NCBI GenBank assembly: GCA_021029095.1
Contig: JAJOHG010000002.1
Span: forward strand, 1 to 64,000
Source: Phellopilus nigrolimitatus
Taxonomy: Eukaryota > Basidiomycota > Agaricomycetes > Hymenochaetales > Hymenochaetaceae
DNA: 64,000 nt
Direction: 5' to 3'
The notes under the pieces were generated by a model that was not told the origin of the DNA, did not search any database, and worked only from the letters and a program-made list of their open reading frames with translations. Both the position numbers and the translations under genes were made by a program. Positions 1-64,000 of the stretch are shown here, in pieces. The number at the start of each line of letters is the position of its first letter. Position 1 is the stretch's first letter.

Positions 1-1
1 G

Positions 2-166
2 TGCCCCGGGAACTTTCGAGCAGTTCCTGGCGACCATGCAAAGAGTAAAACAAACCGAAAAGATGTGTCGGAGAGTGATTATAGCAGCGATGAAAGCGGC
101 GGTGCCAATTTTACACCAGAGTTTACTATACATCCTCATGAGCAGCTGGCTGCAGATGTAACATAA
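2..166 (+). CDS. C-terminal tail of an unidentified gene (5' end outside window)
   Basis: An open frame enters at the left edge and stops with TAA at 164-166. The tail is hydrophilic, first basic (KSKTNRKD) and then acidic and serine-rich (SESDYSSDESGG), which looks like a disordered C-terminus. It converges on the APS kinase gene, leaving about 55 bp between the two stops. No family is recognisable from about 54 residues. It is supported only by an open frame and gene-like composition. Confidence 0.45.
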   Translation, partial: CPGNFRAVPGDHAKSKTNRKDVSESDYSSDESGGANFTPEFTIHPHEQLAADVT

Positions 167-221
167 TGCAACCTTGTAGTCTATACGTGCATACTTGCAG
201 TCCTCTTTTATTCTTTCCTGC

Positions 222-1182
222 TTACACAATTTCTGGTCAAAAAGCGAAGGGTCCATCGCAATGCCATAAATGAGACTAATGTATCCCTTCGAATTAAGGT
301 ACTGTACAATGATGCGTATGCTTTCATCGAGGTTTGCCTTGTCAGTCTTGATATGAATCTCAGGGCTTTCGGGATCTTCGTAGGGAGCAGAAATGCCCGT
401 GAAGTCTGTAGGGACGAAGTCAATGACTTGTTACGAATAGGCCAGGCCGACGAGACCGCTGCATGCCTTTGATTTCCCCCGCACGCGCCTTCTTGTACAG
501 GCCCTTTGGATCGCGAGCCTCGACAACGCTCAGTGGTGCGTCCACGAAGACCTCAACGAAGTCGATACCGCTCTTTGCGTGAAGTTCCCGCGCGACAGCG
601 CGGTCCGCACGGTAAGGCGAGATGAACGCGGTGATGCAGACGCACGCCGCATCAGCGAAAAGTTTTGCAACCTAGTTATGACGATGGGGGGGGGGGGGGG
701 GGGGGGAGTGGCGGAGATTCGTTAGACGATGTTTCAGGAAAAGAAGTAAAGGTCCCCGGGAAACGAAAGAAAGAACAGCGTCAGGGCGCACCTCTCCTAT
801 CCGCCGGATATTCTCATTCCGCGACTTCTCGTCAAACCCTAAGTCCTTGTTCAGTCCAAAGCGAACGTTGTCCCCGTCGAGTCTGTATGCGAACTTTTTA
901 AGGTGCAGGAGATGCTGCTCTAGTGCGCATGCGATGGTCGACTGCACTGGTATTCGAATTAGCACAAGTTACCGCATACAAATAAGAGGTACGAATGACA
1001 TGCCTTCCCGCTTGCGCTGAGGCCTGTAAGCCAGATTGTGACGCCCTTCTGCTTCAAGAGCTCGACACGCTCTGCAGACTCCACGGATCCTGTATACATC
1101 ATAATTAGTCACGTAAAAAGCGTACAAAGTGTGACCTTTGCAAGGTGGAAAGACCTTTATGAAAAGTTAGATTTGTCGCCAT
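222..1182 (-). CDS. met14: Adenylyl-sulfate kinase (APS kinase), sulfate assimilation
   Basis: Phosphorylates APS to PAPS in cytosolic sulfate assimilation. Exons on the minus strand: 1155-1182 (MATNLTFHK), 1004-1089, 792-941, 467-671, 277-405 and tentatively 222-232. The P-loop GLSASGKST is assembled across an intron; further family signatures are [41 protein letters not shown] and [10 protein letters not shown]. Spliced length is about 202 residues, normal for the family. Introns 2 and 4 begin with GC rather than GT (AAG|GCATGT and AAAG|GCATGC), and the conserved frame across each fixes the boundary. Intron 3 (672-791) has 21 consecutive C just before its acceptor. Without the tentative last 44-nt intron the frame runs past the usual end (KGYI) with no stop, so the C-terminus is the least certain part. 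Confidence 0.9.
686..706. repeat. 21-bp G homopolymer (poly-C on the gene strand)
   Basis: An uninterrupted run of 21 G on the plus strand lies in intron 3 of the APS kinase gene. On the transcribed strand it is a poly-C tract about 14 nt upstream of the 3' splice site, so it can act as the polypyrimidine tract. Its length is probably unstable. Confidence 0.85.
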
Positions 1183-2102
1183 CTGGGATGCTAAATGATT
1201 GCAATTGGAAGGACAGAAAAGGCATTGGATGGTGGTCGGGCAAGTCGCTAGTCCCAGTGGAAAGTGACTCGTGCGAGATCGAGCGAAAACGGACCAAATC
1301 GGACCGCACGATTTGGCTCGATATCGCAAAATAAAATGAGAATACTACAATTTTTTTCAAGCGAGATTGAGACAGAAAGAGGGAAATCGGACTATTCGAG
1401 CGCGCTCTTTTTTACTCAATGTATTATCTAGTCAGATTGTGCCATATCGTGGGGTTTCTATTGAATTATTGCAGCAAAACAAGCAACATCCAATCAAATT
1501 GTGCCATTGATCACACATTGTAAAATTTGAAATCGAGCGAAATCGGGCCACCTATGGCACCCACCCCAGCTTACCTAGTTAGGCGGGTACCTGCATAGGA
1601 GGCACCTGGCTAGTTAGGTTACTTTGCATAACAATCGCCTCTACCGTCAATACTACCTCAGATAATCCCTCGGGGACTTAAGTCAGCTCAGGCCTGGAGC
1701 ATGCCGGTCGCCGGCCACTGGGTTTCCCACACCGCTGATCACGCCACACAGTCTGCAACATGTCACGCTCAACATTGCCGACGATGATGATGACTGTCCC
1801 GCTCCGTTCTGCTCTGTTCTGCTCTGTTTCTTTTGCATTGTGCGGCATTTTTCCAGCTTGCTATAGCCGCTCGCTAATTGCACCATGCGCTTTACGAGAT
1901 CCTTTCGGACAAGTAGTGCAGACAGTCGAGGACAGCCTACAGGGTTCGGGGAATCTACAGTGTCTTGATCAAGAAGAGAGAAAGGCCAACAAGGGACTCA
2001 ACACTGGGACGACACGACACTGACTCGTTCCCTCTCAATCAATCCTGTCGAGACGGCGATGCTGTGGGGCGAGGTCGCGGGCTGTCCGTGACAGACAATG
2101 GT
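1183..2102. other. Intergenic, no gene seen
   Basis: This is the upstream region of the APS kinase gene. Open frames here are short and without gene-like composition. I see no RNA gene or repeat structure. Confidence 0.5.
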
Positions 2103-2350
2103 GTTACGATCCTGAAACGAAGTGAAAGATTGTCTTGTAAAGTAGGCATTATCGTTGTGCTTGCATATATTTGGTCCCAGCTGGTGGCAATACAAAAAGT
2201 GTACAAAATTTGCGTTAAGCGAGTGTACTTTGGTATCGGCGCCCGTGCCACAACCACTACAAAACTCAAACTTGTTACCAAATTAGGAAAATCCCCCATG
2301 CTCAGCACCATTCTCATTTGTATTTTCAGCATAGTAATTCTTCTACTGCA
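2103..2350 (+). repeat. Dispersed repeat, copy 1
   Basis: Shares a long stretch with 23835-24085 and 27419-27645 (both inverted relative to this copy). The common core contains AAAAAGTGTACAAAA, GCGTTAAGCGAG and TGGTATCGGCGCCCGTGCC. All three copies also share a short reading frame (QKVYK-CVK--YF-IG--AT). This copy and copy 2 resemble each other further downstream, where copy 3 diverges. No transposase or terminal repeat is visible. Confidence 0.6.
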
Positions 2351-2624
2351 CGTAAAATCATGATTTCTTTTGCGTTATGCAGCGCCTCACAATACCTACA
2401 CGATTATGTAACATAGTATATGGGTTCTGGGGCTGAAAAATAATCACTGAGACGATTTGTTCTGAACCTATCCAGCCTGCAGACTTTGCAGGCTGTATGC
2501 ACCAAATTCCGAAAAACCCAAGCTGGTACTTGTTGGATGATATAATCCATTGCTTATCAATCATTGATTCATATCATACATTGTGTGCACTAGGTATGAA
2601 CCCTAGACTCCTCAATGATACCAA

Positions 2625-2697
2625 TGGCTGATAGCTCGATGGTTAGAGCTACCAGTATAGAACTGGGAGGTTGTTGGTTCAATCCCAACTCTGGGCA
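2625..2697 (+). tRNA. tRNA-like sequence (degenerate tRNA or SINE head)
   Basis: An A-box-like TAGCTCGATGG lies in a D-arm hairpin (GCTC...GAGC). A four-base anticodon-arm stem (CCAG...CTGG) follows. The T-arm is perfect (GTTGG TTCAATC CCAAC) and contains the B-box GGTTCAATCCC. The acceptor stem pairs poorly and anticodon-loop position 33 is not T, so a functional tRNA is unlikely. It is more plausibly a tRNA relic or the 5' end of a SINE. Confidence 0.4.
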
Positions 2698-2973
2698 TTG
2701 TTTTCACTTATGTTGCTAATAGTACTTCTCTGGCCTGATGAGACGTTTGGGAAGGTATACTTCAGGCCTTCCAGATGGTGTATCTATCTCTCCCATCCGT
2801 TTGGTATTCAGCTCAGAATTCAATTTTGAAAACCCTGTCAAATGCTGGAATGTGTTGCCCTGGACTGTACGATTATTTTTATTTTTTTATCATTGCAATC
2901 GGACCAGAACTCGCTTCTCTATCAGCAGATTACTATAAACCATGATGGGAATGACTCAAACTGGCTACCAACC

Positions 2974-3014
2974 AGGATTGTAACCTGCCATGCGAAGCAG
3001 TGGCCACTACCCCC
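2974..3014 (+). repeat. Short hairpin repeat, copy 1 of 4
   Basis: The core TGCCATGCGAAGCAGTGGCC can fold as GCCA-TGC / GCA-TGGC around a 3-nt loop. Related copies are at 10307-10351, 27419-27462 and 50759-50804. The loop varies (GAA, GGA, GGA, AAA) while most of the stem is kept. It is preceded by GTAACC and followed by CACTACC. Confidence 0.6.
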
Positions 3015-3540
3015 AAGTCGAGTAAGGTTCAGAAGCGAGATCGGTGTCGAGAAAAGTGTGGAGCATCGATCGTGAAGTCGAGAAGAGCGAACGGGCGATC
3101 GAGAAGAGAGAAGATGAGAAGTGTGTGTCAATCCTATTCAGTGTGGCGCAGTGTGGCAATCGCGAAGGGGAAGACCTCGTACAAAGATGCCTCTATCTCG
3201 ACTAAATACCAAATCCTGTTTCTGTCTACGGTCCGTGCACAATCCCAGTAAGGTAACTGAACAAAGAGTGCTCCGCGATGTCTCCGCGACTCAACTCATC
3301 ATCCCTGTGTCATCCGCGTCGATCCTCGGTCCTTCGTCCGCGTCCACAATCGTGCTTGATCCTCTATCCGTGTCTGTACTCGTCCTCGATCCTTCGTCTG
3401 TCTCGGTGCTCAACCGCAATCCTATCCCATTCTGCGACGATATCGGAAGGTAGCCAGTGGTACACTGGTACACCTCCCCCTGACTTTGAAATAGTGACCA
3501 TCCTTGGTCACTACCGTGCGGGCGAGACGAGGATGCGTGA
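3015..3540. other. Non-coding or degenerate stretch
   Basis: No convincing gene. Positions 3310-3400 hold imperfect short repeats around TCCTCGATCCTTCGTC. Longer frames here are low-complexity and lack recognisable motifs. Confidence 0.4.
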
Positions 3541-4140
3541 TTATTCGAGGTCAATGGTAATGTGGTCGCTGTTGGCAGGTGCGGGGTTGTGGGGAGGGGT
3601 AGGAGCGGGTGTGGCTTCCACGTCGGTGTCATCATCGTTGAGGGGGTCATTGTGATCTTCTTTGTTGTGGTTGTCGTCGAGTATGGAGACCCTGAGGATA
3701 GTGGGACCAGGGATGCAAAGGCTGGCATATTCCTCGAGTACGCGGAGGCGGCGGAAAATTTCTGAGGTCGCGATGTTGGTAAACTCAGCGCCGAGAACGG
3801 CACGTGGGTTGTCTTCGATACCGAGATGACGGTAAAGGGCTTTGATGACATCGTCAACGCGGTCGAAACTGATCACAGCGAGAGCGCAGTTGTGGCCAAC
3901 CTCCTCGAGGAAAAGGCGACGGAGCTCGTTCTGAGTATGGTGGAGCCGGTGGGGACTGACGCGGGGTATAATCTGTGGATAGCGTTGGAAGAGCGCACTG
4001 ATAAAGCTCCTCCATGGGTCACGGGGATCAATGACGATCGAGAGCCAGGTTGTGGAGAACGGGGGGCCTGCGTAGTCAATCGCGAGCTAGATCATTGTGG
4101 TGTCGTCGACGCGGCTGAGGGTCGCGAACCACGCGGTTGA
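3541..4140 (-). pseudogene. Degenerate ORF of unknown function
   Basis: The minus frame has ordinary protein composition (RDPWRSFISALFQRYPQ, FRRLRVLEEYASLC) and a low-complexity acidic and proline-rich end. An in-frame TAG at 4087-4089 sits where CAG would give glutamine, consistent with a C-to-T change. It lies just downstream, on the same strand, of a gypsy integrase fragment and could be part of the same element or an unrelated remnant. I do not recognise the family. Confidence 0.4.
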
Positions 4141-4248
4141 GATGAGGAGGTGGGGGACTCGGGTATTTTTGAACAAGTTTAAGCATAATTGAAGTGTATT
4201 GTGTGAGACTAATGAGACAATTTGGACTACAAAGGATGTGGTTTCTGT

Positions 4249-4829
4249 CTATTCGTCATGCTCGTCAGTCCAGTCCGCCGCAATGTCAGGCTGGTCCTCT
4301 GCAATGTTGTCCTGCGTGTTAGCGAGCTCGTCGAGGTCGCGGTCTGTTCGCTGGACGTGTTGGGTAAGCGGGACTGTGAGCTGGGATCGCGGATGGTATG
4401 GAATAACGCGGAACGCCACAAAGCGGTTCTTGTATAGAGAGCTGTCCATGTTGGCGAGGATGTATGACCTGCCCTTGGTGCGGCGAGCGACGACGAGAGG
4501 GATGAGGTAGCGATGTTTGGTCTTGCGATTGAGCTCCTTCTTGACGCGCGTGTTCCGTGCTAGGACAAGGGTGCCGGGCTCGAAGTTGTACTCCTTGATC
4601 GAGTGCTCGTATTCAGATCGAAAACAGTGTGTGGCTTTGAATCTTGATGCGAGTACGCGATCGTGTCCTGTCGCGAGATCTTCTGAGCGGCATTGGAGGT
4701 CATTGGCGCCTCTGGCAAGAAGCTCAATGCGAGAGATAGTGCAGTTGAGGGTCGGGGACACGTAGGTCGCCTCAATAAGGTCGAGTGGAAGCATGGGCTC
4801 CACTCTGTGCATAAGTAGTATGGTGAGTA
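4249..4829 (-). pseudogene. Gypsy retrotransposon integrase C-terminal fragment
   Basis: The frame contains the pattern typical of the C-terminus of basidiomycete Ty3/gypsy polyproteins: RVEPMLPLDLIEAT, then EYNFEPGTLVLARNTRV, a KTKHRY--P-VV-RRTKG-SYILA block and FRVIPYHPRS. It binds DNA and helps position the integrase in the parent element. It is cut at its 5' side exactly where the copia LTR-like sequence starts (4830), so the older element was interrupted or partly deleted there. No rest of this element is visible beyond the copia. Confidence 0.75.
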
Positions 4830-5107
4830 TATTGGATATAGCATGATCTTGGACACTTTATTTCCTTTTATTATTTTGCGTACCAGGTGACTTGAACTCC
4901 TGACTTGTTGTTCTGCGTCACCTGACATGTTGATGTATTATGTAATGCTTCCCTTGAAGCGGCAGAGTCCATGGATGGTGCTCTCTATCTTTTGCACTCA
5001 TCCATTGGACTCAGGCATGTTTAGTTTCTCTAATACATCATCTTTTGCACTCATCCATTGGACTCAGGTCACTGTCTGTGTTTGTTGTGAGACCACTCTG
5101 CCTCACA
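4830..5107 (+). repeat. Copia 5' LTR (minimum extent)
   Basis: Starts TATTGGATATAG and ends near CCTCACA; nearly identical to 10005-10281. It contains two direct copies of a ~28-bp block (CTTTTGCACTCATCCATTGG and following bases). Confidence 0.8.
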
Positions 5108-5488
5108 GGCAGTTCAGACCCATTTCATTCCATTTGGTTGTTGTTGGATCAGATAGTCTATTGGTTGTGAAGCTCGACTGCAGGGCCTTAGTTTGCCCTT
5201 TGTGACGCTCTTTTGAGTGTTTACTTAAGCCTAGAGCCTCTCTCATCCAGCGGTGCCTGCGGAGTCTTAACAGACTGACAGACCAGCACTGTCTTGCGAC
5301 GATTCTGTGTATACCTCGATCATTTTGGGTGTTTGGAATCTGTTTGGCTGGTATTGACCTGATATCTGCAAATCGCGTAATTCGGCTTGTACACGTTTTC
5401 GGCCATCACGCCCCAACCGCTTGTCCGTTTGATCCCCAACTTCGCACTCTCACTCGCACCACCATCATCTACCATCGCTCTCATCGTC

Positions 5489-8400
5489 ATGTCCGCATCT
5501 ACCACCTCCGACTCGCAATCGACATTTTCCTTCGCTAAGCTCAATGACAGCAACTATGCGACATGGAAACTCGAAATGCGAGCTGCTCTCCAAGCCAAGA
5601 CTCTCTGGCGCATCGCTTCTGGCATTGCGACGAAACCATCAAAGGCAGAGGAGCAGGAGGCATGGGAGGAGAAATCGGAGCAAGCAGCTGGCTTTATCTA
5701 CGGAAAACTCGAGCATGGCATGCAGATCCTGGTTCAGGACGATTTGGATAACCCAGTGGAGATGCTGAAGAAGCTGAAGGAGCTCAACCAGCAGGACAAT
5801 GCGGCGTCGCGTTTTATTGCCTATGACGAGTTCTTCAGCATTGCCAAAGCCGAGGACGAGTCGCTTACTGCTCTCACTGCTCGCGTTGAGGAGTCGTTGC
5901 ACAAGCTCAGGAATGCACGCAGCTCCAAGCTCACCCTTGTCCAGTTCGAGGATGAGCTTGCATCCATGTGTCTTATTCGCGCTCTCCCAGACGAGTACAA
6001 GGCTTTTCGATCTGCCCTGCTGCTTATGCCTACCTTCACCCTCGAGACGGTCAAGAAAGCGTTCTTGCAGGAGCAGAAAGCTAGTGGCCCTCGTGCTGCA
6101 GACTCTGCACTCGCTCTCAAGACCTCTACTCCATCCTCCAAATCGACTTCATCATCCTCCTCCTCGTCTCAGCCTCTTGTCTGCGATTTCTGCGGCATGA
6201 AGAACCACCTTGAAGCAACTTGCTACAAGCGTCGTGATGCAATGAAGGAGTTGAAGGACAAGAAGAAGAGGGGAGGCAAGGCAAAGGCAAATGCGGCGCA
6301 GGAGGACACAGAGTCGACTCAGTCTGCTGAGTTTGCTGGCAATGCAAGTACCCATGACTTCACAAATCCCAACTCGCCCCTCCTCTCTGATGCAGGATCT
6401 GACTGGATTGTTGATACAGGCGCCACTTGCCACATGACACCTCATCGTCATTGGTTCAACCAATATACCCCTAATCGCACACCCATCCGCCTCGCCAACA
6501 ACGACGTTATTTACTCAGTTGGAATGGGGACTGTCCGCTTTCAACCAGTGGTCAATGGAAAGAAGGGTCGTCTACTAGAGTTTGAGCGCGTTCTTCATGT
6601 ACCAGATCTCAGAAACAATCTCCTCTCAGTCCTGTATTTAACTCGTGTCAAATCCTACATTGTCACTATCAAGTCTGATCAGATTCTATTTCGTCGCAAC
6701 GGCACTCTCCTCTTCACTGCTGCAATCAACACCAACTACGCCGCGTTTCTCAATGGACAAGTTGTGCCCATGACCCAATTCTCTGGCATGGTTAGCACCT
6801 GTCCACTCGACTTAACACTCTGGCATCGTCGTTTTGCGCACTTAAATCATGGGGATGTCAAGAGACTGATTGATCATGACATGGTTAAGGGGATTACTGT
6901 GAAGTCTATGGAGTCGCCTGACCCAATCTGCGAGCCTTGCATTGCAGGCAAGCAGCATAGGTCGAATGTCTCAAGACTTGCGTCCCATCGCTCTACTGGT
7001 CTGTTGCAGCTGGTCCACTCTGATGTGCATGGCCCTCTGCCAGTTCAAACTCGGCATGGTTATCGTTACTGGATCACATTCATTGATGATTTCAGTCGGC
7101 GTTGGGGAGTCATACCCCTTAAAAAGAAAAGCGATGCGTTTGACGCTTTCAAGCGCTACAAAGCACATGCAGAGAACCAGCTCAACCTGAAGATCAAAGC
7201 GACGCGCGATGACAAGGGAGGAGAGTACATGCCCAAGGCATGGGAGCAATTCTGCATTTCTGAAGGGATTCACCGGCAACACACTGTTCGTGATGAACCC
7301 CACCAGAATGGAGTAGCTGAGCGAGCAAATCGCACTTTGGCTGAGGGCATTACCACCATGCTGAACGAAGCACACCTACCTGCCAGTTTCTGGTGGGATG
7401 CGGTCAATGCTTTTGTTCATGTGCACAATCGCTCTCCTACTTCTGCTGTCCAGGGCAAGACACCCTATGAGCTGTGGCACAATTCCAAGCCGGATGTGTC
7501 GCATTTTCGAGTATTTGGCTGCACCTCCTATGTGCATGTCAAGAAAGATATGCGCAAACAGCTCCAGTCACACACACAGAAATGCTCTTTTATTGGTTAC
7601 CCTGAGAACTACAAAGGCTGGATATTCTGGAACTCCATAACGCGCAAAGAGGTCATTAGTGACTCTGCTCAGTTTGATGAGCGCGTGTTCCCTGGAAATA
7701 CCAGATCCCCTGTTGACTTAAGGGTTCCAACTCCTCCAGAGGCTACAGCTGTGCCGGAACAGGGGGGAGATGGCGATGTGGATGATGTTCCGCCACTTCT
7801 TCTCCCTGCTAATCCACCAGCTCCTCCTCCTCGTCCTGCCACTCCTCCTCCTCGTCCCCCACCAGCTCCAGTCACTCCTCCCTTTCGCCCTGCACCACCT
7901 CCGGTGACTCCAACTCGGCCTGCTGTAAAGCGCGAGCGAGCACCATCTGATGTCCCTCCTGACCCTCCTGTGTCCTCTCCCTCTGCTCACCCTCCTCCTG
8001 CGAAACGACCTAAGGAACCTCCTGCTCCCACTCCTGCACCTGAGTCTACTCCTGCACCTGAAGCGCCTTCTTGGCCTTCAACGTCTTGGCGCCCTCAGCC
8101 GCGTCCCATGCATGGGTACAGAGATGCAGTCATTAATCCACTTGCAGATTATCCAGGTCGTCGCATTCCTAGTGCTCCAGCAGCAGCACCTACACCTGAG
8201 CCTGTGATTGAGCGCAGTGACGAGTTAGACATCATGTCTGAGGATGAGATGCAGGCTGAGGCACTTATGTTTGCTGGACTTATGGACTTTGGGGCAAATG
8301 CGGCACTTGAGGACTGCTACATCAGTTTTGAGGACGCACACAATCATGTGTTGAAGTCTACAAACTGCTTTGAGCATGTCTTCTCTGCGGAGGTGCGCAC

Positions 8401-9976
8401 CCAGTATGGTCCTGAGCCAGTACACTGGAGAGACATCAAGGGACGCCCTGACGCTTCCCTCTGGGAACAGGCTGCAATGGACGAGTTTATCAGTCTTGTT
8501 GAGAATGGCACCTTCACCCCAGTCAGACTTCCTTCTGGTCGCAAGACCATTGGCTGTCGGTGGGTGTTCAAACTCAAGCGCAAGGCAGATGGCTCAGTGG
8601 ACAGGCACAAGGCGCGATTGGTTGCAAAGGGTTACTCACAGCGCCCTGGCTTAGAGTTTGCACAGGTGTTTGCTCCTACTGCCAAGTGGGCTGCACTTCG
8701 CGCTATACTGGCCTTGGCTGCAATTGAGGACCTGGAGTTGTTCAGCATTGACATCTCCACTGCGTTCCTCAATGGTGACTTGGATCATGATGTCTACATG
8801 GATCAGCCAGAAGGGTTTGAGGAGTACTATGGCGCCGGTTTTGTGCTTAAGCTTGCTAAGGCAATCTATGGTTTGAAGCAAGCTGGGCGCCAATGGCACA
8901 AGAAACTCGACTCTGTGTTGAAGGGCATGGGCTTCTCTTTGGTTCGCTGCGACAACAGCATTTGGGTCTACAGACGCGACGATGTGCGCATCATCATTCC
9001 AGTCTATGTGGATGACATGACCATTGCTGCAAAATCGAAGGAGCAATTCTTGTTTGTCAAGCGCGAACTTGAAAAGCATTTCAAACTGCGCGACCTCGGC
9101 CCTACCTCCTTCCTGCTTGGTGTCCATATTGAGAGAGACCGCTCAATCTGATCCCTATCCCTATCTCAGCGCCAGTACATCACTGACTTACTTGAGCGCT
9201 TTGAAATGGCTGGATGCGGCGAGGTTTCTACTCCATTGCCAGAAGGCCATCGTCTCAGCAAGTCCATGGGTCCCCTCACTCCAGAAGAGATCGCATTCAT
9301 GAAGACTGTCCCCTACAGGCAGCTGATTGGTGCACTCATGTATCTGGCTGTGGCAACGCGTCCTGACATCTCCTATGCGGTTGGACTTCTTGCGCGCTTC
9401 AGTTCTAATCCTGGTCCTGCTCACTGGAAGGCTGCTAAGCACTTGTGTCGTTACCTTCAGGGTACCAAAGACATGAAGTTGACTTATGCGCCTGACAAGA
9501 ACTCGTCTGAATTGTTCACTACATTCACTGACGCGGACCATGGAGGGGATGAGGATGACAGGCGCTCTACAAGCGGCCTGGTGGTTAAGATGGGAACTGG
9601 TGCTATCAGCTGGGCTAGTCGTCTTCAGACTATTGTGACACTCTCCACCACTGAAGCGGAATACATCTCTGCTGTCCAGGGTGGTCAGGAGATTATGTGG
9701 TTGCGCAACTTGTTCTCAGAATTTGGCTATGAGTTCAATGCGCCCTCCACACTCTATGTGGACAACCAATCTGCCCTTGCTGTTGCCAGGAACCCTGAAC
9801 ACCATGGACGGATGAAGCACCTGGACTTGCGGCACTATTGGCTGCGCGATGTGGTTGAGTCGGGCCTTATTGACATTCGCTATCTCCCCACCAAGTCTAT
9901 GCCGGCTGACATCATGACCAAGGCGCTTGGACGCGTGAAGGTGATTGAGATGCGTGGTATGCTGGGTCTTTTGTGA
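5489..9976 (+). pseudogene. Copia gag-pol polyprotein with one nonsense codon
   Basis: The start is taken as the ATG at 5489, where protein-like composition begins. Order: gag N-terminus; zinc knuckle CDFCGMKNHLEATC near residue 231; aspartic protease WIVDTGATCHMT near 306; pre-integrase LWHRRFAHLNHGDVKRL; integrase with HSDVHGPL near 510 and QNGVAERANRT; a proline-rich linker; reverse transcriptase with KARLVAKGY and YVDD near 1173; RNase H ending with TEAEYIS. A TGA at 9149-9151 interrupts the RT C-terminus. The same frame reopens at once and runs to 9976, so this is the only visible defect; arginine CGA to TGA is the simplest origin. The proline-rich linker codes around 7800-8080 are repetitive. 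Confidence 0.9.
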
Positions 9977-10004
9977 TTGACAGGCGTGTCAGATCAGGGG
10001 GGAG

Positions 10005-10281
10005 TATTGGATATAGTATGATCTTGGACACTTTTATTCCTTTTATTATTTTGCGTACCGGGTGACTTGAACTCCTGACTTGTTGTTCTGCGTCACCTGA
10101 CATGTTGATGTATTATGTAATGCTTCCCTTGAAGCGGCAGAGTCCATGGATGGTGCTCTCTATCTTTTGCACTCATCCATTGGACTCAGGCATGTTTAGT
10201 TTCTCTAATATATATCTTTTGCACTCATCCATTGGACTCAGGTCACTGTCTGTGTTTGTTGTGAGACCACTCCGCCTCACA
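10005..10281 (+). repeat. Copia 3' LTR
   Basis: Matches 4830-5107 except for scattered substitutions, including the internal 28-bp direct repeat. It follows the purine tract directly. Sequence after 10281 is unrelated to that after 5107. Confidence 0.85.
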
Positions 10282-10306
10282 TATTTATATCTGCATCAGC
10301 CACTGT

Positions 10307-10351
10307 GGGATCGTAACCTGCCATGCGGAGCAGTGGCCACTACCCAAGTCA
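10307..10351 (+). repeat. Short hairpin repeat, copy 2 of 4
   Basis: GGGATCGTAACC followed by the TGCCATGCGGAGCAGTGGCC hairpin. It lies between the copia 3' LTR and the left edge of gene-fragment island 1. Confidence 0.65.
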
Positions 10352-10431
10352 CCAAACAAGAGCGCGTAGACCGACGAGAGCGAATCCATCAGTTATTTTC
10401 GCATGTGGCCAAGAGGAAGCGACACTAGATG

Positions 10432-11410
10432 TCAACACAGTCCAGATGTGCCAGGGATAGATGCAAAGAAGCTATCTCCGAATAGCGGTGAGATTCCAAG
10501 CGAAGTGAGTGCTGCCTCACTACTGAGCGTGCAGGGTGGCTGTATTGCAATCTCATCTACTCGTGGAACCCCTGTGGCATAACTTGCAGAAGTAGTGCGG
10601 ACGGGATCGTCGAAAAAGCTGAAGTCATCGTCTGTGAACACACCCAATGAATCCAGGTCCACTTTAATACCTTCGGACAACAGACCGCCTTGGTGAGCAG
10701 TCGAGGGCGGAATATTCAAGCTGAAGTCCATGCCGAGATCCATCATAAATTCATCCATGTTGGCAAATGGTTCAAAAGCCTCCGTTGGCGCGGCAGATAC
10801 TTGCTCTATTCCATCCATTCCGATCTGTGAGGCGAACACTTCGAGGTCAGGCATGTCTTCATCTGGTTTGACCAAATCATCCGGAGGCGATGGGTATACT
10901 GGTTGGACAGGAGGGGCAATGGATGTGGCGTTTGTATCGAGGAAGGAACTATGAGGGGTTGGGTATTCACAGTGATCGACGGTAATGTTTGCGTTGTAGG
11001 CTGCATTTCAGTCATGAAAGTGTGCTCTGCAACTGAGTGCGCGGAACTCGATACACCAGAATCTACGCCAGAAAGCTCGACTTCCGAAACGAATAATCTA
11101 TCTGTCATTTTCGCTCCTTGTCCGAGAACAGCGGCCTCCCTCTCCTTTTTGATATGTTCCCTTTCATGTTCGCGCTCCTTTGCCACGAAGTCCACATACT
11201 TGCGGATACCAGCCGTCACCTTGCGAATATCACGCGGAGGAAGGTGAGACACGGACGAGGCGCAGAAGATCGTGTTCGGGTTGTCGAGGTTGAGCTCGAC
11301 GAGGGACATGGGCGAGTAAGGGAGGCGCAGTGTCGCCTCGTCTAGTGCGATGAAGTTCATGTCGGACGGGAACGAGTTCGACGCATCTGCGAAGCGGGTG
11401 GGATTGACAG
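10432..11410 (-). pseudogene. Fragment tentatively assigned to Mediator subunit MED13
   Basis: The minus-strand reading has LDEATLRLPYSPMSLVELN, a charged helix (VAKEREHEREHIKKERE), then an acidic region with MDEFMMDLGMDF and LGVFTDDDFSFFDDP, in two frames joined by a shift near 10960. The TDDDFSFFD motif is reminiscent of fungal MED13, a kinase-module subunit of Mediator; I am not certain of this. It is truncated at both ends and forms the left edge of island 1. Confidence 0.4.
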
Positions 11411-11519
11411 CTGGGCGCTTTGAGCGGCGCTCTGACGCACAGCGATGACCGCAAATGGAGGTCCTGCGAAGGAAAACGGCAGCGATCCGGGGGAGCAATA
11501 CTGCGGGGCCACGCTCCGG

Positions 11520-12600
<1,081 letters not shown>

Positions 12601-12659
12601 CGCATGCATTGTTGACGAAGAAGACGGGGGCGGAAGTGCATTTTGAGGGACTGAGGCCG

Positions 12660-12962
12660 AGGACGACGCTGTGGACTCGGAGTGCCATGAGTTCGATTAC
12701 CGCTCGCAGCTTGCCGTGGGCATTCGGGGCAAATTATGTTGTTATTGACGAAATAATGGAATCCAAGGTGATATCGGACAAAGGCTGCTGTACCTCGTCG
12801 TTCTCCCTGTCCGCGTCGCCCATGGAGGGAATACAGAGGCCGGGTCGAATCCTCCTTCGCTAAGTGTCGCCGGCATGGCGGACAGCTCGCGGATGCTCTG
12901 CTCGACTCGTGCGTCGATGAACCGGTCTTGCTCCGCGATGATCTGATGCTTGGGTACCTTGT
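12660..12962 (-). pseudogene. SNF2-family remodeller fragment (region before the HSA domain)
   Basis: DRFIDARVEQSIRELSAMPATL and, after a gap and frame change, HGKLRAVIELMALRV match the helical region that precedes the ATPase domain in Snf2/Sth1 proteins (R-I-ELE-LP-T and HGKLRA-IELKALR). The piece is joined directly to the DBP2 fragment near 12962 and to RVB1 on its other side. It is a few hundred bases of a very large gene, so the assignment rests on two short matches. Confidence 0.5.
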
Positions 12963-13600
<638 letters not shown>

Positions 13601-13649
13601 GCGACAGTTAGAGGCATTTTTCTCCTCATTAGTAAATCTACACCTGCTT

Positions 13650-14010
13650 ACGCACTATGGCCGCCGTGCAGCGTGAGGTTCAGCGGCGCGCGTGCATTCT
13701 CCGCACCTGCGCGCTCCCGCTCCACCTTCGCGTGCAGCAGTGCGTGCAGGCGCCCGAGCGCGCCGCGCACATCCGCGCCATCGTCGTCCGCCGCGTCGCT
13801 CACGGGCGACCCACGCCCGGACGCCGAGGGAGTCTTCGAGCGTCTTGGAGCTGCTCGGGGCCGTCGGCGGCCCCGCGGACGGGCACGCGGCCGCCGGATC
13901 ATCCTCCTCCGCGACGGGCAGCAGCGACGGCGTGCGCCGCACGTCCGGCTCCGCGAAGCGCGGCACCCCCGCACGCACGAGCGCATTGGGCAGCTGGCTG
14001 TACTTCCACA
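13650..14010 (-). pseudogene. Unidentified gene fragment in island 1
   Basis: GC-rich coding-like sequence with LPNALVRAGVPRFAEPDVRR and, after a frame change, a charged helix-like stretch (DDDGADVRGALGRLHALLHA). It lies between ATP-citrate lyase and DBP2 pieces on the same strand. I do not recognise it. Confidence 0.35.
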
Positions 14011-14149
14011 AGACTGCGCGCCTTCGCGTCGAAGGGACGGAACCACGGGGAAGTGCACAATCTGGTCTCCAGTTTGCGTGCGCTCTCCGGACGCGTGAAT
14101 CGCGCCGATCGAGTCCTCGTCACAGGGTGCACCGCCGATGACCTTGCCG

Positions 14150-15014
14150 GGAGGTGAGCCTGGCGCAGAAGGCGTGATCGAACGTACGGAGCTCACACCT
14201 GACTTGCGGGTTGACTTGATGCCAAGTGCAATGGGGACAATCTCGGTGATGTGAGTGTCCGGGCTGTACACCTTGATGAGCACACCGAGAGACTCGCCGA
14301 GGAGGTGCATCGCATTAAGACCTTCCTGGTAGTTCGGACCGCTGCGATGGACGAAGACCTTGACACCGTGTGCATTGAGGCCGGCCTTGTACTCTTTCAA
14401 AGCGCGAATGATACTCTTCGAAGTTGAGGCAACATTCGTAAAGTTGGCAATACCACCACCAATGATAAGGATCTTGCCATCGGGCTTGGGCGAGTCGCGA
14501 GTGATAAGGTCAATAATCGTCTTCGCCTACTCGTACGTCTGGCCCTCGGTCGGAGCACCAGAGTACTCGTCGTAGTTAGCGAGCTCGTGTGAAAAGCCGT
14601 GTGCAGCAATGGCATCGGAGTAGACAACGGAGGCACCACCACCTGAAGTTTGAATTAGACACTTTAGACCTCGTTAGATATTTGATCGCGAAACTAACTA
14701 GCAATTATGATCCAAACACGGTCCTCCGGGTTGAAGATAGTCAAATTAAGAGAAGCTCCAGTCGATCCATCGAGCTTCTGAATGTAGGCCTCCTCTTTGG
14801 TCAGCTGTCTACCGAAGGGAGCGGGCCAGACCATCGGCGGGCCTCGGTCGGCACTGATTTGGTCGTAGACGAATTTTGAGTCGGGGCGGTGATACTCATG
14901 TCGCGAGCAATAGCCCACTTAGGGCAACAGATGCTCTCGGCAGTCTGGTCGAGCTTCGCGGCCATGTCGAGGAACTGAACGATCGGCTCAGCACCGTTCT
15001 CGCCATCGAGGACG
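14150..15014 (-). pseudogene. ACL1: ATP-citrate lyase, second part of a split fragment
   Basis: ATP-citrate lyase makes cytosolic acetyl-CoA from citrate. Seen in order: GENGAEPIVQFLDMAAKLD, PKWAIARDMS, PPMVWPAPFGR with TKEEAYIQKLDGSTGAS, then [16 protein letters not shown] in another frame, DGKILIIGGGIANF, EYKAGLNAHGVKVFVHR, GPNYQEGLNAM and PDTHITEIVPIALGIKSTRK. Frames change several times, partly at retained introns. The upstream part is at 19503-19830, separated by transposon E1. The frame joins exactly when E1 plus one 7-bp repeat is left out. The downstream end is fused to an unidentified fragment. Confidence 0.9.
15008..15014. repeat. 7-bp target site duplication of E1 (left)
   Basis: GAGGACG immediately left of E1, repeated exactly at 19503-19509 on its right. 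It belongs to the ATP-citrate lyase coding sequence. Confidence 0.88.
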
Positions 15015-15689
15015 CACTGGTACCAGCTGCCTGATTGATTCAAGGTCAGCGAACACTCTCAGTGACATGTTGCATCAATCTCAGCAAATGCTGAGTGTTT
15101 GAGTATTCTGTTTTCAGCATTGCTACCAGTATCAAACTAAGGTTAATAAGCTAGTATTAGAGCTGCAAATAGGTTTAATTAGTATTTTTGTTATTGTATC
15201 CCATTTAAAGTAGTTTATAAAGATTTTCAGATTAATAGCTGTCGGAACAGTATTCTTATCATGTGATCATCAAACGACGATCTTCCGTCATCATGATCTT
15301 CAGGTGATCATTTTGTACCTTACAGGGCTTGATTTGTCAGAAATTTAGTATTATTATTCCTATTTATTTATTTATTTACAGAATAAATCCCTGCCCGCTG
15401 CCCGCGCTCCCCCCAATGCGCACCAGCACCCAGCTGCAATGCACACCTGTACGCTGGTTACCCCGTAGTGGCGGGCGTGCCCGTAGGCTCGCCCTTGGCG
15501 CCGGCGCGCGTAATGGCGTCCCAAAACGCTCAAATGTATCATTATTAGTAGTTTATTGTTCATTTACAAAAAAAAAGCCCCCGCAGTTCCCCTCCGCCTT
15601 GCACAGATACGCACCAGCCCCAATTGCCCGTAGCTCGCCCTGGCGCCTCCAGACGGGCTGGCGTCCCTGTACGCTCGTCCAGCGCGCTA

Positions 15690-15835
15690 CCTAGCACGCC
15701 TTCGCGCTCGTCCCGCGCGCTGCCCGATGCACCTTTGCGCTCGCATCCCGTACGCCGCCCGACGCGTCTTCGCACTCGCGTTCCGCGCACTACCCGACGC
15801 GTCTTCGCGCTCGCGTCCCGCACTGTCGGGAGGTG
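15690..15835. repeat. GC-rich imperfect tandem repeat
   Basis: About four imperfect ~33-bp units around CTGCCCGACGCGTCTTCGCG, within E1. Confidence 0.55.
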
Positions 15836-15889
15836 TTTCGAATGAGGATTGGTCACAGCGAAAGCAAGGTACGAATAAACAGCTGGTGT

Positions 15890-16690
15890 TCGAGGCGATC
15901 GGAAGGCAGATTTTCGCGGCGGCAGCGTCGTCAGCATCTACGATAACAGGGTCCTTTTGCCGTCCTTGTAACGCACATGAGGAGTGTGGGGCACGGTTGC
16001 GGCGGCCTTCGCGCGAACGGACACGGACAACCGTGAGATAAGAGGTCAGTACTTTGAAAAAGAAAGAGGAAAAGAGACGTACCGTGCGAGTAGATGACGC
16101 ACAGGCTATCTTGACGTACCGAGAGGCAGTTAGCCGGCACATCTCGCTAGCGGCAGCACCGGCAGCAGCTGCGACGGCCAAGTCGGCCCTTTTGCCGTCC
16201 TTGTAACGCACATGAGGGAGTGGGGCACGGTTGCGGCGGCCTTCGCGCGTCAACTGAGGACCAAGGAGTCAGCATAAAAAAGAGAATGAAAGAGATATGA
16301 GACTCACCGTGCGAGTGGATGGCACTCGATATGCAGTAAGCGATCTTGAGGTACAGTTTCGGGATCACGTATTCTGCTCAAACAATCAGGGGGATAAGAA
16401 TCCTCGAAACTCGAAATGAAGTTTTAGCTTACCCTGGTAGACTGATGCCTCGGAGATGTCACGGACAGCGGCGGACTCGGCCATGATGCACACGGTAAAG
16501 CGCTTGATGGCTTCGTCCTTGGGCACACAACGCGAGCAGTTCGAGCAGCGCAGTGTCCCGGCATGGAGACTAGCAAGAGGCCTGAGGAACGAAGACTAGA
16601 AAAGTTATGAGCAGAGACGATGAGCACGATGAGCACGACGAGCACGACGACATCGCCCGACGAGCACGAAATTCAACATGTCACGGGTGA
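15890..16690 (-). pseudogene. RPS26: Ribosomal protein eS26 (RPS26) fragments inside E1
   Basis: The zinc-binding exon near 16560-16431 reads [19 protein letters not shown] then [14 protein letters not shown]. The next exon (VIPKLYLKIAYCISSAIHSH) is near 16370-16305, and the C-terminal exon (REGRRNRAPLPHVRYKDGK and an alanine-rich tail) near 16255-16145. A second set of the last two exons follows (YVKIACASSTRT and REGRRNRAPHSS, about 16125-15900), a tandem duplication. Introns are retained. The normal N-terminal exon is replaced by unrelated sequence. eS26 is a small-subunit protein of the mRNA exit region; this copy cannot encode it. Confidence 0.9.
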
Positions 16691-16699
16691 CTTACCGAA

Positions 16700-17840
16700 A
16701 TAGGTCATCACATTCATCCAAATCAGGTATGTTTTGGATCAGCAACGATTGATGGGCTCGCCGCAGCTACAAAACATTGCTGTAGCGCAGCAGCATCTTA
16801 ATTATAAATTACTAAAAAATCACTTTATAATTATAGCTCATATAATCTTGCTTTTTAGAAGAAATTGGATGTCCGCAAATGCCATAAACTGAGTTATTAA
16901 CCTAACAGTGCAAATATCGGTTTTTCCTCAGTGTTGCCTTTGTAGTGCTATATACAGGGTGCCCGAAGCGATGTAAGTATTTATTCTAGGTTTCTAGTAT
17001 GTATTTCTTCGATATTGGAAAGTTTAAGCACCTGAGAAAGTCTACATCTTGTGTATAATAGCTTACAGTACATGATACTCTGTATGCAGCAGTTTCGGGT
17101 CTGATTGATTTGTTCTACCTCCGAAAGGGCACCTAACCACACAGATGTTATACATACAGGCCTATATACTTTACTGATATCATAATTAAAAGTCCTGAGC
17201 TGTTTAAAAGCTGGGCAGTTACACTGGAAAGCAAAGATGCTGCAAAAGACTGTTTTGCAAGCTGTAGCAAATTCTGAATATTTTATGAGCACACAAAAAT
17301 TGTTTTATTGGTAGCTTGAAGCACTTTGAATACACCCAATTCCCCCCATATTTTTTGATTTGAGGTTGCCTATGAAAGTATCAGGTGTGAAGGCTTTGAA
17401 CCAGTAAGCCGGGATGACTTACAGGAAAAGCAAACCGATCTATAGCTTTGAAGGTACCTGTTTCCTAGATCTACATATTATAGGCTCTCAATCAATAATC
17501 AAAGTACATTAAAGGTTTCTAAATACGTTGAATACATATGTCAGGAAATTTGAGCCCGTTCGGCCCAGCCGATCGAGGTCGAAAATTGTTTTAGTGAAAA
17601 GTAGCACAAATCCCCTTTGTACATTAACTAAATGCTTTATCTATCACCATCGCACGCATCCTGTCCTGTAAAAGTTTTTTGGGGGACATAGGACGACTAC
17701 TAAAATATAACTACTTTGTTCCGAAGCGATCAGTTGAGTCTTTGAATTGTAAAAAACGAATTGGTTGCGCGCTACCGGGAGCGCTTACGAGCGCTTGCGC
17801 GGATCGGCACAACATTCGCACGGTTGAACATGCGTGCTCG
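16700..17840. repeat. Non-coding core shared by E1 and E2
   Basis: This stretch aligns by eye with about 43140-44270 in E2, in the same order and orientation, at roughly 80-85% identity. Anchors include CATATAATCTTGCTTTTTAG and CCCGTTCGGCCCAGCCGATC. No ORF is conserved. It separates the divergently oriented RPS26 and BAR fragments, so it may be transposon backbone or captured intergenic DNA. Confidence 0.7.
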
Positions 17841-17844
17841 TTAG

Positions 17845-18700
17845 TTCGACTCGCTCAACAATGTCGTCCACGGCACCCAGGACCGTAGAAAGCTCAAGGT
17901 AAGCGTTGAAACACTCAGCGGGCTTACATATAACTAAATTTCTTGCTTCTATACCTATTCTATGTAGTTAAGAGTCGTTGACACAACTGTCGACGACGTT
18001 TTGGGCTTCGCCGCGACGAACCTCAAAGGTACTAATCTGCCTGCACCCGCACCCGTCGCGCCGGAGTCCGTGCAGCACAAGACACTCCTGCACGCGCTCG
18101 GGCGTGCAGCGACGACCGCGACACAGGCGCTGCAAAGCACGGGCACCGGGCCCGATGAGAAGGCGACGAGGGCGCGTGGGACAGGGTACGTGTCCTTTAC
18201 GCTTCTCCATCCTTTCTTTCTTTTCTTTCCCGTCTTAGTCCTGGTAGATGAGTATATTTGGGGTCTCGCGTTCCAGATCTCCGACGCGCATCTCACGCAA
18301 AACAGGACGATCCGCGTGCACTTCCTGCAGCCCCGGCAGGCGACACTCACCAACTCGATCGCGGTCGCGCTCAGGGTGCGGCAAGCGGTCTCCGCGTCGT
18401 GGCTCGAACTCGACACTGCGAAGGAGGCGTTCAAGACCGCTGGCCCCGCGACGCAGGAACGATCACGGCTCGAAGTCGAGAACGCTGAGGGCGACCTCGT
18501 GCAGAAGACGCGACCACGCTCAAGAAGACCGTCCTTGAGAACGTGCGTACAAGCTCGGTTCAATTGTGGTACGTCCTTTGTGCTCAATGGCATACTAAAT
18601 ATGTTTTATTGCAGCCCGAACCATTGAAGAACCTGAACGAGCTCGTTAAAGCTCAACTCGCCTACCGCGTGTCCGCTGTAGAGACGCCCTCCGCATCCCC
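17845..18700 (+). pseudogene. BAR-domain protein fragment inside E1
   Basis: Exon pieces read SLNNVVHGTQDRRKLK (17845-17898), NLKGTNLPAPAPVAPESVQH with LHALGRAATTATQALQSTG (about 17970-18185), HLTQNRTIRVHFLQPRQATL then WLELDTAKEAFKTAGPATQE (about 18265-18510) and EPLKNLNELVKAQLAY (about 18615-18665). The helical pattern and NPEPLKNLNELVKAQLAYH-like motif are typical of fungal BAR proteins (Gvp36-like), which bind curved membranes. Introns remain. The first and last exons of a complete gene are missing. Confidence 0.7.
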
Positions 18701-19502
18701 TTCACCAGCAAGAAGGCCCGCACGCCAGGACGATCGACCACGCCAGAATGAGAGGGGCCGCGGAGGACTGCGCACTGAGCAAACGGCGCCGACGGCTCGC
18801 GCGGCGAGCGGAACAAATGCTCGCGCGGTGAGGACCCGAAGAACTGAATACGAACAGCGAGCTCACCGGCGACGAAGGTGGCGCTGCGCTGTGCGCCACC
18901 AACGATACGAGCTAGCACCGGGAGGGGGTGATTGCGAGCGCGACTAACGTGCCATTGCATTTTGCCGCCCGATGACCGGCGCGTCGTGCGCCCTTTATAT
19001 TTATATAATCAATAATAGTTGTATTTATTAGTTAAGTATAATATAATATTTCTCTACAATATAAATAAAAATAGACAATAAAGGGTCCTGCATAATTCGA
19101 GGCCGGAATGACTTGTGTGCTGCAAAAACGACTGTACGTAACCATCAATCAATACTGATAGTCTTTACAAGCAATCAATATGTTAATCCTCAAATTGATG
19201 TGCCTCCCGAAGAAACAAATCCTGCTTTCTTCTTTTTGACATTCTTCCATCAATTATTGCTGCATCTAAATGATGCAGCTGCCCGGGATAATTAATGCAA
19301 TATTATTAAAAATTTCCAACCTAATATGTCCCTTTTCAAGCAAAATTTGGCCCCAGATTTGAATTTTCATTCAGAGCAGCGTTGCTGAACTATTTTTTCT
19401 CAAGCAAACGCTGACATTGATGCAACATGGCCATATAAGCAACGCTGCATTTCATTGAATGAAACCGCTGAGGTTTATTGAATGAATGAGCTGGGAGGAC
19501 TG

Positions 19503-19830
19503 GAGGACGATGAGGGGATTGATCTCGAGATAGGCGAAGTGAAGGTCGGCGTAGACGGCGTAGTTGCGGGTGATGAAATCGATGGGGGACGTGGGTGAGG
19601 AGTGAGGATGCGACAACTTTGCGAGTGGAAAAGGGCGCGCCGACAGAAACGTCGAGCTTGAGGGCCTTCGCATCGACATCGCCGAAGTCTATACTGCCCT
19701 CATGGGTGAAGAGAATGGTGTCGCCCTCATGCGCTGAAGTGATACAGATGTAGAATTCAGTGTGGGACGGATGGGGGAGGAACGGCTCGACAATAAAGTT
19801 GGTGAAAGTGAGATGAAGCCCTCGAGTCCC
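19503..19830 (-). pseudogene. ACL1: ATP-citrate lyase, first part of a split fragment
   Basis: NFIVEPFLPHPSHTEFYICI, HEGDTILFTHEG and DVDAKALKLDVSVGA, then after a frame change YAVYADLHFAYLEINPLIVL, match the N-terminal part of the enzyme. The frame breaks off at the E1 boundary (19503) and resumes at 15014. The N-terminus is missing: near 19830 the frame runs into an unrelated piece. Confidence 0.9.
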
Positions 19831-19849
19831 GCGACGACGCACTACGCGC

Positions 19850-20215
19850 GGCCGAACGTGCGCGTGAGCGCCGCGAACTTGCCGAGCATCAGCAGGCAGT
19901 TCAGGATGCTGAAGTGCGCCTCGAGCAGCGGCGGCGCGATGTCATGTGCGAGCGCCGACGCGTCGTCTTGCCTGCTGTTCGGGCGGAAAGTCTCGAGCAG
20001 CGCGAACGCGCGCTCCATCCTGTGCAGGACGTCGCCGTCCCCAGAGTCCCCAAGAGTCCCGCGTCCGGCGCCTCGAGCTCGAGCGTGTCGAAGTGCGCGA
20101 GAAATTTCTCGTGCTTGCTCTTCCTAGCAGCGTGCACACCTGCTCGCGGAGTCTGCCGTCGCCGAAGGTCGCGCGATACGCACGCACCTTTGCGCCGTCC
20201 GCATGGCCGAGCGGG
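19850..20215 (-). pseudogene. Unidentified gene fragment in island 1
   Basis: The minus reading, over two or three frames, gives AYRATFGDGRLREQVCTLLG, KHEKFLAHFDTLELEAPDAG, ERAFALLETFRPNSRQDD and EAHFSILNCLLMLGKFAAL. It is helical, protein-like and GC-rich. I do not recognise the family. It is fused downstream to ATP-citrate lyase. Confidence 0.4.
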
Positions 20216-21090
20216 AATGGGACTTGCGACTGGGAGAGGGGGGTTGCGGCTGCGCTTGCGGAGCCTGAGGCTGGAAGTCGCGCGGCGGCTCTTGAATATA
20301 CTGTGCTTGATTATCGTCTGCGGGGAAGGGGCCGTACGACTGGGGCGGGTAAGGCAGGGGTGCGGACTGGGGGTAGGAACCCTGACACGGGTCGCCGAAA
20401 CCAGAGTTTCCGATATTACTATATGAGTTTATGAGTACAATCGTTCGCTAGTCGATCGGACACGGGGTTTAAAGGGAGTCAATAAGAAAAAAGATCTTCG
20501 TCTCAAAGGGAGGATTGCAACACAGAGAGTACATCAAAGCGCACGGAAGCCATACACAAAGAGTCGAGAAATAAAAAACTCACCTGGACATCAATTGTTC
20601 GAGCAAAAGCTTCCCCTGGGCCTCGTTTCCAGACTGCACAATCCCCGCGCGCCGCTCACGCTGCTTGATGCTGGGCGGACTCGGGGGGATGAGTGGTTGA
20701 TTCCCGGCAAAGGTGGCGCTCGATGACGCGCACGAGGGAGCAACGGTCGAGCCGAGCAGCGACAGCAACGCGCTCTGGCGGTCTGCAGGTGGCTGGATCT
20801 GGGCAGACCCGGCCGAGGAGTGAGATGCGGTGGTGATTGAGGAGACGGCTTTCGCGGGAGCAGAGTTGTTGTTGTTCGGCGGGGGGACCTGGGTGCGGAA
20901 CAGGTTTTCATGTTGGCGACAGCGGGAGGTGTCGGGCCAGGCTCGGATGCAGCGGACGGCTGGGTGTTGTTGAGATTGCGGAAAAGAGAGTCGACAGATT
21001 TGGGCGGGGACGCGGGGCGGCTCGAGATATGTTTGGGTTGAGCTGCACGACGGTGCACTCTTCAGTGTTGTCGACTTGCTGCTCACAGCT
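20216..21090 (-). pseudogene. Unidentified proline/glutamine-rich fragment (possibly decapping factor)
   Basis: Two exon-like parts: 21090-20580 with LLSLLGS, NQPLIPPSPPSIKQRERRAG and EAQGKLLLEQLMS, then 20440-20220 with a Pro/Gln/Tyr-rich stretch (LPYPPQSYGPF). The short LLSLLG and KLLLEQLM motifs recall mRNA-decapping scaffold proteins such as Dcp1, but the match is weak. It is the rightmost minus-strand piece of island 1. Confidence 0.3.
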
Positions 21091-21310
21091 TGTCGATCTC
21101 GTCGATCTCCGTGCCGCGCGGGACGCGACTGTCACACGTCTGTCACTGCCAGCGTGCACACTGCCGACGCCAACCACGAACAACAAACGACGAACGACGA
21201 ACGACGACGACGCATGCCACGCGCGTAGGAGATTATGCTCTCGCTGCTGCTGTGTTCTGCTTCCTGCTCGGAACTAGATCGTCTGCTTTTTCCCCTGGAT
21301 TTTCTCTGCT

Positions 21311-22777
21311 TTGTTCTTTCTTTCTCTTCTATCATGTCTGTTTGCCGTGAATCAAGGTCTCCATCTGCCTATGCGCCCGCCCGCCCTGCTCAAGGTTACA
21401 AAGAACTCGACTTCCGTATGGCAGGACGACCTCCAAGCCCTCTTTCATCACTCGAAAGACCGCTTTCCCGGCGTTGTCTGGGATCTCGTTGATGAAGTGA
21501 GGAGGTCTGGGGGCATAAAGGTGAGCGCGCATCCACTAGTGTCTAGCCATCTTTGGCCCGCTGACTGTCGACTACTAGCTATTGTGTACGCGCGCGCACC
21601 GCCGAGCTTCCAGGCTCGCTACTTCACCTTCCGTTCCGCTCCCGTCGCGTCCCCGCTACTCTTCGCCGCTTCCCCGACGCCATCTCTCCCCATGCCCACC
21701 ACCTCCGCACTGTCCCTCAACCTCGGCGTCGACTTCCCCTACCCCGCCTCCCTCCGCTCCGGCTCGCCCTCCCACTTCCGCTCCGCGTCTCCCGCACCCT
21801 CCGTTATCGACTCCCTCACCCGCATCCCCCTCGCGCACAAGCCCGCGCTCTTCGCCAATGAGCTTGAGTATCTCTACACTGGCAAAGGCTTCGGTGAGGC
21901 CTTCGCCTTCCTCTTCGATGCAAGTGAGCAGGCTGCAGAGGGTGACGCGGACGCGGACGAGACGCGCATTGATAAACTGCGCAAAGACCTCGTCTTTATG
22001 TGGAGGTCGCGTCTTTACTCCGACGTTGAGATCGAGCTTACAGGAGAAGTCCAGTCTGCGTCCGGCTCGTCTGAAGAAGAGACTGCTGCTATTTTCTGGT
22101 CACACCGTTTCATTCTCGTGACGTGCTCGCCTTATTTCTATGACCAACTCATCACCTACGGCCTCAAAAACACACCTGCTCTCGGGGAGCCAGCAAGAGT
22201 CCGACTACCATCCCTGCCATTCACCCCGCCCGCAATGCACTTTACTCTCGGCTACCTCTACTCGGGCACTGTCAACTTCTCGAACCGGTCATATGACCTC
22301 GACGCCGCCTTTGCAATCCTCTGCTCCGCAAACTACCTCCAGCTCCAGTCCCTTCACGACGAGGTCCAGGCGCGCCTCGTTCAGGAGATGCTGGATGGGC
22401 TTTTCCATGCCTTCCTTGAATTCGCGGAGTACGAGTGTATTACTGGCGGCCGCTGGGGCTCCAGCGGCTGCGGCTGCCGCCCGTCCGCCCGCCGCGCCCC
22501 GCGCGTGCTACTCTTCTCCGTCTGCCCGGATGTGCAGAACGCCTACCTCGAGTGTGGTGCCCGCCGCACGCTCGTAGGCCTCTTCGGCGAAGGCTGGTGC
22601 ACTGCGGAGTTGTCGATGCTGTCCCAGAAGACGAAAGACAGGCTCGTGTGCGGCCTCGCGAAGCACACGACCCCGCTGAACGTGTTCTCCCTACTCTTCG
22701 CGGCGCAAGCGGCCCTGCGCGACGTGTGGGCGGTGCCGTTCGCAATATGGTCCAGGCGGCGCACGCGTGGCGATTGA
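21311..22777 (+). pseudogene. BTB/POZ-domain protein, probably truncated copy
   Basis: After WQDDLQALFHHSKDRFPGVV there is an intron (about 21521-21579, GTGAGC...CTACTAG), then AIVYARAPPSFQARYF, a serine/proline-rich linker, a BTB core (RSRLYSDVEIELTG, FWSHRFILVTCSPYFYDQL, FTLGYLYSGTVNFSNRSYDL) and GGRWGSSGCGCRPSARRAPR. BTB domains dimerise and often recruit Cul3 ligases. Homologues continue further; here the frame degenerates after about 22700. The true start is unclear (ATG at 21311 or 21333). It could be a real gene cut at the 3' end or another captured piece; it diverges from the minus-strand fragments across about 240 bp. Confidence 0.7.
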
Positions 22778-22913
22778 TGGGGTACTATGTAACAATGCAG
22801 AGAACGACGCTGTGAGTGTCCGACAACGACTGCAGACCGGAAGAAGACACTTGTCACACAGGTATGATAGTAGCTATTTATTTTACTTTACACTTCTTGC
22901 AACATCCACCGGC

Positions 22914-23085
22914 GTGCCCAATGGTGACCACTTAGGAGCCGGCTCGTGGTGGATGTCTCTGTCAGATGGCTTGCCTTGTGCTGTTGTCTGCAGAGTTTTA
23001 GTTTAGTTTTCAGCTTTCCCCTTGTCTTTGGATCCCACGTCCGCGTGTCCAATGGTGACCACTTAGGAGCCGACTCGCGGTGGGG
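22914..23085 (+). repeat. Pair of ~41-bp direct repeats 131 bp apart
   Basis: Units at 22914-22954 and 23045-23085 share AATGGTGACCACTTAGGAGC and the following CCG-CTCG-GGTGG with a few substitutions. The surrounding 22800-23834 has no gene I can support. Confidence 0.6.
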
Positions 23086-23834
23086 TCCGCTGACTGTTTC
23101 TTTTTCTATCTTAAATTTTCCTCTCAGAGCCTTGCTGTCGTTGTATGACAGCAATTGTCTCTGCCTTCAAGTCCCTTGATATACTGAATTATTCACAGCC
23201 TGAAGCACGTTTAAGTAGCCTACAGGTAAATACTGTAGTGGCCTCAGTATGCAGGTTGCTACTTTGATCTGTAATTTACTAAACTGACAAGTGAACTGGT
23301 TTTGATGTAAATTGCGTCGTCCTGAGTGTGGAGGACGGCACAACAACCGTGGGAAAGTAAGATCTGCACTGACCGGCCAATTGCTCGAACTTATATACAG
23401 CATAAATAAATGACAATACATGGTATGGAGATATAAAGCACACCTTCAGGAAGGTCTCATTGAGCTCTATCGACTGGGAAAAAAAGTAGAATTAAATATT
23501 AAATATTCAACCTAACAAAAAACGAACTAAACAGCCATTTGACAGGCTATTGAAAGCTACGTACAGAATCAAGTACCCAACATAAATGCAAGGTAAAAAC
23601 ACCAGATCATAGCTTGTAAGAAGGTCTTCTGACTGATATAATTTACAGAGCAAGAAATCTGAATGCAGAATTGAACTCAAGTCGTGAAGACCGACCTCAG
23701 GTGGCAAGGATGAAGATGCCGGTGAACATCCACCCATAAAAATACAAATGCACGTAAAACACTCAATGTTTTTACATATTCCTGTTCTAATTACATGGCA
23801 CTACCCACAGCAAAAAGAATTTCTGATGGATGGG

Positions 23835-24085
23835 CAGTGAAACAAAAGTTATGGCAAAAATACAAAAGTGAAAGGTGGTGAGCAACCTCGTCTTCCCAAA
23901 AAGGAGACAAGTTTGAAGCGAGGACACAAATTGTAATGATGTGGCACGGGCGCCGATACCAAAGTACACTCGCTTAACGCACTTTTTGTACACTTTTTGT
24001 ATTGCAACACAGCCGCAACAAACATATGCAAGCACAAAGATAATGACCAGTTAGTAGGACGATCCTTCCTTACGTCAGGGATCGT
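23835..24085 (-). repeat. Dispersed repeat, copy 2
   Basis: Inverse copy of the repeat at 2103-2350, with the same short frame (AIQKVYKKCVKRVYFGIGAR). One end carries GGGATCGTAAC, a motif also found next to the hairpin repeats. Confidence 0.6.
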
Positions 24086-24272
24086 AACTTTGCATGTTTC
24101 ATTCTATTTCCGCTTCGCTTTTCATGTTTCATCCTATTTTCATCCTACTTTGCATGTTTCATCCTATTTTCATCCTACTTTGCATGTTTCATTCTATTTC
24201 CGCTTCGCTTTTCATGTTTCATCCTATTTTCGCTTCGCTTTCCATGTTTCATCCTATTTTTATTTCGCTTTC
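24086..24272 (+). repeat. ~30-bp minisatellite, about six units
   Basis: Tandem units built on CATGTTTCATYCTATTTYCR followed by CTTCGCTTT or TCCTACTTT. Unit lengths vary between 28 and 32 bp and two variant types alternate. Confidence 0.8.
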
Positions 24273-24849
24273 CTGTAAGCTGTATCTCAAATTTGTTGTG
24301 CTGTGTTTGGTGTAACCAATCTTGAGATTGAATTCAGATCTTCTTAGCAAAAAAAAAGTTCTTTGTTTGGCCGAGAAGCATCTTGCGCGTCTTTGTGCTT
24401 TACGGCCATCTGATCCCTACCATGCCCTGGTCCATGGCAAACATCCGCACAGCACTCTATGATCGTCTGTACCAGTTGATCGAAGAGTATTCTGAAGTGC
24501 AGGGTGAAAATGTTCATCCTGGAAGCATTGTGTATGACCCTTTTCTTGCCAGGCTGTCTGACGGCTTTTTACTGATTAAGTTTGCTAGTATTTTGGTTGA
24601 GAAGTCCATTGATGTGTGAATGGATCCACCTGACTTGATCGGTGAACAGCTTAGGTGCGTCTTTTTCATTTTCTGTTTTCTTGGTTTTTGTTTAACATGT
24701 GCATTCCAGTCAGCGCCCACTTCCCAGCCATTGTGCTTCTGGTTCAATTAGTCACATGTAGAAATTGATCCTTCTATTTGTCTTTTGCTTCTTTATTTTG
24801 ATGCCCGTCGCTGAATTGGGGAAGCGATAACTTTGTTCTGAGGCTTCTG
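24273..24849 (+). other. Stretch before gypsy B with one unrecognised ORF
   Basis: An open frame at 24383-24619 (78 codons) has normal composition (TALYDRLYQLIEEYSEVQGE, SIVYDPFLARLSDGFLLIKF) but no motif I recognise. It may be a fragment of a transposon protein. The rest is AT-rich and apparently non-coding. Confidence 0.4.
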
Positions 24850-24878
24850 TGAACTAGCCAGAATATGTCCAAATTGAT

Positions 24879-26798
24879 TTGGCGCATGACAACGTCCATG
24901 ACAAAGAATTATTGGGTATTATGCGAGCGCTTGAAGCATGGCGCCACCATTTGGAAGGCTCAACCCATAAATTTGAAATATGGACTGATCACAAGAATTT
25001 GGAATACTTCATGAAGGCGAAAAATCTTAATCGTCGACAAGCTCGTTGGTCCCTCTACCTGTCTCGCTTTGATTTTGTAATTCTTCATAAACCTGGCAAA
25101 ACAATGGAAAAGACTGATTCCCTCTCGAGACGTTCGGACCTTAAAGAGGGGGTGGAGAATGACAATAAAAATGTAGTCTTGTTGAAACCAGAATTTTTCA
25201 AAATCAAAGCGACTCAACAGGGTCATGTCTTGTTAGATGGAGAAGAGAAAGAGTTGTTGACGAAGATTAGGAAGGCAAAGGATTGGGATGAGGCGGTGGT
25301 GAAGGCGGCGGATGAATTGCGGAAGTCAGGGACAAAGAGGTTGAGAGGCGAAGAATGGGAAGAGGAGCAAGGCTTAATCCTATATCGAGGAAAGGTGTAT
25401 GTCCCAAAGGATGGTCAGATCAGGAGAGAAATTGTCAAACTACATCACGATTCGGCAGTAGCAGGACATCCAGGAAATTGGAAAACTTTGGAATTGATTG
25501 CACGAAACTATTGGTGGCCAGGGATGACAAAGTTTGTACAAGCTTATGTCAAAGGCTGTGATACTTGTGCGCGTCATAAATCTTTACCAGAGAAGCCTGC
25601 TGGGAAATTGATGCCTAATCCCACTCCTACTGCACCTTGGGAAGATATTTCAGTGGATTTTGTGACAGGACTGCCAGAAGCACAAGGGTTTAATGCCCTA
25701 CTGGTAGTATGTGATCGATTCTCGAAACAAATCCATGTGATTAACACCAGAGAGGAGACCTCGGCGTTAGGACTGGCAGCATTGTATAGGGATCATGTGT
25801 GGAAACTGCATGGGTTACCGCTAACAGTAATCTTGGATCAGGGTCCACAATTTGCATCAGCGTTCATGAAAGAATTGAATAGCATTTTGGGGATCAAGAC
25901 CAAGCTGTCCACAGCATATCATCCACAAACAGATGGACAAACAGAACGGATGAATCAAGAGATCGAGCAGTATTTGAGGATGTTTGTTGATCATCGCCAA
26001 GAAAATTGGCCATCCTGGACTGCTATGGCTGAATTTGCATACAACAACAAAGTACAGACAGCCACAAAGATCTCCCCGTTCTTCTCTGTTTATGGAAGAA
26101 ATCCACGCATGGGTTTTGAAGTGCGAAGGGATGCTAAAGTAGAAGCGGCAGATGACTTTGCAAATCGGATGAAAGGAATACATGAGGAAGCAAAGTCAGC
26201 ATTGGAAAAGGCAAAAGAGGAAATGCGGAAGTACGCGGACCAAAGGCGAGGAGATGCTCCAAAATACAAAGTAGGAGATAAGGTCTGGTTAGACACCACA
26301 AACCTCAAAATAAACCAACCTTCTAGGAAACTCGCTGAGAAAAGAATTGGTCCATACCCCATAACGCGTATCATTTCTCCAAATGCTGTACAACTTCGTC
26401 TCCCAAACACCATAATAATACATCCTGTTGTAAATGTCTCGCGCATTCACCTGCACACCGCTGCCAGTATCCCTGGACAAAGAGCTGCTCCACCTCCACC
26501 CATAGAAGTAGGAGAAGAGAAGGATTCTGAAGTAGAGGAAATTTTGGATGCTAGACGACACAGAAACAAGTTGGAATTCCTAGTCAAATGGAAAGGGTAC
26601 ACAGATGAAAACAATACTTGGGAACCAGAGGAAAACTGCAAAGGGTCACAAAAACTTATAAAAGAATTCTATAAACGATACCCAGCAGCGCCACGGTCCA
26701 TCAGCCTAGCTGATTTCCAAGCCTTGAATTTCCGCCCTTATGAGAATTTCACATCCACTCCAACCAACTTTGTCAATCGTCTGGAAGTCGATCCTTAA
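24879..26798 (+). pseudogene. Gypsy B pol fragment: RNase H, integrase, chromodomain
   Basis: 639 codons without interruption. RNase H end: HDKELLGIMRALEAW, then WTDHKNLEYF and RRQARWSLYL. Integrase: zinc-binding region with H-H spacing (HHDSAVAGHPGNW) and CDTCARHK; catalytic core DFVTGLPEAQGFN, ILDQGPQFAS and HPQTDGQTERMNQ. C-terminus: a GPYPITRII-like module and a chromodomain (VEEILDARR, LEFLVKWKGYTDENNTWEPE). The chromodomain probably steers integration to methylated heterochromatin. The frame is intact from RNase H on, but lacks everything upstream. Confidence 0.92.
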
Positions 26799-26809
26799 AG
26801 AGGGGGTGA

Positions 26810-27195
26810 TGTTATGACACGTATTTTAATTTTCCCTTACCTTGTCTTGAACTTGCGGCCTCTCAGTATTTAGAGTCACATGATTGCCTAGAGTGTTCTA
26901 CACTGACATCATCATGACATCATAGTGACATCATCGACGGTGACATCATCTATGACATCATTGGCTCCACTCGCTCCACTAATGTAACTATATTAGGTAG
27001 TGTACTGCTTGGTCTGTGCGCACTAGGTTTTAGTATATAAAGAGGCAATAAACATCTGGGAGGCTCAATCGAGTTCTCTTAGAATCTCCACCACAAAGTG
27101 TGATCCCCTTCTAAGTCAGCTCAGCATTCTCTCTCTTGTCGTCTTGTGCTTTGGAGTTTGCGCCTCAGCCTTTTGGTTTGTGGTGTGCTCTAACA
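26810..27195 (+). repeat. Gypsy B 3' LTR
   Basis: Begins TGTTATGACACG and ends GTGCTCTAACA (TG...CA with inverted TGTTA/TAACA), just after AGAGGGGGTGA. It contains a TATA-like TATATAAAG near 27036 and AATAAA near 27046. Confidence 0.85.
26903..26961 (+). promoter_or_regulatory. Five TGACATCAT motifs in the gypsy B LTR
   Basis: Five copies of TGACATCAT within about 58 bp, some 75-130 bp upstream of the TATA-like box. The motif resembles a CRE/ATF bZIP site (TGACGTCA). Clustering in the U3 region suggests enhancer use, by inference only. Confidence 0.5.
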
Positions 27196-27418
27196 GTCGG
27201 TTCCCGGATTTTTCATGCATTATTAGATATTATGCATTATGAGGTGATGCATTATGAGATAATCAACTGTACATACATGATGTTTATTCACCTATGCTCT
27301 CGATAAAGGATGAAACTCGGCATTTCTTGGTCCCTTTTGTATTGTATAGCCAATTCTAATAATATGTATGAAACCTAATATATACTAAAGCAAATGGCAA
27401 GAAGAAGAAAAAAAAAAG
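27196..27418. other. Short AT-rich gap
   Basis: Contains repeated GCATTATGAG and TATGCATTAT motifs. No gene. Confidence 0.4.
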
Positions 27419-27645
27419 GAATTGTACCTTGCCATGCGGAGCAATGGCCCACTACCAAAGTAACAAGTTTGAGTTTTGTAGTGCCTGTGGCACAGGTGCC
27501 GATATCAAAGTAGTCTTGCTTAACGCACTTTTTGTACACTTTTTGTAATGTAACACAGCCACAACAAATATATGCAAGCACAAAGATAATGCCTACATAG
27601 TAGGATGATCCTTCCTAAAGTCAGGGCTTGTAACTAGAGGGCTGT
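27419..27645 (-). repeat. Dispersed repeat, copy 3, with hairpin copy 3 of 4
   Basis: Inverse copy of the repeat at 2103. Here the core continues directly into the TGCCATGCGGAGCAATGGCC hairpin (27419-27462), which links the two repeat types. The short frame LQKVYKKCVKQDYFDIGT is kept. Confidence 0.65.
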
Positions 27646-27674
27646 ACAGGGCGGTCACACACCTCTAACTACAG

Positions 27675-27735
27675 GTGGGTGTAGAAAGTCTACGACCCCC
27701 CTAAATAAGGAAAGTGGTTCCCGTCCGTGCCGCAA
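27675..27735 (+). repeat. Left inverted repeat of the element into which gypsy A inserted
   Basis: Reads inward GTGGGTGTAGAAAGTCTACG then CCCCCCTAAATAAGGAAAG; its inverted partner is at 54385-54447 on the far side of gypsy A. Without gypsy A the two lie about 650 bp or less apart, a MITE-like layout. Confidence 0.75.
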
Positions 27736-27763
27736 GCCCACTTCCACATTGTCGCATCGTCAC

Positions 27764-28871
27764 TGTTAGAATGGCGATCACCTGACCTACTTGTGTGTGT
27801 TGTTCTTCTGAGATCGGCCTCGTTCTTGTTGGTAGTAAAACAAAGTAAATTTTACTGGGGCGTTAAGGCCCCCTACCGCGGGTTTATATACCCGTACATG
27901 TGTGATGTTACAGGCGTTACTTCTACTTGTTCGTGTAGTGTCTTTACTGGAAAGTTCGCCGTGTTTCTACTACTACTTATTGTTTATTCCGTTTATCGTT
28001 CTGGAGTCCGTGTCCATTCCATCTCCATTCTTCCAGTTCATTCCTCGCCTTTCCATTTGATTATTTATTTCGTTGGTTTCCGAATTTCGTATTGATTGGT
28101 TTGTGGCTTTTGTCGATCTGTGGCGTGGTCGTGCTTCTAATCGAGATCGACGTCCATTTCCCTGGTTTGAGTTTCGCTTCTGGGTTCTAGCCCGTCCGGC
28201 AGATTAACTTGGGCCGATCTCCGGGTGTATCCGTGTTCCGCGGGCGGAGGTTTATCCGTATATAGGTATGCGGTGATCCTATCGTTATTGTAGTCTTCCG
28301 TTTGAATATAATCTTCGGTTGTGGATCCATATTTGGCAGTGTTCTTTAATGTTGTTTGTATTCGTTTTCTAATCCGCTCATTAATGTATGCGGGCCATTC
28401 TCCTGACCGTTCTCGGAATGGTGTGTTGACCGTTATTTCCGGCCATCCACATTTAGCCCTGTGTTCGTCTTCTCGGTAGATGACGGATACATGTGCGTTA
28501 ATGAGATATTCGTCCACATTGTTACTAAATAGTTTTATGTAATGGTTGGTAAGCATGATCCTCTTTCCCGCGAGCACGGCTTCTTCTTCTTGATGTTTCG
28601 TTTGGATTGTAATATTTTGTTTTAGGATGTCTGGTATGATTACTTCCTGGCATATAATTTGGTACGCGTCCCATCCCATTCTGTATGCTCTTTCGCATGG
28701 CGCGCATAAATATGGCGTGTTTGGTTCCTTGATTTTGTGTTCGTCGGTTTTAACTCTTCGGTTCCTTGTATTGATTAGATCCGTGATGCATGCGGCGATG
28801 GGTCCTAGTTTACCCTGTCCTTTCCAGTGTTTGGTTGATTGCCACATTGCTTATGTAACAATTTCCTAACA
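27764..28871 (-). repeat. Gypsy A 3' LTR
   Basis: 1108 bp. It contains an intact 236-codon ORF on the element's coding strand. The 5-bp flank GTCAC is at 27759-27763. Confidence 0.92.
28137..28847 (-). CDS. ORF encoded inside the gypsy A LTR (unknown function)
   Basis: 236 codons, starting about 25 bp from the 5' end of the LTR in element orientation and filling nearly two thirds of it. The protein is hydrophilic and mixed-charge, with a CxxC (YLCAPCERAYRMGWDAY), a helical middle and an acidic C-terminus (REMDVDLD). I recognise no domain. It is intact in this 3' LTR. In the 5' LTR (53353-54065) the same frame is broken by two 1-nt insertions near 53439 and 53999. Composition and length argue against chance, but homologues in related LTRs would be the real test. 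Confidence 0.55.
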   Translation of the reverse strand: MWQSTKHWKGQGKLGPIAACITDLINTRNRRVKTDEHKIKEPNTPYLCAPCERAYRMGWDAYQIICQEVIIPDILKQNITIQTKHQEEEAVLAGKRIMLTNHYIKLFSNNVDEYLINAHVSVIYREDEHRAKCGWPEITVNTPFRERSGEWPAYINERIRKRIQTTLKNTAKYGSTTEDYIQTEDYNNDRITAYLYTDKPPPAEHGYTRRSAQVNLPDGLEPRSETQTREMDVDLD

Positions 28872-28936
28872 CTCCACCTACTAAGGCAAATTTCTAGGAG
28901 CGGAGTGAAGAGAAATTTGACTATTTAATTGTTACA

Positions 28937-29317
28937 TCAATTGTTTTTTGTTATTTTTAGAAAACGCTGGGGGGGGGGGGGGGGTGGGGTAGGAGCGGAA
29001 GGTGGGCATGACGGGGTCGTTGGTGCGGGGAAGGTGTGTGTGCGCGGATGGGGGTGGGGACGGGAGGATGTATGAGTCCTATTAGGTGGTATTAGGCGTA
29101 GTATATGCTTTAAGTTGTTGACACTTACAAGGACAACATTTGAGAGGTCCTGGCGGTTCCATCCCATCGCCGCCGCTGGGCCGAGGTAGGTAAGTTCCGT
29201 CGGGTAGGAACGGGGTGGTTTGGTGTGTCGGCGTATCAGCCACACTGTGCCGAGGTAGGTCGCGGTGAACCCAATCGCGCTGGCCAGGGCGAGAAGCGTG
29301 GCAGTGGGGACATTCAT
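28937..29317 (-). CDS. Small ORF between integrase and 3' LTR, predicted membrane segment
   Basis: 126 codons. The N-terminus (ATLLALASAIGFTATYLGTV, then WLIRRH) looks like a signal-anchor helix with positive charges after it. The C-terminus is a proline-rich run partly created by a 16-bp G tract (28969-28984 on the plus strand). Its place between pol and the 3' LTR is where retroviral-type elements carry env, but nothing else supports that role. 29318-29850 shows no further gene. Confidence 0.4.
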   Translation of the reverse strand: MNVPTATLLALASAIGFTATYLGTVWLIRRHTKPPRSYPTELTYLGPAAAMGWNRQDLSNVVLVSVNNLKHILRLIPPNRTHTSSRPHPHPRTHTFPAPTTPSCPPSAPTPPPPPPQRFLKITKNN

Positions 29318-30942
29318 GTTTGGGGTGTCAAAGAGAGTGCTGATGTCGGGTTGATAAGGGCGCTGTTAGGCGCTGGTGTCTTCGGTTCCTGATCACGTGT
29401 GGTTTATTATTAGGACCTGCTTAACTTTGTGTCGGTCCCCAACTGTATGTCCAATTTCGTTACAATCGCCTGATAGTCAGTGCGTTGTCTCTTCCAGGCG
29501 GACGACTGCGCGAAGGGTCTTTTCGGTGATAGGGTTCGTGATCCGTCGAATTATCCTACCCATCATTCCATTTCCCTGTGTATAATGCTTTCCGTTTCCT
29601 ACCTCGTTGCCATGGAGGGGAGTATACATGGTCTCCTATATGCTGTCGCTAGCGTGGATTATTGCAAGATGACACGGGTATCTGCCTAAGGCGGGGGTGT
29701 GTCATCGTTTCGCAACGTGGGCCTTCCTTGAATAGTATTCCGTGTTATACAGCGGGGTTCGTGTACCGGTAATCGTTCGAGGTTCGTATCCGTCTCGACT
29801 GGCATCTGGTGGTGCCCCATAGTTTAATGTCATTGCGGACGTAACATGTTTTATTTAGTGCGTTCCATTAAAGGTATATTATCGTCCATCCACTCGTCGA
29901 GGTCTGGTGGTTTAAGAGCTTCGGGGTGGTCGCGGTGGAATTGTCGGACTAATTCCGCGGAGTGTGTGAGGGTATCCAGTTCCTGCCAGGTATCTTCGGC
30001 TTGGGTAAATCCTTTCCATCGTACTAAATAGCAAACTTTTCGTTTGTACTTACCACTGTCTAAAATTTTAGAGACTTTGTATTCCGGTTCGCCTTCGATT
30101 AATTCTGGTTCTGGGAAGTTTGGTTCCGCTCTTCCGGGAATATTCTTTTGTTTGTATGGTATTAACAACCCAGAATGGAAGGTCGGATGAATAGGTAGCG
30201 ATGGGGGTAGTTTAAGTTCGTAGTTGACTGGACCATGCTGCTGGGTAATTTCATAAGGTCCGATGTTTCGGTGTCCTAGTTTCCGGGTTGGTACACGGAG
30301 GTTCAGGTTGCGTGTGTCGAGTAGAACCTTATCCCCTATTTGATAAGTTGGCAACCTTCCTCGATGTGTGTCCGCATATTGTTTCATTTGTTGCTGGGCT
30401 TTCTTTAATGCTTCCGTGGCTGCTAGTTGCGCTTCTTTAGCTTGGTCAATGAATTGTTTGGCTTCTGGTGCTTGGGATAAGCGTGGTAGCGGTTGCATTT
30501 GTGGGTGTACGCCATATAGCGCAAAGAATGGCGTTTGCTTTGTTGCACCGTGTTCGCGGTTATTATAGGCGAATTCTGCCGTTGATAAGAGGTCGGTCCA
30601 ATTGGTTTGTCTATGTTCGACATAGCAGCGTAGGTATTGCTCTAGTTCTTGGTTTAATCTTTCTGTCTGCCCGTCGGTTTGTGGGTGATAAGCGGTGCTT
30701 AGCGCCATTTCGATGTTAAGCATTTTGCATGCTTTGATCATGAATTTGCTTGCAAATTGTGGTCCCCTATCGGAAGTTATTTTTTTGGGCGTGCCATATT
30801 TGGTAAAGATTTCATTAATGAATAGTTGGGCCGTTTGCTTGGCTGTTACGGTATCGTTGCATGGTAAGAATCGCCCCATTTTGGTTAGGCGGTCAATGAT
30901 TACCAGAATAGCGTTATACCCTGATGAGGTTGGTAGTCCGGT

Positions 30943-33155
30943 TAGGGCATAGCATGGGTCAGGTTTACCCGTGGTGACCCACAGGTGGATCCGTGGGAAC
31001 ACTCACGGGTTCGGATCACCCATGCGCGGGTGATCCGTTTCCCACGGATCAGCGAGAGTCCGGGTCTGAATTTTTGCAGATTTTACAGACCCACGGTTAC
31101 CCGTGGGTTTTGAGAATTTGTAGGTAATTAATTGATGTGTATATAGATTACCAAATTTCCTACCAATTTTAATGCCTATTTTTTTTATCTGCTGAGTTGT
31201 GCTCGAATTTTCTTGTGTCGTCCAAAGAAAGTATGGTGTTACCGTATTAGGAAAGACATGCGTGTCATCCACACGTTCACCGCTCTCGATCTCCAAATCC
31301 GCTGCGCGATCGCGACCGCGACATGCACATGCGCGACACAGCAGCACAGAGGCCCCGGCCGCCCACTCAAGCGCATGCAGTTCGCCTTCTTCGTCGACCT
31401 GCCTGCGAGCTAGCTCGGCGAGATCGAGCTCCCAGTTCCGCGACACCATCCTCCGCCGCACGCGCCCCGCCACCCGCACGTCCGCGCACGTGCAGGGCAC
31501 CGACAATGCCACGCCCCCCGAGGGCAACGACAAGGACCCGCCGAGCCTCACCCACTTTGGCCGCAAGCCTTCGCCGCTGCCCACCCTGGCGGATGACGAC
31601 GCTGCGGTGCACACAGTCTCGGACCTGTCCGCCTACGGCCAGTCCTGGAATGACAACGGCTCCACGCTGCGCTTTCCCACCCTGTGCACGAACGACTTCG
31701 GCCCTGCTGTACTGCCGTCGCTTGCCAAGCCGCTCTCGTACGGCGAAGACACGTCCTCGCGCGCCATCGCGAACGAGCACTTCCGGATCCTACGGCCCAC
31801 CATCGAGCGGGAGCTCGATGAGATCCTCAAGGACGTCTCCCGCAGCGACAGCCCCGACGGCTGGAGCTCTGGCGACAGCAGCATCAGCTCCGGTGTCGGC
31901 GTCGGTGCATACGTCGAGATGCGGAATGCGACTGCGGAAAACGGGCTGCACCTCCCGCCGATGTCGCGCAGCGCGCACGAGGTGCTCCCGATGGCAATCC
32001 ACCCCGCGCAGGTCTCACCGCTGCCGACGTCCGTGAAGCCGCCCGCGCCGACCGTGAAAACGGATCACGCGGGCTCGCACGCGAACGGCCCGTCAGCGAC
32101 CGCGAGCGCGATCAATCGAGCGCGCTGCTCTCGGGCGTCAGCTCGACGGCGCCCGGTGGTGTCAAGGCCGAGTGCAGCAAGTGCGGCGCGACGCAACTCC
32201 CCGCTGTAGAGACGCGGGCTGAATGACGAACTCAACTGCAACGCGTGCGGATTGTATTGCAAGTTGGTGTGTACAAATGAAAAATCGGCGTGGTGATTGA
32301 ATTACTTATTTATCTACTTTTTGCAGCATGAAAGGCCGCGCCCCACGTCCATACGCAACCAGCATGGCGAAGGGCGCCACCAAGCGGCCCCGCGTCACGA
32401 TGCGCGCCGGGTCTATGGCGATTCTGCGAGCCCCGACCCTTGCACCGGACTTGTCGACCGTGCAGCCGGCGTACAACTACAGTCAGGAACTTCGCGGGCC
32501 CGCAGTCCGAGCTCATACCCGCACAACGACGATGTCTTCTCAACAAGCGGACACTTCGTCAACTCGTTCGTGGTACAACCCGCACGCATCCCCCAGGCCG
32601 TACCCTTCGGAGCTCCTGCAGCGCTCGGCGTACTACGGCGACGGCTCGCATGCGGTGGGCGCAGAGGAGGACCGGCCGAGCAAGCGCCGGCGCATGAGCA
32701 TCGACTCCGCGAGCGAGCCGCCGTCGTCGACCGCGTTGTATTTGTCATACGCGACGGAGACGTCGCGCTCGTCGTTTGACATGGGAGCGGCGTACGCGTA
32801 CCCGTCGTTCGCCTTGGGCAGCGTGCACGGCGGGAGCGACGGAAACGGCACGGGGACGCTGCGCGCGTGTGCGTTCTGGCACCCACCGATGCTGCCGCAG
32901 ATGGTGGACAAGTCGTTGGCGGCGCTCGTGCACCCGCAAACGAAAAATAAATTGTAATTAAATTACAGCAAAATATAAGGTGATCCACGGGTCAATGTGC
33001 ATACCCACCAGACCCGGACCCCCCTAACCCGGACCCGCAGGTCAGCATGACCCGCGGATCCGGGTCAGGCGGGAGTCCGGGTTTGAATTTTAAGATTCTC
33101 ATACCCGCGCAAACGGATCCGGATCTACCCACGGAGCGACCCGTGCTATGCCCTA
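30943..33155. mobile_element. hAT-1: hAT-like transposon carrying a GATA-factor fragment
   Basis: Ends TAGGGCATAGCATGGGTC (left) and, inverted, TAGGGCATAGCACGGGTC (right), with an exact 8-bp target duplication AGTCCGGT (30935-30942 and 33156-33163) inside the gypsy A integrase. Both ends hold many short subterminal motifs such as ACCCGTGG and GGATCCG, as is usual for hAT ends. The 8-bp duplication and TIR fit the hAT superfamily. No transposase; the interior is gene-derived. Confidence 0.85.
31199..32955 (+). pseudogene. GATA zinc-finger transcription factor fragment inside hAT-1
   Basis: Pieces on the plus strand: a serine/proline-rich region with TIERELDEILKDVSRSDSPDG, then CSKCGAT...LNDELNCNACGLYCKL, which is the two halves of a CX2C-CX2C GATA finger with a small frameshift between them (32180-32265), an intron, and HERPRPTSIRN after it, followed by a disordered C-terminal region (RPSKRRRMSIDSASEPPSS). 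Such factors regulate nitrogen, iron or light responses; which one this came from cannot be told. The intron is retained, so the capture was from DNA. Confidence 0.82.
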
Positions 33156-35330
33156 AGTCCGGTGATGAAATCGCACGTAATATGGTAACTTGTCCGTATT
33201 TGTGTTAATAGGTCGTCGTTAGTTGTGATTTCCACTTCGTCTGCCTCGTTGTCTGTTCTTCGTATGGTTGGTACTGTTGATGCTTGTGATAGTATTACTT
33301 GTATATTTGTGTTATCTGGTTGTGCAGGTTGGATTCCTGGTAATCGGGATAATGCATCAGCTCGTTCATTCTTTTTCCCTGGGCGGTAATGTATTTGGAA
33401 GTTGTATCGGCTTAGATCGACTGCCCAGCGTGCTTGCCTGTGATTGAGTCTTTGTTTGGTTGTCCAGTATTGTAGATTGGCTTGATCTGTGATGACGATC
33501 ACAGGATGTTTGGCTCCTTCTAAGTGATGTCTCCAATTTTCAAAGGCTTTAACTATTGCCAGGAGTTCTTTATCCGGGGCCGGGTAGTTTCGTTCGGTGA
33601 GGGAGAAGGTTCAAGAAAAGTACGCGATCGGGTGTAATAGTTCATCCTTCCCGTATTGTGATAGGATAGCTCCGACAGCAAAGTCGGACGCATCTGTTTC
33701 CATGGTGTATTCTTTGTTGGGATCTGGTAGACTAAGGATTGTTTCTTCGCGAAACAGTCTTTTTAACTCCCTAAATGCTTGCATTTGTGGTTCTCCCCAC
33801 GTAAATGTTCGTTTGTCTGATTTAATGTCGTTTAATGGTTTCGCTATTTGTGCAAAGTTGGGTATGAATTTTCGATAGAAATTCGCGAATCCTATGAAAC
33901 TTTGAATGTCCTTCTTTGTCCGAAGTGGTTGCCATTCTTGTATGGCTTTAATTTTGTATGGGTCCATTTTTAACCCTTCTTTTCCTACTACGAATCCTAA
34001 GTAGTCTAGTTCTTGTTTCTTGAAGTAGCATTTTTCGGCTTTGCAATAGAAGTCTGCTATTCGCAGTCGTTGCAATACTTTCTTTACCAATTCCCAATGT
34101 TCTTCCTCCATTTTGGTGTAGATTATGATGTCGTCCAGGTAAATGAGAACTCCGTGTTCGATTAGGTCTTCAAATAGTTCGTTCATTGCTCTTTGGAATA
34201 CCGCCGGAGAGTTCATCATGCCAAACATCATTACTTTTGGTTCGAACACCCCTTGGTGGGTTCTGAATGCGGCTTTCCATTCGTCTCCAGGTCTGATTCG
34301 GATGTTGTTGTACCCGGCTCTGAGATCTAGTGTGGTGAACCATTTGGCTTTGGCTAGTCCGTCCGGTAATGAGTGCATAATTGGGATTGGGAAAGGGTCT
34401 GGTTTGCATATTTTGTTTATGGCTCGGTAGTCCGTGACCATTCGTGCCCCTGCGTCCTTTTTTCCCACAAAGAAGACTGGTGCGGCTATCTGGGATTTTG
34501 ACCTGGATATCCATCCCTTGGCTAGGTTTTCTTTGTTTTTCTAGTTCCGTTAGTGGATAGATTGGTCGTTTTGGTGGTAGTCTGCTTTGGTCAATAAGTT
34601 CTATTTGCATATCCCATTTATTGCTTTTCGGGAGTCTTTTCGCGCCTTCGGCTTCGAATCGGTCTTTGTAGTCTTCTAATTCTTTCGGTAGTAGTTTGTC
34701 CATGCTTAGTGGTTCAGAGTCTGCCGATCTCCCCTCGTTTGCTGCTTTTTGGTGGTGATATTTCTGGGCAATGCTGCTAACTTTTGTTAATTTTTTGCGT
34801 AGCTTTTGGTCATCTTGTTCTGTTAGTCTTTCCACTTCTTGGAGAATTTTGCGTATGATCGTTTGTCGTCCTATCGTTTCTGCTGTGTCCAGAATGTCTG
34901 ATGATTGTTCATCGTCTGCATTCCTCATTTCTTCGTTTGATGATCGCTCATCATCTGCTTCTGCTTCCTTCATTTCCTCATCCTGTTCTGGGATCGTGAT
35001 GCGTGAAGGTTCCTGATTGCTGATGCGCGAGGGTTCCTGATCGCTGCTGTCTTCTTTTGGTGGCGGTGTCAGTCGTTGATTTAGTCTTTTGGATCGTCCT
35101 TGCTCCGGTGATCTCTGCGTACGGGTTTTGCCTAGCACACTTTTCATATCTTGTGTTAACCAGGCTCGAATCGTACTTCGAGAGTTGATTGGTTGTGAGG
35201 GTAGTATTACGGGTTTCCTTACCCATTTCGTGACAACGTTTGTTGGGTTCCTTGATACTGTCTGTGGTGGTATACTTGGTTTTCCGATGTAGTCCTCGTC
35301 GTCGCTTTCATTGTCGCTATCGTCGAATAG

Positions 35331-36987
35331 TCATAATGGTTGGTACCTGTTATGGGTTTTAAGTACGAAATCTTCCTGTTTCTCGCGGAGCTTCTTCTTC
35401 TTTTCTCTGCGAGAGGCCTTCTTTATTTTGTAGCTTTTTCGTCGTATTGTGTATTCCTTGAGCGGTATATTTTCCGCTCCGCTGGTGACCCGGGCATTGA
35501 GCCAATTAATTTGGGGATTGACTTTATTTAGCCAGTCCACTCAAGTAGTAGTTTATTGTTTCCGGTTTCTAATACGGCGAATGTTTGCCATCCTTTATTT
35601 AATCCGGTGTCCATCCAGGCTAGTACTTTGTGCGTTAGCTGTCCTCCTTTATTATTTGTTCCGTCTGCATTTCGTACTGTGACGGCATTTGCCCTTTTTC
35701 GGGTTTTCAACCCTAATTCTTGTACCGTCCTAGGGCTAATAGTGGTTAGTGCTGATCCGGTATCTATTATGGCGCTTAGTGGGATAGCTTGGTGGTTTCC
35801 TTGTGTTAGTTTCACATCGATTGATGGTACTCGTATTAGGCGGACTGTAGTTTCTTGTTGGCTTGTTTGTGGATCCCCATTCGAGTCTGCCAGCGTTTTT
35901 CTTGAACGGGTTTCTAAAAATCCTGCGTTCGTGCTTGGTTTTCTCCGCTTTCTTCCCCGGTGGTGATTTCCCTTCGTTTTTGGAACTTTCTTTTTGGTTT
36001 GCGGCAGTTCTTTGAAAGATGCCCAATAGTTCCGCAGTTATAGCATTTACGTGTTTCTTTGCGACCAATGTCCCTTCGGTCGACGTCCATTGCATCACTC
36101 GGCGGGGGTGGATGGTACTTGGGGACGTCGCTTTTGTTGAATTGTTTTGGGTAGATGTTTGCCTATCGTTCTGTAACGAAGTCCCTGTTTGCTTCTGATA
36201 GAACGGCTACACACATCCATCAATCCAGATCCCACTCCTCGGATTCTGGGTTTGACGATAGTCGGTTTAATATTGTTGGGTGTAACCCCATTTTATAGGG
36301 AAACAGCAAAATGTTGCTATTATATTCTGCCCCGAGTCGTAGGCGTAGTCGGTCGAATTCATCGTTGTAGCTCATCACCATCCCTCCTCCTTGTTTAAGC
36401 ACGTAGATCTTTCTTTCCGCGTCTTTGGTTAAGTCGTAGTGTTTGCCGTGTCTCTAGCGCAGCCATTGCAAGAAATCTTGGGTATCATGCTACGCTCCAG
36501 GCGCGTCAATTTTTGTAGTATCTGGGGGGGCGGTTCCCCCCGTTGCTGGTGCTACTCCTTTAACAATCGATACTTTATCTACTATGCCACCTGGTCCATA
36601 CAACGAGATTCGTGGGGCTATCCATGTAGCTGCTTCGCCTCCCAAGGCTTGCGCCATGAACGTTACTCGTTTGAAGTCCGTATCTATTCCGGCTCCATCC
36701 ATTCGTAACGCTGCCTGTACCTGCCAGGCTTCGAGGTCTTCATCCTTTCGTCCTTTAAATTTGGGCATTTTTAATACTGATGCTCCGGTAGTAGTTACGA
36801 TTACTGAGTTTACGAAGAATCGTTTTTTGTAACTGAGCGTTTTCACCAGCAGTGGCTGTGCCAATGTGGCAGTGTTCATTACAAAAAGTGTACAAAATTG
36901 AGCTCGTTCCGAAGTAAGATTGTACACTCGTTCACAGCCACCGCTCGGCTTCTTCCGGTGATGGTCCTCAGCGATGTTCGCTTTTGA
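35331..36987 (-). pseudogene. Gypsy A gag and protease (frames broken)
   Basis: From the element's 5' side: gag with MPKFKGRKDEDLEAWQVQAA near 36770-36700, then FKRVTFMAQALGGEAATWI; a capsid-like part (MVMSYNDEFDRLRLRLGAEY near 36380-36320); a zinc knuckle CYNCGTIGHLSKNC near 36055-36010; protease with IPLSAIIDTGSALTTIS near 35780-35730. Several frame changes and stops separate these. Upstream the region is cut by hAT-2 at 36995/37459. Confidence 0.8.
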
Positions 36988-36995
36988 ATTCTGTC

Positions 36996-37458
36996 TAGGG
37001 CATACCACGAGTCGATCCCCGGGTTGACCCGGACCTGTTGGCGGATCTACCCGTGACCCAAAATCCTCAACCCGGACCCGGCATGACCTGGACCCGTTGG
37101 GACACGGATCTACGGGTCACCAAATTCCCACGGTTCCAGATCACGGAGGTCACGGGTTTGTTCACAGCTCCCTGCGGGTCTTTACTGATTATAAAATTAT
37201 ATTAGGTTGTTGAATGAATAAGTTACAAGTATGCAAGTTGATACATACAACATATGTACAATATACAAATGAATGAACCGGCGAAAAATATACCTATGAA
37301 CTACCCACGGGTATTGTAAAAGTACAAATTCTCAACCCGGACCCGTGACAATCCGTTTCCCACGGATCACCCGTACACGGGTGATCCGTGAATACGGATC
37401 TGCAGTCCAGGTCGGGTCACGGGTTTCCACGGGTTCTAGGGACTCGTGGTATGCCCTA
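36996..37458. mobile_element. hAT-2: 463-bp MITE related to hAT-1
   Basis: A perfect 18-bp terminal inverted repeat TAGGGCATACCACGAGTC and an exact 8-bp duplication ATTCTGTC (36988-36995 and 37459-37466). The same terminal and subterminal motifs as hAT-1 (GGGTCA, ACCCGGAC, CACGGATC) show they are one family. No coding capacity. Confidence 0.92.
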
Positions 37459-37466
37459 ATTCTGTC

Positions 37467-39200
37467 TATAACTTTCTCTCTACAGTGCATCCATCCAAAT
37501 TCTTTGCTGTTATGGGTGGGGATAAAGTGTTTCTGTCCGAATGTCAAAAAAAATTGAGTTAAGGGGTGCTGTATCAATAAATATGAAGCAATTTTACTAC
37601 ATCATTTGTTATTTACATAATACATACTACTTCTATTTTCTTAACTATTTTTTTCTCTAAGGAGCACACACTGGCTCGTGGTCACGGATGCTGGGCAGGC
37701 CATCGAGAGGTGCGATTGGGAGGGCACGGCAAAGGTGAAGGGGTATGCCGGAGCGTATACATAACCGCGTACACGATGTGGGGAGGCTCCGTGCGCGCGC
37801 GCTGCTGTTGCGGATGTTCGAGGGGGTGGGACTCCTGCGCAAAGTAACCGTAGCCTCTGCTCTGTCCCATGTGATTCTCCCTCCTGCCAGCGTATTCCTG
37901 CGCGTACTGCTGCGAACTTGCGGACACACAAGGGAGAATAAGGCCGGCATGACGACGAGAGCACCGGCGCATGTGCTCGCGCTCCTTAACGAGAACGAGT
38001 CCGCAGAGAAGGTTGAGTCCCAGTCGTATGCGGGCACCCAGGTCGCATAAGCCATCGCTATCCCGTCCGGCGATGGTTGCGAAGTGAGCGGCGGCGAACA
38101 GTAACTAGACCCTCCCTTCAAGCTGGCTATGCGCGGGTTCAGCTTTTGCAGAAGTCTGACGACGGCGTGCGCTCTCTTACCGCGCTCGCCTCCGGAGGAT
38201 TCCGCCGGTTAACACTATCCGTGCTGCCATTCGAGTACAGCACGACTAAGCGGACGCCCCTGTCTTTGCTTCGCCTATGCCGCACGTCATTCGGACGTAG
38301 TTTAAACCCCTGCTCCTCGTGCGCCTCCTCCATCTGCACATCCTCGTTCTGCTCCACCTCCGCCTCGGGCTCGCCCGGTCAAAGTGCTCGAACTCCGCCT
38401 CCTCCGCGCCTTCCTCCGGGTTCGGGGTACTCACAACTGGGCTGGGCACAAAGTGCGCCTGGCCTCCGAATGACAAAGGTGGCGACGCTGTGACATTGCC
38501 CACCCTCTGGGAGACTGCAGAGTCCGACCCGTGCGTGGAGAACTCCCTGCAGGGCTGGGCATGCCAAACTCCGTCTGCATGCGAAAGCGGACCGCGTCGC
38601 GTTCGCCCCACGGATACACGTTCCCGTTCGGGCTCTGGTACACAAGCCCACCGACCTCCGCACCGCGCTCAAAGTTCTCGAACGCATCTCCACGTCCCAC
38701 ACTTACGTCCTCGCCATAGCCGTACCACCGTAGCCGTACCCATAATTGCCACCGAAGCCCTTGGTGTACGTGCTTCCGTAAGCATAATTGCCATTGTTGT
38801 GTCCGTTCCCGTAGGCGTTGTACGGCGAGCCGTCATGTACAGCATGCCCTCATCCTTGTCCACGCCGCCTGCCTTGAGGATCGTCGGTGTGATCGGCGCA
38901 ATCGCGACATGCTCGCGGTCTTTCCCAGATCCGTGCGCCGTACGTGGTACTCCCACTGTTGCTTCGAGTGCTGACTTGCGTTCAGCTTGCTTTCAGGTTG
39001 GCGATCCACTACCTGGTGCGCGACGCGTGGTGGAGAGTTCTTGCCACGATCGAAAACGCGGGAGGATGTTCGAGTCGCTCTGCGTAGAACATCGGTGGGC
39101 GGCTGCCGCTTCGGCCAAAGCACGCACGGGTGCATAGATTGGACATCGTCGTTTCCGCACTCTGTCCGTTTATCCGTAAGTGTTCGGGGGTTTTTTTTAT
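37467..39200 (-). pseudogene. Unidentified gene fragments at the left of island 2
   Basis: 37467-37640 is AT-rich. From 37640 on, GC-rich coding-like sequence on the minus strand changes frame repeatedly: SQVYATWVPAYDWDS-like and glutamine/tyrosine-rich readings near 37700-38100, EEAEFEHFDRA and DVQMEEAHEEQGFKLR near 38400-38280, YQSPNGNVYPWGERDAVRF near 38640, and a Tyr/Gly/Asn-rich stretch near 38850-38700. I recognise no family. At least two source genes seem likely. Confidence 0.35.
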
Positions 39201-39253
39201 GTACACAGACTTACTGGTAGGAGCCTTCTTTTGTGCTGTGCAGCGGGCTCGAA

Positions 39254-39301
39254 ATGGATGACGTAGTGTGTACAGCGCGCTGTACACACTACGTCATCCA
39301 T
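39254..39301. repeat. Perfect 48-bp palindrome with no spacer
   Basis: Arms of 24 bp (39254-39277 and 39278-39301) are exact reverse complements meeting at GCG|CGC. Each arm includes TGACGTA and TGTGTACAGCG. Such a structure can extrude a cruciform and is usually unstable. Confidence 0.92.
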
Positions 39302-39614
39302 GTCGACACCTGCCGTCGGCTTCCGAGTTGTCGGGTGCACGCGGGTTTTAACCTATTCCGCGCTCACGTGCGGCATGTGCGCGAGCATCGACGGCCTGGG
39401 GCACCGACACGCGCGCCGGAGGAGAAAGAGGAGGCGGTGGCTGGGCGCGCGCTCATGACGCATGACGAGGACAGAGTCGTACGACGCATGGTCCGCCGCG
39501 GCGCTGCGAAACTCCGGGAAGCGAAGTCGGATAGGAGGGCGTAGGGCCTAAAAAAAGTACTTTAATACCTGTAGGATTATCTACTATCCATACACGAAGC
39601 GCACCTCTGCAGCT

Positions 39615-39875
39615 TCATTTCCCGACAACCTCCCTGAGCGTGCCGAGGCTCGTCCAGAGCTCGCCGTCGCGCACGTCGAAGCCCAAGCTGCTAAGCTGCT
39701 CACGCAGCGCGCGCGCGCGATCTCCTGGCTGGTATTGCTGCAGAAGCGCACAGCGAGCCCCGCCTGCCACGCGCGCGAAACAGCGGCAGCTGCGACGGTC
39801 GTCGGGGCAGATGGGATGTGCAGCGTGCCGGAGAGGTCGATGAGGAGCGCGCGGATCGCGGGGCGGGGTATAATT
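39615..39875 (-). pseudogene. HAD-superfamily phosphatase (HDHD2/LHPP-like) N-terminal fragment
   Basis: ALLIDLSGTLHIPSAPTT carries the D-L-SGTLH motif of this HAD subgroup (first aspartate box), then AWQAGLAVRFCSNTSQE (the S/T motif) and, after a frame change, LREQLSSLGFDVRDGELWTS. The order and spacing fit the N-terminus of HDHD2/LHPP-type phosphatases. It is fused to the C-terminal SSN6 piece on one side and to unidentified sequence on the other. Confidence 0.7.
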
Positions 39876-39879
39876 TTCT

Positions 39880-41186
39880 AAGAATACGGAGTACGTGGTG
39901 TCGACCTCCTGCGTCTGATCGTCCACTCGAGCCCGCCGCGCTCGCCGCGGCCCTTTCGGCTTCCGCCCGCCGCCAGCACGTCGCTTGCGCTTCTCGCCGG
40001 CGGGACGTGGACGACCGACTTTGGTACGGGAGTCGGCGGCCCTCGCATGTTCATGCTGTCCGCATCCTTCGGCTTCCGCCCACGACGCTTGTCCGCCGCC
40101 TCAGGAGCACCGGGCGGTGGGTACTGAGTCGGATAGTCTGAGTTCGACCCCAGCCGACGGCGATGCAGCGCGCTTCTGCCCGATCCAGACACACTTCTGC
40201 TCAGCTTCCATGCGCCTGGGCCTCAAACTGCTCTTTCTCAAGCTTCAGCCTGCACGAGTACTCGCGCTCGCGGTCTATGCGTAACCTGTCGCTCCGCCCT
40301 TGCTCCGTGCGGGCTCTCGTCAAACCGTGGATCATAACGACGGCTAGGCGCCGCCGTCTGAGCTTGCGCTTGTGCACGCGGGTGAGCCGCAGGCGCTGCT
40401 GTAGGCGAATCCATCGGCGGCGGCCAATCTGTCGGTAACGAATCATCATTTAAGTGCGCGCTCAAGGCCGCAAGATGCTCTCCATATGGGCCGCTCGCCT
40501 TCCAGTGCTGGCCCAGTCCTGTCGCACCAGCGGGACCGACAAAAGGCGAGCGCTCACTCACGGAGTGCTGCCGCGATAAGGCATGTCCTGGGCTGCCTGG
40601 TGTGGGTCCAGACACGGCAGAGACCACCGACGACGGTGTTCCTATTATGCTCCTTCTTGACGGCGGGTGTGAAAGCGGTTCATACGGATGAGCAGACATC
40701 GGCAAAGCCGGTCCGCGAGACTGCGAGTGTGCATGGCTGAAATTCGATGCGGACGGTGGGAGCCCCATTCTATCGGAATCTCTCCTCGGGCGCACGCGCT
40801 CACGCTCCCTGTCCCCGCGCCATTCCCGTTCCCAGGTATCGGATGGTGATGAGGATGCCGCCAAAAGGTCGTAATGAGACGAATATCCGCGTGGTGAATG
40901 CCGTAAAGGTGCACCAGGCTGTCCAAGCCTCGCACTAACACCGTTACCGTTCGTCTGCGGAGGTGGCCCGGCAGGAGAATACCGCAGGAGAATACCCATA
41001 GCCAAGGTCAAGTGGTTCGGGAGGTGGACCGCGCACTTGACGCGGAGGCGGCGGCGATACGGGCGGCGACGGCGCACGGTGCGACGGGAGGCTGTAGTAC
41101 GCAGGGTCGCGCTGATGCTTTGGACCTCCTCGCGGCCCCGTTTGCGGATGATGCAACAGGAGGCTCTGCGGTGTACCCCCTGGCCC
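39880..41186 (-). pseudogene. SSN6: Corepressor Ssn6/Cyc8, C-terminal part of a split fragment
   Basis: A low-complexity Pro/Ser/Arg/His-rich region (PPSRRSIIGTPSSVVSAVSG, RGRKPKDADS, PPTPVPKSVVHV) typical of the tail of basidiomycete Ssn6, the TPR partner of the Tup1 corepressor. Frames shift several times. At the E2 boundary (41186) the reading GGTPQSLLLHH continues the frame that stops at 46298 (HSPSRGP) exactly if E2 and one 7-bp repeat are ignored. Confidence 0.75.
41180..41186. repeat. 7-bp target site duplication of E2 (left)
   Basis: CTGGCCC, repeated at 46298-46304 immediately right of E2. Confidence 0.88.
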
Positions 41187-42429
41187 CACTGCTGCCAGCC
41201 AACTGATTCATTCAAGGCCAGCAAATGCTTGCTTGCGCAAAGTGTATGAAGCCCAGGTATAGCTGGTTAACTTTGGGCCAGCTACGCTACAGGCATTGAA
41301 TAATAGGTATACCAGCTGCTTGTGCTTTATCAGGCAGTGTTAGCTAATTAAACTACTTTATAATACAGAATTGGGTATTATTAAATGTATATGCCTCGCA
41401 GAGAATTTTTTTGCTTTTAAATATTGATCTAATCACTAATCTTTGCTTCTTTAGTATTAGACTGCAGCCCATCAAACATCTGACAGGTGGCCTCGGCCTT
41501 GGCCTATGCCAAACGTGGGGGACGGTGCACTGCCGCACGGTTCCTATTATATAATTTAAACTTCAATGAACACCGCCGCCCGCCGCTACCGCCGCACACT
41601 ACCGACGGGCCGCTCATCATCGCCCGCCCTCGCGCTCACTGTTCTCAATGTCGGCTTTTTTTTTTACTTCAATTTATTTGTATACTATGGGTTAGCTACC
41701 AGACATAGCTAAAATGAAAGAATACAATTTTTTTACTCTGAAAAACGACTGGGGGAGCGGACGAGGAGCGGCAATCAGGCAGGAAAGAAAAGAAAAAGTC
41801 GGAGCGGCTCCTTTTGCCGATCGCCCGCCTGCTTCCCTGTCCTGTACATCGTTTCGGGTCCGTTTGCTCACTCGCTGCCTGCGCTGTGTACCCCGGCGCG
41901 CTCGCTCACCCGTTCGGGGCATGCTGCACACCGTGACGCATTTCCGTGCTTCCTATCCACCTGCCGCCCCCACGTTCCTTGGCCGACCTGTATCTCGCTA
42001 GTGCGGAGGTTTGCTCGACCCCGCCGAGCAGTCAGAGATTGGCAACGCCAGCTCACACCCACGTAAAAGCACTCACTAAGGGATGGCCGCCACGGTGAGG
42101 CGGCGGCAGTGCGAGGCTCATTCTCGGCCGCTCATTGCGGAGATCACGCGCGAGGAGCGCGGGGAGTTCAGTTGAGGCGAACGCGGAGACGACGGATAGG
42201 CGCTGGTTCTGGTTGACCTTGACGTGTAAGCATCGCCAACGCTTGGTCGATGCGAGCAGGCGCCCGCTGCGGCACGTCACTGCAGAAAGCCCAACATCCT
42301 ACTTAATTTCCTGCCGTACCCCTTAGCCCTTAGTCCACTTACCTCACCTTGTCATTTAGTAGCCGCTGTAGGGAGGTGCCTCGAGTGAGGATCGGTCAAA
42401 GCGAAAGCAAGGTACGAATAAACAGCTGA

Positions 42430-43015
42430 AAGTCGAGGCGATCAGGAAGCAACTTTGGCAGCGGCAGCATCGGCAGCAGCTGCAACGGCCGGGTTGACCT
42501 TCTTGCAATCCCTGAAACGCACGCGAGGGGGTGAGGCATGGTTGCGGCGACCTTCGCGCGAACGAACACGCACAACTGTGGACCAAGGAGGCAGCATAAA
42601 AAGGAAAGTGAAAGAGTTATGAGACGCACCGTGCGAGTGAAGAGCACACGAGACGCATTAGGCGATCGTACAGTTTCGGAATCACGTATTCTGCGCAAAC
42701 GATCAGGCGGAGAATCCTCGAAATGAAATTTCAGCTTACCCTGGTAGACTGACTCCTCGGAGATGTCACGGATAGCGGCGGACTCGACCATGTTGCGCAC
42801 AGTAAAGCGCTCAATGGCCTTGTCCTTGGGAACACAGCGCGAGCAGTTCGAGCCGCGCATGAGCCTGTTGCAGGGGCCATCGAGGGACACAAGGCGAAGA
42901 TGTCGCGGATGCTCGGCCATGATGCGCACGGTGAAGCGTTTGATGGCCTTGTCCTTGGGGATACAGCGCGAGCAGTTCGGGCAGCGCAGAGGCCCGACAT
43001 GGAGACTAGCAAAAG
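42430..43015 (-). pseudogene. RPS26: RPS26 fragments inside E2, zinc exon duplicated
   Basis: Two copies of the zinc-binding exon lie in tandem: [19 protein letters not shown] (about 43005-42900) and [20 protein letters not shown] followed by [14 protein letters not shown] (about 42865-42740). Then come a middle exon beginning [12 protein letters not shown] (about 42690-42625) and the C-terminal exon [17 protein letters not shown] with an alanine-rich tail ending in a stop near 42439. Introns are retained. In E1 it is the last exons that are doubled, so the two copies have different internal duplications. Confidence 0.9.
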
Positions 43016-44269
43016 GCCCGAGGAACAAAGACTAGAAAGACAGAGGTATGAGCAGAGACGACGAGCACGACGAGCACGACGACGGCGAGCACGAAACTCA
43101 ACATGTCACGGGTGACTTACCGAAATAGGTCGTCACTTTTGTCTAAATAAGGTATGTTTTGGATCAGGAGAGATTGATGGGCTCGCCACAGCTGCAAAAT
43201 ATAGCTGTAGCGCAGCAGCATTCTAATTATAAATTACCAAATTTTTATTTTATAATTATAGCTCATATAATCTTGCTTTTTAGAAGAAATTAAGTCTGTG
43301 CAACTGCTGTATCTTGAGCTGTTTGCCTGGCAGTGCAAATATCCATTTTCCCCCAATGCTGCCTTTGTAGTGCTATGTACAGGGTGACAGAAGCACTGTA
43401 GGCATTTAGACTAAGTTTAGGGTACATATATCCTTGAAAATACAAGTTTTAAGCAGCTGAAAAGGTCTGAATCTTGTGTATAATACCGTACAGTATTGGA
43501 TGCACTGTATGCAGAAAATTTGGGTCTGATTGATTTCTCCTACATCTGAAAGGTCAGCTAATCGCCCAAATATTGATCTTATAAGCTTATATAGTATATA
43601 TATACCATCTGAAAAAGATTTGAATCATTTGAAGGCCGGTCAGTTACACAAGAAAGGAAACATACCCTAAAGTACAGCTTTGCAAGCTGTGGCAAATTCT
43701 GAATATTTTGTGGGCACACAAAAATTGTTTTTTTGTTAGTTTTAAGAACTTTAGATACACTCAAGAGTCCCTGTATTTTTTTTTTGGAAGTTGTCTATGA
43801 AATTACAAGTTGTCAAGGCTTCGAACCGGTAAGACAGAAGTGGTTCCAAGAAAAGCAAACTCATCTTCAGCTTTGAACGTAACTGCTTGCTAGATCAACG
43901 TATTAGAGCCCCTCAATTACTTATCAGACTACATTAAAGGTTTTTAAGTACTTCAAAGACATATGTCAAGAATTTTGAGCCCGTTCGGCCCAGCCGATCG
44001 AGGTTGAAAAATGTTTCTGTGAAAAGTGGGTCAAATTCCCTTTGCTCGTTAACTAAATGCTTTATTCATCAACATCGCGCTCGTCCTAGCCGGTAAAACT
44101 TTTTGTAAGAATACAATTGTACTATATAAATGTAACTATGCGACGACACGTCAATCCGTTACGTTGTTGAATTGTAAAAAACGAAACAGTTGTGCGCAAA
44201 CGCGAGCGCTTACGAGCGCTTGCGCGGTTCGGCACAACTTTCGCACGGTTGAACTTGCGTGCTCGCTGG

Positions 44270-45095
44270 GTTCGACTTACTCAACAACGTCGTTCACGAC
44301 ATCCAGGACCGTAGATAGCTCAAGGTAAGTGTTCAAACACTCAGCGGGCCCATACACAACTAATTTTCTTGCTTCTATATCTATTTTATATGTTCAGGAG
44401 TCGCTAACACAGCTGTCGACGACGATTGGGCACGGGCTCACCAACTTCGCCGCGACGAACCTCAAAGGTACTAACCTGCCCGCACGCGCGCCCGTCGCGC
44501 CGGAGCCCGTGCAGCACAAGATGCTCCCGCATGCGCTCGGTTGTGCAGCGACTACCACGGCGCAGGCGCTGCAAAGCACGGGTACCGGGCCCGACAGGAA
44601 GACGACGACATACCAAGCGGGCGTCTGGGACAGCGTGCGTGTTCTTTACTCTCCTCTCTTTTCTTTCTTATCTTAGTCTGCTTGAAAGACACGCGTCTCA
44701 CGCAAGACAGGACGATCTGCACGCACTTCCTGCGTCTTTGGAAGGCGACACTCATCAACTTGATGGCGGGCACGCTCAAGGTGTGGCAGGCGGCCTCCGC
44801 ATCGCGGCTCGAACTCCACACGGCGAAGTAGGCATTCAAGACCGCGGGCCCGCGAGGCAGGAACAATCGCGGCTCGAAGTCGAGAACGCCGAGGACGATG
44901 TCTTGCAGAAGACGGGGGTTGCGATCATGCTCATGAAGGTCGCCCTTGAGAACGTGCGTACGAACTCGGCTTAATTGATGATACGTACTCGTGCTCAACT
45001 GAATATGCCCTTATTGCAGCCTGAACACTTGAAGAACCTGAACGAATTCGTCGGGCTCAACTCGCCTACCACGCGTCCGCTGCAAAGGCGCTCTC
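44270..45095 (+). pseudogene. BAR-domain protein fragment inside E2
   Basis: Same gene piece as in E1: NNVVHDIQDRR, then ESLTQLSTTIGHGLTNFAAT, LTQDRTICTHFLRLWKATL, EQSRLEVENAEDD and EHLKNLNEFV. It has additional stops (for example in the first exon and near 44829). Introns sit at the same places as in E1. Confidence 0.7.
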
Positions 45096-45249
45096 CGCCA
45101 TAATCGCGTGCGCGCCTGCTCGTCGACACACGAATCCATCACAACGAGTAGCCGCGGCTCCTCGAACGTGCGCGTGAGGTCACCTCCAACGCGCACATCG
45201 CCCTGTCCATCTCCCTGTCGCATACCGTCAGCTCCGACTCGCGCCAATC

Positions 45250-45570
45250 TCTCTCGCGGGTGCGGCACGCCCGGCGCCTAAGGCGAAGCGCAAGGTCATC
45301 TTCAAATGCGCAGAGTCGTACGTGAAGAGCTACGTCTCGAAGGAGAAGGAGGAGGTGCGCCTGAAGCGCTCGGCCCGTGCTGTGGGCGACTTCTACGTCC
45401 CGGCAGAGCCGAAAGTGTACCTCGTTGTCCGTATCCGCGGTATCAACGAAATCGCACCGAAGCCGCACAAGATCCTGCCTGCTCCAGATCAACAACGGTG
45501 TTTTCGTAAAGGTCACGAAGGCGACGCAGCAGATGCTCCGTCTCGTCGAGCCTTACGTTGCCTACGGGTG
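45250..45570 (+). pseudogene. RPL7: Ribosomal protein uL30 (RPL7) fragment inside E2
   Basis: [60 protein letters not shown] and, after a frame change near 45480, [20 protein letters not shown] with [10 protein letters not shown] are the N-terminal half of RPL7. It is absent from E1, so it was gained by E2 or lost from E1. It is joined directly to the 3' end of the BAR fragment. Confidence 0.9.
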
Positions 45571-46297
45571 CGCAATCCTTCTCTCTTGCGCGGGCGCGGC
45601 GCGCTCGGTTACTCTGGCCTTCCGAATCTCTTTCCCCCCTTTTGTAATTAATACGCGCCGCTTGCTCCTTGCAAATGGCAACTATTATTTAATTTAATCT
45701 CATATATAATCCCCCCCCCATATGGTTTCAAATAGAGAAAAAAGAATAGTGCAAGAACAATAGAATAGACAATGATAACTACAGTATGTAAAATAAATTT
45801 ATTTATTTGATGAGTTTTTCGTTGAGCTACGTGAAGGCGGCGGCAAACAGTGATCGGGAGGCGGGAGGTCTGCTTATGTGATCCCGACGAATCGGCGCGC
45901 GATGTGAATAAATAGAAGCATCCAAATGTATTTGTAAATAGTCTCCCGCCCGCCGGCAACAGCCATCCCGATGGCAATGATATCACATCAATCAAACTTC
46001 AGGGCACAATCATAGAAGCTCATGATCATGGCACTCCGGATATTTTTAGTTTTTTGATAATAAAGAGAATAAATTAAGTACTATTTAAAAAAAGTAGCCC
46101 CTAGGCTGCTCGGATATCATTTAAAAACCCAAAATCGCTTTTTTCGGACTGCCAGATAGCTGACCAAGCCTGCTACACAGTGAATTCAATCCCAGCAGCA
46201 ACGCTGCCTTGAATTATTCAATGAACGCAGGGCCTTATACACTTTTGCCTGCTAAGCATTCGCTGGTTAGTATTGAATTATCTTCCTGGTAGGACTG

Positions 46298-46960
46298 CTG
46301 GCCCACGTGAGGGGCTGTGCTCGTGCGGCGGAAACACTTCGCACACAGGCGCACGATCGATGTCCATCGGCGCGAGCGTTGTGTGATTGGCTCCCCGACG
46401 GGTGTCATCAAGTATAACAGGTGGCGGTGGCCCACCGCGGAAGGGCGCCGGAGCGTGCTGGGCATGCGATCGGACCGGAGGACATGAGTAACGGCGGTCC
46501 ACCAGTAATTGTCACAGGCGGGCCTGCTGCGCTCGCGTATGCCGTCGGGTGTACGTCCTGAGGGAGGGGAGCCGACGTTGTGACAGACTGTCCTGTCGGT
46601 ACAGCCAGCCGAGCTGCTGCAAGACCTTGGCGTGCGACGGGTTCTCCTGATGCAACGTTGGCGTGCGCATGATCCTTCTGCTGCTCGTAGACGTGGCCGA
46701 CCTGGAACCAAATATCGGCATGTGCAAGCGGAGATGGAGGGTTTCTGAGAATGCAATCGAAGCATTCGAGCGACTCCATGTATTTTCCCTGTTGTTTGTA
46801 GATTATTCTAAGATGAAACAATATCTTGTTCGCCTTGTCGAAATCTAGGAGCTCTATCAAGATCAATATCTTAGACACGAAATAAAGAAAGCCACTCACT
46901 GTTGTCCATCTGGAGGACGGAGGCGTGGTCGAGAGAGCCTGTCCCCGCGCCGTTCTCGTT
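46298..46960 (-). pseudogene. SSN6: Corepressor Ssn6/Cyc8, TPR-region part of a split fragment
   Basis: From 46960: GSLDH-ASVLQMDN, an intron, DFDKANKILFHLRIIYKQQG, KYMESLECFDCILRNPPSPL and HADIWFQVGHVYEQQKDHAH, which are consecutive TPR repeats of Ssn6. Then, with several repeats missing, LPQDVHPTAYASA and a Pro/His-rich region up to HSPSRGP at the E2 boundary. TPRs of Ssn6 bind Tup1 and DNA-binding factors. The frame continues at 41186 on the other side of E2. The N-terminus abuts a HUS1 fragment of opposite orientation. Confidence 0.85.
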
Positions 46961-46964
46961 GATC

Positions 46965-47515
46965 ACGCGGCCGAGTTGCCGGTCTCACGTGTTTCCGCGC
47001 TAACATCGAGTAAACCGCCACCCCAGCCAAATCAAAGCCGACGCGCTCTTCACCGCATCCAGTCCAATGCGGGCAACGCCAACGCGTTGCTGCTCGTGCC
47101 CGGCGCGCTTCCCGGCGCGCTGCGCCCTGCCGCGAGCGCGCCCGAGGTCGTTCCTCAAGCTCGCAAAGAAGCACGGGCATGCCGTCTTCGCGTTCAAGAT
47201 CGCCCTGGCGCGCAGTCCCGGGACCCCGGCGCGCAGGTCGCGCGCGATGTGCTCATCGACGTCCTCCGCCTGGTGGACATCGCGCGCCTCAAGAAGCCGC
47301 TCCGCCCGGAGCCCGACGTGAGCATGCACACCCGCTTCCTCTCGTAGCAACTAACAACGCGCCCGCGCCAGATCCACATCCTGCTCCCGCCGCTGCAAAA
47401 GCTGCGCACGATCACGGAGCACCTGCGCACAGACGTGCTCTGCGTGAACGCCAGCCGGCGCAGCGCGCTGCGGCTCTCGGTCGCGGTGGACGCGGTGCGT
47501 GTCGAGACGCTGTGA
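46965..47515 (+). pseudogene. HUS1: Checkpoint clamp subunit Hus1 fragment
   Basis: IQSNAGNANALLLVPGALP, then in another frame LKLAKKHGHAVFAFKI, then DVLIDVLRLVDIARLKKPLR and PEPD, an intron, and IHILLPPLQKLRTITEHLR with RLSVAVDAVRVETLW. This order fits Hus1, a PCNA-like subunit of the 9-1-1 DNA-damage clamp (LPPLQKLR---ERLR is its recognisable core). Two frame changes destroy the product. It runs directly into the CSN4 start codon region at 47572. Confidence 0.75.
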
Positions 47516-47571
47516 ACGCGCCGCACGATCTCGAGTACGCGGCGTGCCGCCTCTTGGTTTGAACACGCCGA

Positions 47572-49125
47572 CCATGGACGCCAAACTCTCCCAATTGCAG
47601 TCGATCAGCCAAAAGGACAAAGCGGCGGGCTACCTCTCTTTACTCTCCGAGGCGCTCGCGCAGCCGGAAGCCGGCGCGGTGGCGCGCGACGTACACGCGG
47701 TCCTCGAGGCCGCGCTCACGCAGGACCACGTCGGGATCGTCGTCGGGCGCCAGGTGCTCGCGGAGCTCGTGTCGGGCCTCGCGGGCGGCGCCGCACGCGA
47801 CAGGGACCTTAAGAAGCAGATCGTGGAGGATGCGCTCGCGATCGCCGCGCCGCGTGGCGTGAGCTTTGAGGAGCAGGTGCATGTGCCAGCCGATTCCGAG
47901 GCGAGACTCGGCCTTGCTTACTTTCTTTGGGCGGCGATGAATAGGTCAACAGTCTGCGCTTCCAGCTTGCGGACCTCCTTGAGGAGGAGGAGGACTGGAG
48001 CGGCTTTGCGCACATCCTCACAGCCATCCAGCTAGAGTGCGCATTGTCTCCTTCCCGCTTCCGTTCACATCTCACATATGCGCACACTGCATCCTCCAGA
48101 ACGCGCAAGACGAAGAGAAATTAAAGGTGTACAACCGCATCGTGCGGCTGTTGCTCGAGGAGGAGGACTCCGTGCAGGCGGAGACTTACTACATGCGCGC
48201 GGCGCTGCTCGTGAACGCCAAGACGGACCGCGAGACGTCGCTCAACTTCAAGCTCTGCCAGGCGCGCATCAATGACTACACACGCAAGTTCCTCGAGGCC
48301 GCGAGCAGGTACCACGAGCTCAGCTGGGCGGGCGAGGTCGACGAGGAGGAACGGTCAATCATGCTGTGCGCGACATCCCCCACTCTACTTGTTTCTTAAC
48401 TAAATGTAATGCAGGTCGTCCGCAGTAACGTGCGCCGTCCTCGCTCCCGCAGGTCCCAACCGTTCGCGCGTGCTCGCATTGCTATGTCGTGACGAGCGCA
48501 CGACACAGCTGCCGTCGTACAACATCCTCTCCAAGACGTTCCTCGACCGCATTTTGCGCCCTGCGGAGGTGAAAGAGTTCGAGGCGACACTCAAGTCTCA
48601 CCAGCTTGCCCGCATCGCACAGTCATCGAATGACCGGCTCGCCGCATCGGCCTCATCTGATGCAGACGACGGCGCCGCGGAGACGGGTGCGGGCGCTGGC
48701 GAGGCCGTGTCGACGCGGACGGGCCCGAGCACGGTCCTCGACCGTGCGGTGCTCGAGCACAACCTGCTCGCGTCGTCTAAGATTTACAACAACATCACGT
48801 TTTACGGGCTCGGTGCGCTGCTTGATCTGACTCCGGGGGCGGCGGAGACGATGGCGCGGCGGATGATCGAGCAGGGTCGGCTCAAGGGCTCGATCGACCA
48901 GGTCGAGCGGCTCATCTGGTTCGAGGACAGTAAGGAGGAGGACGACGCGCAAGGCAAGGCCGGCGGTCTTGGTGAAGTCGATATGCACACAGAAGACACG
49001 GGGGCACCGCACACGAAGAAATGGGACATGCAGATTCGAATGACGGCTGCAAACGTGAGCATTCACTCCTGATCGTGTCCATACGTTCAAACCAGGCTCC
49101 GCTACAGGTCGAATCAATTGTACAA
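47572..49125 (+). pseudogene. CSN4: COP9 signalosome subunit 4, nearly full length
   Basis: MDAKLSQLQSISQKDKAAGY at 47572, QDHVGIVVGRQVLAELV, KKQIVEDALAIA, an intron (GTGCAT...AATAG) to VNSLRFQLADLLEEEEDW, then EEKLKVYNRIVRLLLEEEDS, RYHELSWAGEVDEEER, an intron, GPNRSRVLALL, LPSYNILSKTFLDRILRPAE (PCI domain start), LLASSKIYNNITFYGLGALL, ETMARRMIEQGRLKGSIDQV and KKWDMQIRMTAAN, then VESIVQ after a last intron. CSN4 is a scaffold of the deneddylase. The donor after AIQLE reads GAGTGCGC, one G short of GAG|GTGCGC, so splicing or frame is lost there. The C-terminus runs into a P5A ATPase piece. Confidence 0.88.
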
Positions 49126-49179
49126 AAAAACCACCCAGGAGTCGAGCCAGATAGGGGAGGGCGAGACCCGCGAGGAGCC

Positions 49180-50117
49180 GGAGCCGGGGCAGATATTCGG
49201 CGTGCACCTCTTCATGCGCGCGTTCCTCAAGTTTCCCGTGTCCTCGCTCTCGCAGGGAAAGAGATGGACGGCACCGGAAACGACAAGGTGTGCCTTACTC
49301 CTGGTTTCTCGATTCGGGTTGCTAACTAATGAGTTTTTTTCCAGATTAATCACCTTGCGCGCGAACAGGTCGAAAGTCAGCTCAACTTTGCTGGCTTCCT
49401 TGTTTTCCACTGTCCGCTAAAGGAAGACGCCGTCGAGACGCTCAAAACGCTTGCGGAGTCTTCACATAGGGTGCCTTTTACTTAAATTGTATGAGGTTTG
49501 CATCAGATCGCTCATTTATTTGGACAGTGTATTATGATAACTGGCAACAATCCTTTGACTGCTGTGCATGTTGCACGCGACGTTGAAATCGTGGACCGCG
49601 AGGCACTCATTTTAGATCTGAAGGAGAACCCGGGGCATGAAGCAGGTGAGGAAATCTGAGAAATTACATTGTGGTTGGTAATGCTGATCCACCTTTACAC
49701 AGGTCTCGAATGGCCCACGGTGTTGATGAAACGAAGGTTATTCCTGTAGATCCCTCCGCGCTATTTGATCAAACCCTATTCGACAAATATGACATCTGCA
49801 TCACTGGTGCTGCGTTGAAGCAATATGTCTCGCCCATCTTGGTTGATGCTTGTTCACACACACGGGTGTACATGTGAGTATTGCCCACACAGAAGGAGCT
49901 CACTTTAATGACACTCAATTCACTCAGATATGTTACACTGATGGTGGGCAATGAAACTAATGAGACCAGTGCACTCAAGCCTGCACATGTTGGTGTCATG
50001 CTACTCAGAGCACCAGCTCCTTGAATGCATCGAGAAGATGTCCTTGCCTGTTCTGCCTGCCATGGTGAACACATTCCCGGAAATTATTAAGGCTCAGGAA
50101 AAGACTGCAGCAGCATG
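49180..50117 (+). pseudogene. SPF1: P5A-type ATPase (Spf1) C-terminal-half fragment
   Basis: KEMDGTGNDK, an intron, INHLAREQVESQLNFAGFLV with FHCPLKEDAVETLK, an intron, IMITGNNPLTAVHVARDVEI, DREALILDLKENPGHEA, an intron, KVIPVDPSALFDQTLFDKYD with ICITGAALKQYV, an intron, and a degenerate TLMVGNETNETSALKPAHVG where the family has MAGDGTNDVGALKAAHIG. Spf1 is an ER transmembrane-helix dislocase. The hinge aspartates (GDGTND) are lost and the transmembrane C-terminus is missing. It is the right-hand gene piece of island 2. Confidence 0.9.
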
Positions 50118-50281
50118 AGTTGGCAAGGCAACAAAATCTTATGGAAAAGGTTTATTTCTCTAGTTACATAAGGAATCACTGGAGTGGTGGTTTTGACTTG
50201 AACATAAAAATTGAGAATCATCATAGACATTGATAAGGCATTATAAAATAAACCAACTTATTCAGACACCAGAGGGAATTA

Positions 50282-50707
50282 TACACTGCGGGCATCCACT
50301 TAGAATCCCCCCATGGTGAGTCAATTAGATGTTTTATTTAATTGTAGCTTTCTCCACACATTATAGTTTAACACTTTTGGACACTTTCATCAAAATCACT
50401 TTTAACTTTCTTATGCCTTTCTCCGATTGGTATACTTAAACTTTCTTTTCACCTTTGTCCACACATGAAAGGCTTAACAAAGGCATGTTTCCGTCAAAAC
50501 ACCCCTTTGTTAAGCCTTTCTTGTATGGACAAAGGCAAAAAGAAAGTTTAAGTATACTGTTTGGAGAAAGGCATAAGAAAGTTAAAAAGTGATTTGGATA
50601 AAAGTTTCCAAAAGTGTTAAACTATAATGTGTGGAGAAAGCCACAATTAAATAAAACATCTAATTGACTCAGCATGGGGGGGATTCTAAGTGGATGCCCG
50701 CAGTGTA
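50282..50707. mobile_element. Fold-back (long inverted repeat) element, ~430 bp
   Basis: Two arms of about 200 bp (from ACACTGCGGGCATCCACTTA at the left to its complement at 50707) are near-perfect inverted copies around a ~20-nt centre near 50495. The ends read TA|TACACTGC...GCAGTGTA|TA, consistent with a TA target duplication and thus a mariner-type MITE. The whole element can form one long hairpin. 50118-50281 to its left shows no gene. Confidence 0.85.
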
Positions 50708-50758
50708 TAGCTCATGCCTGCAGTGGTTTGTATAAGTATCAATAATTCAGGAAAACAG

Positions 50759-50804
50759 GAATCGTATACTGCCATGCAAAGCAATGGCCCACTCCCACAA
50801 GTCA
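50759..50804 (+). repeat. Short hairpin repeat, copy 4 of 4
   Basis: ATCGTATAC then the TGCCATGCAAAGCAATGGCC hairpin and CACTCCC. It sits within a few bases of the point where gypsy A sequence resumes, i.e. at the right edge of the island 2 insertion. Confidence 0.6.
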
Positions 50805-50811
50805 TATTTGC

Positions 50812-52115
50812 TTACCTTTAGTCTGAGTCGGAGTCGCTTTCTTCGATGAGGTTGAGGTGATTTACTCTGTCGGTGTTGGGTACCACGGTTGGTACGGGCT
50901 GTCGAACGTCAGATCTTCCTCGTTGAGGTAGTCGGGTTGGAGATGCGCTTCGTTCGGGATTTCCCCTTCTTCTAACTCTCCAGGTAGTGCTGATACCGTC
51001 AATTGGTACTGCTGGAAGTCGATTGGTGGCGTAATGGGATCCTGTAGTGGTAGGAAGAGGGGTGGGGGTGAGTTGCGTTCTTCTTGTGTTCGTTCTTGTT
51101 AATTACTGAATTCACCTGATCCTTGATGATTCTCACCTTCCGTGTCTGCTAGATGTCCGGACGCAATGCTGGCTGAAGCGTTGTCCCGTTCGATAGCGTT
51201 CCTTGCTATAGCGGTGACCCTATTGCTTAGGGAGTCTTGTAGGGCGCGGTCAATGCTTTGTTCGAGGTTGTGTCGTTCGTTGTCGATTTGTGCTCCTGCG
51301 TCCCGTACGTCCTGTGAGATGCTGAACAGGGTGTATGCTGCTTCGGCTGTTCGCATTGCCCTATTTAAGAATCGGTGGCGTATTAAATCGTTGCGTAACG
51401 TACTAGATCCTCGCTCGTTCCACAGCTCGTTAAGCTGTTGATCTGCTAGCCTCAACTGTTGTCTGAGGCGTTCTACTTCCTGCTGCGTGGCTTGCGTTCC
51501 CTATTGCTGCGTTGCGGCGCTGTCCTGCTGGTTGTTGATTTGCTCGTTGAATTGTCTTTGATGCGTGGCTTCTTGCCTAATGAGATTTGCAATGCGTTCC
51601 CCGGTCACGTGATACCCCTCCTCGAGTCGGTTGAAGAGTCCGTTGACGATTGCCAGTCGGTCCCTGTTCTCGTTGTCTTGTTGGCTCCCGACTGTGTCGT
51701 TCTGTCTTTGTCGTATCGATTCGAGTGCTCCTTGGATGAGGTTGAACTGTCCGCCGAGTCCGTTGGTGGGCACGCTTCCGATTGATTCTTGGATGAGTCG
51801 GAGTTGTTGTTTGATGGCGTCGGTGGCCTCGAGTAGGATCCGGTGTCGCTGAGTAATGAGGTCCTTCGTGACAAGGATTGAGTCGTCGACTCGTCCGGGG
51901 ATTCGATTGAGGATGTCGAGGATTCGTGAGCAATCCTCCTCCAGTTGTCGGTGAGTTCGCTCGGTATTGGTCTGTATCCACCACGCGAGGGCGTTTGTTG
52001 AGCTAGTTCCGGTAACCCTCTGTTCAGTAATGAAATAAAGGCTTCCTCCAAGTAGCGTCGAGAGAACTGCCCAATGGATGAGTGTCGTCCAGTCGAGAAG
52101 CGTCGCGAGGCCCAC
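50812..52115 (-). pseudogene. Gypsy A leader ORF: membrane segment plus coiled-coil, unknown
   Basis: About 430 codons in one frame with two nonsense codons (TAG at 51501-51503, TAA at 51099-51101, both explicable as C-to-T in glutamine codons). The N-terminus LIHWAVLSTLLGGSLYFITE looks like a membrane anchor. Long heptad-like stretches follow (QLEEDCSRILDILNRIPGRV, AIKQQLRLIQESIGS, EVERLRQQLRLADQQLNELW), then an acidic, proline-rich part and a basic end. The frame stops at the island 2 boundary. It lies between the 5' LTR and gag and matches no retroelement domain I know. It could be a divergent gag-like or an accessory protein. Confidence 0.5.
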
Positions 52116-52155
52116 TAGAGTTTTAATGTTAGTTTATTTTTGTTTATTAATTATT

Positions 52156-52633
52156 TCAGTGCTTTCTTACTTTCGCTAAATGAATATGTTCTTGGTCTAA
52201 GTTCTGTAGGATGTATTCGAGAATGTTTGCGTGTTCTCGCACCGTGTAGATGCTGTCGATTACGTTACAGACTGATAGGTCGAAAGCGCGTACACAGCTG
52301 GGTGATTGTGTGGCTTTGGTCAGTATAATGTCGCCTTTAACGAATCGTTTCTGGACTGCTCGAAATTCTTGCGCGATTCGTCGTTGTTCCTCTGTTCGGT
52401 AGGTTACAAACAACCTCTCCTCCTCAATTACCCTGCTTAGGTCGTTCAAACTGGCTCGTACCCTTTCGGACAGTGTCTTGGTTGTTTTGATTTTCCTGAG
52501 TTTCTGATTGACGCCGTAGAACGTGAGTGCGAGTTCGTCGATGAGTTTGTAGATGATTACGAATAGTCGACTAGTACGGTGGAGGCGATTGGTCAGCGCG
52601 CAGCCGGCCCGTAGGAGCTCTTGAACAAATTTT
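52156..52633 (-). CDS. Gypsy A leader ORF of unknown function, helical
   Basis: An open frame of about 155 codons. It lacks an ATG at its 5' end (first internal ATG at 52449), so a spliced start is possible. Composition is helical and charged: FVIIYKLIDELALTFYGVNQ, EERLFVTYRTEEQRRIAQEF, NILEYILQNLDQEHIHLAKV. No domain recognised. Confidence 0.4.
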
Positions 52634-52675
52634 CGTTAGTGTTATCTTTTTAATGTTCGATCGTGAAGTATTAAT

Positions 52676-52879
52676 TTACCGACTTCGCCGCTTAGTCCAT
52701 TGTCGTTCTGTGACGTGGCGGTTTAAGTCGTCGCTGCTGGTTGGTTCGTTGTCAGTTCGCTGCTGTCGTTCAGTTGGAATGCGTATTAGGATTGTAGGTG
52801 TTCGTCCACTTGCTTGTTGTCGTCTGAACAATAATATTGTGACGATGGTTGTGCCTAATACTTGCAACCAGGTTAGCAC
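52676..52879 (-). CDS. Gypsy A leader ORF with predicted N-terminal membrane segment
   Basis: 67 codons: MLTWLQVLGTTIVTILLF, then arginine-rich and polar sequence. It is the ORF nearest to the 5' LTR. Short, so it may be chance, but it shares its layout (N-terminal hydrophobic segment, charged tail) with the ORFs at 50812-52115 and 28937-29317. Confidence 0.3.
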   Translation of the reverse strand: MLTWLQVLGTTIVTILLFRRQQASGRTPTILIRIPTERQQRTDNEPTSSDDLNRHVTERQWTKRRSR

Positions 52880-52979
52880 CGTGTTAGTCGCCAGTTTCTT
52901 CGTGCGGTGGGTCAGTTTTCCTATGTGGTCAAAAATGTGTTAGTGATTGACGACAAGGTTGGTTAGAGTAAAATTTAAA

Positions 52980-54089
52980 TGTTAGAATGGCGATCACCTG
53001 ACCTACTTGTGTGTGTTGTTCTTCTGAGATCGGCCTCGTTCTTGTTGGTAGTAAAACAAAGTAAATTTTACTGGGGCGTTAAGGCCCCCTACCGCGGGTT
53101 TATATACCCGTACATGTGTGATGTTACAGGCGTTACTTCTACTTGTTCGTGTAGTGTCTTTACTGGAAAGTTCGCCGTGTTTCTACTACTACTTATTGTT
53201 TATTCCGTTTATCGTTCTGGAGTCCGTGTCCATTCCATCTCCATTCTTCCAGTTCATTCCTCGCCTTTCCATTTGATTATTTATTTCGTTGGTTTCCGAA
53301 TTTCGTATTGATTGGTTTGTGGCTTTTGTCGATCTGTGGCGTGGTCGTGCTTCTAATCGAGATCGACGTCCATTTCCCTGGTTTGAGTTTCGCTTCTGGG
53401 TTCTAGCCCGTCCGGCAGATTAACTTGGGCCGATCTCCAGGGTGTATCCGTGTTCCGCGGGCGGAGGTTTATCCGTATATAGGTATGCGGTGATCCTATC
53501 GTTATTGTAGTCTTCCGTTTGAATATAATCTTCGGTTGTGGATCCATATTTGGCAGTGTTCTTTAATGTTGTTTGTATTCGTTTTCTAATCCGCTCATTA
53601 ATGTATGCGGGCCATTCTCCTGACCGTTCTCGGAATGGTGTGTTGACCGTTATTTCCGGCCATCCACATTTAGCCCTGTGTTTGTCTTCTCGGTAGATGA
53701 CGGATACATGTGCGTTAATGAGATATTCGTCCACATTGTTACTAAATAGTTTTACGTAATGGTTGGTAAGCGTGATCCTCTTTCCCGCGAGCACGGCTTC
53801 TTCTTCTTGATGTTTCGTTTGGATTGTAATATTTTGTTTTAGGATGTCTGGTATGATTACTTCCTGGCATATAATTTGGTACGCGTCCCATCCCATTCTG
53901 TATGCTCTTTCGCACGGCACGCATAAATATGGCGTGTTTGGTTCCTTGATTTTGTGTTCGTCGGTTTTAACTCTTCGGTTCCTTGTATTGATTAGATCCA
54001 GTGATGCATGCGGCGATGGGTCCTAGTTTACCCTGTCCTTTCCAGTGTTTGGTTGATTGCCACATTGCTTATGTAACAATTTCCTAACA
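52980..54089 (-). repeat. Gypsy A 5' LTR
   Basis: 1110 bp, nearly identical to 27764-28871. Followed by GTCAC (54090-54094), the target duplication. The LTR-internal ORF is broken here by two 1-nt insertions. Confidence 0.92.
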
Positions 54090-54384
54090 GTCACCGTACA
54101 CTTATGAAGGGCCAAATAAGATGTCCAACTGTGCAAAACCTTTATTTTAGACATTATGATAGAAATACAATATATATGCAGCTGACTTGAGGTTGAACCA
54201 GCTGCTTTCCTCTTCTTTCATACCAATTGGGCAATAGACCTGACTACAAAATTTAGGCATGACCTGTACATCCAATAGAGATCCACTGCTATTTTCGCCC
54301 ATAATACAATATATTTGTGAGTGAATTGGACCCACAGTGTGCCATAGGCAGCAATGAATGACGACGGATGACATGAATGAGTGT

Positions 54385-54447
54385 TTGCGACGCAGACGGG
54401 AACCGCTTTCCTTATTTAGGGGGGCCGTAGACTTTCAGGTGACCCAC
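54385..54447 (-). repeat. Right inverted repeat of the element into which gypsy A inserted
   Basis: Inverted match of 27675-27735 with a few differences (CCTTATTTAGGGGGGCCGTA block). The segment 54095-54384 would be the rest of that MITE-like element. Confidence 0.75.
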
Positions 54448-54800
54448 AAAAACTGTTTTGGGGTAACGGACAAATCGGGTAGATTAGTAAGCAGGTAGCT
54501 TATAGGCTTGACTGCGTGTATCTTGCTATCTATCGCGTTTGCCCACGGCCTGCGCGCGCATATGAAATGATCATTTGTGAAAGTCTAAAAGGAAATTATG
54601 ATGTCCAAAGAGTAAGAATGCGACAAAAGAGGATGTTTGCATGTTCTTTAGAGCTGAAGTGCGACGCGCTTGACGCGTTTCTCTGTGCTACGCAAGCCTA
54701 CTCGCGACTTAAGTCGAGCTAAAAAGCTATCAGAGCAAATACTGTTACGGTCACTTCAGCGTATTAGTGGAATTTGCACTTCCTGTTCATCTGAAATGAC
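54448..54800. other. Upstream region of the CLIP-170 gene
   Basis: No gene seen. It separates the transposon cluster from intact single-copy sequence and should hold the promoter of the next gene. Confidence 0.4.
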
Positions 54801-57800
54801 ATGGCGACTACCCCAGCAAGAACGAGGTCATCTGGCATCCCAACACCGGGGAGGCTCCGCTCGTTCTCGTCTTCAGCGTCATCGCATCCGCCGTTGCCAG
54901 TAGATTCCGACGTTCCAGACCGAGCATTTGCAGAGGCTATCAAAGCAAATGACCCTACCCGATACCCCTCTCGGTCGGTCTCTGCGAGCAGTTCTTCCCA
55001 GCGGCCGCCGTCTGTTACATCGGGTTCGCGTCCCAAAACACCCGGTGCATCTCAGCATCGGAGCATTCAACGAAGGCCGGAGAGCCGACAATCAGACTTT
55101 TTATCACGCACGCACAGGGAGTTCATCGTCGGAGACAATGTCCGAGTCGAAAGTCTAGGTTTCGAGGGAACCCTGCGTTATGTTGGAGAAATCTCAGGAA
55201 AGCCTGGGGAGTGGGCTGGCGTAGAACTGAGTGGCGGGTTCGCGGGATTAGGAAAGAATGATGGATCGGTCGGAAAGTAAGTACGGAGGTTGAACATCAG
55301 CTACGAGAGGCTCATTGACCACAGTATTCAGTATTTTTCTTGTCCGGAAAAGTGTGGAGTTTTTATCGCGTATTCCAAATTGTCACCTCCCACTGTTGGC
55401 CCTGGCTCATATTCGAGGCCATCATCAGTAGCTTCCTCAAGAGCATCTTTATCTGGTCGAATAACTCCATCATTCACAGGCCGACGCACGCCGTCTGGGC
55501 ATAGCGGTCGCGTTACTCCTTTGCTACCTAATGGAATTGTCGCATCGGCTCAAAGTAGCGGTCGAATAACACCTTCATCTAGCTTTGGAATCTCGACGCC
55601 TGCCGGACGTGCTTCCCAGAAATCAACTTCCATTCCTCCGCCCCCGTCCTCGACTAATACACCTTCGGTGTCTGCTATGAGCAAAATTACTGCAGGCAGT
55701 CGAGCCAGCAAGTATGTCGGTATGACCGCCCAGCAGCTTTCTGCAAGAAAATCACCATCGTTCACTGCGCCTACTAGTCCTTCTAGACAGAACATTGGAC
55801 TTGGTAGTCCAACAAGGCTTTTGGGTCCACCCAGTCCTTCACGTTCCGAAACAGCAAGTCCGTCGAGGGCCACGACGAAGCCGAGCGCACGTTTTACCAG
55901 CCTTGGGACGCCTAAGAGTTTCGGGTCTGGAAGACCATCTCTCACGACCCCAAAAGCTGCTCGAATACCTTCAGCTATCGCCATGCCTCCGCCATCACCG
56001 CCGATCGGTGGTTCTGCACGAAGCATCAGCCTAAACGACAAGCCTTCGACCCCGACATTCAGCATAGCTAGTAACGACACGGCTGTGGATGATGATGCCA
56101 TTGAAAGCTTATCCAGTATACAGCAAAGTAGCAGAGCTCTAAAAGATAAGATTCAGAGCCTGCTGTCGGGGAAATCAGCTCCATCGTATCGCTCTCATTC
56201 GCCGTCAGCGTCCCAAACCGACGCACTCAAAGATTGCTTTGATGACGATGTGTCTGGCCTTGATGTGACTCTCCGATCAATGCAAGAACACCTTGACAGC
56301 TTGGAACGAGAAAACGCTCAGTTGAAGGTGGCTCTAGAAGACAATCGGCAAAATGTGAATAAACTCACCGAGCTCGACGCGCTGAGGGTTGAACGGGTCC
56401 AGAATCTGAGCCGAATCCAGGAGCTGGAGGCGCAATTAAAGACAGCAGAGCGATCTTTGAACGATCGTATTTCTAAAATCGAGTCTTTAGATCGAACGAA
56501 CGAGGCTTCGTCTCGCGCACTGGAAAGTGTTCGAGCTGAAGGTGATGCTCGCGGCAAGGACTTACAAGCCAAAATTGATGACTGCGAAACCCTCATCTCC
56601 AGCCTCAAGGACGCCATTGAAGCCAAGTCAAACGAGGCCGGACAGAACGAGGGTGTCATCCAGGCCAAGAACGCGGAGATAGGCCTATTGGAGGCTAGAG
56701 TCAGAAAGGCCAACTCTGATCTTGAGGATGTTCGGCATGATCTTGCTGGACAGATCGACGAGTTGCGCCATGCTGGCCAGGAGACAATAGCTCTTTACGA
56801 AGAGAGACTTGGCGTAGCTGAATCAAAACGATACGAGCTCGAGGATCTCGCGGAACAGCTGGAAGAGCAACTCAAGAAGCGCAGCAGTCCATTGAGACGT
56901 GCGTCAGGCGAGGATCAAGACTTAACCGAGGCGACGAGAATCGATAACGAGATGCTCCGGGACCAGGTCGTGCATCTCCAAAGGAAGATTTCTGGACTTG
57001 AAGATTTATTGGAGGAAACCCGCGGCAACGCCGAGAGAGAAGAAGCAACGGTGCGTACCCGACTCCAGCGCTACAAAGACAACGACGCGTCTATGCGTGG
57101 CGAGGTCGCGGAAGTCCGGAAGGAGATAGAGAGGCTTTCGAAGAGTGAATCTCTTGCGAGAGGGAAGACTGAGGAGGCTGAAGAAGCTCTTCGGGAGAAT
57201 ACACTCGCCTTGGAAAATGCGAGAGCGGAAATCGAGGGGCTCAGGGGAGAAGTTGCCGTAAGTCGTCGTATTGCTCATCACCCACTGAGCCGGGACGACT
57301 CAAAAAAAAATGTTTTCAGTCTTTAGAAAGTATTCAAGCTCGCAATTCGACCGAAAAGGCGAGAACAGAGGAATCTTCTCGTAGAGCTGCGCTGGAGCGT
57401 AGTCGGCATGACGAGGAAGTCGCTCAGCTCAGGGAACTTCTTGATGCAGCACGAGTGGCACGGAAGGAGGCTCTCCAGGAGCTGGATGCTGCAAAGTCAG
57501 CCGCCACTGATACGTCTGGTTCTATGTCTGGTCTGAAAGATCTGATCGAAACCCTTGACTCGGATAAAGCTGAGGTACGCAGATTAAGGCATCCATTTAT
57601 TATATCCTATTGACAAACTGGAGCTGGTATTAGTTGGAGCATGCCCGTGCCGAGCTGACTACGAAGTTAGAGCGCGAGAGGGCGGTTGTTGCAGAACTTC
57701 GTCAGATGCTTGATGAGAAAGCTTTAGAGCTCGAATCTTCTCGCAAAACACTCAATCGAGACCGACCGTTAAACGTCAGTCCACAAGACATGACGCCTAC

Positions 57801-58983
57801 ATCTACTTTATCAAAGGTCGAACCGAATACTGCTCGTGAAGAAATCAAAGGACTGAAGTGAGTGGCATGTTGCATATCCTACTCTTAAATGATTTTTTTG
57901 CTGAAGATGATCAGGCACATTGTCCAGGAGCTTCAAAAGGAGAACTCGACGATCTCCAACAGGATTAAGATGCTTGAGTCCGAGAATAAGATGCTTTTGA
58001 AGGAGACAGACTCACTTCGCGAGGTGCGCTTCAAGCGGATTTCTTCCTAAAATTGCTTCAATTTGATCTTCTTTCTAGGAACTCAGATTATTGGAAGACA
58101 ATGTCGAGCAGAGCTTGCTGCACGAAGAGCATGCACTTGCTTCCGAAGGCGAGCAACTATTGGAAGATGGTGCCTCTCCCGACGTGCAGAAAAAGCTGCT
58201 GGATCTCAAGGCCAAGCATGATGTTCGTGAAACCAAGCATTCGAATGAATCATGCAGTTTTTAACCGTCGATACTTTTATCAGATTGAAATCGAGCAACT
58301 ACGGAAAAAGATGGCGGAGCTCGAAAAGAAGAGCACGAGAACGATTCATGATGTGAGTGTGCTAATATCAACCCGGTATACATGACGAGTTAACGCTAGT
58401 ACAGCTCAATAAGGAAGTAAACGAGTTGGAGAGTCTGGTCGAAGCGAAGGTGAGAAATGCTCGATGCTTTTGTGAACCTTCTCGCTGACTTGGAACGATT
58501 GACATGAAAAGATTTATCGCGAAGTATGGAATATTTCTATTTCACTATTTTAAATTAATGATTACTTCGCAGGATGAGCTGGAGAGCGAAGTCGAGCGGC
58601 TAAAGCAAAAAGTGTCAAAGGGAAGACCTTCCAAGTCCAGTACCGAGCTCTCTGTCCCAGATCAGCACTCGCACCACTCCTCGTCCAATAGCACGAGCAC
58701 CATCAACGGTTCTGAGCACATTTCGGCGACACCGGCAAATGCAATGTCTACTTCTCGCGATCCCATGCCTTCCGAGAGTGAGGTCTGCGAAATTTGCGAA
58801 CGCCCCGGGCACGATATTTTCACCTGTGACTTGCTTAAAGACGGTTCAGAGCCAACTATTTCGCCCGCATCGACGAGCGTGCCGAAGAACCCAAAGGGCA
58901 CGGATTCAGACCTATTTTGTGAAGACTGCGAAAGCCACGGACACCTGGCTGCAAACTGCCCGCACTCATTGGACGTATTTTGA
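54801..58983 (+). CDS. tip1: CLIP-170 family microtubule plus-end protein (Tip1/Bik1 type)
   Basis: Exons: 54801-55276, 55325-57257, 57320-57574, 57634-57857, 57915-58023, 58079-58222, 58284-58352, 58405-58449, 58512-58523, 58573-58983. Domains: a Ser/Pro-rich N-terminus; a CAP-Gly domain (VGDNVRVESLGFEGTLRYVG, then GEWAGVELSGG, completed across intron 1 by QYFSCPEKCGVFI); a basic Ser/Pro linker with repeated SGRITPS/SGRVTPL motifs; a long coiled coil (about residues 460-1050); and two C-terminal zinc knuckles (CEICERPGHDIFTC and CEDCESHGHLAANC) ending in SLDVF, like the C-terminus of CLIP-170. It binds microtubules and EB1. All introns are 48-63 nt with GT-AG ends, and no frame defect is seen. 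The ninth exon is only 12 nt (IYRE). Confidence 0.93.
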
Positions 58984-59440
58984 CCCTCCGGCATATTGGA
59001 CACGGACTGAATTTCATCCTTTTCCATCCTGTTTTAGCTGTGATTTTCATTAGCTTTGCTTCATACGGAATTAATGATTATAAATCGTGCACGTCTTATA
59101 CATCCTTCGCATTTGCGTAACCCATTCGAATTCATTTTATATCCATCGCTCTCTTTTGCTGTTATCATTTGCAGATACCCCGGTCTTTTATATTTACATA
59201 CATAAAAATCCTGTAGCATCCCTCGCATGAGTTAAATACAAATGGTACATCCGTTCCGTAATTACTACAAGTACGACAAAAAGACAGTGGGGACAATACA
59301 AACAATAGCCCTGATATATATATGAATGGTAATACAGCTCCGCGGATCCCGAATAATAGGCCATCATAGTCGTCTTACGGTCACGATAATAGTCATAAAA
59401 GCAGAAGAGGAGACAGTGATTATGACATCGCAGAGTGCTA
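58984..59440. other. 3' flank between convergent genes
   Basis: AT-rich, no supported gene. One minus frame (59194-59649) overlaps here but its tail looks non-coding. Confidence 0.4.
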
Positions 59441-59936
59441 TCACCGACCCCACTTGACCCACCGCCGAAGGACGCGCTGACAGCGAGCATAGAAACCGTC
59501 ATCGTAGTGCTTCCGCTTGCAAACGACATAGACGGGCGAGGATCCGTGTTTCCCGCTTGGAATGTGGCGGTGAACATGCTGGTGCGTTTGCGGAGAGCGA
59601 GGATCTGTACAAAGAAACGATACAATGTTGGAACAGGTCTTGGTTTCACAGAAATGTGTGCTCACGAGGAGTCGAGCGCGCGAGACGGCCCAAAGGAGCC
59701 GCACGTGCTTTCGAACCGGGCTTGGGTCCCGATCGCGCAGGCTGCGAGCGCTGTTGGTGATGGTGATTCTGCTTCTGCTGTTTCTGCTGCTGCAGCGCGG
59801 GCGACTTCTTAACAGACGACACCGATTTGTGTTGCGCCGCTGATGGACGTAGACTCGTCATCTTTGGGCGCGCTGGCTGCGGCTGCGGCTTCGGCCGCGG
59901 TAGCGGTGAACGCGATGCAGCGGGAGCGGCGGGCAT
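59441..59936 (-). CDS. Small hypothetical protein, basic and Gln/Pro-rich
   Basis: Exon 1 from ATG at 59936: PLPRPKPQPQPARPKMTSLR, SSVKKSPALQQQKQQKQ and ARSGPKPGSKARAAPLGRLA. An intron with GTGAGC and ...TGTACAG (about 59665-59611) then leads to HPRSPQTHQHVHRHIPSG and a stop at 59441. About 140 residues, low complexity, no domain. The intron fits well, but the exon 2 frame is uncertain. Confidence 0.4.
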
Positions 59937-60652
59937 GGTAAGATCGACAACCGCGACGAGATATTCGGATGAACAAAAAGGGTGGAAAGGGGAAAGTAGC
60001 TATCGCCAGGAAAGCTGAAGAACGAAGAAGAGGAAGGTAGACTTGAAGAAGTTTGAAGAGATGCGGAGCGAGCCGTCACTGATTATATATAGGCGAGTGG
60101 CGAAAGCCACATTGAAGTCGCGTGTTTGTACCGTGTTTATAACGTGTCTGTGCTTCCCGCTCGTCTACTATGCGCCTGTCCTCGTCTCCGAGGTCTGTAC
60201 CTCAAATTTTCCGCTCATGTCCACGTCGGTCACATACAATGATTATTCCCGAGGATTCGATCGGAGGAGACTTACATATGAGGTGATTGCTGTGCGCCAC
60301 ACCATCAATGTGCCGAAAGTACGCGAAAATCGGATAATTTACTTCTACTAATCTTTTACTGCCGAGCTTTTCGTGCCCTTTAAGTACGTACCTCCGTGAT
60401 TCACTGGAGATTCACTGGAGATTGGTTTTTACGGTTTTCTTGCGGACTGATGATCTGGGGGTCTCGATGGCTGTTGACTAACTGTACATGTTCTCTCCTT
60501 CCGGAGAAAAATGGCCTCCTTCTCGTCTGTGCCGGTTTTACTAGAGTGGTTACCATCGCCCACCTGCATCCCTTGTCGGTCGTTTCATCGTTCACGTCCT
60601 GCTTCTTCAGTGGGGCTTCGCTCGTCATTTCCTTTACTCTTTCGTCCGGTTC
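59937..60652. other. Divergent intergenic region, no gene seen
   Basis: Lies between two divergently oriented genes and should hold both promoters. Short frames only. Confidence 0.4.
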
Positions 60653-62470
60653 TTGAGGCCGCCTTCTCTTTGCCTCAATATGTGTTCCCTACATCTTTTC
60701 GCTCTCTTCTCTTTTTTCAGTCCCATCTCTTGCGCTCTTGTTAATGTCACCATCGATGATACAAACGGAGACTCGATCACGGGAACTCATATCACCTACA
60801 ACCCCTTTGATGCATGGCAGAAGGGCCAGGACTGTACGAACTGCACCGCTCTTCTGAACTCAGACAAGTTGTATGATGGCACCTGGCACGATGCGTCTTA
60901 CAACCCAGTCAGAGGCACCAGCAACTCGTATCCTGGAACGATCATCTCTGCCTCTGTATCTTTTACTGGTAAGCAGTGCGAATGAGAAAACAGCCAACGA
61001 AATAGCCCGAAATTTACGGACGCGTACGGTTTCCATGTTACCTCCATTTTGCTACAGGATCAGCCGTCTATGTCATTTGCACTCTCACTGGGTCAACAAG
61101 CTCACCCGATGGGAACACTGACATGACCTTCATCGTCGATGGGAGTACAGCTGGGACGTTTGAGCGGTCTCCCAACGGCGATACCAGCTATTCGTTCGGT
61201 CAAATCGTCTTTGCCAAGTCCGGCCTTGATCAAAGAAAACACACACTATCTATCGAGTCAGGCATAATGGCACGCAGGCACTCGTGCTGTTGGACAGAAT
61301 TGTTTATACGTGAGTTTGACACTTTATTTCATAGTAAGATGTTGTTATCAATGAGATTTCTTTCTCTTTCTTTTCTTATATACAGCACCGATTCGCTGTT
61401 AATCACTACGACATCGTCCCCATCTGTAAGCTCTTTTTCGCTATCTTCATCGATGCCTGCTCAGCTGTCGTCATCTATATCCACAACTGTTGCCGTCGTC
61501 CGGTTGTTCCTCTTCTTCCTCCATCACTAATAATACTTCTAACTCTAACTTTTTCCGAATCTTCTCCATCTGCTGTTTCGCATGCATCTCCCCCGACGGC
61601 GCTTGCCCATGCAGCAGCCAACTGCCACCACGGATACTATGTCGCCCAACACCTCACATTCTGAAGACTGGTACTATCGCTGGTGCCGTTCTTGGAGGCT
61701 TTGGAGCTGCACTTCTTGTCGTACTTCTCCTATGGTGGTTACTCGCGCGGAGAAGACAGCAGCGCATTGCCGCCGAAAAGGAGGCGGAGAAAGCCTTGCA
61801 GCCTTTCTTTGGTGAGCCGCCTTCTGCGTTTGGTTTCGGCGGCTTTGGGAGATACAAAGGAGGCATCACAGAACCCGTCTATACAAGTGTGTTCAGGAAC
61901 GACATCGGTACCCCTTCCCTTTCGAGCCAAACCTGGGGACAGCGCGCTCATCGTTCGCCCGAGACGCCTGCAGTGATACTTGCATCCTCCTCTGATATTT
62001 CAGAGCGTCTTCCGGGCTCTACATTCCAGGATAACACTGGTGCTCAGAAAAACCGCCTGAGGGGATGCACCGGCGTGTCCTCGCCGTCGTATATTGTGCC
62101 TATGCACACCAAGCCTGTCAGGGCATTGCCGCTCAACCCTACCCCGAGAAATGGTCGCTCATATACCGGTCCGCCGCCGCCGCGCTCTCTGTCTGATACT
62201 CTGTCTGGTGGGAAGGGCGGCGTTAATATCAACGTGCATACAGCTGTGCAGAGCCAGACGGATCCTGCAAACGCAGAAACGGGCGCGGACTTGGACCCAC
62301 ACACACACTGGCATCAGAAGACCATCGATGTGTCCTCTTCTTTTACTAACGGGCGAAATGTCCCGCCGGCACTAGAACCGCAAGCACAAGTGTCGCCAAC
62401 ATTTGTTCCACTCGCATCCCAGTCTCCACCACCCCAATTTCCGCCACCTCCGTATCAGCTTCCGCGTTAG
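60653..62470 (+). CDS. Single-pass membrane protein with extracellular domain, frame damage
   Basis: Signal peptide in MCSLHLFALFSFFSPISCA, then an ectodomain with VNVTIDDTNGDSITGTHITY, CTNCTALLNSDKLYDGTWHD and an intron (60969-61057) leading to SAVYVICTLTGSTSSPDGNT and FGQIVFAKSGLDQRKHTLSI. A Ser/Thr-rich stalk precedes a transmembrane helix (TIAGAVLGGFGAALLVVLLL), RRRQQR and a proline-rich cytoplasmic tail ending at 62470. This architecture is common in Agaricomycetes; function unknown. Near 61265 the expected HNGTQALVLLDRIVYT lies one base out of frame, and the stalk also changes frame near 61490. These are either sequence errors or a young pseudogene. Confidence 0.7.
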
Positions 62471-63723
62471 AACGACTTTGATTCTTTTTTCTTTTTTCTT
62501 CCAAAGTACACATGCAATATTAGTATATAATATATCATGGCATTACACTGCACGCGATGAACTAGCTATCCGACCTTCCTTTTCTTCGTGCAATGAGAAT
62601 GCGAGAACAATGTTATCTTTGCCTACGGATTTGATCGACGAAGCTTCCGAAGTGTTATATTGCATACGATTTATATGTACCTGGCGCTCCAGCACATTTC
62701 AGACTAGCAAGCTTTAGCTGTCCTCACACCTTGGAAAAAAGGGCCATACGTTTCTCCTTCCATAGACTTAAATACAGCAAGCGCACCGTCGTAAAAATTC
62801 AGCTGTGGCTTAAAATTCTGCAGTCAAATCTCATGATACGCATCGGAACAATCCAGGGATCGGGTTTGCTCCATCCCTTTCCTCAACGTACTGCGTTATT
62901 ACTTGACTGAATATACACACGCCTAGGTCTGGAGGTAATTCGCATGTTATGACAATTGAAGATGCAAGCTATGCTCGCCGATATGTTGACAGCAGCGGAG
63001 ATTGGAGGAAGAAAGGAAGTGAATGGTGACATCGTTGTCAACAACACCCCAGGGCGATACACGTCGACGGAAGGTTAAATCTCAAAGAATTTTGGCTGTG
63101 TTAATGGTTCGCGGGATCCAATGACTCTGTCCCCTTGTCCATTCAGACCTATAGCACCGGAGCTTTAAGTCTTTGAGGGACTTGGCACTCTTAACATATT
63201 TGCTATGTAGTCGTGAAGTTTGCGATGTTTTGGGGTGGCCAAAGCTTCTATCGCAGCATTGTTCCAAACATCCTATGAAATATATACCTTCCGTGTAAGA
63301 TACGTACCGATACCGCCGCGACTTGACCAGATTTGAGAGAGCGTCGGTTATAGTGTGAATGAGTACGGCGGGCAGGCGAGAAGGTGACGCGCAAAGCCGA
63401 TTCTCGCCTCGGTTTTTATACTTTCAGCACCTTGACATAGCTCACGTTTTCTGGCATAGTATCGTCGTCTCCAGATCATATCTTCCATCCAGAGCTTTGT
63501 GTGACCACCCTGACTGGCATCCAGAACCATTCAGAAGACAGATCAGACACGACGAAGTTGGAGGTTAATCGCTTAATTGTGCTGCGAGAAAGGGAGGCTG
63601 TATTGCGTGCAAAGAGTGGAAGAAAGCATACACAGCTCCTCGCGTATAATCGTACCGCATAGACATAGATAGGTCATACACGGAAGAAAGACTGAAAGAA
63701 AAACACCAGCACTCCACATAAGT
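62471..63723. other. Intergenic, no gene supported
   Basis: Contains only short frames. The right part should be the 3' untranslated and terminator region of RPS18. I see no repeat or RNA gene. Confidence 0.4.
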
Positions 63724-64000
63724 TTAACCACGCTTCTTGGACACACCGACGGTCTTCCCGCGACGGCCTGGAAATAAGAATAAGAGATTGGTATAGTAAA
63801 GTCCATGAAACAAGCACACACCAGTTGTCTTGGTATGCTGACCGCGCACACGGAGACCCCAGAAATGACGCAGACCACGGTGGGCGCGAATTTTCTTCAG
63901 GCGCTCGAGATCATCACGGAGTTTGGAGTCGACACTGTTGGAGAGAACCTGGTAGTTCTTGCCGTCGACGATATCCTTTTGCCTGTTGAGGAACCAGGTA
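63724..64000 (-). CDS. RPS18: 40S ribosomal protein uS13 (RPS18), C-terminal part
   Basis: Minus strand, 5' end outside the window. Exon 63822-64000 reads [40 protein letters not shown] and [13 protein letters not shown]; a GTGTGT...CAG intron (63768-63821) follows; the last exon 63724-63767 gives [14 protein letters not shown] and a stop at 63724-63726. This is the conserved uS13 C-terminus that sits in the small-subunit head and contacts tRNA. The frame is intact. Confidence 0.95.

Follow-up and report, generated by a model that had tools for sequence, protein, structure and literature searches.

Kyakuja is one of three branches of the KDZ superfamily of DNA transposons and is characterised by 7-bp target site duplications (TSDs) and 5'-CA..TG-3' termini, while Zisupton and the described Dileera element generate 8-bp TSDs (Kojima 2025, PMC12730594). 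In the relevant sections of that account Kyakuja families are described without terminal inverted repeats (TIRs), some KDZ lineages have taken up a TET/JBP gene, and this gene is present in the Kyakuja families that were screened but is not required. KDZ1-3 of Cryptococcus neoformans are basidiomycete mobile elements of ~9-11 kb with a KDZ transposase, TIRs of 139-241 bp, TSDs of 8 bp (KDZ1) or 4-8 bp (KDZ2/3) and CxC1, and the sections consulted do not mention cargo elements (PMC12810828). The Helitrons of Pleurotus ostreatus are also basidiomycete DNA transposons with extra genes, but are rolling-circle elements (PMC4289320).

Among fungal DNA transposons, hAT and Tc1/Mariner elements are documented to capture genes. 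In Pyrenophora tritici-repentis (PMC3538342) and Mycosphaerellaceae (PMC6710886) a captured housekeeping gene, histone H3, was amplified by transduplication; as described there a histone transcript was captured, a hAT transposase was involved, with an additional Tc1/Mariner case in Pyrenophora, and the Mycosphaerellaceae elements have an 8-bp TSD. Plant Pack-TYPE elements (PMC8903248) and animal Pack-TIRs (PMC8277862) likewise enclose host-gene pieces between transposon ends and some are multicopy; the word "fungi" has no occurrence in the text of the animal study available to us.

Here we describe two elements, E1 and E2, in a window of 64,000 nucleotides from Phellopilus nigrolimitatus (Hymenochaetales); the window and all genome-wide copies come from one assembly. 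They resemble Kyakuja in the 7-bp TSD, the CA..TG termini, the KDZ transposase found in same-ended elements and the Agaricomycetes host, and differ in lacking a transposase, in carrying host-gene fragments and in the presence of a short, imperfectly inverted end. Their transposase-bearing relative C168 yielded no TET/JBP gene. In comparison to the histone H3 elements they have KDZ ends and 7-bp TSDs, and their cargo combines intron-containing fragments of two to three genes that lie at separate loci. The plant and animal Pack elements differ in host and in source, which is KDZ here. Judging from titles, the starts of abstracts and term counts, we found no gene-fragment-carrying KDZ elements in the open literature; the view that Pack-type capture is little documented in fungi overlooks the hAT and Tc1/Mariner cases.

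Structure and target sites of E1 and E2

The features of the two elements are as follows (C numbers denote contigs of the assembly).

15008..15014, unstranded: left TSD of E1, GAGGACG; present once in the C434 empty site
15015..19502, plus strand: E1, 4488 bp, probable non-autonomous KDZ-type element with host-gene pieces
15015..15104, plus strand: left end of E1; 93-95% over 91 columns to the left ends of the long element on C611 and its C54 copy
15825..16102, minus strand: second partial copy of the RPS26 fragment (E1); 81% to parent C229
16149..16552, minus strand: main copy of the RPS26 fragment (E1), introns kept; 87% to parent C229
16553..17971, unstranded: core of E1, common to E2, GC 0.41
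17972..18692, plus strand: BAR_2-domain gene fragment (E1), introns kept, three frameshifts; 84% to parent C179
19377..19440, plus strand: right subterminal stretch of E1; present at 85% in the C611 element
19489..19502, plus strand: right terminus of E1, inverted CAGTCCTCCCAGCT
19503..19509, unstranded: right TSD of E1, GAGGACG
41180..41186, unstranded: left TSD of E2, CTGGCCC
41187..46297, plus strand: E2, 5111 bp, probable non-autonomous KDZ-type element with host-gene pieces
41187..41380, plus strand: left end of E2, 194 bp; 90% to its counterpart in the transposase-bearing C168 element
42342..42867, minus strand: RPS26 fragment (E2), introns kept; 87% to parent C229
42905..43002, minus strand: second partial copy of the RPS26 fragment (E2)
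43003..44392, unstranded: core of E2, GC 0.40, mosaic
44393..45096, plus strand: BAR-gene fragment (E2), one stop and four frameshifts; identified via parent C179, 82%
45280..45586, plus strand: RPL7-type (Ribosomal_L30_N) fragment, E2 only; 91% to parent C258
46022..46297, plus strand: right end of E2; 88% to its counterpart in the C168 element
46298..46304, unstranded: right TSD of E2, CTGGCCC

The limits of both elements given by the first-pass annotation were exact to the base, each element being flanked by exact 7-bp repeats, and a comparison of the two bore out their colinear RPS26, core and BAR interiors. The ends are CACTGGTACCAGCT...AGCTGGGAGGACTG for E1 and CACTGCTGCCAGCC...TCCTGGTAGGACTG for E2, and the only inverted repeats are imperfect ones of ~14 bp, the left end matching the inverted right end at 10/14 positions in E1 (chance about 0.0006) and 9/14 in E2 (chance about 0.003). 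The ends of E1 and E2 had been taken to be related to each other, which is true of the outermost bases; further inward they are only 52-60% alike between subfamilies, compared to 89-97% within (10 copies compared).

Across the genome we identified 16 copies with both ends, 15 with cargo and one with a transposase, consistent with the proposed family of gene-carrying, non-autonomous elements. All 16 start with CACTG and end with ACTG, giving CA..TG termini throughout. We looked for same-ended copies without 7-bp repeats: exact TSDs flank 14 of the 16, the chance of an exact flanking 7-mer being about 6e-5 per element, and in the other two, an inverted pair on C224 with a 1037-bp spacer between them, GGCACCG and GACTGGT are reciprocally swapped, as expected from a single inversion flipping the spacer. 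The flanks represent 15 different sites with a distinct 7-mer at each; copies C112b and C53 share TSD and flank, and near-identical contigs exist within the assembly. Over their shared columns the copies C346a, C346b and C13 have 100.0% identity, yet their three TSDs differ, which shows recent movement. An 11.8-kb candidate autonomous element on C25 turned out to be an E2 copy into which an LTR retrotransposon is nested.

The boundaries of E1 and E2 rest on empty sites and not on host reading frames. When the flanks were joined, nine of 13 queries matched through the join to a place in the same genome without the element; the other four had no empty site in the scored set of 40 out of 177 candidates, several of the targets being repeats themselves. 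The E1 empty site on C434 is colinear over 9 kb (4.4 and 4.6 kb, 98.5-99.2%), with a single GAGGACG and a junction match of 60/60. That of E2 is a paralogue on C1 with a 7-bp overlap, a match of 56/60 and a single 7-mer that differs by one base. In both cases colinearity between window and empty copy extends to the edge of the element and resumes on its other side, and the interior is thus not ancestral to the host copies, an alternative that had been raised earlier.

Continuity of the interrupted host frames had been offered as independent proof of the boundaries, and this stands in part. Once E1 and one 7-mer are omitted the ATP-citrate lyase frame continues across the join, where it aligns with human ATP-citrate synthase (1.3e-7). 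At E2 the same operation leaves a minus-strand frame open for 149 aa and another for 483 aa. However, with both 7-mers kept minus-strand frames are still open, for 185 aa (E1) and 351 aa (E2), so open length alone has no discriminating power. The E2 host gene, annotated as SSN6, gave TPR matches of 1.6e-5 and 0.0082, both below the Pfam cut-offs, which point weakly to that identity. As there are further ACL- and SSN6-like copies in the genome, the insertions are not necessarily loss-of-function.

Host-gene cargo and mosaic core

The cargo consists of intron-containing fragments from separate host loci, with parents on C229/C629 (RPS26), C179 (BAR) and C258/C555 (RPL7). Transposon ends thus enclose host-gene fragments whose parents lie elsewhere and whose introns are retained, as the Pack-type reading had it; the earlier inventory of RPS26 and BAR was correct but overlooked the RPL7-type piece in E2. 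The BAR fragment is frameshifted in all 15 cargo copies. A PF03114 search of the genome for BAR genes returned four places, C179 not among them, and this parent was found by DNA match and belongs to BAR_2 (PF10455), the family matched by the E1 fragment; the BAR ORF of E2 alone has no Pfam match. Most differences between the RPL7 fragment and its present parent fall on third codon positions, whereas those between copies are more even, a pattern that may reflect divergence of the host gene since capture but does not prove it. An Rfam search of E2 gave no match, and none of the scanned ORFs of E1 and E2 encodes a transposase.

Among the matches listed, the E2 core has none elsewhere in the genome outside these elements, and comparison with the KDZ elements gave only the ends and short scraps by blastn, or the ends and short low-identity pieces by tblastx. 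The core is a mosaic between E1- and E2-ended elements: positions 43186-43635 of E2 are 86-95% identical to E1_C625 compared to 69-78% for three other E2 copies, and the core copies fail to separate into an E1 and an E2 group (AU p=1.8e-5).

Transposase-bearing relatives and superfamily assignment

The search for an autonomous member with the same ends was successful for E2. The 16.6-kb element at 375969-392615 of C168 is bounded by E2-type ends, with the left 194 bp at 90% and the right about 280 bp at 88-94% identity to E2 copies. Its TSD is AGCAATA, which is less decisive because the target is a short tandem repeat. It encodes an uninterrupted protein with KDZ (PF18758, 3.9e-66) and CxC2 (1e-35) matches. 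The coding sequence is spread over 11 exons separated by GT..AG introns, and from the methionine onwards its product is identical to the annotated protein DFH11DRAFT_1546400. One ORF of C168 was also compared with the PDB, which returned nothing useful. Among other Hymenochaetales, related transposases occur in Schizopora and Rickenella. A second KDZ element with related termini, assembled from C45 and C417 and treated as one insertion, has CCGCGAA after the right end in C45 and directly before CACTGCTGCCAGC in C417. L034, on C154, gave no blastn alignment longer than 100 bp with any of C45, C417 and C168.

For E1 a transposase relative was only partly recovered. On C611 an E1 left end is followed, 24.5 kb further inward, by a KDZ gene and, at 29 kb, by E1 right subterminal sequence, but the last ~52 bp of the right tip are replaced by unrelated sequence and no matching 7-mer was found. 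Neither C611 nor C54 (read to base 59,899 of 63,472) provides a complete same-ended transposase source. The transposase genes of C168, C45 and C611 are homologous, and the three also share parts of a second gene, which places both end types in one wider KDZ group.

E1 and E2 are therefore very probably non-autonomous KDZ-superfamily transposons, most likely Kyakuja, that carry host-gene cargo and would be moved in trans by a KDZ transposase. KDZ membership follows from the PF18758 transposase between the same ends in C168, together with C45/C417 (related ends) and C611 (E1-type end sequences, right tip missing). The Pfam KDZ model spans all three branches together, and the probable Kyakuja assignment is based on termini and TSD length (direct in 14/16 copies, reciprocal in 2/16, and CCGCGAA in C45/C417). 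The first-pass annotation considered a 7-bp TSD to fit KDZ poorly, a view that Kyakuja, which combines such TSDs with CA..TG termini, and the transposase of C168 overturn. The only TET/JBP match in the genome, among those listed, lies on C446 below the family cut-off, so TET linkage lends no support to Kyakuja.

Some KDZ elements vary in TSD length, as Cryptococcus KDZ2/KDZ3 gave 4-8 bp (PMC12810828), and a Zisupton or Dileera element could have 7-bp TSDs by happenstance. We consider this improbable, as the length is 7 bp in 14 of 16 copies, consistent in the other two and found again in C45/C417, compared to the 8 bp described for Zisupton and the Dileera element (PMC12730594); KDZ1-3 themselves have long TIRs and CxC1, in contrast to the CxC2, ~14-bp imperfect inverted end and CA..TG termini here. 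A TSD of 8 bp is usual for hAT elements. Those of the hAT7 kind in rusts also have 7-bp TSDs (PMC12730594), and fungal hAT elements capture genes, as in the histone H3 case, but a hAT origin is very improbable given that same-ended C168 encodes KDZ and CxC2, with no hAT match in the 20 scanned of its 22 ORFs (at least 120 aa), and that two further KDZ-bearing elements have related ends. Segmental duplication or an assembly artefact might explain similar interiors, given the near-identical contigs and the flank common to C112b and C53, but can hardly be credited against 15 distinct sites with their own 7-mers and against empty sites whose copies are colinear with the window on both sides of the element. 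CACTA/EnSpm elements, with a 3-bp TSD and CAC..GTG termini, were rejected on the 7-bp TSD and the right end ACTG, although the left CAC is present. Helitrons make no target duplication and were rejected because target duplications are present.

It is possible, though we lean against it, that the two end types represent separate transposon families, and not one family that diverged, which each captured RPS26-core-BAR or of which one acquired the cargo of the other by recombination. The ends are far less alike between subfamilies than the cargo (about 77-84%), the core does not separate E1 from E2, and E2-type ends surround one KDZ element and E1-type end sequences another; against this, both types match in outermost bases and TSD length, and the transposase-bearing elements have homologous transposase genes and parts of a second gene in common. 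A further suggestion, which we regard as unlikely, is that RPS26-core-BAR forms an independent mobile cassette, passed between two KDZ end sets and retained over repeated rounds of amplification because it helps its carrier, for example by providing a promoter or chromatin setting like that of the host as a shield from silencing, or by giving rise to RNA directed at host copies. If so, KDZ elements would run a recombining pool of host-gene cassettes and not dead scraps.

Proposed history and significance

In our preferred reading, E1 and E2 retain the end sequences of a transposase-bearing element around an interior assembled from host-gene fragments. These were probably copied as DNA from separate loci, as the retained introns suggest, with RPS26 and BAR placed around an AT-rich core and RPL7 added in E2, perhaps via template switching or gap repair. 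The CxC2-KDZ transposase of a larger element (C168, or its relatives C45/C417 and C611/C54) would then recognise the ends in trans, and the element would be cut out and inserted at a 7-bp staggered cut by cut-and-paste chemistry. The decayed cargo presumably rides along, and interior stretches are also exchanged between copies, even across end types, by recombination or gene conversion.

Pack-type gene capture is tied to MULE, hAT, CACTA and Helitron elements, and a KDZ case would add a superfamily widespread in mushrooms. A single assembly holds the source loci and the empty sites as well as same-ended transposase genes and near-identical copies, so that capture and interior exchange are directly datable and testable. 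CACTG...ACTG termini with a 7-bp TSD would provide a simple diagnostic for non-autonomous Kyakuja-type elements, which might otherwise be miscounted by gene annotation as extra ribosomal-protein genes.

Insertion sites and copies of E1 and E2

The two gene-carrying, non-autonomous elements E1 and E2 lie where the first-pass annotation placed them, in the window, which is the first 64 kb of a 2.27 Mb contig (C112) of the 56.4 Mb, 635-contig assembly of Phellopilus nigrolimitatus, a fungus of the Hymenochaetales described as saprophytic with a 56.7-Mb genome (PMC10410303). The elements and their surroundings in the window are:

15015–19502: E1, within an ATP-citrate lyase sequence; 7-bp repeat GAGGACG
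41187–46297: E2, within an SSN6-like sequence; 7-bp repeat CTGGCCC
4830–10281: LTR retrotransposon of the copia type, bounded by 278-bp direct repeats (97.5% identity); gag, integrase and RVT_2 domains lie in one 1256-aa open frame
24858–26798 and 29851–31002: retrotransposon pieces, Ty3-like by domains, each with integrase and chromodomain
33611–34540: retrotransposon piece, likewise Ty3-like, with reverse transcriptase
27764–28874 and 52980–54092: direct repeat of 1.1 kb (99.3% identity), one copy on each side of the E2 region, 25 kb from the other
50280–50709: fold-back-like 430-bp sequence, 91% match to its own reverse complement

The proposed search of the genome with the four E1 and E2 ends found 9, 7, 10 and 9 places, each a lower bound, as are the copy counts that derive from them. 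After pairing there are at least 16 copies with both ends, 7 of E1 type and 9 of E2 type, and tabulation of the flanks gave exact 7-bp target-site duplications (TSDs) in 14 of these 16. One of the nine E2-type copies, on contig C168, holds a transposase in place of cargo. Two copies, C112b and C53, have the same 7-mer and the same flank; with these taken as a single site there are 15 sites, whose 7-mers show no strong consensus. For the left ends on C611, C54 and C624 no right end was found with these four queries; C624:81159–85867 is E2-like and degraded, retaining parts of RPS26, core, BAR and RPL7, its match interrupted by extra sequence. At C224:295369–306563 two E2 copies, 100.0% identical, lie in opposite orientation around a 1037-bp spacer with their duplications swapped, each bearing one 7-mer of its partner. 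Flipping the spacer returns to each copy its own pair of 7-mers, and the arrangement is an inversion between transposon copies.

To find empty sites, 90 bp from each side of 13 insertions (C53, C224a and C224b left out) were joined, with the element and one 7-mer removed, and searched against the genome. Nine of the 13 queries matched through the join, with best identities of 92–100% (E1_C112a, E1_C112b, E1_C212, E1_C625, E1_C114, E2_C112, E2_C346a, E2_C90 and E2_C13). The E1_C112b match covers 45+90 bp only, and several targets match many places and are repeats, clearly so for C112b, C90 and C13. No empty site was found for E1_C390, E2_C346b, E2_C25 or E2_C168 among the 40 scored of 177 candidates.

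Contig C434, which may be the other haplotype or a duplicate, is colinear with the E1 flanks over the entire stretch compared (window 10572–15014 at 99.2%, 19503–24060 at 98.5%); at the join the two flank alignments overlap by exactly 7 bases and 60 of 60 bases are identical. The paralogue on C1 matches the E2 flanks at 86% on the left and 94% on the right beside the element, with colinearity weaker farther out; here too the overlap is exactly 7, with 56 of 60 bases matching and a single 7-mer that differs at one base. Because these empty copies exist in the same genome, neither interior is ancestral at its site. Further genomic matches to the ATP-citrate lyase (C434, C614, C42) and SSN6-like (C1, C135, C606, C71, C390) hosts suggest that the disrupted copies may be dispensable.

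Origin, decay and exchange of the cargo

That E1 and E2 contain pieces of host RPS26 and BAR genes with introns, as first read from the window, is borne out by matches of the minus-strand RPS26 pieces to C229/C629 and of the BAR piece to C179. The RPL7-type piece, within the window's pair present in E2 only, matches C258/C555. Since introns are retained, copying was from DNA, and on our reading of the alignments both boundaries of the BAR piece appear to fall inside exons of the parent gene. For the AT-rich core between RPS26 and BAR, the genome search gave no match outside E1/E2-type elements among those listed, and comparison with KDZ elements gave no convincing match.

The aligned BAR exons carry 2 to 6 frameshifting indels in all 15 cargo copies; in C53 the alignment extends over just 225 of the 597 bases. 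Across the seven pairs compared, their differences are spread about evenly over the three codon positions, as for unconstrained sequence. The RPL7 fragment is less damaged, being frameshift-free in seven of eight copies, with one stop, in C25. Relative to the present host gene the E2 piece (window 45280–45586) differs chiefly at third codon positions; among element copies the differences are more even.

Some copies point to recent movement: in the columns they share, C346a, C346b and C13 (the last with 290 bp more) agree at 100.0% and have three different TSDs, and the pair C625 and C390 agrees at 99.5% with two. Across five E1 and five E2 copies, the ends are 89–97% alike within subfamilies and 52–60% between them, about the level of unrelated aligned sequence, while the RPS26–core–BAR block is 76–93% alike within and about 77–84% between. 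A tree built from the core of 11 copies places the window E2 with E1_C625/C390 at a support of 100. The core data reject a constraint separating E1 from E2 (AU p=1.8e-5); those for RPS26 (0.55) and BAR (0.33) do not. Along the window E2 the nearest of five compared copies is in turn E2_C224a (about 96%), E1_C625 (about 95%), E2_C25 (93%) and E2_C346a (up to 95%). Taken together, the tree, the AU test and the shifting nearest copy indicate that elements whose ends differ have traded interiors, a process that may have run through gene conversion, crossing-over or template switching.

Relatives that carry a KDZ transposase

A same-ended element with a transposase, which the first-pass annotation had suggested looking for, is present on C168 (443,948 bp). 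It is 16,647 bp long, has the TSD AGCAATA within a short tandem repeat, and shares with E2 only 194 bp at the left and about 280 bp at the right. Its interior holds an 11-exon gene free of internal stops, with model introns of 50–59 bp and GT..AG borders, whose spliced product contains CxC2 and a full KDZ domain and from its methionine onwards is the annotated DFH11DRAFT_1546400 (1044 aa). The 11.8-kb copy on C25 was rejected as a source of transposase, being an E2 copy into which an LTR retrotransposon has inserted; the latter is young, with 1.44-kb LTRs 99.5% identical (L023:5692–L024:2131, element positions 5039–11379).

Contigs C45 and C417, whose overlapping parts match at 99.8%, carry a second KDZ-bearing element. 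On C45 its right end is GCTGGTAGGACTG, followed by the 7-mer CCGCGAA, and on C417 CCGCGAA stands immediately ahead of CACTGCTGCCAGC; if both contigs hold one insertion, its length would come to about 14.4 kb. Contigs C611 and C54 carry one long element with an E1 left end at two different sites, 99% identical where aligned, the C611 copy being 6.2 kb longer through extra sequence. The C611 copy has a KDZ gene 24.5 kb into the element and, at 29 kb, 64–68 bp of E1 right subterminal sequence; unrelated sequence stands in place of the final ~52 bp of the E1-type right end, and no 7-mer match turned up. Besides the transposase gene, the elements on C168, C45 and C611 have fragments of another gene in common. 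These fragments occupy the opposite strand close to the left end (e.g., L025:4155–4595), and among the C168 ORFs scanned no Pfam family was matched for that gene. Genome-wide, the family search returned at least 73 KDZ matches, counted per exon piece.

Kyakuja elements are described as having 7-bp TSDs, 5'-CA..TG-3' termini and no TIRs, and Zisupton and the described Dileera element as having 8-bp TSDs (Kojima 2025, PMC12730594). Cryptococcus KDZ1–3 are reported with CxC1, TIRs of 139–241 bp and TSDs of 8 bp (KDZ1) or 4–8 bp (KDZ2/3) (PMC12810828), and in Pleurotus CxC2 is reported to precede intact KDZ elements (PMC7641404). In TSD and termini E1, E2 and their relatives fit Kyakuja, the most likely branch; no TET/JBP gene listed by the genome family search lends support to this assignment.

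Probable mode of transposition and gene capture

Most likely, a CxC2-KDZ transposase supplied in trans by a full-length relative excises E1 and E2, which, from their ends and TSDs, would reinsert at a 7-bp staggered cut. Template switching or gap repair at an element is the probable route of cargo acquisition; both have been proposed for animal Pack-TIRs, multicopy and single-copy (PMC8277862). We found no report of a KDZ element carrying gene fragments in the open-access literature searched. Capture of histone H3 by fungal hAT elements has already been described (PMC3538342, PMC6710886), whereas E1 and E2 hold gene fragments within KDZ-type ends.
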